From: Chrysopilus asiliformis
Taxonomy: Eukaryota; Arthropoda; Insecta; Diptera; Rhagionidae
NCBI GenBank assembly: GCA_964034945.1
Contig: OZ035964.1
Location: 5,578,895 to 5,642,894 of the forward strand
Direction of reading: 5' to 3'
DNA: 64,000 nt
Shown: in pieces, positions 1-64,000 of the stretch
How positions within the stretch are numbered: position 1 is the stretch's first letter
How the letters are laid out: every line of letters starts with the position of its first letter
Notes under the pieces: generated by a model
The model's database searches: none
What the model was told of the DNA's origin: nothing
What the model saw: the letters and a program-made list of their open reading frames with translations, nothing else
Position numbers and translations under genes: made by a program

Positions 1-1003
1 CAAATATTTTTTTTCGAATTTTTAGAGACTTGTTCTTAGTAGGAAAAATATTTTCGAGACCTTTTCTATTCGGCAAATATTTTTTTCGAATTTTTAAAGA
101 CTTGTTCTTAGTAGGAAAAATATTTCCGGTACCTTTTTCATCCGGCAAATATTTTTTTCAAATTTTTACAGGCTTGTTCTTAGTAGGAAAAATATTTCCG
201 AGACCTTTTCTATCCGGGAAATATTTTTTTCGAATTTTTAGAGGCTTGTTCTAAGTAGGAAAAATATTTCCGAGACATTTTCTACCCGGGAAATATTTTT
301 TTCGAATTTTTAGAGGCTTGTTCTTAGTAGGAAAAATATTTTCTGGACCTTTTCCACCCGGGAAATATTTTTTTGGAATTTTTAGAGACTTGTTCTTAGT
401 AGGAAAAAGATTTTCCAGACATTTTCCACCCGGCAAATATTTTTTTCGAATTTTTACAGGCTTGTTCTTAGTAGGAAAAATATTTCCGAGACATTTTCCA
501 CCCGGGAAATATTTTTTTCGAATTTTTAGAGACTTGTTCTTAGTAGGAAAAATATTTCCGACACCTTTTCTATTCGGCTGATATTTTTTTCGAATTTTTA
601 GAGGCTTGTTTTTAGTAGGAAAAATATTTCCGACACCTTTTTTATTCGGCAAATATTTTTTTCGAATTTTTAGAGACTTGTTCTTAGTAGGAAAAATATT
701 TCCGACACCTTTTCTATTCGGCAAATATTTTTTTCGAATTTTTAGAGGCTTGTTTTTAGTAGGAAAAATATTTCCGAGACATTTTCTACCCGGGAAATAT
801 TTTTTTCGAATTTTTAGAGACTTGTTCTGAGTAGGAAAAATATTTCCGAGACCTTTTCTATTCGTCAAATATTTTTTTCTAATTTTTAGAGACTTGTTCT
901 TAGTAGGAAAAATATTTCCGAGACCTTTTCTATTCGGCAAATATTTTTTTCGAATTTTTAGAGACTTGTTCTTAGTAGGAAAAATATTTCCGGTTCCTTT
1001 TCC
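1..1003. repeat. 72-bp tandem satellite array, cut by the window start (family S72)
   Basis: About 14 head-to-tail copies of a 72-bp unit. Unit starts near 74 and 146 give the period directly. On the plus strand the unit reads through CTTGTTCTTAGTAGG, then AAATATTTCCGAGACC, then TTTTCTATTCGGCAAAT. Copies differ by point changes and two end types (CTATTCGGC and CACCCGGGA). Because 72 is a multiple of three, long stop-free frames appear on both strands, giving 24-residue periodic peptides. These are a consequence of the repeat and are not called as genes. The same family recurs at 19132 (inverted), 37437 and 50520. The left end of the array lies outside the window. Confidence 0.95.
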
Positions 1004-2323
1004 AATTGTGACAATTGTCCGGATATCCTAAAACATGATGCCCTTTTCTGTATTTTTTTTTCGCAAACCAAAAATTCCAAGTGTAAAAACAAACAATATG
1101 AAAAAAAAATTTCCACCTTATTTTGCAACAATCGGAAATACGTAAAACTACTCCTAAATTACCCAAATTAAATGCTATTTCCCTCAAATCCCTATTATCG
1201 CTCCCCCCAATCATCATGTGGCAAAAAAAAAAAAAACGCTGTGATGATAAAATCTGCGATGAATGAAGTTTTGTTGGAAGGTGGGTGTCCCCCCGCATCT
1301 TCCTCCGTATTTACTCCTTGTTTTTACCACATTTTGCCATCTCTGATTGTGCGCGTTTTATTGAAATTCATTTCGGTTTTTGTTTTATGCAAATGCAAAG
1401 CATCATAAATTGTTGCACCAATCGAATGGCTGTTGTTGTCCAAGTGTTTCTCCCACAGCTTCTTATCCATTTGTTTGCCGGCTTCTTACAAACTGACAAG
1501 GGAGTCCGGGTTCATCGGTTGTCGATGTTTGCTCAAATGATTTGGAAGAGAAATACTTACGGAAAACAAGAAAAAGTGTCACTAGAGTGGTGGGAGGGGT
1601 GGCAATAATTTTCGCGTGGTTGTTTATTGAAGACAAGCGATGTTTTCTTTAACGTGCAGAAGGGGGAAGGGGGGCGGGGATACTATTGTTTCAACAAAAC
1701 ACCTGAGATTTATGAAAAAATCAAAGTTAATCGATTTTCAGTAAAAGTTTATCTCAGAAATTGATGTGAAACCAACAGAAGTTGACAAACGAATGTTAAA
1801 AAATCCAAGAAGGTTGTGACAGAACGGTGGTTGATTGGGGGGGAGGAAGTAAATTTGCCAACACTAGAAATAAATATTAGAATTGGAAATCCATTTGCAC
1901 GGACGATGCATTGCTAAAATTCCAATCAATTTATTTTATTTCTGTCCCCTTAAAAGTTTTTGGCGCTAATTTTCAGGTTTTTCAGGATTATTATCGCGAA
2001 ATTCTTGACGAATTCAAGTCCAAAACGGAGGAAATCTCCATTAATTTTGTGGGGTTTCAGTTTTCAAAGTTAATAAATTTTGTTGGGGCCACGAAAAGAC
2101 GGTAGGGAGTAAAAAAGGACAACAAAAAACAACAACAATGAAATTCAACAGTGGTTGGTACTACGGAATTGACGAAGCTCGATTGACGAAGCTCGATTGA
2201 CTGTCGAAAAGGTAACAAGAAATGAATCGCCATTTCGTATAGAATGTGTGATTGTTGCGGTCAAGGGGGTTTTCCATGGTAATGCGACGTTGTGCTTTGA
2301 TTTGTGTTCACCCTTTTCAATGT
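1004..2323. other. A+T-rich spacer without a recognisable gene
   Basis: No open frame here resembles a known protein. Visible content is low-complexity: a 14-nt A run near 1223-1236, a G-rich patch near 1660-1680 and a 14-bp direct tandem duplication of GACGAAGCTCGATT at about 2171-2198. Confidence 0.6.
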
Positions 2324-2395
2324 AAGGTTTTTCCAAGGCCTTTTCTACGCGGGAATATTTTTCAAAGCCTTTCCTATCTAGAAAAATTTACGCCA
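2324..2395. repeat. Degenerate satellite monomers, inverted relative to the next array
   Basis: About two decayed units containing CCAAGGCCTTTTCTACGCGG and CAAAGCCTTTCCTATCT. They match the reverse complement of the 40-nt monomer that builds the following array, so orientation switches within about 100 bp. Confidence 0.55.
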
Positions 2396-2469
2396 GTATA
2401 TGGAACGCAATTGCCACGAAAAATATATCTAATATAGTGGCAAATACATTACTGACAACAAAAATGCCA

Positions 2470-3588
2470 GTAAGAAAGGCAAAAGGCCTCAGAAAACCTA
2501 GGGAACAGTTTCCCTGCACAGAAACGGCTTTTAGAAAACTTTTCTCTGATAAAAAATGCCTCCCAAAATTCGGGGAAAGTTTCCTTTTATAGAAAAGGCC
2601 CCGGAAAACTCAGGGAAAAATTTCCCTGCATAGAAAATGCTTTGGAAATTTTTTCTCTAATGGAAAAGGCATCGGAAAATTCGGGGAAAATTTCCTTTTA
2701 TAGAAAAGGCCCCGGAAAACTCAGGGAAAAATTTCCCGGCACAGAAACGGCTTTTAGAAAACTTTTCTCTGATAAAAAATGCCTCGGAAAATTCGGGGAA
2801 AATTTCCTTTTATAGAAAAGGCCCCGGAAAACTCAGGGAAAAAGTTCCCTGCATAGAAAATGCTTTGGAAATTTTTTCTCTAATAGAAAAAGCATCGGAA
2901 AATTCGGGGAAAATTTCCTTTTATAGAAAAGGCCCCGGAAAACTCAGGGAAAAGTTTCCCTCCACAGAAACGGCTTTTAGAAAACTTTTCTCTGATAAAA
3001 ATGTCTCGGAAAATTCGAGGAAAATTTCCTTTTATAGAAAAGGCCCCGGAAAACTCAGGGAAAAATTTCCCTGCATAGAAAATGCTTTGGAAATTTTTTC
3101 TCTAATAGAAAAGGCATCGGAAAATTCGGGGAAAATTTCCTTTTATAGAAAAGGCCCCGGAAAACTCAGGGAAAAAGTTCCCTGCATAGAAAATGCTTTG
3201 GAAATTTTTTCTCTAATAGAAAAGGCATCGGAAAATTCGGGGAAAATTTCCTTTTATAGAAAAGGCCCCGGAAAACTCAGGGAAAAGTTTCCCTCCACAG
3301 AAACGGCTTTTAGAAAACTTTTCTCTGATAAAAAATGTCTCGGAAAATTCGAGGAAAGTTTCCTTTTATAGAAAAGGCCCCGGAAAACTCAGGGAAAAAT
3401 TTTCCTGCATAGAAAATGCTTTGGAAATTTTTTCTCTAATAGAAAAGGCATCGGAAAATTCGGGGAAAATTTCCTTTTATAGAAAAGGCCCCGGAAAATT
3501 CAGGGAAAAATTTCCCCGCATAGAAAATGCTTTGAAAACAATTTCCTGCATATAAAAGGCCTCGGAAAATTCGAAAGAAAAGTATTTT
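2470..3588. repeat. 111-bp trimeric satellite array (family S111)
   Basis: About ten copies with a 111-bp period: the marker AGAAAAGGCCCCGG recurs at 2591, 2702, 2814, 2925, 3036 and 3147. Each unit splits into three related monomers of 41, 30 and 40 nt, each ending in a variant of ATAGAAAAGG and starting with a CGGAAAA-like box. The 30-nt monomer lacks about 10 nt of the middle. Two unit types alternate: one carries GCATAGAAAATGCTTTGG, the other CACAGAAACGGC. The order is roughly B-A-B-A-B-A-A-B-A, so a higher-order pattern is present. The 168-residue open frame at 2865-3371 is a by-product of the period. Confidence 0.93.
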
Positions 3589-5107
3589 CGAAAAATCACC
3601 AAAAAATACCTTGAAATTTCCACTGAAACATTTTTTTTTACCGTCGCTGACCCAATCGACATGTGTGTACCTTTTTAGAAAATTTTATAGAATGAAAGCG
3701 TGAAAAATTAACCTCACCTGCGGTGATAAAAGTGTCGGCGGGAATTCTAAGAGACAGTCCCTTGGACACCTGTTTTTTCAAACGATGTCTTAATGATTTC
3801 TTAACCCTTCCTCCCTCTTTCCTCCACCTCTTTTCTCCCCCCTCCCCTCACCATGCCGAGAATGCGTTGAATTTCAAACGAATCGGTCGAGCAGTTTCCG
3901 AAAATAAGCTTTTGCTTCAAAATTTCGCTCCAAAATTGAATTTTTTGACGCAAAATTTCATCTTAATCGGTCAATCGATTTTGTTTGTGAGTTTTTTTTT
4001 ACCGATCATCAACTCACGGTTCTCCTGAATTCCTTGACGTATTTTATGGGCAGAAGTTAAGTGACTCCCTAAAACTTTTCACTTCAGTGTGGGCTTCCCC
4101 TCACCCGCAAGTCCGGTCCGATTTGATCCGGTCCGGTTCACTGTTCGTCCATCAAAGAGATTTTTCCATTATATCAAACGGATTTAATTGTTTTTTTTTT
4201 GTTGTTACTTATTAGAAAGATTCTTAGTCATAAAATGTGTATCTATGGTTGATGGCTGTTTAACGCCATCCGCTAAGAAGCGAATAACTCCTTCCATTCA
4301 ATGCGTATCTCGTTCCGAAATTATAAAGTAAAATTTTGTATTTGAGAAGGAAGAGCAGGTGCGCATATTATGACCGCTTCCCAATCCCAATTCCATATGA
4401 AATACACAAGATTTTATCCATTTGCATGGATTGTTGAATACGTACTCGTATATAAGTATATCTGGTGGCAGCCACTATTGCTACTCACTGACTCACTGAT
4501 ATATGAATTAAAATACATTTTGATATCTTGTAGATTTTTGTACTAAAAAAAATGATTATAGAGGAAATTATTCGATGGTATGCTACGGATTAGATTGGAT
4601 CGGATCGGAATAGAAACACTCAAGGGCGGTGAGGCGAAGGTAAAGCGCTATTTTCTAGCCGGAGAGGGTAGGCGGGGATGGATAGAGCAGGGTATGCGGA
4701 AGGAGATAACAAAAAAAAAAACAACAACAACAACAACGATGGATTACTAATTCATAGAGCCAAGAAGACATTTTCATTCATATGAAACAAAATTTTCTAG
4801 CAAATCCATTAAACTTCCGTCGATTCGTTTTTTTTTTTGTCATTTTGTTTTTCATAATAATCTGAGAAATCTACGAACAGTAATTTTAAGTACCGAGCGT
4901 TGAGATTTTACTATAAGTAAAACATGTTCGATAAATTTGAATGATTTGCTGCATCTTTAATGATGAAACAAATGCACTTTTATATCATTTAGGTGAGAAA
5001 TTGAAATTCATTGTAAGTGGCGGGGACGGGAAAGGTGCTCATTTTTGGGGAATTGTAGGGAATATAAAATTGATTTCTGAAAAAAAAAAACATTTCGAAT
5101 GAAATTT
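3589..5107. other. A+T-rich spacer without a recognisable gene
   Basis: No convincing coding sequence. At 3891-3900 is a copy of the dispersed word AATCGGTCGA, with a variant near 3966. Short T and A runs are common. Nothing else is recognised. Confidence 0.55.
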
Positions 5108-5395
5108 ATTACTTTCTTATACTTAGTGTAATAAAAAAAATCCAACGTCTTATTTCTGCCTGAAAATCATTTTCCGAGCACTCCAGAGTCAATTGAAGGA
5201 ATATTAGAAGAATGTCTTTCTGTCAGTCTGTCAGTCTATCTGTCAGTCTATCTGTCAGTCTATCTGTCAGTCTATCTGTCAGTCTATCTGTCAGTCTATC
5301 TGTCAGTCTATCTGTCAGTCTATCTGTCAGTCTATCTGTCAGTCTATCTGTCAGTCTGTCAGCCTGTCAATTTGTCAGTCTGTCAGTTTTTGGAG
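5108..5395 (+). repeat. Dispersed repeat ending in a 12-bp microsatellite
   Basis: The left part (ACTTTCTTATACTTAGTGTA, then a GAGCACTCCAGAGTC box and AATGTCTTTCTGTCAG) matches the start of two other copies at 31560 and 35385. The right part, from about 5212, is a microsatellite of TCTGTCAGTCTA repeated about ten times. The open frame across it encodes only a monotonous Leu/Ser/Val peptide. This copy lacks the conserved right-hand segment found in the others. Confidence 0.75.
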
Positions 5396-5404
5396 GTGTT
5401 TTCA

Positions 5405-7110
5405 AAACTGGATAAGTTTTCCGGATTTTTTTTTGGGTCTTTTCTACTTAGCAAATTTTTTTCTGAATTTTTGGAGAACGCAAATTTTCTTTCCCTTAAT
5501 TTTTGAAGCCCGTTTTCTACGAAATGAAATTTTTCTTGAATTCTTGGATACTTTTTCGAGGCGAGTATTTTTTCTCTTGAGTTTTTGAAGCCTTTTTCAG
5601 GCGATAAAGTTTCTGCCGGATTTTTCCGAGGCCTTTTTAGTTACACAAAATGGTTCTCAAAGCATTTTCTATGCTGGAAAATTTTTCCCGTAATTTTCCG
5701 AGACCTTTTCGTGATGGAAAAGAAATTTCAAAGCCTTTTCTATGCGAGAAATTTTTCTTTTCAATTTTCGAAGCTTTTTTCATGCGATAAAGTTTTTGCC
5801 GGATTTTTCCGAGGCGTTTTTAGTTACAGAAAATGATTTTCAAAGCATTTTCTATGCTGGAAAATTTTTCCCGTAATTTTCCGAGACCTTTTCATGATAG
5901 AAAAGAAATTTCAAAGCCTTTTCTATGCGAGAAATTTTTCTTTTCAATTTCCGAAGCTTTTTTCATGCGATAAAGTTTTTGCCGGATTTTTCCGAGGCGT
6001 TTTTAGTTACAGAAAATGATTTTCAAAGCATTTTCTATGCTGGAAAATTTTTCCCGTAATTTTCCGAGACCTTTTATTAAAAGAAAAGAAATTTCAAAGC
6101 CTTTTCTATGCGAGTATTTTTTCTTTTCACTTTTTGAAGCTTTTTTCAGGCGATAAAGTTTTTTCCGGATTTTTCCGATGCCTTTTTAGTTACAGAAAAT
6201 GATTTTCAAAGCATTTTCTATGCTGGAAAATTTTTCCCGTAATTTTCCGAGACCTTTTCTTAAAAGAAAAGAAATTTCAAAGCCTTTTCTATGCGAAAAT
6301 TTTTTCTTTTCAATTTTCGAAGCTTTTTTCAGGCGATAAAGTTTTTTCCGGATTTTTCCGATGCCTTTTTAGTTACAGAAAATGATTTTCAAAGCATTTT
6401 CTATGCTGGAAAGTTTTTCCCGTAATTTTCCGAGACCTTTTCATGATAGAAAAGAAATTTCAAAGCCTTTTCTATGCGAGAAATTTTTCTTTTCAATTTC
6501 CGAAGCTTTTTTCATGCGATAAAGTTTTTGCCGGATTTTTCCGAGGCGTTTTTAGTTACAGAAAATGATTTTCAAAGCATTTTCTATGCTGGAAAATTTT
6601 TCCCGTAATTTTCCAAGGCATTTTCTTGATATAAAAGAAATTTCAAGCCTTTTCTATGCGAGAATTTCTTCTTTTCAATTGTCAAAGCTTTTTTCAGGCG
6701 ATAAAGTTTTCCCCGGACTTTTCCGAGGAATTTTTAGTTACGGGAAATTGTTTTCAAAGCATTTTCTATGCTGGAAAATTTTTCCCGTAATTTTCCGAGA
6801 CCTTTTCTTAAAAGAAAAGAAATTTCAAAGCCTTTTCTATGCGAGTATTTTTTCTTTTCACTTTTTGAAGCTTTTTTCAGGCGATAACCTAGGAATTTTT
6901 TTCCCCAATTTTTCCAAGCGGCAAATCTTTTTTCTGAATTTTTGGAGGGCTTTTCCAAGAGGTACATCTTTTTTTTGGAATTTTGGAGAGCTTTTCCAAG
7001 CGGTAAAAATTTTCCCTGATCTCTTGAAGGCCTTTTATACGGGACAATTTTTTTCGTCGGAATTTTGGAGCCATTTTTTAAATGCTGGAAAATGATTTCT
7101 GAATCATTTC
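5405..7110. repeat. 183-bp pentameric satellite array with degenerate edges (family S183)
   Basis: The core holds seven units; the marker CAAAGCATTTTCTATGCTGG recurs near 5655, 5838, 6021, 6204, 6387, 6570 and 6752, a period of 183 bp (last step 182). Read on the minus strand, each unit breaks into five related monomers of 31, 41, 40, 30 and 41 nt, all ending in a GAAAA-type box before a C-rich start. This is the same monomer family as the 111-bp array, in opposite orientation. The flanks (5405-5590 and 6893-7110) hold single decayed monomers. The open frames here are interrupted and look like by-products. Confidence 0.93.
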
Positions 7111-8385
7111 AAATGGCAGCTTTTTGACCCGGAATTTCGATTCAATCGGTCGATCGGTTTTTCAGATTAGAGTTTTTAAATGCAGGTCAACGAAAAATCG
7201 GATTAAAAACCGGGAATTTACAGCAGTTTTGTGGAGATGTTTTTCAGATTTTTAAGATATTTCCCTCAGAGAGACTTATTGGCAATTTTTTTACTTTTTA
7301 AACCCCTTGGGGATGGGATGGGATTCTCATATCAACTGTTAATCAAATCATATCAAATCGCTTCGTAGGTATTTTCAATCTATCGAAATGCATCCAGGAA
7401 TTTCACTTAGCTTTTACACACAGATCGAGGAGTGTGGAAGGTACTTCTTGCGTACAGACAGCAGCCTGTACTGGGATTTTGGTTTTTTTTTTTCGTTGTT
7501 AGTTGTATAACCCTTTGTTCTATGCATTGTCATATGGCATTTCAATAAATGTATTTTAGCCGGCCGGCGGGGGCTGTGCGCGGCTGTCGTCATTCTAATC
7601 ACATTCGGTATTTTCATCGATTTTGGTTTGAGGCTGAGCTGAATTGCAATTTCGAGAGACGTTTTTTGTTTGTTTGTTTGTTTGTATGTTTTTTTCGCAT
7701 TATTCATGGATATATTATTGCGCGCATTTTGTACTCTGACTCTGATGAAAATAATGGTGTCTAACTTCATGTATGTTTTGTTTTGATGTTGCGTATTTTC
7801 AGTCTTTGGCCACAATAAAATTTCCTGTTGAAGTAACAATAGAACAATGTACAGATATGTCGTAGCATTGTGTCCAAAAGTTGTAATGCACTCTAAAGTC
7901 GCGCTTCACATACTTTCATCGTTGTTGTTGTCGGTCCGCTTTTTCTTAAACTAGACATCAACCGGCATTGAAAAGTTCTTGTTTTCAATATTTCGTCGTT
8001 TTTTTTTCTTCTTCTTCAACCTAAGAGAATGGCCTAAGAAAACTCTATAAACCACTTTGCCGAGAGTTTGAAAAGTCCGGCATTGAACCCAAAAAAAAAA
8101 ATATGATTTCAAATAAATACAAAATCCATCCAACAGAAATCCACGATCAAGCCTGCACAATTGAAGTAAAAAAAATCTACACACGTTCATTGACAGGTAG
8201 AACAAATCAGAGATCTTTCTATAAAAAAAATCCCACAAGGGATTTTTTTGCACGAAGAGGTTTCCATTGAACTGTAAAATTTTCTTTAATTTTCTTCAAA
8301 TTCCCACCCCCCTCACACCCACCCACTTTCCTCACACCCACCCACTTTCCTCACACAACTCTCTTGAGAAAACAAAATGTTCATC
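7111..8385. other. Spacer without a recognisable gene
   Basis: Contains the dispersed CAATCGGTCGA word near 7143, a short TTTG run near 7669-7684 and several T runs. No open frame here resembles a known protein. Confidence 0.5.
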
Positions 8386-9240
8386 TTTCAGCCCAATCAT
8401 GCCACAGATTTTCAAGTCAGAGATTTTAAGTCAAAATTTCAGTCCAATCGGTCGACTGGTTTTCAAGCCAGAGCTTTTGAGTCAAAATTTCATCCCAGCC
8501 GTGCCACAGATTTTCAAATCAGAGCTTTTAAGTCAAAATTTCAGTCCAATCAGTCGACGGATTTTCAGGCCAGAGCATTTGAGTCAAAATTTCATCCCAG
8601 TCGTACCACAGATTTTCAAGTCAGAGATCTTAAGTCAGAATTTCATCCGAATCGTGCCACAGATTTTCAAATCAGAGCTTTTAAGTCAAAATTTCAGTCC
8701 AATCGGTCGACGGGTTTTCAGGCCAGAGCTTTTGAGTCAAAATTTCCTCCCAGTCGTACCACAGATTTTCAAGTCAGAGATTTTAAGTCAAAATTTCATC
8801 CGAATCGTGCCACAGATTTTCAAATCAGAGCTTTTAAGTCAAAATTTCAGTCCAATCGGTCGACGGGTTTTCAGGCCAGAGCTTTTAAGTCAAAATTTCA
8901 TCCCAGTCGTACCACAGATGTTCAAGTCAGAGTTTTTAAGTCAAAATTTCAGTCCAATCGGACAACGGGTTTTCAAGCCAGAGCTTTCAAGTCAAAATTT
9001 CAGTCCAATCGGTCGACGGGTTTTCAAGCCAGAGCTTTTGAGTCAACATTGCATGCCAGTCGTACTACAGATTTTCAAGCCAGAGCTTTTGAGTCAAAAT
9101 TTCATCCCAGCCGTGCCACAGATTTTCAAGTTAGAGCTTTTAAGTCAAAATTTCAGCCCAATCAGTCGACGGGTTTTCAACCCAGAGCTTTTGAGTCAAA
9201 ATTTCATCCCAATTGTGCACAGATTTTCAAGTCAGATGCT
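8386..9240. repeat. 51-bp tandem array open in two plus-strand frames
   Basis: About 17 copies of a 51-bp unit built around TTTTAAGTCAAAATTTCA, a CCAATCGGTCGACGGG-like box and TTTTCAAGCCAGAGC. Several box variants alternate (TCGGTCGAC, TCGTGCCAC, TCGTACCAC). Because 51 is three times 17, two plus-strand frames stay open, giving 17-residue periodic peptides: about 289 residues at 8377-9246 and, in another frame, 377 at 8267-9400. Neither frame has a domain I recognise. Simultaneous openness in two frames points to repeat periodicity, not selection. A structural repeat protein cannot be excluded without transcript data. Confidence 0.9.
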
Positions 9241-10354
9241 CGTTAAAAAAAGCTTTCGACAGCAACCGAAGGACCTTTTGCGAACGTTTTATTCAAAAAT
9301 AATATCATATAGAGGTAATCCTACAAATCGACATAAACTTATCACGAATATTTTCAGCTTTTTAATCCCCTTTTGTTTTTTTTCGCGATTTTTTGCATGA
9401 AATTTAATACCTCCTCGTCACACCTGCTAATCGAACGAATTTGTCGCAAAATTCACTACTTTTAAATGGGAAAAGCAAAAGTTTTTTGACCTCTTTCGCG
9501 CAGCACCAAAGTTTAGTAACCCCCCCATCCCCCCTCAAACATAAATATATCGAAACTAACACCTTTTGAAAACCATTTCTTTTTTTTTTGGTTCGATTTT
9601 GTTGATTTCAAAGTTCTCTTTGTCAATCGCTCAATTCTTTTATTGTCGCTCAAGTTCTATCGAATTGAAATTTCCAAAAATTATTATTGTTTATAATTCA
9701 AATGCGTCGCCAAAACAAATAGTGAAAAGTGTTTTGTTATTCTTGGCTTTTGTTGGAAATCACACCGAAAAGGCACAATGAGATCTTTTGATAAAAAAAA
9801 ATTCCTTCCATTTCAATTGCTTTGGGTTTGGTGTGTCTCATAGATGTATAAACAATAGTACCTCAAACATTGATCTTTTCCAAAAGAATTATTATAGAAG
9901 AAAACCACAAGAATGGATTTAAAGAAATGCCAAGGAAATGAGCAAAAATGTCTTGGGAATGGAAGGTTTTTTTCTTTTTTGTGATTTCTTCTTAATGATG
10001 TTTTTCGGTCATAGAACAAGCAAGAGTGGTTAATGAACAGATCTTTGGCACAGTCTTTGAAAGCCTTATTGTTTTATTTCAACAGAAAGGATTTTCATAG
10101 GGGGATAGAAATGGGTGTAACAAAAAGTTGAAAACTTGCATGCCAAGTGGGTTTTAATGAGGGTAATGTGGAAAGTTTCGTGATTTGCAAGGAATCACAC
10201 GTGATGTGTTCTCCGAACTCATCCACTTGCGTGCAGTGTGGAAGGGGGGCGAGGGGACAGTCATGTGTGACCTAGCATAAGTTATCATTGCCATTACCGA
10301 TCAATCGGTCGAATGTTCATAGCTTCGGACCCAAAAGTTTGAGCGATTCACAAG
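9241..10354. other. A+T-rich spacer without a recognisable gene
   Basis: No coding, RNA or transposon signal identified. A CAATCGGTCGAATG word occurs near 10310, just before the next array. Confidence 0.5.
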
Positions 10355-10745
10355 TGCTGATCGCCGTTGAAGGATTGTTTTTGCAATTGAAGGGTTTTTG
10401 TCGACGTTGTATGGTTTTTGGCCGTCATCGAAGGATTGTTAGTACCAGTGACAAGTTTGTTTTTGCAATTGAAGGGTTTTGGTCGACGTTGTATGGCTCT
10501 TGATCGCCGTTGAAGTATTCTTAGTACCAGTGGAAAGCTTGTTTTTGCAATTGAAGGGTTTTTGTCGACGTTGTATGGTTTTTGGCCGTCATCGAAGGAT
10601 TCTTAGTACCAGTGACAAGTTTGTTTTTGCAATTGAAGGGTTTTTGTCGACGTTGTATGGCTTTTGATCGCCGTTGTATGGTTTTTGACCGTCATTGAGA
10701 GATTTTTTGGTGCCAATGATAGGTTTTGGCGTCCATTGAAAGCAT
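10355..10745. repeat. 82-bp tandem array
   Basis: The marker TTGCAATTGAAGGGTTTT recurs at 10381, 10463, 10545 and 10627, an exact 82-bp step. Each unit looks like three diverged subunits of about 27 nt (variants of GTTGAAGGATT and GTTGTATGGTTTTTG). The reverse complement of the marker is shared with the 174-bp array at 13076-14740, so the two arrays belong to one family. Confidence 0.88.
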
Positions 10746-10915
10746 TTTCACGCTCATGATGCGAATTTGATGCGAATTTCAGCTCAATCGGTCGAATTAT
10801 TTCCGTGTTGGACCTTTTTATAAGCAAATAACATCACGACTTGTGTTTTTTTGCCAAAATCTTTCTTGCCTCGCTTTTTAAGATTTACAGAAAAAAAAAC
10901 ACAATAATCACACTA

Positions 10916-11330
10916 ATATATAAAAATGAGTTGGTGTCTGTCTGTCTGTCTGTTCCTCTTTCACGCAAAAACGGCTGAACCGATTCACTTGAAATTTGGC
11001 ACGAGTGTCTGTGGTAGTTCTGGTTCCAACATAGGCATACGGAAAAGTAGCGCGAGGGGTGGGGAGTAAGGGGGGGGGGGGGGTATTGGCCTGAAATTTG
11101 GCATAGATGTTCAACACAGACCCATTAAAAAGTAGCTTGAGAGGTGGGGGGGGGGGGGGGGGGTAAGGGGCGGGGGTAAAGTGATCTCGAAACTTAGCTC
11201 TTCCTCTATGCTACCCTTTTGCGGGGAAACTACTGAACCGATTGACCTGAAGTTTAGCTCCAACATAGACCATCAATAAAAAAAAATTAAAAAAAACTTA
11301 ACCCGGCACCGATGGGTATGCAAGCTAGTA
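10916..11330 (+). mobile_element. Non-autonomous Helitron-like relic
   Basis: The left side reads TATATAAAAATGAGTTGG followed by a TGTC run, then AACGGCTGAACCGATT and TGAAATTTGGCA, a pattern common in dispersed insect Helitron-like repeats. The right side reads AACCCGGCACCGATGGGT, an imperfect hairpin, and then GCAAGCTAGT. A terminal CTAG after a short hairpin is the classic Helitron 3' end. There is no coding sequence. Two long G tracts (11070-11083 and 11146-11163) sit inside. The 5' end is not sharply defined, and assignment rests on the 3' end form and remembered similarity. Confidence 0.45.
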
Positions 11331-13075
11331 TTATTATAATTTTATCACCGTGTTTTCTTTTCATAACAGTTTTCTTTTCTTGCTACTTTATTTGAATTGT
11401 ACTTTTTTCGTCTCTTTAGTTCATCGATTATAATTTGTTGTTTTTATTGTTTTTGTTTTCCTTCTTCGTCGTTTTGCATTCTTTCTATTGCGTTGCGTTT
11501 GCGTTGTGTTTTGAAGCGAATGTAACCTGATATCTGTGTGAATCTTTTATTCTTATTCTTTTCCAAGTTTAAGATTCGTACGTACGTTATAAGAAAATCA
11601 AACCAAAACGGCTTTAAGAGTACAAAAAAGAAAATCTTAAACGATTCGCTTGTAAAATGCAACGCACCGTGTCTCGCCTCGTATGCACGTACGGACCTGA
11701 CACGGTAATTCTAAGATTGATAAAAAATTATTCATTATTCGATTTCGATTGTTTTTTTTTTCCTTGAAAATTTGTCAGTTTTACAGGGAAAATGTTTTTG
11801 GTTTTAAAAAAAAAATTGAAACAAAAACCTCACACCCCCAACCCACTTTAGTAATTGTCTCTTCTGCATAACAGACAAAATCCAACAATTCCCATATTAA
11901 AAAAATCCCTTCACCTGGGGTATAAATAAATGCAAAGAATCGAAAAAAAAAGAATAATAAAAATGCAACGTCTATAAATTTATGAAATTAATTGCTTGTA
12001 CGTTTTATACAAACGTAATTTGAGATTTTGTCAATGATTTATTATTGTTTCAACGGTTTTTTTGCTTGCTCTGATCGGATTTGTTCATTTCTTTGCATAT
12101 GTGATCGTATGTGTGTGTAAATTTAAAAGCGCCAAAAATTCAAATTTTTTGTGGTGGTTTTGAATGGAAAAACTCGGAATTTTCCGAAGGTTGATGATTG
12201 ACAACTTTTTTGGTAAGACAGTTCTTCATTCTGGAGGTGTGATAAGACTAAGAAGTATTTTTTTTTTCAAGGAATTATTTTATTAAAATTATTTGGCTAC
12301 GCTGTCAAACAGGAAGAAGTGGCCCTAGCGACTACTTCTTACTATTGACCTGAAATTTTCAATCTTCTTTTAGCGAGAAAAGTTTTTAATCTCCTATCAT
12401 TCCGTACTAATGTTGGATCTTTGAAGTAATGAAAAAAAACCTCTGTTCACGCAACATCAGAGGACGTTAGACCAGTTCCGCGGTAATCAGAGAAAAATTT
12501 TATGACTTGTTTGCTTTTTATGTAAAATAATTACCAGTAAAAAAAAATAATAAAATGAATTCATGTGCAGGTTTTTCGGTCGCTTCCATTCCACTGGCAC
12601 TTCTTAATCCATACGCAAATAAACACACACGCACACACGAGATTTCAAGCGAAAAAATTAGATTTTTTCCTGTGAATTTGCATGATTTTTGCAGTAAAGT
12701 GTGTTTTGCGCGTTGATAATCTGGAAATGTGCACCTAAACAGGTTGATTTTTTTTAAATAGTCCAATCGATAGATAGGATTCGGACGTCTCCTAATGAAA
12801 TGAAATGAAATCATATGAAAAATTCAGAACGAGTGATACTCGTTTTGGGATTGCTTTTTAAATACAAGTTATTCTAAACGATAGCACAGCGGCGGCGTAG
12901 CTGGGAGGGAGCGTCGACGGGGGTTTTTTTTGGCTAAGGATTGATTTGGTTGGAAAAAGCTCTGAAATGGTCGTGAAGGGAAATTTTTGCCAGTTTTCAC
13001 GGAGTTAGGGGTGAGGGGGGTAAAATTTGTAGATATGTTGCTGCTCAAATTTGGAAAAAAATAACAAATTACGTC
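11331..13075. other. A+T-rich spacer without a recognisable gene
   Basis: Open frames are short and resemble nothing known. A short CA-rich stretch lies near 12623-12640. Nothing else is identified. Confidence 0.5.
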
Positions 13076-14740
13076 AAAAAACTTTTGTCGACGTCGAAAA
13101 CCCTTCAAGGCAATGAAAGACTTTAAAAAAACCCCTCAATTGCAGCAAAAAGACGTCCGTAACATCAAAAACTCTTGATTGGCACTGGCTGTTTTCAAAC
13201 CTTAATGCCTTCTTCTCCGTCAATTAAAAAAACCCCTCAATGGTATAAAACGTATTTCAATTATGTCAAAAACCGCGAAAGACAATGAAAAACTTAAAAA
13301 AAAACCCTTCAATTGCAGCAAAAAGACGTCCGTAACATCAAAAACTCTTGATTGGCACTGGCTGTTTTCAAACCTTAATGCCTTGTTCTCCGTCAATTAA
13401 AAAAACCCCCCTCAATGGTATAAAAAGGATTTCAATTACGTCAAAAACCGCGAAAGACAATGAAAAACTTTAAAAAAACCCTTCAATTGCAGCAAAAAGA
13501 CGTCCGTAACATCAAAAACTCTTGATTGGCACTGGCTGTTTTCAAACCTTAATGCCTTGTTCTCCGTCAATTAAAAAAACCCCCCTCAATGGTATAAAAC
13601 GTATTTCAATTATGTCAAAAACCGCGAAAGACAACGAAAAACTTTAAAAAAAACCCTTCAATTGCAGCAAAAAGACGTCCGTAACATCAAAAACTCTTGA
13701 TTGGCACTGGCTGTTTTCAAACCTTAATGCCTTGTTCTCCGTCAATTAAAAAAAAACCCTCAATGGTATAAAACGTATTTCAATTATGTCAAAAACCGCG
13801 AAAGACAATGAAAAACTTTAAAAAAAACCCTTCAATTGCAGCAAAAAGACGTCCGTAACATCAAAAACTCTTGATTGGCACTGGCTGTTTTCAAACCTTA
13901 ATGCCTTGTTCTCCGTCAATTAAAAAAAACCCCTCAATGGTATAAAACGTATTTCAATTATGTCAAAAACCGCGAAAGACAATGAAAAACTTTAAAAAAA
14001 AACCCTTCAATTGCAGCAAAAAGACGTCCGTAACATCAAAAACTCTTGATTGGCACTGGCTGTTTTCAAACCTTAATGCCTTGTTCTCCGTCAATTAAAA
14101 AAACCCCCCTCAATGGTATAAAAAGGATTTCAATTACGTCAAAAACCGCTAAAGGCCATGAAAGACTTTAAAAAAAACCCTTCAATTGCAGCAAAAAGAC
14201 GTCCGTAACATCAAAAACTCTTGATTGGCACTGGCTGTTTTCAAACCTTAATGCCTTGTTCTCCGTCAATTAAAAAAACCCCCCTCAATGGTATAAAAAG
14301 GATTTCAATTACGTCAAAAACCGCTAAAGGCCATGAAAGACTTTAAAAAAAACCCTTCAATTGCAGCAAAAAGACGTCCGTAACATCAAAAACTCTTGAT
14401 TGGCACTGGCTGTTTTCAAACCTTAATGCCTTGTTCTCCGTCAATTAAAAAAACCCCCCTCAATGGTATAAAAAGGATTTCAATTACGTCAAAAACCGCT
14501 AAAGGCCATGAAAGACTTTAAAAAAAAACCCTTCAATTGCAGCAAAAAGACGTCCGTAACATCAAAAACTCTTGATTGGCACTGGCTGTTTTCAAACCTT
14601 AATGCCTTGTTCTCCGTCAATTAAAAAAAACCCCTCAATGGTATAAAAAGGATTTCAATTACGTCAAAAACCGCTAAAGGCCATGAAAGACTTTAAAAAA
14701 CCTCCCAATTTCAGCAAAAAGACGTCCGTAACATCAAAAA
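13076..14740. repeat. 174-bp tandem array, highly uniform
   Basis: The marker AGACGTCCGTAACATC (truncated here) starts at 13151, 13324, 13498, 13673, 13847, 14022, 14197, 14372, 14548 and 14720, a step of 172-176 bp. Copies are nearly identical except for A-run lengths. Early copies carry CCGCGAAAGACAATG, while the last four carry CCGCTAAAGGCCATG with AAAAGGATTTC, so two subfamilies sit side by side. The unit can be read as about six subunits of 29 nt. The first copy contains GTCGACGTCGAAAACCCTTC, linking it to the 82-bp array. Confidence 0.93.
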
Positions 14741-16970
14741 GTATTTTTTGGTGTCAAAAACTTGCATTTTCTGACGGTGGGAGTACAGAATAGTCAGATT
14801 TGACCCGGAAATATTTTGATTGCAGGCAACAGGCGGGTTACCGACATTTTGCAGCGACGGCACTGGCCGTTTTTAAACCTTAATGGCTATTTTTTTTTTG
14901 CAATTGAAATGAGACATTTTTTCTATCGGAGTTAATCATTTGTTGGAAAGCCAGAGCCAGTGCTCAAGCCAAATGCAAAGAAAACCAGGTGGAGACGGAC
15001 GAACGGACAGGACAGGACAGATCGGAGCGGACCGGGCCGGGCCGGACAACACGCATCTTTTGATACACATTTTAATGATATGCGTTTTAAGTTTGAGACG
15101 GAACGTCGGTTATGTACGATTCTATGTCGTATGCAATCTTGAAATGAATGGATATTAGCTAAAGTTTGTACAGATATAACACATGCGTATCAAACAGATA
15201 GTCATACGTATTTAATGACGACTTTTAAAGATAGCTTTATAACGAGTTTGAATGGAATATCTACCATCGCGTCTCCAGTTTTGTTGTAACGAAAAATTTT
15301 TAATGGTGAAAAGTCGACTAAAACAAATTCACAACAACAGAATATATCCACCACCTATCGATAGATGGACAGGTTTTCTAGCTTGTTTTATTTATTTCTA
15401 TATTTCTACAAAACAAATGAACATAAAAAAAACATGGATATCTTCTTGCGTCAGTTTTTCAACTAGATTTTCTAATAAAATACCAACCAATGCTCTTATT
15501 ATGATGCGATGCTATGCTTCTGCCTCTCAACTACTGCTGAATGCGGTGTAAACGTTTTTATTTATTTTTTTTAAATGTTTTTTCACCTTTTATTCAGATG
15601 TGCATCTCTTAGGACTGCTCGAGGTCTCATCGTTTGATCAAATTCATTTCGTTATCAGGCCTGGTATCTTTGAAATTCATTTCCTGAGTACCTGATTTTT
15701 ACAAATAAAAAAAAAACGGCCAATCAATAATATTTATGTTAATTCATAATTTAAAAAAAAATGCACGAGTCCATCTAACATGCTTGCATTCCACAGGAAG
15801 CTCAAAGCCCCCCGATTTTGTGATTTGTACGCATTGCGAACCTTACAAATGCCCCAAAAACTATCCAAATGTCGATGAATAATAATTTTTTTTCGCATCA
15901 TCACAAAACAAAGCTCTAACAATTCGTTCTTTACGTACGGCGAAAATCTCGTAATGTCGCTGAAATAATTTTACATCGGAATTAGAAAGCGTTTATAACG
16001 TAATCTCATATCATTGGATGCTCTTTCCGTCTTATTTCACTTGATTTTTCACTATTTTTGTTTGAATATCAAGTTGCGAAAATGCCGTGAAGCTGGCAAA
16101 ACAACAAATGATTTCCAAAAAGAGCGAAAAAAATTCAATGAGAAGAAAAGAAGAAGAAAAGAAAAAAAAACCGCCACCACCATGCAATTTGTATCGAGTT
16201 TTTTTTAACCTGTTTAAAAAACATTTACCTCATGGCGTGTAAAGGTGTCTGCGTGCGTGCATTGAATTCAATACTCTTTGGCTATATGGTCAAATATGTG
16301 AGAAGACATTAACTTTATTTTAAACATCGTAATGATCAATATTACCAATGCGATCAGCACCGGTCGGATCGTCGAACGCATTGCTATTTCTGTATGCCAG
16401 TAGATATGCCATACGATTGTGATTTGATTGTCACACGTAGCCAATGTGATCTGTCGGTGTATACACGCACAGGAGATTTTTGATTGTCGTAATATGCGAA
16501 TTGCGGCCTTATGACTTTCGATGACTCTTACATTGCGGGATAACAAATATAAGAAGTTTACTATGATATTAAATAATGAAAACGACACATTGATTCCGTT
16601 TTGTGCACTTGTTTACCTGTTCTGCATTTATTTATCCTGTTTTTCTTTTTTTTCTCTCTCTGTTCATCCGTTAACTCTATTTCTGTTGAATACGTTGGGC
16701 ATATTGGGATCAGCATCAACTTTGATGGCAAATAAAATTGATTTGAATATCAAACATTAAAAATATTCCTTCCTGTGAGTAAACTAGCTGGGATCATTAA
16801 GGAAATTTTTTCAATTTTTTTTTTGTTACCAAAAACTGGGAGAAACAAAATCTCACGTAGTGGGGGTAAGTCAATCATATACGAGTATGTTGTAAGGGAA
16901 AAAACACGAATTCATTGAAAATGTGTGAAAATTTCTTATTAATGAGTAATATTGTTAGGGGGGATGGGGC
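14741..16970. other. Spacer without a recognisable gene
   Basis: A GC-rich low-complexity patch near 15005-15050 (ACAGGACAGGACAG, then CCGGGCCGGGCCGG) stands out from the A+T-rich background. Open frames of 60-106 codons show no recognisable domain. Confidence 0.5.
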
Positions 16971-16992
16971 GGGGGGGGGGGGGGGGGGGGGG
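16971..16992. repeat. 22-nt G homopolymer
   Basis: The longest of at least fifteen G or C runs of 12 nt or more in this A+T-rich window. It lies just upstream of the 57-bp array. Its exact length is uncertain because sequencers miscount such runs. Confidence 0.85.
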
Positions 16993-17029
16993 TAATGGGG
17001 TGTTGTGATGGAAAAAATCTCGCTAGAAA

Positions 17030-17880
17030 AAAAAACTCGAAGGAAAAATTTGGCGACGGAAAAACCCACAAGAAAAAAATTGGGAGGCCGGAAAACCACC
17101 AAAATTGAGCGACAGAAAAATCCACAAGGGAAAAATTGGGAGGCCGGAAAACCACCAAAATTGAGCGAGGAAAAACACCCACAAGGGAAAAATTGGGAGG
17201 CCGGAAAACCACCAAAATTGAGCGAGGAAAAACACCCACAAGGGAAAAATTGGGAGGCCGGAAAACCACCAAAATTGAGCGACAGAAAAATTCACAAGGG
17301 AAAAATTGGGAGGCCGGAAAACCACCAAAATTGAGCGAGGAAAAACTACCACAAGGGAAAAATTGGGGGACCGGAAAACCATCAAAATTGAGCCGAAAAA
17401 ACCGCACATGGGAAAAATTGGTGGACCGGACTACCACCAAAATTGAGGGACAGAAAAATCACATAGGGGAAAAATTCGGGGACCGGAAAACAACCAAAAC
17501 TGAGTGACGGGAAAAACCGCACAAGGGATCAATTGGTGGACCGGACTACCACCAAAATTTAGCGACCGGAAAAACAATACGGGGAAAAATCGGAAAATGT
17601 AAAAAAATGGACGGTGGCGGCGGAAAAAATCGCACATGGAAAAGTTGAAAATCGCACACGGGGAAAATTTAACAACGGAAAAACCGCCTAAAATTTAGCA
17701 ATGCAAAAAAACCGAACACGGGGAAAATTGCGAGACCGGAACACCAGCAAAATTGAGCGACGGAAAAAGCGATACGGGGAAAAATCGAAAAATGCAAAAA
17801 ATTGGACGGTAGCGACGGAGAAAACTTAACTACCCAAAATTTGGCGACGGAAAAAATCGCACACGGGAGAAAAAATGGTG
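17030..17880. repeat. 57-bp tandem array, degenerate on the right
   Basis: The marker AGGCCGGAAAACCACC recurs near 17084, 17140, 17198 and 17255, a step of 56-58 bp. The unit contains AAAATTGAGCGA, a GAAAAA box and ACAAGGGAAAAATTGGG. About seven regular copies (to about 17480) are followed by decayed ones with CGCACACGGGG variants. Frames are open on both strands (up to 161 residues at 16955-17440, minus), but they are repeat by-products. Kinship to the 40-nt monomer family is not clear. Confidence 0.87.
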
Positions 17881-18664
17881 ACTCGTAAACTATTATCCCA
17901 GAATTAGTCTAGAAAGTAGGCCTATCGCGTGTAGTCCTTAAAGTACTCACATTTTATTTTATTTTTGCCCCAAACATTTACTATTATGACTGTCGATTTT
18001 TGGAACTTCTGAAATATCTTCCAATTGCATTGATCGAAAGATGAAATAAGAAATAAATAAAGAAGTCACAGGAAAACTAAGTAGAATTGCTTAAACATAA
18101 AAAAAAACTCATTCCACTCTCCTCAACTCAGAATAGGAAACCGAATGTATGTTTTCTGTTCGCGGAAAATGTGTTTTCTTCATCTTTTAGCGAACTTGCC
18201 GGTCGGTCGGTCTTTCTGGTTGTCTCCCGATGTTGAACTTTGCGCCACAAATTTCATTCCCATTGACTCCTCACATTATTTTCCCTCCCCCGATATAGAA
18301 TATCACTCTCTCTGTTTGCTATCGCGTATCGATTCCGATTGCCGAGTCGTATTTTGCCTCATGTGTAGATCCTTTAGTGTATATCCTAGTTTCAGGAGTT
18401 GTCTGTAAAGAATTGACTGGTCGTTCTCGTAGCTTTTTCACAAAAAAACATAAAAAAAATAAAGAAGAAAAAATGCCCTCGAATTTTATTCAAAATGAAT
18501 GTACCCTACGTACCATATATTCCCTGGATATACGACTAAAATCATAAAGCAATAGATCTAAAAGGATTAGAGAAGCACAATTTCGTACAAGTATTGGAAT
18601 TTCGTATGTGTATGTAGGTTCGATTATCTCCAATATTATAAAATAATACTTGAAGCGAGCCATA
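17881..18664. other. Spacer without a recognisable gene
   Basis: One 87-codon open frame at 18145-18408 has no recognisable domain. Nothing else is identified. Confidence 0.45.
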
Positions 18665-19023
18665 AGGCGCGTTTAGACTGGTGCTTAGTTGGCAGTTTGT
18701 TTTTCAATAGAGCGCCGGTATAAATCCGTTCTACTTCAAATGCTTTCCACCTTAGCACCGGCATTTTGGCATTGCTAACATTGGGCACTGACATAATCTA
18801 GTTGCAAAATCCACTTGTTTGTAAATTAGATTTTTACTTCAAACTTACCTTTTGATCCTGTGGATTTTACTTCAGCCTTTTCTTATCCGTTGTGCCCTTT
18901 TCAGGCTATAAATTGCAAAAATTGTACCAAAAAGGCAAAAAAATTAACAGTCCATGCAATATAGACTTATAGTTTAGCACCGCTAGATTGACAGTGTCAA
19001 ATTAGCTCGGTCTAAACGCGCCC
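18665..19023. mobile_element. MITE-like element with GGCGCGTTTAGAC ends and TA duplication
   Basis: The left end reads AGGCGCGTTTAGACTGG. The reverse complement of the right end reads GGGCGCGTTTAGACCGAG, giving inverted terminal repeats of about 15 bp with one or two mismatches. A TA dinucleotide flanks both sides (18663-18664 and 19024-19025), as expected for Tc1/mariner-type insertion. The element is 359 bp and has no coding capacity. The autonomous partner is not in this window. Confidence 0.65.
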
Positions 19024-19131
19024 TATGAATACTTTTCATGCCATAAACAATATAAAAAAAACGTTCCATAAATGAAACATTAATACACAAACATCCTCAT
19101 GTCTATTTACAGGGCAGTTTGGCATAGTTTT

Positions 19132-19860
19132 AATAAAATCGGGAATATTTTTCCAACCTTAGTTCGAAAAAAAATATTTCCCGAATAGAAAAAGTCTCGA
19201 AATTTTTTTTTCCCACTAAGAACAAGCCTCTGGAAATTCAAAAACAAACTCCCGAATAGAAAAGTTCTCGAAAAAAAATTTTCCACTAAAAACAAGCCCC
19301 TAAAAATTCGAAAAAAATGCTTTCCGAATAGAAAATGCCTCGAAAATAATTTTCCCACTAAGAAAAAGCCTCTAAAAATTCGAAAAAAAAAATTTCCCGA
19401 ATAGAAAAGTTCTCGGAAAAATTTTTCCCACTGAAAACAAGCCCCTAAAAATTCGAAAAAGTACTTTCCGAATAGAAAATGCCTCGAAAATAATTTTCCC
19501 ACTAAAAACAAGCCCCTAAAAATTCGAAAAAAATGCTTTCCGAATAGAAAAACCCTAGAAATTAATTTTCCCACTAAAAACAAGCCTCTCAAAATTCGAA
19601 AAAAATTCTTTCCGAATAGAAAATGCCTCGAAAATAATTTTCCCACTAAGAAAAAGCCTCTAAAAATTCGAAAAAAAAAATTTCCCGAATAGAAAAGTTC
19701 TCGGAAAAATTTTTCCCACTGAAAACAAGCCCCTAAAAATTCGAAAAAGTACTTTCCGAATAGAAAATGCCTCGAAAATAATTTTCCCACTAAAAACAAG
19801 TCTCTCAAAATCCGAAAAAAATATTTCCCGAATAGAAAAGCTCTCGGAAAATTTTTTCAC
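19132..19860. repeat. 72-bp satellite array, inverted orientation (family S72)
   Basis: About ten copies of the S72 unit in the opposite orientation to the other three S72 arrays: CCACTAAGAACAAGCCTC and CCGAATAGAAAATGCCTCG on the plus strand. About 192 bp starting at 19321 recurs at 19609, an offset of 288 bp (four units), so a four-unit higher-order repeat is present. The 233-residue minus-strand frame (19107-19808) shows the same duplicated peptide block and is a by-product. Confidence 0.92.
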
Positions 19861-20964
19861 CTCTGCCTAAAAAATGTGACGTTTTTTACTAACCATCCCT
19901 AAAACAGATTGAAGAAATATGACATCCAATCATGCCACCGCTTGACGTTCTACGGAAGATTTCTTCTGTTGTTGGGTGGCAAGGCCTTACAAATGTTTAT
20001 TTGGGTTCGACTACAACTCAGTTTTTCTGGGCTCGAAAATATAGCCCGCTACACATCCTAGAAACGAGTTGAATTTCCATTATCTTATTTTACGATTATT
20101 GTCTTCGCACAAGTTGTGAACAGACGCGCTACCGAAAAATAATTTCATGTTAGAATAGCCAAGACATAATCGTAATACAAATAATAATTTGATAACATTT
20201 TCTACTGGTTGTTTGTCGTTACGACGTGAAAGTGGGTGGGTGGTGTGTGCGCTGCCTACATATCATATCATGTGTGGCACTCGAAAATTATACAAAATAA
20301 AATTTTCCTTGTACATACATTATTAAAAACACCACAAAGTAATATTTTTTCGATAGAATGAAATCGGATACCAAAGGGTATTTTAAAGGGGGCGGGCGAA
20401 TTGAAATCGAACTCAACTCAACTGGACATCATTGCCATTCATAAAAAAAATAGCGGAGAATAGCAAAAAAAAAAAAGCAAAATTCTCATGGCGCTAGTTA
20501 AATTTTACGACACGGAAATCAAGTTCATAAAAAAAACATCCCCCCAGCCAGCCCTCCTCGTCAGAATCCATAAAAAGAGCGCAACGGGTGAGAAAATGTG
20601 TAGTAAAACTAGAAAAATAGCATAATCTGTTGTTGTTGGAATTATTGTTGGGTCGTCCAAAATACAATTTTTGGCCACTGGAAAAAAGGGGTTTCGTCCC
20701 TTCTTTTCTTAACATCATTTTTTATTTATGCCACCATGAATACGGGAGGCGAGTGGAACTGTAAAGGATATAAAATTAGATACAGCAGATACGAGTAGAG
20801 GTATTTTCCACTTTCCGATAACCACTCGAAAGTTACAGGTTGTTGTTTTTTCTTCTTCAATTCGGCTAGTATTTTACAACTTCTAATACACTTAGGTAGT
20901 ATCTCCACAATTGATTATCGATTGGTATTATAAATTTAACTACCGATTATGAGAATAAGGTTAT
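19861..20964. other. A+T-rich spacer without a recognisable gene
   Basis: No coding, RNA or element signal found. Several A runs occur near 20460-20480. Confidence 0.5.
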
Positions 20965-21180
20965 GATGGGAAAAAATTTCAAATAACGAAAATCCCTTGG
21001 AAAATTCGGGAAAAATAGTTTCAGCTCAGAAAATTCTTCGAAAAATTCAGGAAAAATTTTCCAGCTCCATAAATCCCTCGGAAAATTCAGGGAAAAAATT
21101 GCAAGCATCTAAAATTCTTTGAAAAACTCGGGGATTTAATTCAGGGGGTTTTCTTGCCCCCGCCCCCTCCTCTTAGAAAA
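20965..21180. repeat. Degenerate 40-nt monomers (left flank of dispersed copy A)
   Basis: About five decayed units with the core CTCGGAAAATTCAGGGAAAA and CAGCTC-type joins. Two more units lie at 21400-21500. They match the monomer array at 25445-26435. Confidence 0.75.
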
Positions 21181-21248
21181 TTCAAAAAAAAAAACCATCC
21201 ACATTGACTGCCAGACCAATTTTGCAAAAATGTAAGGGAAATGCCAAT

Positions 21249-21303
21249 ACATGTAGAGGTATGTAGAATGTACGTATGTATGAATGTATGTATGTATGCA
21301 TAT
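21249..21303. repeat. TATG-type microsatellite
   Basis: A short interrupted run of GTATG and TATG words. No other function is suggested. Confidence 0.6.
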
Positions 21304-21480
21304 AGATTGTAGACCCAGCTATCGAAAATGATAGCCTTGGCCTTGGCCGCTCATGAATCATTTTCACTGGCTATCAAAAATGATAGCCATGGCAGTCAAT
21401 GTGTTAAAAAATCCCTTGAAAAATTCAGCAAAAATTCTCTAGCACCGAAAATTCTTCGTCAAATTCGGGAAAACATTTTC

Positions 21481-22451
21481 AAGAACCGAACATTTCACTT
21501 TGAACGTTGAAATATTTTGTTTGTGTTGTGAAAATTCATTAAAAAAATCCTTGAAAAATTAATTTTCATTCATATCTCTGTTTGAAACGATGAAAAAATC
21601 GTTTTTTAAATTTTTCTTCGTCAAATTTCAATAAATTGGGAAAATTATTAATTTTTAATTATTTTTCTGAATAGGTTTTGGAACACAACCCTAAAATCCG
21701 ATTACACAAAGGACTACAACATGACATCAACGAAAATGATTCGTGTCGCTGTGTTCATACGGCTGAATTTAGTATATCCCACAGCAGCTGGGATTTATAT
21801 CGATGATGAAATTGCAAAATTGAGGAAGAAGCGGCCATTTTGATAACTCGAGTAGATCGGATACAGCTTCGAAAAAAAAAACAAACTCATTTTTCGGTGT
21901 TAAAAATCGGAAATCGGGATGTAAATCAAGTGAAACATTAAATTACGGGAAATTTTGATTTAATTTGCATAAAGTGGAATCGTAAATTACTCTTTTTATA
22001 CCAAAAACGGAAACTGCAAATCGCGACAAATGAAGCGGAGTCACATTGTGGCAAAATGGATTCTAGCGAACTAAATTTCAAGTGAAATAATAATAAATAT
22101 GTGTTTCAGTGTTTAAAAATCGCGACCGTTGCTTTAAAAAATTGTGAAAATCGAGCCGCTAAAGAGATCGGTAATGGAGTCGCCGCCAGACCGGATCCGG
22201 TCAAGAAATTCCCTTTTTATTAAAGTTCTTTAGCGGCTTTAAGACATTTTTCTACTGGGATCATCGTTTCTTTTGAGATCATCGTTTCCTGGTATCTTCG
22301 GTAAGTCCAAAAATTATTAATATTTTAATTTTTTTGTCGTCTTAAAAGTGTATTTTCAAGGGAATTCTGGCCTTTTGTAGGAATTTTGGGGGACTTTTCT
22401 CCGGAAGTTGGAGAAACTTTTACGAATTTCGTTTTGGTGTCGGTTATTTTT
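21481..22451 (+). repeat. Dispersed repeat of about 970 bp, copy A (promoter/first-exon-like)
   Basis: Matches copy B (56803-57784) along its whole length by eye, and copy C (57920-58905) more weakly. Conserved landmarks: CCTAAAATCCGATTACACAA, a 40-codon open frame (21721-21843), GCGGCCATTTTG (a YY1/Pho-like word), a stem with arms GCCGCTAAAGA (22155-22165) and TCTTTAGCGGC (22227-22237), the 14-bp palindrome GACCGGATCCGGTC (22189-22202), two GATCATCGTTTC words and a splice-donor-like TCTTCG/GTAAGT at 22300/22301. Decayed 40-nt monomers lie on both sides. It could be a duplicated promoter and 5' exon, or an undescribed non-autonomous element. I see no terminal inverted repeats. Confidence 0.75.
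21721..21843 (+). CDS. Possible 40-codon small open frame in dispersed copy A
   Basis: ATG at 21721, stop TGA at 21841-21843. The peptide starts MTSTKMIRV, has a middle YPTAAG box and a charged end (DDEIAKLRKKRPF). I do not recognise it. The same frame in copy B (57037-57162) is intact at 41 codons: two differences are silent (the Val after Ala, and the Asn codon), three change residues (Phe to Cys, Tyr to Ser, Ile to Val), and the stop is shifted by one codon. The start context is ACAACATGA, with A at -3. A short frame surviving in two copies may be chance, since both copies are young. The YY1-like word falls inside its last codons. It may be a peptide encoded in a transcript leader, or nothing. 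Confidence 0.25.
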   Translation: MTSTKMIRVAVFIRLNLVYPTAAGIYIDDEIAKLRKKRPF

Positions 22452-22574
22452 CTACTTATTCGTCATCTTGTGTGTAAGAAACTTTTGGAAAATCCCTAAC
22501 AGTATGCAATGCAGGGAAAACTCAAAAATATACACTAAATTGGGATTTTACGGGGATGACATCTAAAAACAAAC

Positions 22575-22870
22575 ATAACAAATCCAGGAAATACTTTCCG
22601 GTCGGAAAAACATGATTTTCGAAAATTCGGGAAAAAATTAATTCAGCTACAAAAATTCCTCGGAAAATCTAGAAAAAAATGTTTAACCCGAAAAAGCCTT
22701 GAAAAATTCAGGAAAAACTTTCCAGCTCCGAAAATTACTCGGAAAATTCAGGGAAAAAATTTACAGCTTCCAAAAAATCCCTTGGAAAATACAAAAAAAA
22801 CATTTCATCCGAAAAAATTCCTAGCAAAATTCAGGAAAAAGAAAATGTCAAGCATTAACAATTCTTGATG
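22575..22870. repeat. Degenerate 40-nt monomers (right flank of dispersed copy A)
   Basis: About seven decayed units with AAAATTCGGGAAAA or AAAATTCAGGAAAA cores and CAGCTC joins, the same family as the left flank. Immediately after, a 33-bp block beginning AACGTTACGCGAAAAACAA is duplicated (22871 and 22904). Confidence 0.75.
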
Positions 22871-24255
22871 AACGTTACGCGAAAAACAAGAACGATTCTC
22901 GATAACGTTACGCGAAAAACAACAACGATTTTCAGGATCCGATTTTAATCCAAGTAAACTTTTCTAATATTAAAATAAATTCTTTCATCACTGAATTCGC
23001 TTACGACTCGGTGTAAAAATTTTCATTTTCGATGCAATGGAATGCGAATGATAAAATTGTACTCAGTGTGTGTATCTATTTAATGGGAGGTCGGAAGCGA
23101 GGGAGAGAAGATGGACGTAAAGGAATTACACGCAACATACGATAACGTATAACAAGTGTTACTTTAGGTAGAATCTTCTCCTAATTGGTGATGAAATTTA
23201 ACAAGCAAAAATCAGAATATTTTCTTTTTGCATCGCGCGACTTTCTCCTTTTCAGTAGTAGCGCATTTCTACATATTTACCCTCGCACATTTTCTTTCTA
23301 ACATATGCGACTCACCGATCCGAACTTGTGTTACATGAAAATCCAGAAAGCGAATAAGGAGACGAGCAAAAAAAAAACTTCGCTGATTACTAAGGACTAT
23401 AACGACTCATGACGCTACTATCTAACGAGTACGAGTACAGATACAGATGGTTGGATGGATGTGTTCCGGTTGTCTATGCAGAAGGAAATCATTTTAGTTT
23501 GGTTGCAACACAACGTCAAACCTATACCCCTATTTTTTCCCTACATTATTATTATTATTATTATTATATGCTGAAAATATCTGTAAAAGCATATATATTT
23601 TTATTTATTTTTTATTATTATTTATTTGTATGGCGTTTGCCTTTTCTGGTTGGCTCGTTTTTGTAAAGGAAGATCTCCTCTACGTTAGATGCTAACCACA
23701 GCAAACTTATGCCTGCTTAAAAAAGGTCTTAAAAAAATTGAATATATTTCTATGACCGAAACAGAATTCACACACGTGTTGGGAAGAGAAGAAAAAAACG
23801 TAAGTACTTTCTTCCCCCACCACCCCTGTTACTGCCACTGCTTGTGTTAATATAGTTTAGCTGATTCGCTCCGTTCGCAACTCAGTGGATTTTTTGAGTG
23901 TATCCTTTTTGTTAACCGTAGGTACATTTTTATTAGATAGATCATATAAAACAGCCCATGTATGCACCTTTCTCAAAAGCATGCATGCATATATGATATA
24001 TTTGGGAAAAAGTTTAATTTATGTAAGAAAAAAATGTAATTGCAAAAAAGGAACTGAATCGGAATTTTTGTATTAAGAAAAATTACTTTAGATACGACCG
24101 AAAAGTAGGTGATGAGATGCTTTTTGAATTTAATAATAGTATAAGCGCTCATTATGCGCTGCCTTCCATTTTCTTATTAAGGGGGAGATTTTTTCACACG
24201 ATTTTCTTGAAAATCTATAGTTTCGTACTTATTTAAAAACATAACAAAAGCTATA
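22871..24255. other. Spacer without a recognisable gene
   Basis: Contains the 33-bp duplication noted just above and an ATT microsatellite near 23547-23567. No convincing coding region is seen. Confidence 0.5.
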
Positions 24256-24739
24256 CAGTAGAACACGCTTAAATGCACATCGAATTTCGCGGAATTTTAT
24301 GTGCATTTATCCGTGTTTTGCATTTATACGTAGCACGGAAGCACGGATAAATGCACATTAATGTGCAATTATGCGAGTAAAAGATAAACATGCAACTTTA
24401 ATATTCCTGTAATAAACATTTAAATTCAACAAGGCTACACAAAAACATAGAACCTAATTAAGAATTCATTTTATCAAATAAAAATAACAATAATCACTTT
24501 TTTTTATGTAATTACATTTCATTTTTGCACATGTGCATTTAAGCGTGTAAAATTTCATATAATTTATACTTTTGCGGATGTGAAAATGGTTGCATTTAAG
24601 CAAGTATTGCAATTAAGCGTGTTTCATTTATCCGTGTATATTTATATGAAAAATGCTTAAAAATCCTCCATGCACAAATTTTGCGTGCAATTACACGAGT
24701 TTTGCATTTACGCGTGTTGCATTTAAGCGCGTTCTACTG
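24256..24739. mobile_element. pogo/Tigger-like MITE
   Basis: The left end is CAGTAGAACACGCTTAAATG and the right end, reverse-complemented, is CAGTAGAACGCGCTTAAATG, so 19 of the first 20 bases match. TA duplications flank it at 24254-24255 and 24740-24741. A CAGTAGAAC start with TA target is typical of the pogo/Tigger branch of Tc1/mariner. The 484-bp interior has no transposase. Instead it carries many direct and inverted copies of GCATTTAAGCGTGT and GCATTTATCCGTGT, especially near the right end, like multiple sub-terminal binding sites. Confidence 0.8.
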
Positions 24740-24944
24740 TAATTGCCAATCTGGCAATTATTGAAAATCCGTATGGTGATTTAAGTGAACGGCGAACAGC
24801 AGTTATATCAAAATTCCACTTTGAAGTTCGCTCCCGCCCCCCTAATGGTCAATTTTTGCTCATTGATGAACTCAGCCTTGCATTTTACGAAAAACGAATC
24901 TGCGTAAAATTTCAAGTCTCTAGCTCTATCCGTGCGCCCGGAAT

Positions 24945-25210
24945 TCGCACTACAGACGGACGGACAGATAGACGGACGGACAGACGAACGGACGGACGGA
25001 CAAACAGACAGACAGGCAGACGGACGGACGGACGGACGGACGGACGGATAGACGGACGGACGGACGGACGGACGGACGGACGGACGGACGGACGGACGGA
25101 CGGACGGACGGACGGACGGACGGACGGACGGACGGACGGACGGACGGACGGACGGACGGACGGACGGACGGACGGACGGACGGACGGACGGACGGACGGA
25201 CGGACGGACG

Positions 25211-25241
<31 letters not shown>

Positions 25242-25316
25242 GAACGGACGGACGGACAAACAGACAGACAGGCAGACGGACAGACAGACAGACAGGCAGA
25301 CGGACGGACTGACATG
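24945..25316. repeat. ACGG tetranucleotide microsatellite, about 370 bp
   Basis: A long run of ACGG broken by ACAG words at both edges, nearly pure from about 25017 to 25211. All frames stay open, producing Arg/Thr/Asp/Gly or Arg/Pro/Ser/Val peptides on the two strands. None is a real gene. Confidence 0.95.
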
Positions 25317-25444
25317 CAAAATTCATTTTTTTATCATTCTTAACACACTCGTGTAATTCATTTTTGTGTGTGATGACTGGATCTTGGCGTTACAAACGGT
25401 AAGGCAAATCTAATATACCCTTTAGTTTCACCATACGAGTATTA

Positions 25445-26435
25445 AAAAATCCCTTGAGAAATTCAGGAAAAAATTTCCAGCTTTCGAAATTTCTTCAAAA
25501 ATTCAGAACTTTTTTTCAGCTTAGAAAAAAAATTTCCAGCTTAGACAATCCTTCGGAAAATTCAAGAAAAAAATTTCTAGCTCAGAAAATTCCTCGGAAA
25601 GTTCGGAAAAAAATTTCCAGCCCAGAATATCCCTCGGAAAATTCAAGAAAAAATTTCTAGCTCAGAAAATTCCTCGGAAAATTCAGAAAAAAATTCCAGC
25701 CCAGAAATATCCCTCGGAAAATTTAAGAAAAAGATTTTTCATCTCAGAAAATTTGTTGGAAAAGTCAGGAAAAAATTCCCAGCTCTCAAAATTTTTTCAA
25801 AAATCCAGAACTTTTTTTCTGCATAAAAAATCTCTTGGAAAATTAAAGAACAAAAAAATTTCACCTCAAAGAATCCCTTGTAAAATTCAGGAAAAAATTT
25901 CCAGCTCAGAATATTTCTCGGAAAATGCAGAGAAAAGTCTACAGCTCAGAATATCCCTCGGAAATTTTAAGCAAAAAAAATCACAGCCCTGAAAACCTTT
26001 TGGAAAATCAAGAAAAAAAAATTACAGTTCGGAAAATCTCTTGGGAAAATTCAGGAAAAAATGTGCGACCCAGAAACCTCTTGAAAAATTCAGAAAAAAA
26101 TTTCCAGCCCAGAAGATCCCTCGGTAAATTCAGAAAAAAATTTCCAGCTCGGAAAATCTCTTGGGAAAATTCAGAAAAAAATGTGCGACCCAGAAACCTC
26201 TTGAAAAATTCAGGAAAAAATTTCCAGCCCAGAAGATCCCCCAGAAAATTCAGAAAAAAATGTCCAGCCCAGAAAACCTTTTGAAAAATTCAGAAAAAAA
26301 AATTCAGGCCAAAATATCCTACGGAAAATTCAAGAAAAAAATTTCCAGCCCAGAAAACCTTTTGGCAAATTCAGAAAAAAATTTCCAGCTCGGAAAATCC
26401 CTTGGGAAAATCCAGGAAAAAATAGAAACCGTAGC
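25445..26435. repeat. 40-nt monomer satellite array (family S40)
   Basis: About 24 copies of the single monomer CCTCGGAAAATTCAGGAAAA followed by AATTTCCAGCTCAGAAAAT, 40-43 nt each. Copies diverge mainly in the join (CCTCGG, TCTTGGG or CTTTTGG) and in the A-run length. This is the simplest form of the unit that appears doubled in the 72 and 81-bp arrays, tripled in the 111-bp array and fivefold in the 183-bp array. Open frames here (to 170 residues) are by-products. Confidence 0.92.
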
Positions 26436-28184
26436 TATCCTTACTTATTTCGGTAAAGATTTGTCTGTTACTCTAATTTTAGGACCAACTCTTTATCCAG
26501 CAGGACAAGCTCCTCGTCCTGTTTTTCTCAAATTAGACAAACGAGGAGGAAGGCGGGCGGGATTGGGGTCCGAAAAACCTAAAATTAGCGTGACGTATTT
26601 TATGAAAAACCCTCTCACCTCCCACCACCTTAACTTAATCTCATCAGATTGCCCGCCATTTTACAAAACCTGAATCTGATTTTCGATCAGCGCACCTATT
26701 CCGATACGTTTTCTGCCTCCAGTACGCAACATATCCCAAAAAAAAGTTAGGTATTTATTTTTTTCTGTATTAAGAGTCGTCTTTTCGCCGTGCATATAAG
26801 AAACCCAATTGAGTGTAACGACACTCTTCTATTGGCATTATTTGAAATGTGAAAAGGGTTAGGCAGGCACGTTTTTATGATGCGGAGAGTATCACATGTT
26901 AAGCGTACACACTTGACCACTCACTAACCGCTTTAAAGAAAGGTCTTATATGTAACTAATCGCAGGTCGGTGTATAAAAAGGGGGACTTTTCGGTTTTTC
27001 TGAATTTCACTGCTTTGTCGTCTACGTAAAACGTGCGGGTAGGGTGGAAAATTTCGGGTTTTAATTTGTGAGAAATTTCTGTGCCTTTTCAGAGATCCTT
27101 TTTTTTATCGATGAAAGTTTCATTCTTTTAAACTGATATCTTCGACTGATTTTCTTAGTAAAAATCGCGACACATTGTTTTAATATTAGCGAAAATTTCA
27201 ACAAAAAACCGCACCCCCCCCCCCCCCCCCAATCCCTTTTTTTTTTGAAAATTTTACCAACAGATCCCATTTTGATATCATTTCCAACTGCTTTTAGTAC
27301 ATTCACTCTCCTCAACCAAAATCTGTGAAAAAGTTGGGCTATTCTTTTCAAAAACCGATGATGGAAAATCCCTTCTGAATGACAGTAAGAGAACAAAAAA
27401 AAGAGCCCACTCGAAATGAGTGCAAGAAAATTCCTTATCCACAAGGAAATCGCAATATCACCGGATTTTAGCAGCTCAGATGGAGTTTAGATGACGGTCA
27501 CCCCCACCAGCCCCCAATTCCAGATTGCTGTCGATTTAAATTCATTTTCCCTGCCTGGTACCTGCCTTTCCTGTGCGCCTCCCCTGTGCCAAATCCGAGT
27601 TCATACAATTGAGAAAAACTTCACCCTTGTGGTTTGTACGATGACGACCACCCTACGACCCCATATGCAAGCAGCACCCGGGATTATTCTTGCCAAACAA
27701 ATATTCCACCACAGACAGATGGTTTTTTTTCACTAAAAATAAAATTAAAAAAACGGATGACTTCTCTTGTCATCACAAAACTGTTATTCCGACAGATATG
27801 CGAAATTAATATCACATTATTTGATTTTTGTTTTATTCAATCGTAGAAATACTTTTTTTCTTATGCTAATATAATGTAGGGATGGCGGTATGAAATTATT
27901 TACAGATGTTGCAGGTACCAAGCGGGGAAAAAATCATTCCCACACCTCAATTCCGTGGGAAGAAGATGAAAAGGCTAGGATTTATTTTTTGCACAAGTCC
28001 TCCATCTCTCCTCTCTGCCCACAAAAGACCGCAGAAGTTTAAGGAGAACATAAACCGACATCTCCTTTTGTCCTTCCGACCATCCTGAGCTGTGCTTCGG
28101 CATTCCCTAAGCTCTGGCTGAAACTATAAAAAAAAAGTTGAGGCCAAGTGGACAACCGACGCCCGAGTTATAAACTTTCCAAAA
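26436..28184. other. Spacer without a recognisable gene
   Basis: A 17-nt C run lies at 27214-27230. The word AAAATTAGCGTGACGTATTT near 26581 is shared, with one change, with 46101-46120. A 127-codon minus-strand frame (27061-27444) is interrupted by low complexity and matches nothing I recognise. Confidence 0.5.
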
Positions 28185-29555
28185 ATTCCCTATAAAAAGG
28201 GCTTAGAAATCAGGAAAAAATCGCTTTTTCCAATAAAAAAAAAGTCTCGGAAATTAGGAAAATTGTTTTTCCCATAAAAAAATGTCTTCAAAAATTCGGG
28301 AAATCGTTTTTTCTGGTCAAAAAAGACTCAGAAATTAGGAAAATTGCTCTGCCCATAAGAAAAGGCTTCAAAAATTCGGAAAATCGCTTTTCCCAGTAAA
28401 AAAAGACTCAGAAATTAGGAAAATTCTTCTTCTCATAAGAAAACGTCTCAAAAATTCGGAAAATCGCTTTTCCCAATCAACAAAGGACTCAGATATTAGA
28501 AAAATGGCTCTTTCTCAAAAGAAAAGGCTTCAAAAATTCGGGAAATCGCTTTCCCCAGTAAAAAAAGACTCAGAAATTAGGAAAATTCTTCTTCTCATAA
28601 GAAAATGTTTCAAAAATTCGGAAAATCGTTTTTCCCAATAAAAAAAGGACTCAGAAATTAGGAAAATTGCTTTTCCCATAAGAAAATGTTTCAAAAATTC
28701 GGAAAATCGTTTTTCCCAATAAAAAAAGGACTCAGAAATTAGGAAAACGGCTCTTCTCATAAGAGAATATCTCAAAAATTCGGAAAATCGTTTTTCCTAA
28801 TGAACAAAGGACTCAGAAATTAGGAAAATTCTTCTTCTCATAAGAAAATGTCTCAAAAATTCGGAAAATCGCTTTTCCCAATCAACAAAGGATTCAGAAA
28901 CTAGGAAAATTCTTCTTCTCATAAGAAAATGTTTCAAAAATTCAAAAAATCGCTTTTCCCAATCAACAAAGGATTCAGAAACTAGGAAAATTCTTCTTCT
29001 CATAAGAAAATTCTTCAAAAATCCGGAAAATCGCTTTTCCCAGTCCAAAAAGACTCAGAAATTAGGAAAATTCTTCTTCTCATAAGAAAAGGCTTCAAAA
29101 ATTCGGAAAATCGCTTTCCCCAGTAAAAAAAAAGACTCAGAAATTAGGAAAATTGCTTTTCCCATAAGAAAATGTTTCAAAAATTCGGAAAAATCGTTTT
29201 TCCCAATCAACAAAGGATTCAGAAACTAGGAAAATTCTTCTTCTCATAAGAAAATGTTTCAAAAATTCAAAAAATCGCTTTTCCCAATAAACAAAGGACT
29301 CAGAAATTAGGAAAATTCTTCTTCTCATAAGAAAATTCTTCAAAAATCCGGAAAATCGCTTTTCCCAATCAACAAAGGATTCAGAAACTAGGAAAATTCT
29401 TCTTCTCATAAGAAAATGTTTCAAAAATTCAAAAAATCGCTTTTCCCAATAAACAAAGGACTCAGAAATTAGGAAAATTCTTCTTCGCATAAGAAAATTC
29501 TTCAAAAATCCGGAAAATCGCTTTTCCCAGTCCAAAAAGGACTCAGAAGTCTTTA
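28185..29555. repeat. 81-bp dimeric satellite array (family S81)
   Basis: About 17 copies with an 81-bp step (CAGAAATTAGG at 28571, 28652 and 28733). Each unit is two related halves: CAGAAATTAGGAAAATTCTT onward (40 nt) and CAAAAATTCGGAAAATCGCT onward (41 nt), joined by ATAAGAAAATGTCT and CAACAAAGGACT. Both halves align with the S40 monomer. Minus-strand frames (up to 150 residues) show a 27-residue period and are by-products. Confidence 0.93.
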
Positions 29556-30898
29556 GAAATCGAAAAAAGCGAGTTGTACTTAAAATCAAACAAATGTCTG
29601 TGGAAAGAGTGTGGAAAGAGATTAGGATTTGTTTTTTGGTAGTCTTTAATACGGAAAAACCTTATAAATGTCCCGAACCCCCGTTTTTTTGCAAACATAT
29701 CCACATTAGTTACAAAACCCTTCCCCCCCCCCCCCCCATTCGTAATTAAGTTTTTTTTACCTGCAAATATGTAAATCTAATTCTCTTTTCAATCATATCT
29801 CATTTTTCTTTCGTTGTTGTTTCATTTTATTATTTAACAAAAAAGAAAAACTTGCGACAAGAGCTCCCCCTTTCTTGCCTGCCCAACATTACGAAAGTTA
29901 CCTGTACTGCATATTGTACCATACGTTGAACATAGCAAATGATTGAAATATTGGCAATAAAGCTGGAATGTGATGTGCCCTCCCCCCTCCCCCTCCCCCC
30001 TCCAATTCAAAATTATTTTTTAGCAACGTTAAAAACATTCCAAAATACACAATTTTTTTTTTGGTGTGGGTAGTTTTTTTTTTGTGTTGTGAATATCCAG
30101 CGACATCCGTGCAAATCTATAATAATTTCGAGGTCGGTGTTGGCAAAAGATGACAGGAAAAATAAAGAAATGTGAAAAAAATTGTATTTTTTTCGATTTT
30201 GGATGAAAGCACACATAAAAAACCCCTACAACAGCAACAAAAAAAAAACATGAAGAGAAAATTAACTTTGATTTTATATCGTTTTTGCATTCCCTTCGAA
30301 AAAAAAAATCATTTTCTGCTATTGAAAAGGAGTTTTCTTTTCTTTTTCGTTTTTCTCATGTTGTCGTCGTCGTCATCGTCGTTTGCTCTCTGTTTTTGAT
30401 TGTGAAAGAATCTTTTCTAATCAATTTCGCCTGAACTTCATTTATTTTTTGACTCGTTGATTTTTTTTTCGATTTCCTTTCGACTTTTTAATGTTTACTT
30501 CTTATGGCATGTGACATTTTTGTATTGACTTGTTTTTCGCTGGGAAGGGAGGAGGTGGGGGGGGGGGGTTCTTTTTTGCATAAGAAATCACACAGGCAGC
30601 AATAATACGTGAAGATTTCCTGATTGTGAAGTTAGCGAAAATTTAAAAGCTCTGATGGAAATGTGCTCCGAGGACACGTCCGCCTAACCCCTCTCCTAAT
30701 ACGTAACGATACATCAATATTTTGTTGAGGAGGTCAAGACGAAATTTCGGAGCATATTTTTACCAAATTTGCAAAATTGAAAAATTTTGCACTTTTCAAA
30801 TCACCCTCCCCTTGCTCAGTCAATCCCTCACTCTAAATACTAAGTTTTTCAGCCACTGTTTCCGCGCAAGATTTTTCCGCCATATGCACAGTTTATAA
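29556..30898. other. A+T-rich spacer without a recognisable gene
   Basis: Holds a C run at 29723-29737, a G run at 30557-30568 and many T runs. No gene or element is identified. Confidence 0.5.
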
Positions 30899-31281
30899 AT
30901 GTGCCACTCCACATAAATACGCGAGTAACTCTCAAAAACTCTCGAGAGTTACTCGCAGGAGGTTGTCCATTTGAGTGTTAATTTCGGTGATTTTTCTCTT
31001 TACAAGACCAATATCTTGAATTTTTTGACATCTTGCTTTGGCGAGTTCTCGAGAGCTACTAGCGAAATTCAAACGCCGTTCGTATCTGGCGAGTTACTCT
31101 CCGAGAGTTCAATGGAGGCGTGGCCACTAGAGAGTAGAATCACTTTTCACACACAGCTCTCAGAAATTAGCTCGCGAGTTTTTGCGAGTTTTTGCAAGCG
31201 ACTCTCAGAGACGTGTCCATTTGCGAGTAGCTGCTATCGAGAGGTTCTCGCCGGCATTTACTCTCATGTGGAGCGGCACCT
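30899..31281. mobile_element. PIF/Harbinger-like MITE
   Basis: The left end ATGTGCCACTCCACAT pairs with the reverse complement of the right end, AGGTGCCGCTCCACAT, 14 of 16 matching. TAA flanks both ends (30896-30898 and 31282-31284), the three-base target duplication typical of PIF/Harbinger. The interior (383 bp in total) is full of GAGTTACTCTC and GCGAGTT words in both orientations, including CTCTCGAGAG palindromes. The 115-codon frame inside is not a transposase. Confidence 0.7.
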
Positions 31282-31559
31282 TAAGGATCAATTTTTGAAC
31301 ATATTTTTTTTTTTTTGAGACTGCAACCCAGTTCTTTTGTATACGAAACCACTACAACAATATACGCTACTATCGTGTAATGAAAATTGTATGTCGCCGA
31401 CTGATATCTCAAACATTAATCGAATCCATGTTAAATGTTGGCTCCAGGTTCAACAAAGATTAGGTAAATTCAGGTCTCTTGTAATTTAAATTTGCAACTC
31501 GATCTGATAAAATCCAAAATAAGACTATTTACATTATGTAGCACTCTCTGATAACAGAT

Positions 31560-32345
31560 TTTTTACTTTCTTCTACGGAGTATAATAAAGTATTGTATTC
31601 ATGAAAAATTTCGACCTCTTAATTTTGCCTAAAAAACATTTCCCGATCACTCCTGAGTCGATTGGAGTCATATTTAAAAAATGTCTTTCTGTCTGTCAGT
31701 CTGTCTGTCAGTCTGTCTGTCAGTCTGTCAGTCTGTGTACAAGATTTCTCAAAAACTAATAGAGCTAGCGCCATGAAATTTTATAGGCATGTTGGGTCCT
31801 GAAATGGGACGATCCTATCAACTTTTGGTGGACATCCGTTAACCGGAAGTATCCAAGATGGCGGTTTTTCAAAAATCGCAATTTCATTTTTCTCGATTTA
31901 CTCCCAAACTACGCGTTTTTTAGTGGCCTTAAGTATGACAAAACTTGGAGAAAATAAAATTTCCCACACTTTTGTCTTTAGCTATAACTCGATATCTCAA
32001 CCTGTTATCGAGATAAACCGTTATTTCCAAAAAAAACAGTTTTTTGCAATTATCTCGAAAACTAACGGGTTTTTGCTGACTGAATGTATGAAGTGAATTA
32101 ATGAGAATGGCATTCTGCACAATTTTGTCTTTCACCGTTATCCGTTATATTTTACCGTTATTGAGATATTTTCATTAATATGTAAAAAATCATATTTTTG
32201 CGAATAATTTGCAAACTAACGGTTTTTCGACAAATTAATTTAAGGAAGAATTGGAGATGTTAAAATTTTCTACATTTTTGCCATTTACCGTAAATTGATA
32301 TCTTTTACAGTTCTCAAGTTATCTCAAATTTTGTACGTTTTTGAT
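31560..32345 (+). repeat. Dispersed microsatellite-anchored repeat, longest copy
   Basis: Starts TTTACTTTCTTCTACGGAGT, then a CACTCCTGAGTCGATTGGAG box, AATGTCTTTCTGTC, a TCTG/TCAG microsatellite (31684-31735), then GTGTACAAGATTTCTC with AAAACTAATAGAGCTAG and CCTATCAACTTTTGGTGG. It continues with three loose internal copies of a CACACTTTTGTCTTTAGC to CGATATCTC motif. The left part matches 5108 and 35385; the right part matches 53738 and 63684. No coding capacity is seen. Confidence 0.75.
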
Positions 32346-33340
32346 ATTTTTGGATGAACCAACAATTTATTGGGAGGTCGTCTTAGGTTGACAACGCGAC
32401 AGGGCTCTAGCGTAAATTGCGCAGGGTCGTAGATTTTGTAGAAGAAAGTTTTGTGTTGACCACAACTGATATTTTTTGTTCTGCGATTGGCTAGGAAATT
32501 AAAATCCATTTTATTTCGAATTTTCCACACGATTCTCAAATGGTGCGGAGATTTCTTTTTTGTTTTTGTTTTTTATTCATTTTTTCACTATTCTGTGGGA
32601 AAGTTCCTACGGATTTCATTTCGTGGTTAGTTGTGGATAAGAGAAACCTCTCCTCCTCTTCAATTACGCAATTATAATTACTCAATTGTAATTGCTTAAT
32701 TGTTATTTTGATTGTTTTTCTGATGCCGGCCGATTAACATGGCAGTTTTTTTTCTTCTTTTAAGTCCCAAAGGGATTATTTTCGTACCTTCGAGTATCTG
32801 TTAAAAAAAAGAACAAACACGAATATAGAATCGATGGAATATTCTTCATTCCAAGGGAGTACGAAAAAAAACGACTTGGAAAAAAAGAAGACAATTTGAT
32901 GTGTGCAAAAACAAGAAATCTTTTAAAAACGGTAACAGTGGCACAATTTAACGATAATTAACAACTTTGTCGTGATCTCGTTTGGTTTTTTGTTTTGTCT
33001 TATTTATTTACCCTTAACCGCCTAAAAACTCGGAAACAAATAAATGAAAAGATTTTCTTTCGCTTTTTTCCCATTAAATTAACAACAATTCAGACTGTGA
33101 TTCAAAAAAAAAGGGGAAAAAACAGAGACTTGAGGACGATCAGATCCGTTCTGTAATACAAACGGCACCTGAAATGATTCTGGCTAAGGTTGTATAATTC
33201 GGCTGATCGAAAGGCGTTAAGATATTCTCTTTGGGCTTTAATTTTGCCGGCGATATACCTTCTTTTCTTCGTCTTTTCTGAATTTCGTTTCACTTTTTTT
33301 CGTTTAGGCAGGTAGCGCGCGTAAATTAGTCGCAAATAGC
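32346..33340. other. A+T-rich spacer without a recognisable gene
   Basis: Short AT palindromes near 32665-32700 (CAATTATAATTACTCAATTG). Nothing else is recognised. Confidence 0.5.
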
Positions 33341-33560
33341 GGTATTCATGAAATCTCGGAAATATCACCGTGTCTTCACTTGGGATTTTTCATCGCAGAG
33401 ATTTTATGATTGACCAATCAGAGCCCGAGTTGACGGCGATATCGTCATCAACTCGAGCTCTGATTGGTCAATCAAAAATCTCTGCGATGAAAAATCCCAA
33501 GTCAAGACGCGGTGTATGAATGACGCCGCATCAAAATACGTAATGGGTTTCATGAATACC
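33341..33560. mobile_element. Foldback palindromic MITE
   Basis: The core 33366-33514 is a near-perfect 149-bp palindrome centred on GAT/ATC at 33440/33441, with arms of about 74 nt (CTTGGGATTTTTCATCGCAG and its complement). Outside the core, GGTATTCATGAAA (33341) pairs with TTTCATGAATACC (ending 33560), giving terminal inverted repeats. I could not find a clear target-site duplication. Such a strand could fold into one long hairpin. Confidence 0.75.
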
Positions 33561-33959
33561 CATAATATGTATGCAATTTGAATATATTTATTTTTGAGAA
33601 AAACAAAAACGTCTTTTTAAACGGTTACAATGTGGATGTAAACAAACGGAAAATGTGGGTTTTGTGAACGATTTTTTATGCCCATGTTGCACCTTACTAG
33701 CAAAAAATAGGTATCGGGTGACCTTGAACTCATTTTAAACCACCTAAAATCTGGGTTTCATGCTAAATTCAGCCCACTCCCACGTAAAATGCTGCCAATT
33801 AGAGGTAATTATTTCTCCTGTATTGCAAAATTCTGCTCTGCTTGTACCCCCCTCCCATCCTCCGCCATGCAAATTTTCCCCAATTAACAGTTGTAAAACT
33901 GTAGTGGAAGCGTCCAAATATTCAAAGTAACAAATAATACAGATAAAAATGCTTATACA

Positions 33960-34340
33960 ATAGTTTTAACCTCTCTTTCCCTCTCTACGCATATTTTCGC
34001 CTTTTTTAACCCCCTCTTCCTTCGTCATTTGATTTTTCGCCTTTTTTGATCTCTCTTTCCCTTATCACGCACATTTTCGCTTTTTTTGACCTGCTCTTCA
34101 CGTCGCCACGCGCTCTTCGGCTTTTTTTTTACCTCTCTTCCCCTCGCCACGCACATTTTTGTCTGTCTTAAACCCTCTTCCACCTCGCCAAACACAATTT
34201 GGCATTTTTTAACCCCCTCTTCCCAACTCCTCACGCTTTTACACAATTTTTTTGAACGGGATTTTTCTGCTGTCATTACATTACGGCTCAGCCCCCCCAC
34301 CCACCTTCCCTCTTCACTCTTTCCCAAACTACAAAAGGTT
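33960..34340. repeat. Degenerate pyrimidine-rich minisatellite
   Basis: About seven loose copies of roughly 45-50 bp, each with TTTCGCCTTTTTT, a CTCTTCCC block and CGCCACGCACA. Divergence is high. Its style resembles the block at 47160-47730. The two open frames crossing it are not credible genes. Confidence 0.65.
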
Positions 34341-35384
34341 AATTTTTGCACAATTTTGAAATTTGAAAATTTCGTCCAAGTTTCGTTGTGCAAAAATAAG
34401 CCTTTTGTAGAAGGAAAAACTTTGAAATTTGTTTGGCTGTCTTTAAAAATCGCGCAATTTGCGACAACGCAACGCATTCGATATGCCAAAGCGTTAACTC
34501 GACATATACGCGTTTGACAGTATTTCCAATTGAAAATTCCATTCTTTTATGGAGGATAAAATTTTCGTAATTATTTTCTCCTTCTATTCAATTTTATATC
34601 CGTCGCCGCGTTTGGTCGGTCTTTTTTTAATAAATAAAATTCAAATTGTGAAAAGAAATTTTCAATTGTTGCCACTCATCAAATGCTGCCTGCAAGCCCC
34701 CCTCCTCCCCCGCCAGCAAACAAAATAACAGCAAAAAAAAAAAAAAAAAGAAGAACAACCAGAAAAGACTCTTGAAGAAGTTCTACCGGCGATTAATTAC
34801 TGCTCATTACAATAAAATCTTAACAAAAAAAAAATAAGTTTTTTTCTTTCTAATTTTCTGTGCTGCACACAGGGCAAAGGACACGCGTTGGTACTTTTTC
34901 TACGATGGCCGCATGAATGCCTGCTTGTATCCAAACGTACGCACAATTCTGTAAACTTGAAATTCTAAGTGCTATCAAAACTCGTGAAAATTCTTTTCGC
35001 ATTTTCCTTCGAAGAACAAAAAAAAAATTAATAATAATCAAAAAAAAAAAGGCTAAGCAATGAAAATGAAACCAAAACGTATGCCAGTTGGTGGTGGCGC
35101 CCTACCACCGGCCGATTATTATTTCTCGTAATTGCTATGCGATAATGAAGAGACGATGACGACGACGTTTGACTTTTACGCTCACCCTTCCGATTGGACG
35201 GCGGGCGGCGCACCCTAAAAACACTACACACATGCAGGCGAAAAGGAAAAAAGGGTTACGACCATAACCTCACATACACCGCATTTGAATTTTGAGGCGT
35301 TTTGTTTTACAATTTGATGGTACTTTTATTACTACAAATTGGTATTATGTGATTATAATCGCATTTCCGGGTAATTATCCGCAA
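34341..35384. other. Spacer without a recognisable gene
   Basis: Includes an 18-nt A run near 34732-34749. Short frames lack any recognisable domain. Confidence 0.5.
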
Positions 35385-35690
35385 TTTTTTACTTTCTTAT
35401 GCGTAGAATAATTAAGTATTGTGAAAATGAAAAATTTCGACTTCTTAATTTTGCCCAAAAGACATTTCCTGAGCACTCCTTAGTCGATTAGAGACAAAAA
35501 TGTCTTTCTGTCAGTCTGTCTGTCAGTATGTGTCAGTCTGTGTCTGTCCTGTGTCTGTCTGTGTCTGTCTGTCTTTTAGTCTGTGTACAAGATTTCTGGA
35601 AAACTAATACAGCTAGAGCCTTGAAATTGGTATAAGAAAGTCATGTGCTGATCAGATCAGACATTTTTGTTTTCTTATAATTGGTATAGA
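35385..35690 (+). repeat. Dispersed microsatellite-anchored repeat, short copy
   Basis: Matches 31560 in order: TTACTTTCTTATGCGTAGAA, AATTTCGACTTCTTAATTTT, GAGCACTCCTTAGTCGATTA, a TCTG-rich microsatellite (35505-35585), and GTGTACAAGATTTC followed by AAAACTAATACAGCTAGAG. It ends sooner than the 31560 copy. Confidence 0.75.
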
Positions 35691-37436
35691 AGGTATTGTT
35701 AGGGACGAGGAGTTCTCAGAATGAGTTTTGGCTGAAAAAAAAAACGTTTTCCGAACACTTCCGCAATCGATTCGTGCAATTTTACCGAAAGCGCTGCGGA
35801 TTTTTCCGCTTTTCAGCTTGTCAAGAGGGGTTTCTGATCCCGTTTTCTATGTTATTTTCGCTCCCTTTCTCACTATTTAGCATAATAAAAAATTGTTTTT
35901 GTGAGAACTTTTTACACCACCCCCCTCTCCCCCCACGCCCGATTCTCTCCCTTTCCGGCCACTGGGTGAATTTTTCTACGCTATTTTTGAATTTTCAAAT
36001 ATGTATCCCAAAAATTGCTTTTCAACTCCCCAGAATAGGGGCTTCTAAAACACCCAATTTTTTGCGAAAAAGTTTTGTTGAAGATGGTTTGGGGGGGGGG
36101 GGGGTGTATGAAGATGTGAAAATAACTAAAAACCAATTTTTGTTTTGTTGCCGGGGCCTATTTTGAAAATCGACATGTTTTTATTTGACGCCACTAACCC
36201 CCAACGCTGGTGTCTCGATTTTTAAAACTATATGAGAATTTCCCCCAAGATTTCTTACATTCAGGCCATACTAGGGCGCGCATTTATTATAAAAGTTCAA
36301 ACCAAAAAAAAAAAACACAAAGAAAACATCCCAACGTCGGACCACATAAGTCGTTCAACAAATAAAATATTCTAAAAATATCCAAAAAAAAAAAAAATAA
36401 ATTCCGTAAAAAATAAGAAAGTCCAATTAAACTAAGTTATTGTCATCATAAGATTTGCCTGAATAAAAATCTCTGCGCCATCGTCGTCGTTGTTTGTTCC
36501 ATCGTTTGTGTCTTGAGAAAAATGTCTTTTCTTCTTCGTTTAATCATAGATATTCCGCTTGAAACCGAAGAAAAACAACGAAAATCAGGAAATAAAAGAA
36601 AATTTTTTTTTTAATTGTTTTTCAAGGATTTTCTTGGATTTATGAAACGACACTATTTTGTGGTGGTTTTTTATATCCTCAACTGTTGTTTAAAGACGCA
36701 TAAAAATCACTTGTTATACGCGTTTTTAATTGTGTGTAAACCGTTATAAATGATAAACAGTCTTCGGGTCTAGGCAATAGCGGCCGTAAGAAATAGGGAA
36801 CTCCCAGAAAGTTTTTGAACAAAAAAAAAACAAATCATGTGGAATTTTCTCGAGTTTTCTTCCAATTTCCACTGGAATTTCGTCCCTGAAATAAAAACCC
36901 GGCCCCACAGTTTAATTACGGTTTCTTGCATTCACCATAGGGGGATTTTTTGTTTCTATTCTGTACGCCCAATCCATCACCGCCGGTGTCGAAAACGGAT
37001 GTCGTTTCTCAGGATGTGCCGCTCCGTACACATTTAAGGGGTTTTTCTTTTAGTGGGTTAATGTCAAGAGAATCTAATCATGGTTTTGTTAGAGGCAGGC
37101 AATATTCGTAGATATACGAAACCCGTAGGGATTGTAACTAATGGCGGGCACGAAAAATAGTTACTTGGTTGAACGTTTCAACAAAAGCGTAGAATTCGCT
37201 GTGGCCGGATTGATTTTCGCTCTCGTAATATTAATTACTACTCTCGGAAGTTGTAATGAAAAAACAAAACGATGAAGTCAAAGCGGGGGATTTTCAATCG
37301 AAAACTTTTGCACTTTTCGTTTTTGTAGATATCAGCTATAAAACATCTCATCTGGTCACCCCAATATGTGCCTTATTTGGAAACCAGTGCAGAGATCATT
37401 CCCAAAAAAAAGAAGGAATTCTTACTAGCGTAATTT
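35691..37436. other. Spacer without a recognisable gene
   Basis: A 14-nt G run lies at 36091-36104. The 156-codon frame at 35696-36166 crosses that run and has no domain I recognise. Confidence 0.5.
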
Positions 37437-40400
37437 TTTCGAATTTTTAGAGGTTTGTTCTTAGTAGGAAAAATATTTCCAAGACCTTTTCTATCCGGGA
37501 AATATTTTTCTCAAATTTTTAGAGCCCTGTTCTGAGTAGGAAAAATATTTCCGAGACCTTTTCTATCCGGGAAATAATTTTCTCGAATTTTTAGAGCCCT
37601 GTTCTGAGTAGGAAAAATATTTCCGAGACCTTTTCTATCCGGGAAATATTTTTCTCGAATTTTTAGAGCCTTGTTCTGAGTAGGAAAAATATTTCCGAGA
37701 CCTTTTCTATCCGGGAAATATTTTTCTCGGATTTTTAGAGCCTTGTTCTGAGTAGGAAAAATATTTCCGAGACCTTTTCTATCCGGGAAATATTTTTCTC
37801 GAATTTTTAGAGCCTTGTTCTGAGTAGGAAAAATATTTCCGAGGCCTTTTCTATTCGCGAAATATTTTTCTCGAATTTTTAGAACCTTGTTCTGAGTAGG
37901 AAAAATATTTCCGAGACCTTTTCTATCCGGGAAATATTTTTCTCGAATTTTTAGAGCCTTGTTCTGAGTAGGAAAAATATTTCCGAGGCCTTTTCTATTC
38001 GCGAAGTATTTTTCTCGAATTTTTAGAGCCTTGTTCTGAGTAGGAAAAATATTTCCGAGACCTTTTCTATCCGGGAAATATTTTTCTCGAATTTTTAGAG
38101 CCTTGTTCTGAGTAGGAAAAATATTTCCGAGACCTTTTCTATCCGGGAAATATTTTTCTCGGTTTTTTAGAGCCTTGTTCTGAGTAGGAAAAATATTTCC
38201 GAGACCTTTTCTATCCGGGAAATATTTTTCTCAAATTTTTAGAACCTTGTTCTGAGTAGGAAAAATATTTCCGAGGCCTTTTCTATTCGCGAAATATTTT
38301 TCTCGAATTTTTAGAGCCTTGTTCTGAGTAGGAAAAATATTTCCGAGACCTTTTCTATCCGGAAAATATTTTTCTCGAATTTTTAGATGCTTGTTCTGAG
38401 TAGGAAGAATATTTCCGAGACCTTTTCTATCCGGGAAATATTTTTCTCGAATTTTTAGAACCTGGTTCTGAGTAGGAAAAATATTTCCGAGGCCTTTTCT
38501 ATTCGCGAAGTATTTTTCTCGAATTTGTAGAGCCTTGTTCTGAGTAGGAAAAATATTTCCGAGGCCTTTTCTATTCGCGAAATATTTTTCTCGAATTTTT
38601 AGAGCCTTGTTCTGAGTAGGAAAAATATTTCCGAGACCTTTTCTATCCGGGAAATATTTTTCTCGGATTTTTAGAGCCTTGTTCTGAGTAGGAAAAATAT
38701 TTCCGAGGCCTTTTCTATCCGGGAAATATTTTTCTCGAATTTTTAGAACCTTGTTCTGAGTAGGAAAAATATTTCCGAGACCTTTTCTATCCGGGAAATA
38801 TTTTTCTCGAATTTTTAGAACCTTGTTCTGAGTAGGAAAAATATTTCCGAGACCTTTTCTATCCGGGAAATATTTTTCTCGAATTTTTAGAACCTTGTTC
38901 TGAGTAGGAAAAATATTTTCGAGGCCCTTTCTATTCGCGAAGTATTTTTCTCGAATTTTTAGAGCCTTGTTCTGAGTAGGAAAAATATTTCCGAGGCCTT
39001 TTCTATTCGCGAAATATTTTTCTCGAATTTTTAGAGCCTTGTTCTGAGTAGGAAAAATATTTCCGAGACCTTTTCTATCCGGGAAATATTTTTCTCGAAT
39101 TTTAGAGCCTTGTTCCGAGTAGGAAAAATATTTCCGAGGCCTTTTCTATCCGGGAAATATTTTTCTCGAATTTTTAGAGCCTTGTTCTGAGTAGGAAAAA
39201 TATTTCCGAGACCTTTTCTATCCGGGAAATATATTTCTCGGATTTTTAGAGCCTTGTTCTGAGTAGGAAAAATATTTCCGAGACCTTTTCTATCCGGGAA
39301 ATATTTTTCTCGAATTTTTAGAACCTTGTTCTGAGTAGGAAAAATATTTCCGAGACCTTTTCTATCCGGGAAATATTTTTCTCGAATTTTAGAGCCTTGT
39401 TCCGAGTAGGAAAAATATTTCCGAGACCTTTTCTATCCGGGAAATATTTTTCTTGAATTTTTAGAACCTTGTTCTGAGTAGGAAAAATATTTCCGAGGCC
39501 TTTTCTATCCGGGAAATATTTTTCTCGAATTTTTAGAGCCTTGTTCTGAGTAGGAAAAATATTTCCGAGACCTTTTCTATCCGGGAAATATTTTTCTCGA
39601 ATTTTTAGAGCCTTGTTCTGAGTAGGAAAAATATTTCCGAGACCTTTTCTATCCGGAAAATATTTTTCTCGAATTTTTAGATGCTTGTTCTGAGTAGGAA
39701 AAATATTTTCGAGACCTTTTCTATCCGGGAAATATTTTTCTCGAATTTTTAGAGCCTTGTTCTGAGTAGAAAAAATATTTCTGAGACCTTTTCTATCCGG
39801 GAAATATTTTTCTCGAATTTTTAGAGCCTTGTTCTGAGTAGGAAAAATTTTTCCGAGGCCTTTTCTATTCGCGAAGTATTTTTCTCGAATTTTTAGAGTC
39901 TTGTTCTGAGTAGGAAAAATATTTCTGAGACCTTTTTTATCCGGGAAATATTTTTCTCGAATTTTTAGAGCCTTGTTCTGAGTAGAAAAAATATTTCCGA
40001 GACCTTTTCTATCCGGGAAATATTTTTCTCGAATTTTTAGAGCCTTGTTCTGAGTAGGAAAAATATTTCCGAGGCTTTTCTATTCACGAAATATTTTTCT
40101 CGAATTTTTAGAGCCTTGTTCTGAGTAGGAAAAATATTTCCGAGACCTTTTCTATCCGGGAAATATTTTTCTCGAATTTTTAGAGCCTTGTTCTGAGTAG
40201 GAAAAATATTTCCGAGGCCTTTTCTATTCGGGAAATATTTTTCTCGAATTTTGAGAGCCTTGTTCTGAGTAGGAAAAATATTTTTGAGACCTTTTCTATC
40301 CGGGAAATATTTTTCTCGAATTTTTAGAGCCTTGTTCTGAGTAGAAAAAATATTTCCGAGACCTTTTCTATCCGGGAAATATTTTTCTTGAATTTTTAGA

Positions 40401-43135
40401 GCCTTGTTCTGAGTAGAAAAAATATTTCCGAGACCTTTTCTATCCGGGAAATATTTTTCTCGAATTTTTAGAGCCTTGTTCTGAGTAGGAAAAATATTTC
40501 CGAGACCTTTTCTATCCGGGAAATATTTTTCTCGGATTTTTAGAGCCTTGTTCTGAGTAGGAAAAATATTTCCGAGACCTTTTCTATCCGGGAAATATTT
40601 TTCTCGAATTTTTAGAGCCTTGTTCTGAGTAGGAAAAATATTTCCGAGGCCTTTTCTATTCGCGAAATATTTTTCTCGAATTTTTAGAGCCTTGTTCTGA
40701 GTAGGAAAAATATTTCCGAGGCCTTTTCTATTCGCGAAATATTTTTCTCGAATTTTTAGAGCCTTGTTCTGAGTAGGAAAAATATTTCCGAGACCTTTTC
40801 TATCCGGGGAATATTTTTCTCGAATTTTTAGAACCTTGTTCTGAGTAGGAAAAATATTTCCGAGACCTTTTCTAGCCGGAAAATATTTTTCTCGAATTTT
40901 TAGAACCTTGTTCTGAGTAGGAAAAATATTTCCGAGGCCTTTTCTATTCGCGAAATATTTTTCTCGAATTTTTAGAGCCTTGTTCTGAGTAGGAAAAATA
41001 TTTCCGAGACCTTTTCTATCCGGGAAATATTTTTCTCGAATTTTTAGAACCTTGTTCTGAGTAGGAAAAATATTTCCGAGACCTTTTCTATCCGGGAAAT
41101 ATTTTTCTCGGATTTTTAGAGCCTTGTTCTGAGTAGGAAAAATATTTCCGAGGCCTTTTCTATTCGCGAAATAATTTTCTCGAATTTTTAGAACCTTGTT
41201 CTGAGTAGGAAAAATATTTCCGAGACCTTTTCTATCCGGGAAATATTTTTCTCGAATTTTTAGAGCCTTGTTCTGAGTAGGAAAAATATTTCCGAGACCT
41301 TTTCTATCCGGGAAATATTTTTCTCGAATTTTTAGAACCTTGTTCTGAGTAGGAAAAATATTTCCGAGGCCTTTTCTATTCGCGAAGTATTTTTCTCGAA
41401 TTTTTAGAGCCTTGTTCTGAGTAGGAAAAATATTTCCGAGACCTTTTCTATCCGGGAAATATTTTTCTCGAATTTTTAGAGCCTTGTTCTGAGTAGGAAA
41501 AATATTTCCGAGACCTTTTCTATCCGGGAAATATTTTTCTCGGATTTTTAGAGCCTTGTTCTGAGTAGGAAAAATATTTCCGAGACCTTTTCTGTCCGGG
41601 AAATATTTTTCTCGAATTTTTAGAACCTTGTTCTGAGTAGGAAAAATATTTCCGAGGCCTTTTCTATTCGCGAAATATTTTTCTCGAATTTTTAGAGCCT
41701 TGTTCTGAGTAGGAAAAATATTTCCGAGGCCTTTTCTATTCGCGAAAAATTTTTCTCGAATTTTTAGAGCCTTGTTCTGAGTAGGAAAAATATTTCCGAG
41801 ACCTTTTCTATCCGGGAAATATTTTTCTCGAATTTTTAGAACCTTGTTCTGAGTAGGAAAAATATTTCCGAGACCTTTTCTATCCGGAAAATATTTTTCT
41901 CGAATTTTTAGAGCCTTGTTCTGAGTAGGAAAAATATTTCCGAGACCTTTTCTATCCGGGAAATATTTTTCTCGAATTTTTAGAGCCTTGTTCTGAGTAG
42001 GAAAAATATTTCCGAGACCTTTTCTATCCGGGAAATATTTTTCTCGAATTTTAGAGCCTTGTTTCGAGTAGGAAAAATATTTCCGAGACCTTTTCTATCC
42101 GGGAAATATTTTTCTTGAATTTTTAGAACCTTGTTCTGAGTAGGAAAAATATTTCCGAGGCCTTTTCTATCCGGGAAATATTTTTCTCGAATTTTAAGAG
42201 CCTTGTTCTGAGTAGGAAAAATATTTCCGAGACCTTTTCTATCCGGAAAATATTTTTCTCGAATTTTTAGATGCTTGTTTTGAGTAGGAAAAATATTTCC
42301 GAGACCTTTTCTATCCGGGAAATATTTTTCTCGAATGTTTAGAGCCTTGTTCTGAGTAGGAAAAATATTTCTGAGACCTTTTCTATCCGGGAAATATTTT
42401 TCTCGAATTTTTAGAGCCTTGTTCTGAGTAGGAAAAATATTTCCGGGGCCTTTTCTATTTGCGAAGTATTTTTCTCGAATTTTTAGAGCCTTGTTCTGAG
42501 TAGAAAAAATATTTCCGAGACCTTTTCTATCCGGGAAATATTTTTCTTGAATTTTTAGAGCCTTGTTCTGAGTAGGAAAAATATTTCCGAGGCCTTTTCT
42601 ATTCGCGAAATATTTTTCTCGAATTTTGAGAGCCTTGTTTTGAGTAAGAAAAATATTTCTGAGACCTTTTCTATCCGGGAAATATTTTTCTCGAATTTTT
42701 AGAACCTTGTTCTGAGTAGGAAAAATATTTCCGAGACCTTTTCTATCCGGGAAATATTTTTCTCGAATTTTTAGAACCTTGTTCTGAGTAGGAAAAATAT
42801 TTCCGAGACCTTTTCTATCCGGGAAATATTTTTCTCGGATTTTTAGAGCCTTGTTCTGAGTAGGAAAAATATTTCCGAAGCCTTTTCTATTCGCGAAATA
42901 TTTTTCTCGAATTTTTAGAACCTTGTTCTGAGTAGGAAAAATATTTCCGAGACCTTTTCTATCCGGGAAATATTTTTCTCGAATTTTTAGAGCCTTGTTC
43001 AGAGTAGGAAAAATATTTCCGAGACCTTTTCTATCCGGAAAATATTTTTCTCGAATTTTTAGAGCCTTGTTCTGAGTAGGAAAAATATTTCCGAGACCTT
43101 TTCTATCCGGGAAAAATTTTTTCCGAATTTTTTAG
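37437..43135. repeat. Large 72-bp satellite array, about 79 copies (family S72)
   Basis: 5.7 kb of head-to-tail 72-bp units: GCCTTGTTCTGAGTAGGAAA, AATATTTCCGAGACCTTTTC, TATCCGGGAAATATTTTTCT, CGAATTTTTAGA. Two main end types are mixed, GACC with ATCCGGGA and GGCC with ATTCGCGA. Rare variants (a unit with one T deleted, and GATGCTTG) recur as groups, showing block duplications. Read on the minus strand the unit splits into a 40-nt and a 32-nt monomer. Unlike the other arrays it has stops in every frame, so it gives no long open frame. The unit copies are very alike, which implies recent homogenisation. Confidence 0.97.
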
Positions 43136-46100
43136 AAGCTTGGAATGTGTTCCGAGAACTAGTGCTTTTGATAAGATTGGTAAAAGGCATACTTTCTTTT
43201 TTAAAACAGCAAAGGATAGTAAGAGAGACGATATAGGCTCCTAAAATCACCAAATTTTCGAAAATGGATGTCGAAGTTTGTGAAATTGACTGCTCTTCAA
43301 ATGGACAAACTTGTGAAAGAGAATGGTGGTGGGAAGGACTCCAAAAAAAGCTTCCAAAATCTTTTACAATTTTGCAAAACCGAGAGGAGGGATGCAAAAA
43401 TTCATTCCTTACAACATTTTAAAGGTTTCCCATCCCAATAATCGTCCAAAATCGTATCTCTGCCACCTGAAATGAAGGTTTTTTTTAACTCCTTCAGTGC
43501 CACATTTACAGTTCTACCTCCTCCCTCGATATTTATTCAATTCGGTGCAAAATTTTAAAACACTTTTCTTAACCCCCATCCCTACCACCGATCCCCCTTC
43601 CAACCACCTCCAAAATTAGAAAATTATGTGATTGTATCCCACCGTATTTCATGGTGTTAAATTTTTTTGCCTGTGCTAAACTAACAAAAAAAAAATCATT
43701 TCTTCCTGCCCTTTTATCTATAGATTAATAAATCTATTAACCACAAAAGGGGTAGCAAAAAAACAACCACTCTCAAATCGGGATTGGGGTGGGGGCAAAG
43801 GTAGGCAAATAAAAAAAAGCCAAAAACACTTGTTTTTCACTTGGAATTCAATTGGTTTCCAATTTGTGTTGTTTCGTGGCTGCTTCTGCTGCCATCGTTT
43901 GGTGGGTGGGTGGTGAGTTGAACCTTCAGCACCCCTCCCTCCGCCCGATCGTGCTATTTCGGCCTCGACTGATTGTAAATAATGGGGCTCTCGGGAAATT
44001 CCTTAGCGTTTGAAATTTTTTAGAAAGCCGAAATATCTTATGCCGATGTAAAAAATTACCAGGGGTTGAAAAAATAGAGAGAGAAAAAAAAAACGATAAC
44101 TTACGACGTTTCGATTAGAGATATTTTATCAAAGTTTCTTTTTTTTTTGCCTGCCGTATTTTTGATGCCGTTCGCCATCGTTCGAATTCGTATTGTTATT
44201 TATTTATTAAGGAATTTACGGAAAGACGTTGAGACGTTTTCTGCACCCAAAAGACTATGCAAAAAAATTGTTAGATAAAAGTGAGTGAGAGGAAAGGAGC
44301 TGAAAGCCTAGTTTTTGGACGGTCAGGAGTTTAGGGAATGACCGTAAAATACGTCAGGCATCTACGGGGGGTTTGCCTTAATGTTTTTTGACTTTCTCTT
44401 CTCTTACGACGAAAATTTTTCCACTTTTTGATGCTTTTTCCCCGTAAAATACGTCAGGCATCTGGAGGGTGGGGGTTTGCCGTAATGTGAAGACAGTTGA
44501 AAATTCCGTTGCAAAAAATTCCGTGAAAAATTGCCGAGTTAAGAAAAGGGGGGGGTTGAAAAATTGATCTAGCGGAGGTGGAAGGGTGGGGGGGGGGGGT
44601 CAAAAAAGGCGAAGACTTGCGCGGTGGGGGAAGCAGAGCAGAATTTTGCTTGACGAAAGGAAGCATACATATCCCAAAAGAAGCAGAACTTCGCGGATTG
44701 GTTGGTAAAAAGGGCCAAAAAATGTAGACTTTTAGAAGAGGAAAGTAAATACTTCGGTTTATGAATAGAATTTCAGTTCATGTACATTTAAAAACTTTTT
44801 GTCCCACAAAAATCTGACACAGGAAAAAATCTCACAAAAATCTTGAGACTGCATTCCAAGACTTTGCCCGATCCCTGCTCGTCCTGTAATCCAAACGAAT
44901 TGTAGCGGAAAAAGCGACTTTTACAGCAAAATTCAAGTCTATAAGTGAGTCTAATCTCTTATGTTTATGACACATGTCTGATGCGATTTTTCCAAAGTTA
45001 GTTGTTTTTTTTTTTGTTGAATTCAGCAGGGATCGTATTTGACGTTCGTTCGTCCCCCTTACGAATTAACAGAACAGCACCTGCCTGACAAGGACGGTCT
45101 CTAATAGCATTTATTTTCGTTGTATACAAAGAATCCTTAAGCATATCTCATCGGTATTTCAAATAAATAACATCATATAAAAATATGTTGGACTTAGTTT
45201 CGATGAGTTTTTGTTTTATTTGCGGATATATAAAACATATTAGGGGAGGGGATGGGGGTAGTCTCTTCTCATACGTCGTTCTAATAATTAGCAGAAACGG
45301 CCGAAAAAAAAATTGTACAGAAATTTCGTTAAGATTATTCGGATTTAATGGAGAAAATAGAAGAACAGAAGTTATTGTAATAATAATAAAATGTAGATTG
45401 CGTTCAACTTATCTGATTATCCGCTCACAAAGAAACGAACAAAGTTTATTGTGGGGTGGGCGGGCATAAAAGTTTTTTTTTTCCTGTGACACGAGAAACC
45501 AACAAACTACGTGTCGATTTTTTCTATTCGCATATAAAAAAAATAATGGCATATACACGAGGATCGGATGGAAAGTTTCTGGGATTGACTGGCGGTGATT
45601 TGTGAGAGTTTTTTTTTCTTAGAGGGGTTTCAAAATCACCCCAAATTTTTCTAAAATGCCCGAAAAACCACCAAAAACTGTTAATCTTCCGTTAGAGGGA
45701 AAGGAGGGGGGGATAGGGTTAGGGGTTGTCTATAATTAACATCACACATAACGGTAGTGTAACGGTGGCACAAAATTCCATACCGACAAACTCTTCAGTT
45801 TTATGTAAGTGAGATTCCGTGGTAGCGGAATATGAAAGTGAGATTCCGTGGCAGCGGAAGTGGATTCAAACAATCCCGAAATTTTCTCAAGCTTGGATTG
45901 TGATGGGGAATTGGAGAGGGGAAAGAGGGGCGAAAATGGCTTCCACAAATCCACCGTTTTGAATGGCATGGAGGAGGTGCGAAAATCGCCCCTAAATCTC
46001 AAATTTTTGCAAGAAAAATCGGGTAAAAGCAATGATGGGGAGGGGGAGGAGGAGGGGAGGAGGAGGGGGAGGGGGAGAAGCGGTGGTTTCGAAAATGCGA

Positions 46101-47159
46101 AAATTAGCATGACGTATTTTCTGCAGAGGGCCTCGAAAACGTCTCGACCAATTGGGCGGCCTGCGATTTTCAAAAATAAGCTCTAACTTTCAAACCACAC
46201 ATCCGATTCACCCGTAATGTGATTTTTTTTGTGGAAATTTAAGGAATCTGGAGGTAGTAAAACAATTTGTGGAAAAATTGAGGGTGGCTTTAAGACACTT
46301 TAAATGGCATCTGAAAGAAAATCTCACAGATCACTCCCGCAAACCAGAAACTTTCCACCCTATCCTCGTCGAAATGTGAAGTAAGATTTTTCACTGCTAA
46401 TTCATTCGAGTTCACGTTAATCTCACCTCATTTTTCCCCCAACGTTTATTTAACTTGACGACGAACGACAGCCGAATTGAAATTCATCTCTCACCCCTTT
46501 TGCAGTGTGCGTACGGCCGATTATTGATCACAGCGGATGATAATTACGTTATGTACGCAGATTACAATCGCTGTTGAGTAGTTTTTCAGGGTTTTTGTTT
46601 TTTCTTTCTTTCTCTACACACGAGCGATAGTTTGTCTGTCGATGATAAAAGAAGAAGATTATTGGCCAAAAGATATTATGGAGATAAAAATTGATACACG
46701 GGAAGATATGTAATAATAGCAATTGTGATGTGAGAGAAGAAAAAAATGTGACAGAATCGTTGGGACGGGGGTGGGACGGGGTTCGAGAACGACAAAGTTG
46801 ACAGACGGACGTGTCCCCGTACAAAATAAATAAGTAATCAGGCGTGTTACAACATTGATATGACAGTAATCTGGATTTCTTTCATTTTCCGTTTTGATGA
46901 ACTGTAATAAAATTTCTGTGCCAGGATATTAGTTGTACGAGAGGGGCGGTAGTGTTTGTTAAAATATTGTTTGGAAAAGTATGCCGAATAAGCTCTACGT
47001 ACGGCAGAAAAATGAAGGAAAAAACAATGAAAAGTTTGGTTTCGTTTTTAGCAGAACCGTTTTTGTTGAAGTTTAATACGAATGCAGAATTTTAAGAGCA
47101 GTTGGTGGGCTGGTGAAGAGAGGAAATGGAAGCAGTTGGTCAGAAAAATATCATGACAA
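43136..47159. other. 4-kb spacer without a recognisable gene
   Basis: Noted inside: a G run at 44588-44599; a duplicated block starting CCGTAAAATACGTCAGGCAT at about 44341 and 44444; a 29-bp duplication around GTGAGATTCCGTGG near 45809 and 45838; a purine-rich GGA/GGGGA stretch at 46036-46079 with G-quadruplex potential. Two overlapping frames (45742-46173 and 45848-46186) span that stretch and look non-coding. Confidence 0.5.
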
Positions 47160-47730
47160 ATTATCCATTTTCTGGCCCTTACACCCTCTCCCCCTTTCCC
47201 AATCGCTTTGCAAAATTCTTCGCTTTTTGACTTTCTTCTCCCTTGCGACGAAAAAAAATTTCATTTTTTTGGCCCTTTTCTCCAAAATTCTTCAATTTAG
47301 GACCCCTTTTTGTTCACTTTATCACCATGTTTTCCCCTTGCTCTGGAATATTTCGCGTTCCCCCCCGCCCCATTTTCCCCCTTTGCCCCTTGCTTTGCAA
47401 AATTGTTCACATATTGGTAATCTCTTCTTTTTCCCCTTGTCATGCAAAACTCGTCACTTTTAAACCACATTTTTCTCTGGATCTTCAAAAATTCTTCACT
47501 TTTTAACCTCGTGTTCCTCTCGCCCTGGGAAATTTCGCATTTTTTTGGATCCGTTTTCCCTCGCTTTTTAAATTTCTCCACTTTGTGACTTCTTTCGCCA
47601 CTTCCAATGCAAATTTTTCGAGTTATCTCAATCGCTTTACCTCTCCCCGCCCCTCGTGACACTTCCACGTGATTTTTTTGCAATATTTTCTGTCGGTGCA
47701 CCCTCTTCCCTCCTAAATATGTTTAATTGT
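47160..47730. repeat. Degenerate pyrimidine-rich minisatellite
   Basis: Loose repeats of a TTTTTGACTTTCTTCTCCC, TTGCAAAATTCTTC and CCCTTGC pattern, about 45-60 bp each. The right end (47527-47730) is found again, diverged, at 48839-49012 inside the hAT-like element: TTTCGCATTTTTTTG, CTCGTGACACTT and TTTTTTTGCAAT are common to both. Confidence 0.6.
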
Positions 47731-48083
47731 CCACCTAATCGCCTAAAGATAGGTATATGCAATTGCAGGCTATCTAATTCCGCCCCAATGTATGCAATCT
47801 GCGAAATAATTGACCGAATGGCGATTCCTCTATTCCGCGAAGCGAACAACTTTTCAACTCTTAAAGATTTAATTATCCTTGCCAACCCCCCTCCCCTCCA
47901 TACCACTTCGTGCCGGAATACCCTCTGATATAATATATATGTAATAGTAATCCATCGTTGGTCACAACAAAACTTAAGATATTCGCCCGAATATCCCTTT
48001 AGCTAAAGTATGCGATTCGGGGACCAACTAATTTGTATTCAATGAGCAATGAAATCCGTATCTGTTGTATGACGAGACGAGAG

Positions 48084-48120
<37 letters not shown>

Positions 48121-48577
48121 GGAACGGGCGAAACGAGAAAATAGCGCTTTAGGGCAAACCCGTATTGGACTTCAATAATAATAATTTCCGTCATTGTCCC
48201 AATATTATTTGACATGAGATTCCCTTAAGGTTGATGATTTTATTATGGGAATGACAACCAATTTCCGACAAATTTTCCATCATCAGCAAATATTATGCCA
48301 CAAAAAAAGGAAAACTGTGTGTATTCAGAAATGCGTTAGCGACGGTGGGAATATTAAAGAGATTGAAGGGTATTTTTGGACTAAAACAGAATATATTTTA
48401 ATTAGAATAAGGTTTTTTGTTTGTATAGAAATGTTATCTAAATTTTTCAATGGTCTAAGAAGAGTGAACATTTTTTTTTCAATGGAATTTTTGTTTATTT
48501 CCATTCGTGGGAAGGTGAAAAATTCGTTTCTTGTTTGTGATAGGGAAAATTCATGATTTGTGTGAAAGCCTCCAAAC
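47731..48577. other. Spacer without a recognisable gene, with a GA microsatellite
   Basis: A GA dinucleotide run lies at 48086-48117. No gene is recognised. Confidence 0.55.
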
Positions 48578-49087
48578 CAGGGCTGTGGAGTCGGAGTCGG
48601 TCAATTTGAAAACGAGAGTTTAAGAGTCAGAGTCGGAGAAAATTTGTCAACTTCAACTCCAAACCGGTTATTTTGCCTGCATTGGCCACTAGAGAGTGTT
48701 GTCCATCTAGTTTAGGTTTAACCTCAATGTTTTGCAACCAAAAACAATGTTTTACAACCAAAAACAATGTTTGAGATGATTTAATGATTTTTTTTACCTG
48801 AAGAAGTTGGAGTTAGGCTTTCTAAACTTTCAGGAGTCGGAAATTTCGCATTTTTTTGATCCCTTTTCTCTCGCTTTGTAAATTCTCCACTTCCCATGCA
48901 AAATTTTCGTGTTGTCTCAATCCCCCCCTCGTGACACTTTCACGTTATTTTTTTGCAATGTTTTCTACCGTCGCACAGTGGCCCACCCTCTTCCTCCCTA
49001 AACAGGGTTTTATTGCCAAACGGAGCCAAATATTCCAAAATTTCCGGAGTCGAAATCGAAGGTTGAACTACCGACTCAACAGCCCAG
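48578..49087. mobile_element. hAT-like non-autonomous element with 8-bp duplication
   Basis: The left end CAGGGCTGTGGAGTCGG pairs with the reverse complement of the right end, CTGGGCTGTTGAGTCGG. The flanks are CTCCAAAC (48570-48577) and CTCCAAAT (49088-49095), an 8-bp duplication with one mismatch, as expected for hAT. The interior repeats GAGTCGGAGTCGG words, has a 20-bp step duplication of CAATGTTTTGCAACCAAAAA near 48725-48770, and holds about 170 bp shared with 47527-47730. No transposase is present. Confidence 0.75.
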
Positions 49088-49095
49088 CTCCAAAT

Positions 49096-50519
49096 TACCT
49101 CAAGGTCCCTCTAAAACGTCGGAGAAAACCACCCACCCAGCACACGTGCATACTCTTCCAAAGTGCCACACGAAATCAACATTTCAGCACAATCGGTCGT
49201 GCGGCTTTCGAATTAGAGTTCCTGGTTCTAAATTGCTGGGAAAACCGGGCGAGGAGGTGTTAAGGCTTTAACGTTCAATAAGCAATATTTTTCAAGGCTC
49301 AATCTTCGTTCAAATCACCCACCCACCCCTTTCTTTGCCTGGGGTGGCATCTGTTGCATCTTCTAATAGTTACACCCCGCCTCGCCGGGCGCGGATAGAA
49401 AGGGAAAATCCGTTAGTAGAGCCACCGGAAACGTCGTTTGTCTCACATTTGAGTTTTTTTTGAATAATTTCAAAAGCCATCGGTCGGATCGTTAGTGAAG
49501 AAGATATCGAGAGGGTGTAGGAAGGCGGCCGGTGTCAAAAATTCAAAAAACTTCGTCACGTATTTGATCGACAACCGTAATTTTTTGTTTATTGCAATAA
49601 TTTTTGCGCGGATTTTATTTTTTTTACACATTTTTCGCTGTTTTTTTCTTCAAAAGCTTTTCTTCAATTTTCCTATCACTTCATATAGTCGGAAAATACG
49701 TTTCTAAATCGCAAACATCCGTACATCCGTTACGTATGAAATTATGTTCCGTTTCCGTTTCTGCTTTTTCTTTTCTTTTCTTCTTCCCATAAAAGCAAGC
49801 CATTAGCATTTTTTTCTGTTCCTCTGAAATTAATCTAATCGAAAATTCCGAATATTTCTAATCGTAAGTTATTTTACACAAAAGTCGAAATGTTGTGGAA
49901 GGTGGTAAGGGGGAGGGAGGAGGGTAGAATAGCGGGACACGGTTGGGATTCAAATTATTGCTGTTTACGAATAGAAAAATGAAAAATTGGGAAAATTTCC
50001 TCTCAATAAGATTTTTTTTAGGCGTGCACACAAAAGGAGGTTTTTGTATATCCTCCGCAGGTGATGGATTGCCTTGCATTTAAGAAAAGATGGGGAGGAG
50101 GCGGTGGTGGATTAATTCGGAATAATGGGAAAGTCAAAGCCCATATTTGTTCAATTATGGCAATATTTTATTATCCATTCAGGGGCGTTTTTTTTTTTGT
50201 AACACATCACAAAAATATAATAGTCAAATTGAGGAGGGGAGAGTTTCTTGTACTTTTCAAATCGGTGGTATTGGCGGCGAAATGAAATTTTATACAAAAA
50301 CTTGTGGGTGAAAGCTTGAAGGGCGGATAAAGCAGAGAAGAAACTAGAGATTTTGGACAAAACAATTTCCTAGGCCGGCTGGAAATTAAAATAATGGTTA
50401 AATTTGTTAAATTGGGAAAAGCGGACCTGAATAGGTGAAAAATTGCAAAGGCAAAGGGGATAGGAGAGGGGGGGGGGGGGGGGTGAAGGGGTCACAGAGC
50501 TTGGTATGAAAAATATAGC
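49096..50519. other. Spacer without a recognisable gene
   Basis: A 16-nt G run lies at 50468-50483, directly before the next satellite array. AATCGGTCG words occur just upstream near 49191. Nothing coding is recognised. Confidence 0.5.
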
Positions 50520-52392
50520 TTGTTCTGTTTATGAAAAATTCTTCCGAGACCTGTTCTATGCGGGAAATATTTTTTTCGAATTGTTAGTCGCTTGTTCTGA
50601 GTAAGAAAAATCTTTCCGAGACCTTTTCTATACGGGAAATATTTTTTTCGAATTTTTAGAAGCTTGTCCTAAGTAGGAAAAATACTTCCGAGACCTTTTC
50701 TATGCGGGAAATATTTTTTTCGAATTGTTAGAAGCTTGTCCTAAGTAGGAAAAATACTTCCGAGACCTTTTCTATCCGGGAAATATTTTTTTCGAATTTT
50801 TAGAAGCTTGTCCTAAGTAGGAAAAATACTTCCGAGACCTTTTCTATCCGGGAAATATTTTTTTCGAATTGTTAGAAGCTTGTCCTAAGTAGGAAAAATA
50901 CTTTCGATACCTTTTCTATACGGGAAATATTTTTTTCGAATTTTTAGAGGCTAGTTCCTAGTCGGAAAAATACTTCCGAGACCTTTTCTATGTGGGAAAT
51001 ATTTTTTTCGAATTTTTAGAAGCTTGTCCTAAGTAGTAAAAATACTTCCGAGACCTTTTCTATGCGGGAAATATTTTTTTCGAATTTTTAGAAGCTTGTC
51101 CTAAGTAGGAAAAATACTTCCGAGACCTTTTCTATGCGGGAAATATTTTTTTCGAATTGTTAGAAGCTTGTCCTAAGTAGGAAAAATACTTCCGAGACCT
51201 TTTCTATCCGGGAAATATTTTTTTCGAATTTTTAGAAGCTTGTCCTAAGTAGGAAAAATACTTCCGAGACCTTTTCTATCCGGGAAATATTTTTTTCGAA
51301 TTGTTAGAAGCTTGTCCTAAGTAGGAAAAATACTTTCGATACCTTTTCTATACGGGAAATATTTTTTTCGAATTTTTAGAGGCTAGTTCCTAGTCGGAAA
51401 AATACTTCCGAGACCTTTTCTATGTGGGAAATATTTTTTTCGAATTTTTAGAAGCTTGTCCTAAGTGGTAAAAATACTTCCGAGACCTTTTCTATGCGGG
51501 AAATATTTTTTTCGAATTTTTAGAAGCTTGTCCTAAGTAGGAAAAATACTTCCGAGACCTTTTCTATCCGGGAAATATTTTTTCCGAATTTTTAGAAGCT
51601 TGTCCTAAGTAGGAAAAATACTTCCGAGACCTTTTCTATACGGGAAATATTTTTTTCGAATTGTTAGAAGCTTGTCCTAAGTAGGAAAAATACTTCCGAG
51701 ACCTTTTCTATATGGGAAATATTTTTTTCGAATTTTTAGAAGCTTGTCCTAAGTAGGAAAAATACTTCCGAGACATTTTCTATGCGGGAAATATTTTTTT
51801 CGAATTATTAGAAACTTGTCCTAAGTAGGAAAAATACTTCCGAGACCTTTTCAATCCGGGAAATATTTTTTTCGAATTTTTAGAGGCTAGTTCCTAGTCG
51901 GAAAAATACTTCCGAGACCTTTTCTATGTGGGAAATATTTTTTTCGAATTTTTAGAAGCTTGTCCTAAGTGGTAAAAATACTTCCGAGACCTTTTCTATG
52001 CGGGAAATATTTTTTTCGAATTTTTAGAAGCTTGTCCTAAGTAGGAAAAATACTTCCGAGACCTTTTCTATCCGGGAAATATTTTTTCCGAATTTTTAGA
52101 AGCTTGTCCTAAGTAGGAAAAATACTTCCGAGACCTTTTCTATACGGGAAATATTTTTTTCGAATTGTTAGAAGCTTGTCCTAAGTAGGAAAAATACTTC
52201 CGAGACCTTTTCTATATGGGAAATATTTTTTTCGAATTTTTAGAAGCTTGTCCTAAGTAGGAAAAATACTTCCGAGACATTTTCTATGCGGGAAATATTT
52301 TTTTCGAATTATTAGAAACTTGTCCTAAGTAGGAAAAATACTTCCGAGACCTTTTCAATCCGGGAAATATTTTTTTCGAATTTTTGGAGGCG
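50520..52392. repeat. 72-bp satellite array with 432/504-bp higher-order repeats (family S72)
   Basis: About 26 units of GAAGCTTGTCCTAAGTAGGA, AAAATACTTCCGAGACCTTT, TCTATCCGGGAAATATTTTT, TTCGAATTGTTA. The marker unit AGAGGCTAGTTCCTAGTCGG starts at 50946, 51378 and 51882, steps of 432 (six units) and 504 (seven units). By eye, 51378-51881 and 51882-52385 are identical apart from the last few bases. It sits in the same orientation as the arrays at 1 and 37437 but forms a distinct subfamily (CCTAAGTAGG, ATACTTCC). Confidence 0.96.
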
Positions 52393-52394
52393 TT

Positions 52395-52680
52395 TTAGCA
52401 TTCAATTTATGAACAGAAGCATCTGTTGTTGGATGTCGTGGTTTTCAAGGCAAAAAAGGCATCGAATGCCTTCTAGGTTCCGGAATATAAAAAGAACAAC
52501 TTTTGAGAGTTAAAAAGAATGCTTCGGTTTATGAACAGAATTTCAATTTACAAACAGAAATTCGGTTGATGTCTGGTCTCCTTTTACGGATGCTTCGGTT
52601 TATCGAATTTTCGATTTAAGAGCATTTTTGCCGACCCAAAAAATCCCTCAATTTATGAACAGCGTTTCGGTTTATGAATA
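52395..52680. repeat. Degenerate TTCGGTTTATGAACAG repeats (Tigger-like relic)
   Basis: Several loose copies of GCTTCGGTTTATGAACAGAA and related words at about 25-60 bp spacing. The same words occur at 44753 and in the CAGTAGAACC-ended fragment at 54771. I take them as sub-terminal repeats of a Tigger-like transposon, without visible ends here. Confidence 0.4.
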
Positions 52681-53737
52681 AAATTCCTTCTTACCACCAA
52701 AACTTTTATACAAATGCAAAAACTCTTACAATTCACGTCTGTTCGCTTGATGAGATTTTCTTATCGCGTTTTCTACTCATCGATGAGATTTCCTTATCGC
52801 GTCTTCGACTCATCAAGCATCATAAAAAAATATGCTATACGTTTAGCTGTCCTATTATATGCCAGTATTCCAGTAAATCAAGCATATTTTATGTACCGCA
52901 TCCCGGCTGGCACTCGTATTTCGATCTCGTGCAGGAAATTTTCGTGGCTCACCCTTCGTTTTGCATGCCCTTCTCGTCGTTCGCTAGCAATGCCCTCCTC
53001 GTCCGCCAGCAATGAAATCCAAAAATGTTGTGTTATTGTCACCGGATATAAATTACTCCTAGGCTCCTATCAATTACGCAAAACATCTTTTCCTCTATGG
53101 ATAATTGGCCAATATTTCTAATTTCCATTCGTCTTTATTTGCTGTCATCCAATTTTGCAGCACGTCTGTCCGTTCGTCCCGGCCGGCGTCTGCCCATCGT
53201 CCTTCGTATTGTTGCTGTAATTCTGACGGTGTCTTCGATGGAGGGTGGAAGGGATAGAGTGGGAGGGGGGGGGGGGCTACATTAGTCAAACGAAGGTGAG
53301 CGCCGCATTTGCATTAATTTTTATTTCTTGAGATTTTCTTTCCGTCTTCTTATTTTTTCTCTACACATAAACATTTTAAGGTATTTTTTTTAGATCCAAC
53401 ATTTGTGTTTTTCAAGTCATTTATTTCCATACAAGCTTGTTTATCGGTTGAAGTTTTTTTTTGTGTTTTATTGCTGGTTAAACTGTTCTGTTTTAAAAAA
53501 GGAGAGTTGCGGTTCTTTTTTCTGTTCTTCGAGATCTTCAAAACTTTGATATGCCATCCGTAGCCATAATCGGAATGAAGAAGTTGTTCGGGTGCAGAGA
53601 GAGTGTAACAACAACGTGTATACCTTATGAATGATATTTCTCTATGGTAAAAATGTTGTTACCTTCGCGCGGCCAGTGGCGTACGATGGGCACGGGGGGA
53701 GGTAACGAGAATTGAAGATTTTCAGAGTTTTCAGATG
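52681..53737. other. Spacer without a recognisable gene
   Basis: A 33-bp tandem duplication starts GATGAGATTTTCTTATCGCG at 52749 and recurs at 52782. A 12-nt G run lies at 53265-53276. The 135-codon frame across the duplication has no domain I recognise. Confidence 0.5.
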
Positions 53738-53910
53738 AGATCTGTCTGTCTGCCAGTCAGTCTGTGTACCAGATTTCTCAAAAACTACTTGATCTAGAAT
53801 TATGAAATTTTACAGACATGTTTCGCAACGACCCTATCAACTTTTGGTGGAAAACCGTTTAGCGAAAGTTACCAAAGCGGAGGCTTTCTAAAAACAACAA
53901 TTTTTTTCGG
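53738..53910 (+). repeat. Dispersed microsatellite-anchored repeat, right part only
   Basis: A short TCTG microsatellite, then GTGTACCAGATTTCTCAAAA and CCTATCAACTTTTGGTGG, then GTTTAGCGAAAGTTACCAAA. This parallels 31735-31900 segment by segment. Confidence 0.7.
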
Positions 53911-54770
53911 TTTTTTTTTATTTTTTTAAGTAAAAATAAAAATAATTTCCCGTATTATCTACAAATAAAATTGTTCACTATTGAACTGTCCGTTTACCCC
54001 CTTGCAGGGGACCACCACTGCATTTTTTTTTATGCCTGTCTCCTTTTCGCCGCCCTTGCCAACTGTTAGCAAGCCTTGTCCAAGCCATATCGCATTCTCG
54101 GGGATTTCCTCGTGCATGCGATCCCGGTTACCAACTCCCTTCCCCCCATCCCCTCACCCGCCAACGTTTGTTTCCCTGCAAATAAAATGAATTGTCCATT
54201 CGCTGTTAATATTTTGTGCCATTTGGCGATTCCTTTTCGGTATCCATTTTTGCCGGAATCTTCCGGCGGCTGAGGTCTTTTGAGAATCCTCTGTGGACCC
54301 CAACTGCATGCTTGATTGCTAACTTGTTGGCAAGGCGGCTGTCATTCAATTTCCATACGACAAAATCAATCTACTTTAAGATCAGAGTACCGATAGGGCC
54401 AATAGTTGGCACTTCAGAAATTTATTTAAACAACCGAAATGACATGTCCGTTCGTACAATGAATTTGAATTCGGATTTGAATGGTCTGTGGATGGCCGGC
54501 CGGCCGTTCGTTCCGTTTTAATCCATCATTCGATCCGTACATACAGAAATGGAATCCGACTCCCCATTCGATTGGGGAGACTTATCGTACGTATTTTGCA
54601 TCCATTGAAGATGTTTCTTCTTCCTTTCGCTCCCCCACCAGCCACCCTACTCTCTTATTTTAGTAATGATTGTTTTATAGTGCTTAAAACGAAGGAGACT
54701 ACAAACGATCCTCCGCGAAAGTTTTTCTATAATCTGTAAGTGGTTAGTTTCAGAACTACTTCAAAGAACA
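53911..54770. other. Spacer without a recognisable gene
   Basis: Several overlapping frames of 60-101 codons, none with recognisable domains. Pyrimidine-rich in the left part. Confidence 0.5.
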
Positions 54771-55140
54771 GTAGAACCACGGTTTGTGGACAACATTTTC
54801 GAGAAAAGAAATTACTTGGATCAAATAACTGCAAGGTTTGTTTTTTTTGGCATTGGTTTTTTTAGTGGAAGTACGGTCTATGAAAAGCTTTTCGGGAACT
54901 TGGGTTTCCGAACACGTTTTGTGACCCCTAATGCTTCGGTTTGTGAACAGAATTTAAGTGGTCGGCTAATTTTGGAGCTCTCGAATCCCCCCTCTACCTT
55001 CGTCACACTTTTTTGCGATTTTAGTACCGTCGTCAAACTACCCCCTAAAATTCTCGACGCATCTGATGGACAGCCATTTATAAACAAAAGTCTCTACGCT
55101 TAAGAAGACCTTTTTGTACCCGAAAACAACTTCAGTGTCT
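54771..55140. mobile_element. Truncated Tigger/pogo-like fragment
   Basis: Begins CAGTAGAACCACGGTTTGTG, a typical Tigger-type terminus, and continues with loose repeats of GCTTCGGTTTGTGAACAGAA. No matching right terminus (GGTTCTACTG) is seen downstream and no TA duplication is visible, so the element is broken. Confidence 0.45.
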
Positions 55141-56354
55141 GAACACAAAATTTCGCATCCCCAAATAGCAGTTCCGCATCCCTAAATAGCAGTTGCTTTA
55201 TAAAAATTCGGCTAAGATCCATCCATCCTGAAAAGAGATTCCCATTCGCTTATTTTATTCGCACGGCATTTGAGAGAAGTCCATCCTATATGGGGCCCAC
55301 ATGTCCGGCTAGCTAAGGCTTTTCGGATATCTTAAGTCGGCTTTTTTTTCTTCTTTTTTTGTAAGATACAATGATATCCGAGTGTATAACAAAAAATTGT
55401 CGGATTGGATCGGATCGGTATTCCCTTCAAAATTCCTCTCTGTGTTTGGAGGAGTTTCGGAACTTCGTCATCCGTCGATGGTGGTGTGCCTTCAGAATTT
55501 TGTCCAAAAACGACTGCTCGCCTGATATTACTTAAAAGTGTTTTGCATCTTGGTTGCTTCTTTGCCTTTCTGCCCGTCATTGCCATCGTCGTCGTGGTCG
55601 TATTGATTGCCATTTTTCAACATGTCTTCTTATAATGAGATGCCCGTTTATCTTTTGCGTGTTGAAGTGATTACATGCTGCATACGACGACCAAGAAAAC
55701 ACAATTTGTTCGCGACATCTTTTTACCCTCCGTTTATTATTATTATTATTTATTTTTATACTCTTTATGATATATCATATAGAAGTATATTAGACCGTTT
55801 GTAACGCATGGAACCAATCATCGGACACAAAAATAAACTACACCAGAATGTTAGGCATGACAAAAGATTTTGATTTCCGCATGTTCGTCCGTCTGTGTCC
55901 GTCCGTCCATCCGTCTGTGTCCGTCCGTCTGTCCGTCCGGCTGTCAGTCTGTGTCCATCCGTCTGTATGTCTGTGAGCATCATAGCTCTCGAGTTACGTT
56001 TCTCGGAAATGGCTATGCTAAGTTCTTGAACGGGCGAAATTGGAGCATCCCCCCTCCCCGCCCATCCCTTCCCACACAAACGAAACACTTTTTTGCGATT
56101 TTCTCGAAAACGGCGAGTGTTCCTTTTGCCAGCCCCTGCTGGCCCTGCTTCAAAAAATCAGTTATGCTCAACCATTTTCATTTTCGCCCCTTCTAGCATC
56201 TAAAAAAAGTTGTTTTTTTACGCTTTCCCCCCCAAAGAAGGGGTCGCCAAATATTGTAGGGGGAGGAGAAGGTGGGTCGCGGTCCACTAAAAATGAATGA
56301 AGCTTAGGTTCACGTTACGAAATTCAAGTCACGACGACCACTATATGACATTTT
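55141..56354. other. Spacer with small duplications and a microsatellite
   Basis: A 22-bp tandem duplication (GCATCCCCAAATAGCAGTTC type) near 55152-55195, an ATT run near 55735-55755 and a GTCCGTCCGTCTGT microsatellite at about 55884-55965. The microsatellite is followed by AGCTCTCGAGTTACGTTTCT, so it may belong to another dispersed repeat. No gene is recognised. Confidence 0.5.
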
Positions 56355-56802
56355 GTACTCGAAAAATTTGGTAAAACATTTTCAACAACCGAAAATCCCT
56401 TGTAAAATGCTGGAAAAAATTTTCCAGGTCCGAAAATCCCTCGGAAAATTCAGGAATAAAAATTTTCCACATCCGAAAATCCGTTGGAGAAATGAAGAAA
56501 AAAAATTCATTGATAATCCTTTGAAAAGTTCAGGGATTTAATTTGGAAATTTTTCTCACTGCCAGTCCTCTTCCCTGTTACGAAAGTCACTCGGAAAACT
56601 CAAAAAAAGAAATCCATCTCAAAAAATCCCTCGGAAAATTCAGGAAAACATTTTCAAAAACCCAAAATGCCTTGTAAAACTCAGGAAAAAATTTGCAATT
56701 GTGAACATTCCTTGGAAAATTCATGAAAAATTTTTCAACAACCGAAAACCCCTGAGAAGATTTAAGAAAAATTTTCCAGCTGTGATTCAGAAAAATATTT
56801 TC
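56355..56802. repeat. Degenerate 40-nt monomers (left flank of dispersed copy B)
   Basis: About ten decayed units with CCCTCGGAAAATTCAGGAA cores. As at copy A, the last monomers run straight into the dispersed repeat through an ACCGAACATTT junction, so junction and monomers were copied together. Confidence 0.75.
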
Positions 56803-57784
56803 AAAAACCGAACATTTTGCTTTAAATATTTTGTTCGTGTTGTGAAAATTTATTAAAAAAAATCCTTGAAAAATTAATTTTCATTCATATCTCTGTGTAA
56901 AATGATAAAAAAGTCTTTTTTTTTAACTTTTCTTCGTCAAATTTCAATAAATTGCGAAAATTATTAATTTTTAATTATTTTTCTACATAGGGTTTGGAAC
57001 ACAACCCTAAAATCCGATTACACAAAGGACTACAACATGACATCAACGAAAATGATTCGTGTCGCTGTATGCATACGGCTGAACTTAGTATATCCCACAG
57101 CAGCTGGGATTTCTGTCGATGATGAAATTGCAAAATTGAGGAAGAAGCGGCCATTTTGTTGACAGCTCTCGTAGATCGGAGGCAATTTGGAAGTGAAATC
57201 TAATTTTTCGGCGTTAAAAATCGGGAATCGCGTCGTAAATCAAGTGAAACATTAATTTACGGGAGATTTTTGATTTAATTTGCATAAAGTGGAATCGTAA
57301 ATTTGTCTTTTTATACGAAAATCGGAAACTGAAAATCGCGACAAATGAAGCGGAGTCGCATTGTGGCAAAATGGATTCTAGCGAACTAAATTTCAAGTGA
57401 AATAATAATAAATATGTGTTTTAGTGTTTAAAAATCGCGATCGTTGCTTTAAAAAAATGTGAAAATCGAGCCGCTAAAGAGATCGATAATGGAGTCGCCG
57501 GCAGACCGGATCCGGTCAAGAAATTCCCATTTTATTAAAGTTCTTTAGCGGCTTTAAGACATTTTTCTACTGGGGTCATCGTTTCTTTTGAGATCATCGT
57601 TTCCTGGTATCTTCGGTAAGTCAAAAAATTATTAATATTTTAATTTTTTTGCCTTAAACATATTTTTTGTAGTCTTAAAAGTGTATTTTCAATGGAATTC
57701 TGGCCTTTTGTGGGAATTTTTAGGGGGTTTTTCTCCGGAAGTTGGAGAAACTTTTACGAATTTCGTTTTGGTGTCGGTTATTTT
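56803..57784 (+). repeat. Dispersed repeat of about 980 bp, copy B (promoter/first-exon-like)
   Basis: Closest relative of copy A. It keeps the open frame (57037-57162), the GCGGCCATTTTG word, the stem arms GCCGCTAAAGA (57470-57480) and TCTTTAGCGGC (57542-57552), the palindrome GACCGGATCCGGTC (57504-57517) and a donor-like TCTTCG/GTAAGT at 57615/57616. Downstream of the donor it has about 20 bp that copy A lacks, but copy C has something similar, so A carries the deletion. Copy C follows about 135 bp later in the same orientation. Confidence 0.75.
57037..57162 (+). CDS. Possible 41-codon small open frame in dispersed copy B
   Basis: Counterpart of 21721-21843. ATG at 57037, TGA at 57160-57162. 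The peptide again begins MTSTKMIRV and ends KKRPF plus one Cys. No known family. Retention of the frame is the only support. Confidence 0.25.
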   Translation: MTSTKMIRVAVCIRLNLVYPTAAGISVDDEIAKLRKKRPFC

Positions 57785-57919
57785 CACCTTAGAAAAGCTT
57801 GAAAGTATCTAGGGCCGGCAAATATTGCCATCTACTTGGTAAAGGAGAGGAAAAAATCCTATTTTCAAAGTTTTATTCGGTTTCTAAAACTCTCTTCGAA
57901 TCCTAAGATTTTATTTTTA

Positions 57920-58905
57920 ACATTGAAATATTTTGTTCGTATTATGAAATTTTATTAAAAAAAAGTCCTTGAAAAATTATTTACCATTCATATCTCTGTT
58001 TAAAACGATAAAAAAGTCTTTTTTTTAACTTTTCTTCGTCAAATTTCAATAAATTGGGAAAATTATTAATTTTTAATTATTTTTCTACATTGGTTTTGTA
58101 ACCCAACCCTAAAATCCGATAAGCCAAAGGACTACAACATGCGCGCATACGGTTGAATTTGGTCTATCCGCCAGGAGCTGTAATAGACCAAATTCAGCCG
58201 TATTGCGCATTGTGTATCGTGCGCCGATACGAATCATTTTCGTTGGTGTCGTGTCGTCATGATCATTTTGCAAAGTTAAGGAAGGACCGCCATTTTGGAC
58301 GCTCTCATAGATCGGAGATAACTTTGAGATAAAATCTAATTTTTCGGTGTTAAAAATCGGTAACCGAGTCGTAAATAAAGTGAAAAAATAAATTATAGGA
58401 AATTGTGGATTCAATATGCAAAAAATGCTATCGAAAACTAGCCTTTTTTATATGAAAATCGGAAATTAAAAATCGCGACAAGAGAAGTGTAATTTAATTG
58501 TAGCAAAATGAAGTTTAGCGATCGAAGTTTTAAGCGAAATAATGAAAAAAGTGTTTGTGTTAAAAAATCACGAAAATGAAGTCTGAAAGTCGAGCCGCTG
58601 AAGAAATTATCAAAAGACTTTAAAATTATACAATTATCGTGCAATTTTCGATACGATTTCCGGCTTTGGATGCGTATTAGCCGGGGCGTCGGTAATGGAG
58701 TTATTGCCAGACTCCATTCGGTCAAGAGTTGCCGACAATTTCCATTTTATTAAAATTCTTTAACGACTTTAAGACATTTTTCTACACGGATCATCGTTTC
58801 CTTGACATAATCGTTTCCTGATATTTCCAGTAAGTCCAAAAATTATTAATATTTTAATTTTTTATACTTAAATATGTCCATTTTCGTCTTAAAAGTGTCT
58901 TTTAT
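57920..58905 (+). repeat. Dispersed repeat, diverged copy C with an internal inversion
   Basis: Aligns with copies A and B at both ends: TCGTCAAATTTCAATAAATT, AAAATCCGATAAGCC, then later TAAGACATTTTTCTAC, ATCATCGTTTCC and CCA/GTAAGTCC (donor-like GT at 58830-58831). In the middle, the segment around the small open frame is present as an inverted copy: ATACGAATCATTTTCGTTGG (58218 region) is the complement of the AACGAAAATGATTCGT of A and B. The arms 58143-58167 and 58183-58208 form an inverted repeat. The 14-bp palindrome is lost. Confidence 0.65.
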
Positions 58906-60059
58906 CAAGAAAATTCAGAATTTGTTAGAAATTTCGCGATTCTCGCTGCCAGACCAAAAGTGTGGAAGTTGAGAGATCTACAATTAGTCATAATAGATTT
59001 TGCCTTTTTTATACTTCCTCCCCCCCCCCCCCCCCCCCTTCTCAACCCTTCTCCTCGCCGTAGTGTTTTTTACCAAAATGTTAAAATTTTCTATTCTAAA
59101 AAATAATTCTGTTTCCATGCAAGCAAAGAAAAAACCGATAGAAAATCCTTTTCTTCGGCAAATTAAAAAAAATGGAAAATACAATTTAAATAATTTTCCC
59201 GGTCGTCCTTTTATCACGTTACGTCATCCCCGATAGACAATCAGATTCAACCCGGATCACATTTCGACATTTTCGTCAATGGATATGGAAGTCAATCAAT
59301 CTTCCTTTTCCACACAAAACGAACGCCATGTGATTTTCGATCGGAAAACCGTTCACAGGCTAAGACATCCCGCCCCCATCTCCACCATCCGGTCCACAAA
59401 ATGAAGAAAAAAAATGTCTTAAATAAATGACGATAAACCAACAGAAATTTCGACATTCTAAATTGATTTTTTTGTCATTCCTTCTTGTTATTCACTTTGA
59501 AAACAGTTAAATTAAATTTTTCTTGAATTTCTTTCATAGAATTCTAATTATTTGAAATAATAAAAAGAAAACAGTCGAAAAATAAATTCAAAACCGGCTT
59601 CTAACGCCAAAAATTGTCAGTTGGGAGTTTTTTTTTTGTCTTACTGCAATTAAACTTTTGTATCCCTTGATGGCAGATAATTCTAATCTCTGCAGTAATA
59701 AAAATCCACACGTACATACGTACGTTTTTTTTCTGTTTCTTTTTCTGTTTTTTTTTTGTTTTTTTTTGTTTTTTTGAATATTGAAAATGATTTAAAGTGC
59801 TTTTATAATGTAGTTTAGTTTTATTAACAATTAAACGACGTTTCTTTTTCGTGAGTTTTTTATTCATGAATTCCACGGAATGGAGGGTTTTGTTGTCAAA
59901 ACAAATTCGCCGCGGTCCTGGTTTTGCCGCAAAAAATCTGACAATTTTCCGAGGACTTCCGGGTGGATTTTTGAGACGTTTTACAAAAATCGCTGCCTGC
60001 CTAGCCTCCGTGATGTGGGTTTTGGGCGACATTTATTACCGCCTGTCTGCAGGAAAGTG
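58906..60059. other. Spacer without a recognisable gene
   Basis: A 19-nt C run lies at 59020-59038 and long T runs near 59725-59775. Open frames of 77-143 codons include the low-complexity runs and are not credible genes. Confidence 0.5.
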
Positions 60060-60310
60060 GATATTGGTCGCAATTTTTACCCCCCCCCCCCCCCCCCCCA
60101 CCTCTTTTCTTACTCTTTTTGCCACTCCCAGCTGGCAAAAGAGGTGATTTTGGACGCAATTTTCGCGTCCTTCTCCCCTCCGCTTGCAAAAGTGGTAATT
60201 TGGGACGCAATTTTCGCCTCCTTTTCCCCTTAGCCTGCAGAAAAGGTGATTTTGAACGCCTTTATTCCTTATGCTTGCTCTTCCTCACCGCACCTGCCAT
60301 AATGGATGCA
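60060..60310. repeat. Degenerate repeats of about 55 bp with a 20-nt C run
   Basis: Three to four loose copies of a GCAAAAGAGGTGATTTTGGA, CGCAATTTTCGC, CCTTTTCCCC pattern. The C run is at 60080-60099. The last part (CTTGCTCTTCCTCACCGCAC near 60274) recurs twice at 61490-61650. Confidence 0.6.
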
Positions 60311-61299
60311 TCAAAACGCTCTACAAAAGACGATATACCCCCCCCCCCCACCCGCCCTGCATTTCTCTCTTCGTTTAAAAGAGGAGGTCGTTTAAAAGTA
60401 ATTTCCGAGAAATTTCCGATTACCCAAGGAGTGTTCAGAACTTTGTCCCGACCATGTGGTAGTATAAGAAAATCATCTGCTGTTCTCATAACACATTTTT
60501 TTTTAAGATGAAAAAGTTTTATCTGTTTTCTTTTTCTGTGTGATGTGCTGTGAAAGGGTGTCACAAGCCACCTTCGAAAAATGCTTTAAAATAACGGACT
60601 TTGAGTATCCGCAAATGACTATTTTTTTTTCTATTTTTCTATTTTTTCAGCAATAAAAGATACTAAAAAGTACTTAAAAAAAAGACACACACACATTTTC
60701 TATTGCGGGCCGCACCGCAATTGGACATTAGAGAGTATAGCGGGTCATATAAATTTTTAATGAATCTCAAGTACAATCTCGGCTCATTTAAATTGTTTTA
60801 AATCGTGATTATTAAAAAAGAAAAAAAAGAAAAGATGTTTTTGTCGTTTTCCCATTTGTTGTGTTTCACCTCTTCTTCTTTTTAATGTGAATTTTATGTT
60901 ACTTTCTATTCGTCGTAGCCTCCAATTTGATCGAAATAACAAAAATTCATCATTAACAAAAAATTGTGTTTTTATTATCGCAATTACTTTGTCTCATTAA
61001 AATTACATTCTTTTCTTATAGTTTTCTATAAATTTGAGGGAGAAAAATGGTTTTTGAAGCATCACTCTTCGCTTTTTTTTCCATTTTCTTTTTTTCTTTT
61101 TTGGTGTCAAATGAATTTTTAATAAAGGAACAAAAACCGGTAAACCTCTTTGGGAGTTAATCAAGTATTTTTAAATAATTAAAATAACTACAGGTGCTAG
61201 GCGATAAAAGCCGATAAGTCATTTTTCTTAACGGAAATTTGAAGTCATTTTAATAGGAAGGCTTCGAAATATCGTGCAAAAACAACTTACAAGCACTAT
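60311..61299. other. T-rich spacer without a recognisable gene
   Basis: A 12-nt C run lies at 60338-60349, with many T and A runs. No feature is identified. Confidence 0.5.
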
Positions 61300-62270
61300 T
61301 GAGTAGTCATTCGAATTTTCAGGTGCTTGGAAAAATTTTCACGCGCGAAAAACGTCTTGGAAAATCGAAGGAAAATCGAGGGAAAACTTTTTTTGCGCGG
61401 AAAATGCTTGAAGAAATCGGAGAAATTTCTTTCCCGTCCAAAAGGGTTTGGGAAAATGTTTTTCCGAGCGTAAACCCTTTTATCCCTTAAGCTTGCTCTT
61501 CCTCACCGCACCCCCGAAGGGGGGGGGGGGGCTTCGCCCTGCCAAAATGCTTGGAAAAATCGGAGAAATTTCTTTCCCGTCCAAAAGGGTTTGGAAAAAT
61601 GTTTTTCCGCGCGTAAACCCTTTTATCCCTTAAGCTTGCTCTTCCTCACCGCACCCCCGAAGGGGGGGGGGGGGCTTCGCCCTGCCAAAATGCTTGGAAA
61701 AATCGGAGAAATTTCTTTCCCGTCCAAAAGGGTTTGGAAAAATGTTTTTCCGCGCGTAAACCCATTGGAAAATCGAAGAAAATTTTTTCCCGCCCGGAAA
61801 ATTTGTGAAAAAATTTTTTCGCCCCATAAATGCTTGCAAAAAATGTATTGCGCTAAAACACGCATTGAAAATTTCTTAAGAAAAATTTTCACGCGCGAAA
61901 ACATTTTGGAAAATCGAAGTTTGCAAAAATCGGCGAATTTTTTTTTTTTGTCCAAAAGGGTTGGGAAAAATCGAGGAAAAATTTTCCCACGCAAAAAACC
62001 TCTTGCAAATTTCGTGAGAAACATTTACCGCGCAAAAACCGTATTGAAAAATTCTGAAGATAAATTTTCACACGCGAAAACCTTTTGGAAAATCAATGGA
62101 AAATTTTCCTCGCGCGGAAAATGCTTGGAAAAATCAGAGAAATTTCTTTTCCGTCCAAAATGTCTTGTAAAATCAAGAGAAAATTTTTCCCGCGCTAAAA
62201 TGCTTGGAAAATTGGAGGAAAATTTTTCCGTGCCAAAAAATACTTCATAGAAAATTTAAGGACGATTTTT
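61300..62270. repeat. Degenerate 40-nt monomer array with a 143-bp tandem duplication
   Basis: Loose monomers with GGAAAATCG and GAAAATTTTTCCCGCGC cores, each about 40 nt, the family of 25445-26435. Within it a block of about 143 bp is duplicated (about 61410-61552 and 61553-61695): CGGAGAAATTTCTTTCCCG, CGTAAACCCTTTTATCCC, AAGCTTGCTCTTCCTCACC, then a G13 run flanked by CGAAG and CTTCG. The 219-codon plus-strand frame (61591-62250) is a by-product. Confidence 0.85.
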
Positions 62271-62699
62271 CTCACGTGGAAAACATAATTTACTCATCTT
62301 TTCTAATTATTTTCAATTTTTTTTTCTCATATATTTTATCTTACGCATCTTTTTTAATTATTTTCAATTTTCTTGAATAAAAATTAATTTCCATCGTTGA
62401 AATTTAAACTTCTAAGTTTTTGAAAAAAAAAAGATATGTACTTTGAAAAGCGCTTTAACAATTCTAGTTGAGAAAAAATCCGGCAGATTGCTAAAAGCTT
62501 AGCCAAAACATATCTGAAGCTTTGCTGAATTTGGAAACTAGTTTTCTTTTCAAAAAGTATTTTCTCGACAAATTTCCTTTCTAAGATGGAGTTCTTATGA
62601 GAAAATGTTTGAGATTTTAAATTTTTTAACAACAAAAGTGATATTTTCATGAAAAACGAGAGATATTTCCGTTGAAATACGAAAAAAAACATTTCAATT

Positions 62700-63068
62700 C
62701 GAATTTAGCGCCATCACGTGTGGAACGTGGAAAATAAGTTCCAAAAGTGAAGTTTGAAAAAATCCCCACTCAGCAACACTGGTGAAATATTCTGTGTTTT
62801 GACATTGTGTCAAGTATTTGCTCTTTATTTTTTATTTTTTTGCGTAAATCTAAAGCGGAAGAATATAACTTTGATAGCGTATCAATTTTCGGGAAATTCA
62901 TAGGAAAATACCCTAGCATTCCCAAGCAATAAATATGAAATCGAAATCTGCATGAGCGGAATTCTAATTTTTCGTTGCATTAAAAACAATTCCGATTGTC
63001 AGGAGAAAGCGGACAGAGTGGCAATTATTTGTCTCGAGTTGAATTTGTGCTACGCTTTGCCATGTAAA
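62700..63068 (+). promoter_or_regulatory. Putative promoter and 5' leader of the DENND6 homologue
   Basis: The 370 bp before the start codon are free of satellite repeats. They contain a perfect E-box CACGTG at 62715-62720 within CCATCACGTGTGG, and CAGCAACACTGGTG near 62771. No TATA box is obvious, and the transcription start cannot be placed. An ATG at 62952 is in frame with the gene but has a weak context, so 62952-63068 is more likely leader than coding. Promoter status is inferred from position only. Confidence 0.35.
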
Positions 63069-63227
63069 ATGGCCACAAATTTTAGTCTTAATAAAAATGT
63101 GGAAGACGACGTTGAATCTACGGATGAAAATGCATTGTACGTGAATGAAAAATGGGAACGTTTCGGCGAATGGATTCACTGCATTTGTGTGGTGACATTT
63201 GATTTGGAATTAGGGCAGGCGATGGAG
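63069..63227 (+). CDS. DENND6: DENND6 (FAM116-type) DENN-domain protein, first coding exon
   Basis: A 53-residue exon starting at ATG 63069 (context AAAATGG, strong) and ending at a GAG/GTGAGA splice donor after 63227, phase 0. Residues 1-28 are a poorly conserved acidic leader. Residues 29-53 (WERFGEWIHCICVVTFDLEL then GQAME) match the start of the N-terminal (upstream) DENN segment of DENND6A/B, where the pattern is F-x-x-W-[IL]-H-C-[IV]-C-V-V-x-F-D-L-E-L-G-Q-A-x-E. In mammals DENND6A acts as an exchange factor for Rab14 in endosomal recycling, so a similar membrane-traffic role is inferred. The remaining several hundred residues must lie in exons beyond 64000. An upstream in-frame ATG (62952) would add 39 unconserved residues and is less likely. 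The gene stands alone; no neighbour is seen. Confidence 0.85.
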
Positions 63228-64000
63228 GTGAGAAATTCCTTGGATATCTACAAGTTACGACGGCGAGGGTAGGATGGAAAGTTTTGATGTTTTGGCAGCC
63301 ACAGCGCGGAAATTTTCTTTTTCCTACCCCGGCCGAGCAAACCGACTGCTGCTGTTCAGGAGATACGAATCGAATGAAGATCAATTGAGCGAATGGCGCG
63401 CTTTGGAGGTGAAATTTCAGCCCAATCGGATGGTTGATTTTGCAGTTGGTGTTTTTGAACCCTATTTTTTGGCTAAAACTTTCAAAATCTCGTTTGGTTT
63501 TCTCGAAAACTAGTCCTTTTTCGGCTAGTGAGTGTAGAAAATGACTTGAAGAACTCAAAAATTGCAACAATTTGTGATGGTGCGGTTATTTTCTGTTTTT
63601 TTTTTATGTCTCGAGCCGTTTTTGTAGAAATCGGGAACAGCAAAAATGTGTTCTGACCAAAAATTACATCCCCTTTTAATCGTCAGCCAGTCTGACTCAG
63701 TCAGTCTGTCTGTCTATCAGTCTGTCTGTCTATCAGTCTGTCTGTAAGTCTGTTTGTCAGTTTGTTTGTCAGTTTGTTTGTCAGTCTGTCTGTCAGTCTG
63801 TCTGTCTGTCAGTCAGTCTGTCAGTCTGTCTGTGTGTCAGTCTGTTTGTCAGTCTGTTTGTCAGTCAGTCTGTCTGTCTGTCAGTCTGTCTGTCAGTCTG
63901 TCAGTCAGTCTGTCAGTCAGTCTGTCTGTCTGTCAATCAGTCTGTCTCTCAGTCTGTCAGTCTGTGTACAAGATTTCTCAAGATCTACTGGAGCTAGAGC
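63228..64000 (+). other. Start of DENND6 intron 1, running off the window
   Basis: Begins GTGAGA at 63228. No acceptor joining a second DENND6 exon is recognised before the window end. A CAGCCCAATCGGATGG word at about 63420 resembles the dispersed AATCGGTCG motif. The 79-codon frame at 63274-63513 shows no DENND6 similarity. Confidence 0.6.
63684..64000 (+). repeat. Dispersed microsatellite-anchored repeat within the intron
   Basis: A 270-bp TCTG/TCAG microsatellite followed by GTGTACAAGATTTCTCAAGA and CTGGAGCTAGAGC, the same junction as at 31735, 35585 and 53765. It is cut by the window end. Confidence 0.8.

What the first reader, a model, noticed from the sequence alone, without database searches (positions are those of the whole stretch)
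1..62270. One 40-nt monomer explains the 40, 72, 81, 111 and 183-bp satellites
Splitting each unit at its CTCGGAAAA-like starts gives 72 = 40+32, 81 = 40+41, 111 = 41+30+40 and 183 = 31+41+40+30+41, with the plain monomer array at 25445-26435. Ten or so loci in 62 kb therefore come from one sequence at five oligomer states. A single window rarely shows monomer, dimer, trimer and pentamer forms together.
Basis: seen in the sequence. Interest (0 to 1): 0.8.

Follow-up and report, generated by a model that had tools for sequence, protein, structure and literature searches.

The report
Two-letter satellite family on fly chromosome
On the smallest chromosome of a snipe fly, many different tandem-repeat arrays are built from one 40-letter unit in two lengths (about 41 and 31 letters) strung together in different orders, a clear but not unprecedented case of one repeat growing into several higher-order forms.

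Summary
Thirteen arrays in the window (16,392 of 64,000 bp) are one repeat family: 87 of 96 array-to-array profile tests beat their Markov nulls; 9 fail, 4 of them from the 81-bp unit. The rule is a long monomer L (mean 40.6 nt) and a short one S (mean 31.1 nt, L minus about ten bases). 72 = SL, 144 = (SL)2, 81 = LL, 111 = LSL, 183 = SLSLL. Same-register monomers are much more alike than different-register ones in 183, 111 and 81, so these are true higher-order repeats. The 51/153, 57, 82/164, 175 and 33,964 arrays do not belong. The genome is almost certainly the snipe fly Chrysopilus asiliformis, and the window lies on its smallest chromosome (10.88 Mb). The only Eph and Ephrin matches found are on that chromosome, so it is most likely Muller element F, the ancestral dipteran X. 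The family fills 14% of systematic samples there and none of 70 kb sampled from the other four chromosomes. Most likely it is a chromosome-enriched satellite made by slippage, unequal exchange and segmental copying. A chromosome-marking role is possible but untested.

The parts
1..992 (-). 72-bp (S+L) array, 72a
   Evidence: strand is relative to the CTCGGAAAA orientation
2481..3573 (+). 111-bp (L+S+L) higher-order array; family profiles reach 2324-3627
5553..6887 (-). 183-bp (S+L+S+L+L) higher-order array
6888..7095 (-). short 41-nt monomer stretch continuing the 183 array
19163..19858 (+).
20968..21132 (+). short monomer array near body-element copy 1; further monomers at 21407-21494
21581..22336 (+). 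core of body element copy 1 (28 places in the genome by my grouping, 26 on C5 and 2 on C4); homology 21463-22458 is shared with the 56.8-kb and C4 copies
22600..22840 (+). short monomer array
25445..26435 (+). plain monomer array (24 aligned units, mean 83% to consensus) with an internal duplication of neighbouring monomers at about 26038-26240 (read by eye)
28217..29548 (+). 81-bp (L+L) higher-order array
37433..43132 (-). 72-bp (S+L) array, 72b, about 79 units
50533..52385 (-). 72-bp (S+L) array, 72c
56363..56785 (+). short divergent monomer array joined to body-element copy 2 (56785-57784)
57902..58903 (+). body-element copy 3, no array found beside it
61401..62270 (+). divergent array of the family, partly overlaid by a 143-bp unit
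   Evidence: (183 profile 83.8 bits vs null 15.4)

Best explanation
A satellite DNA family concentrated on chromosome 5 (Muller element F, probably the X) of Chrysopilus asiliformis. An ancestral ~41-nt monomer L gave rise to a short form S by loss of one ~10-nt segment between two GGAAAA direct repeats. Neighbouring monomers were then amplified as groups (SL, LL, LSL, SLSLL) by unequal exchange or slippage, each group homogenising within its own array. Some arrays were copied to new places together with flanking DNA, including a repeated element of roughly 0.75-1 kb that is itself found almost only on this chromosome. Shown: homology of the arrays, the S/L rule, register homogenisation, enrichment on this chromosome, and the shared array-plus-element junctions. 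Inferred: the deletion and exchange mechanisms, the direction of change (L to S), and that no special function is needed.
For: Homology against nulls. In all eight arrays that hold 10 or more S monomers, and in 111 (6 S), the missing columns overlap, lying within or next to columns 11-21 of the ruler. Same- vs different-register p-distance: 183 0.098/0.290, 111 0.039/0.208, 81 0.118/0.286, 144 0.088/0.144. Local duplication inside the plain array. Other C5 loci show further periods (123, 159, 163, 307, 311 bp). Systematic samples: C5 8,399 of 60,000 bp, 4 of 15 stretches; C1-C4 0 of 70,000 bp, 0 of 24. Whole-genome search with the doubled 40-mer: 81 matches, 79 on C5 (about 23 of them in the window itself) and 2 on C4. 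C5 as Muller F: the only Eph ligand-binding matches and the only Ephrin match are on C5 (Eph exons confirmed against solved structures); both genes are marked as chromosome 4 of D. melanogaster in PMC1431729 (passage). Body element: 57 matching pieces, grouped by me into 26 places on C5 and 2 on C4; 5 of these 28 have the array beside them.
Against: The profiles were trained on this window, so diverged relatives on C1-C4 could be missed; one C4 array exists (L016). 9 of 96 pairwise tests fail. In the consensus tree S of 111 and 183 pair together apart from most S of the 72/144 type, and S of 72b falls beside an L unit of L014, so one origin of S is not shown and the tree is unreliable. Short segments in two C5 loci (L010, L011) lack other columns, and those at 61.4 kb only partly the same. 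The ruler alignment pulls deletions to one place. Of the 28 body-element places, 1 (copy 3) has no array and 22 were not fetched, so that element may explain little of the dispersal. Whole-genome searches with the 72, 111, 183 and 175 units did not complete.
Confidence: 0.75

Rival explanations
1. The arrays are a chromosome address: a satellite kept on the F element/X because chromatin or small-RNA machinery uses it to recognise that chromosome, as proposed for 1.688 repeats on the Drosophila X.
For: Interspersed arrays at places from 2.0 to 9.6 Mb of the 10.9-Mb C5 and almost none found elsewhere; C5 carries Eph and Ephrin. A link between 1.688, POF and chromosome-wide regulation is discussed in PMC7072490 (abstract).
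Against: An unrelated repeat, the body element, is similarly confined (26 of 28 places on C5), so C5 looks like a general repeat sink. 11 of 15 systematic C5 stretches hold none of the family. The 3.2 kb fetched around the Eph exons hold no array. No expression, chromatin or small-RNA data. The same abstract reports that a deletion of 1.688 repeat did not detectably affect male dosage compensation.
Confidence: 0.1
2. The family is mainly the centromeric or pericentromeric satellite of chromosome 5, and the dispersed arrays are overspill.
For: Higher-order repeats are typical of some centromeres (my knowledge); matches cluster near 5.3-5.6 Mb and 9.2-9.6 Mb, though the window itself is in the first cluster.
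Against: The arrays seen are short (about 0.1-7.3 kb), interspersed with other DNA and spread over much of C5; C1-C4 samples lack it.
Confidence: 0.1
3. The similarity is convergent A-tract-rich sequence under a DNA-bending or nucleosome constraint, not common descent.
For: Monomers are rich in A-tracts, many unit lengths lie near multiples of 10.2 bp, and a ~10-bp AAA/TTT periodicity exists in unmasked DNA of the window.
Against: Scores exceed order-1, order-2 and order-3 composition nulls; identity at the 17 G/C columns averages 0.53 against 0.30 expected, though the lowest array pair is 0.26. In the plain array 13.5 bp, not 10 bp, is the strongest A-tract period. The ~10-bp background is also seen in the C1-C4 loci, and the systematic C5 loci peak at 16.3 bp instead.
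Confidence: 0.03

Closest known systems
Higher-order repeat satellites in general (alpha satellite, insect satDNAs; recalled, with search listings)
   Same: Plain monomeric arrays plus multimer units whose same-register monomers are homogenised.
   Different: Very short monomer, two length classes that differ by about ten bases, and at least five unit types within one 64-kb stretch.
1.688 (359-bp) satellite of the Drosophila X (PMC7072490 abstract; PMC11228850 and PMC7642928 search listing only)
   Same: One satellite family in several arrays spread along one particular chromosome.
   Different: No sequence relation was tested; monomer ~40 nt instead of ~359; on the Muller F-like chromosome of a snipe fly; no functional data.
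Tetris TIR-220 satellites of D. virilis (PMC4079207, abstract)
   Same: Tandem repeats found both beside copies of a dispersed element and as longer free arrays.
   Different: No terminal inverted repeats were identified here; the array lies beside 5 of 28 element places, 22 of which were not fetched.
DINE-1 Helitron repeats on Drosophila F elements (PMC4426361, PMC1431729, passages)
   Same: Repeats enriched on Muller F.
   Different: Helitron ends were not tested; here much of the enriched DNA is a satellite.

Membership tests
Satellite DNA with higher-order repeats | Head-to-tail arrays of related monomers | tested here: met
Satellite DNA with higher-order repeats | Same-position monomers of neighbouring multimers more alike than different-position ones | tested here: met
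   183, 111, 81 and, less strongly, 144; for 72b only 21 different-register pairs (0.065 vs 0.063), not informative
Satellite DNA with higher-order repeats | Heterochromatic or centromeric location | not testable with these tools
   needs FISH or chromatin data
1.688-like chromosome-marking satellite | Enrichment on one chromosome | tested here: met
1.688-like chromosome-marking satellite | Sequence homology to 1.688 | not tested
   no copy of 1.688 was fetched
1.688-like chromosome-marking satellite | siRNA production or effect on linked gene expression | not testable with these tools
   no expression data
Transposon-derived satellite (Tetris type) | Monomer array beside several copies of one element with a shared junction | tested here: met
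   5 of 28 places; 22 not fetched
Transposon-derived satellite (Tetris type) | Element with recognisable transposon ends, target-site duplications or transposase | tested here: inconclusive
   matches often end at query 102/111 and 857; no terminal repeats seen by eye in the aligned edges; no systematic test
Muller element F (for the host chromosome) | Carries Eph and Ephrin | tested here: met
   two further gene searches (PF08332, PF00346) were sent once each and not answered

The most novel reading that the evidence does not exclude
The S/L satellite is a chromosome-identity sequence of the ancestral dipteran X (Muller F) in snipe flies: a modular code of ~31- and ~41-nt units spread along one chromosome and read by chromosome-wide regulation, a parallel to 1.688 and POF that evolved on the chromosome where POF acts in Drosophila.
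Probability: 0.07. Interest if true: 0.8.

Novelty: new member of a known kind. Interest (0 to 1): 0.45.

Why it matters
It is an unusually full record of one satellite growing from plain monomers to several higher-order forms within a single chromosome region, with a simple two-letter rule that can be checked along the chromosome and in related flies. It sits on what looks like Muller F, the X of ancestral flies, so it offers a test of whether satellites build up there as mere sediment or as a chromosome label.

Tried and rejected
Genes in the window: Pfam on 10 of the 456 stop-to-stop frames listed gave only matches below the curated cut-offs, so no gene was found but most frames were not searched. 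Protein search with the reading frame through the first 72 array: none of 7,995 scored candidates reached E 0.001. A-tract phasing as the organising principle: present but weak, and seen on C1-C4 too. The idea that C5 is a Y chromosome, raised by its small size, was dropped because the specimen is female (PMC12371324) and C5 carries Eph and Ephrin. Frames in sampled C5 loci: 5 were scanned with Pfam, none over the cut-off. Rfam and tRNA: nothing. The plain-array HMM left out 8 of the 25 segments: two outside the length limits and six (m1, m7, m9, m10, m13, m24) set aside by hand. The script crashed before its shuffle control, which I did not run again.
Full report
What was checked. A 40-column profile built from 17 of the 25 segments cut from the plain array 25445-26435 was run on the window and on five order-1 and five order-3 Markov windows: at 10 bits or more there are 65 real hits, 23 of them in the training array, against 0.4 per null window for either order. 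Beyond the training array it finds the 111, 183, 6888-7095, 20968, 22600 and 56363 arrays and four places just outside arrays, but not the 72, 144, 81 and 61.4-kb arrays (best 4.4 to 8.3 bits). Profiles of each array's own dimer unit close the gap: against 60 order-1 and 60 order-2 nulls per target, 87 of 96 directed tests among the 13 arrays pass, with consistent strands (for 72b the target was 2,000 of 5,700 bp). Nine fail: plain to 81 and to 144; 81 to plain, 20968, 22600 and 56363; 72a and 72c to 22600; 72b to 56363. So the 81 array belongs through intermediates (111, 72b, 144). Profiles of the 51/153, 57 and 33,964 arrays match no other array above the nulls. The 82/164 and 175 arrays match each other (175 to 82: 10.6 bits against null 3.5; 82 to 175: 14.9 against 13.9); 82 also touches 72c at 3.2 bits against 2.6, which I count as nothing.

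The rule. One search left the 72b unit uncut and broke off before its shuffle control; cuts the 72b array into 79 S and 79 L. Over 418 window segments, 154 are 29-33 nt, 237 are 38-43 nt, 4 are 34-37 nt and 23 have other lengths. The short form S lacks overlapping columns, within or next to ruler columns 11-21, in the eight arrays with 10 or more S and in 111. Of the three other arrays with at least 3 short segments, 61.4 kb shows this only partly and L010 and L011 not at all. The lost stretch lies between two GGAAAA repeats, so a slippage deletion is plausible (inference). The ruler favours one gap position, so some of this sameness is built in. Same-register monomers are closer than different-register ones: 0.098 vs 0.290 in 183, 0.039 vs 0.208 in 111, 0.118 vs 0.286 in 81, 0.088 vs 0.144 in 144. 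Among 208 sampled L monomers of 24 arrays the mean p-distance is 0.182 within and 0.279 between arrays, and the nearest neighbour is in the same array for 58%. The plain array holds a local duplication of neighbouring monomers (by eye). In the consensus tree S of 111 and 183 pair together, most S of the 72/144 type lie apart from them, and S of 72b falls beside an L unit of L014; with 40 nt this tree decides little, and S may have arisen more than once.

Where it is. The window is G000:C5:5578895-5642894 in a 429-Mb, 42-sequence assembly. COX1 from its 16,384-bp contig is closest, among the 120 listed of 7,998 scored, to Symphoromyia (94%, a snipe fly by my knowledge) and Tabanus (93%). Chromosome lengths (117.0, 116.07, 114.8, 68.48, 10.88 Mb), total and mitochondrial length agree with Chrysopilus asiliformis idChrAsil3.1 (PMC12371324, part 1 of 4 read; its 41 scaffolds plus the mitochondrion would make 42). 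So the identification is by matching numbers, not by a species label. That specimen is female and its sex chromosomes were not identified; the authors warn that homology is unreliable for finding them. The only matches in the genome to the Eph ligand-binding domain (solved Eph structures) and to Ephrin are on C5. Both genes are marked as chromosome 4 of D. melanogaster in PMC1431729 (passage). C5 is therefore most likely Muller element F, the ancestral X of Diptera (PMC13231274, passages). In Rhagio lineola, same family and same count of chromosomes, the smallest is the X by read coverage of a male (PMC12501595, one section and passages). That C5 is the X remains inference.

Enrichment. Systematic samples: 8,399 of 60,000 bp on C5 (4 of 15 stretches) against 0 of 70,000 bp on C1-C4 (0 of 24 stretches) at 20 bits; nine ends of small contigs gave 0 of 4,500 bp. 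The whole-genome search with the doubled 40-mer gave 81 matches, 79 on C5 (about 23 in the window itself, by my count) and 2 on C4, with the tool's warning that counts are lower bounds. Tandem repeats of period 20 or more fill 11,153 of 60,000 bp on C5 and 1,025 of 70,000 bp elsewhere. The profiles were trained on this window, so diverged relatives elsewhere may be missed.

Dispersal. Five places share the array beside a body of up to ~1 kb: window 21.4 kb and 56.8 kb, C5 5.418 Mb and 7.03 Mb, and C4 65.07 Mb. The body is a repeat with 57 matching pieces that I group into 26 places on C5 and 2 on C4; ends that recur near query 102/111 and 857 suggest a discrete element. Copy 3 (57.9 kb) has no array; the other 22 places were not fetched, and their matches start at query 51 or later, so they do not show the array-side junction. 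This is one route of dispersal, not shown to be the main one.

Mechanism and rivals. The most economical account is a satellite evolving by deletion, unequal exchange and segmental copying on a chromosome that collects repeats. That the unrelated body element is similarly confined to C5 speaks against a special role for the satellite. The 51-bp family was found in 2 of 7 hit-chosen C5 loci and in none of the 15 systematic C5 stretches, 4 C1-C4 stretches or the C4 hit locus, too little to say more. A chromosome-marking role like that discussed for 1.688 and POF (PMC7072490, abstract) is compatible with the distribution but has no functional support here. A centromeric role is disfavoured by short, spread arrays. 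Convergent A-tract sequence is disfavoured by the nulls.

Known or new. Higher-order satellites, chromosome-enriched satellites and satellites tied to mobile elements are all known kinds (my knowledge; search listings; PMC4079207 abstract). The search for Chrysopilus with satellite returned one paper, on barcoding of horseflies (listing), so I found no published account of this family in that library.

Noticed in passing
21581-22336, 56.9-57.7 kb, 57.9-58.9 kb: A repeated element with 26 places on C5 and 2 on C4 (my grouping), with splice-like signals and a short reading frame of about 36-41 codons kept in three aligned copies (read by eye); could be an amplified gene fragment or a mobile element.
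   Followed up: partly
10375-10688 and 13107-14740: The 82/164-bp and 175-bp arrays are weakly related to each other and unrelated to the S/L family.
   Followed up: partly
8386-9236; L011:121-1108: The 51/102/153-bp family recurs at C5 5.325 Mb and weakly at 5.335 Mb.
   Followed up: partly
24737-25450: The GACG tetranucleotide tract and its flanks match loci on C2, C4 and C5, so it seems to belong to a dispersed element.
   Followed up: no
30900-31285: Dispersed repeat with a 392-bp, 90% identical match on C1 (L022).
   Followed up: no
61401-61763: A 143-bp unit in 2.5 copies at 98% matches, with a long G run, inside a diverged S/L array: looks like a recent duplication.
   Followed up: no
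window and sampled loci, unmasked DNA: AAA/TTT spacing shows a ~10-bp periodicity outside the arrays in the window, in chosen C5 loci and in C1-C4 loci, but not in the systematic C5 loci (peak 16.3 bp).
   Followed up: partly
arrays of the window: Several unrelated unit lengths (51, 82, 143, 175) and the S/L sums lie near multiples of 10.2 bp; the 57-bp unit does not. Too few families to test.
   Followed up: no
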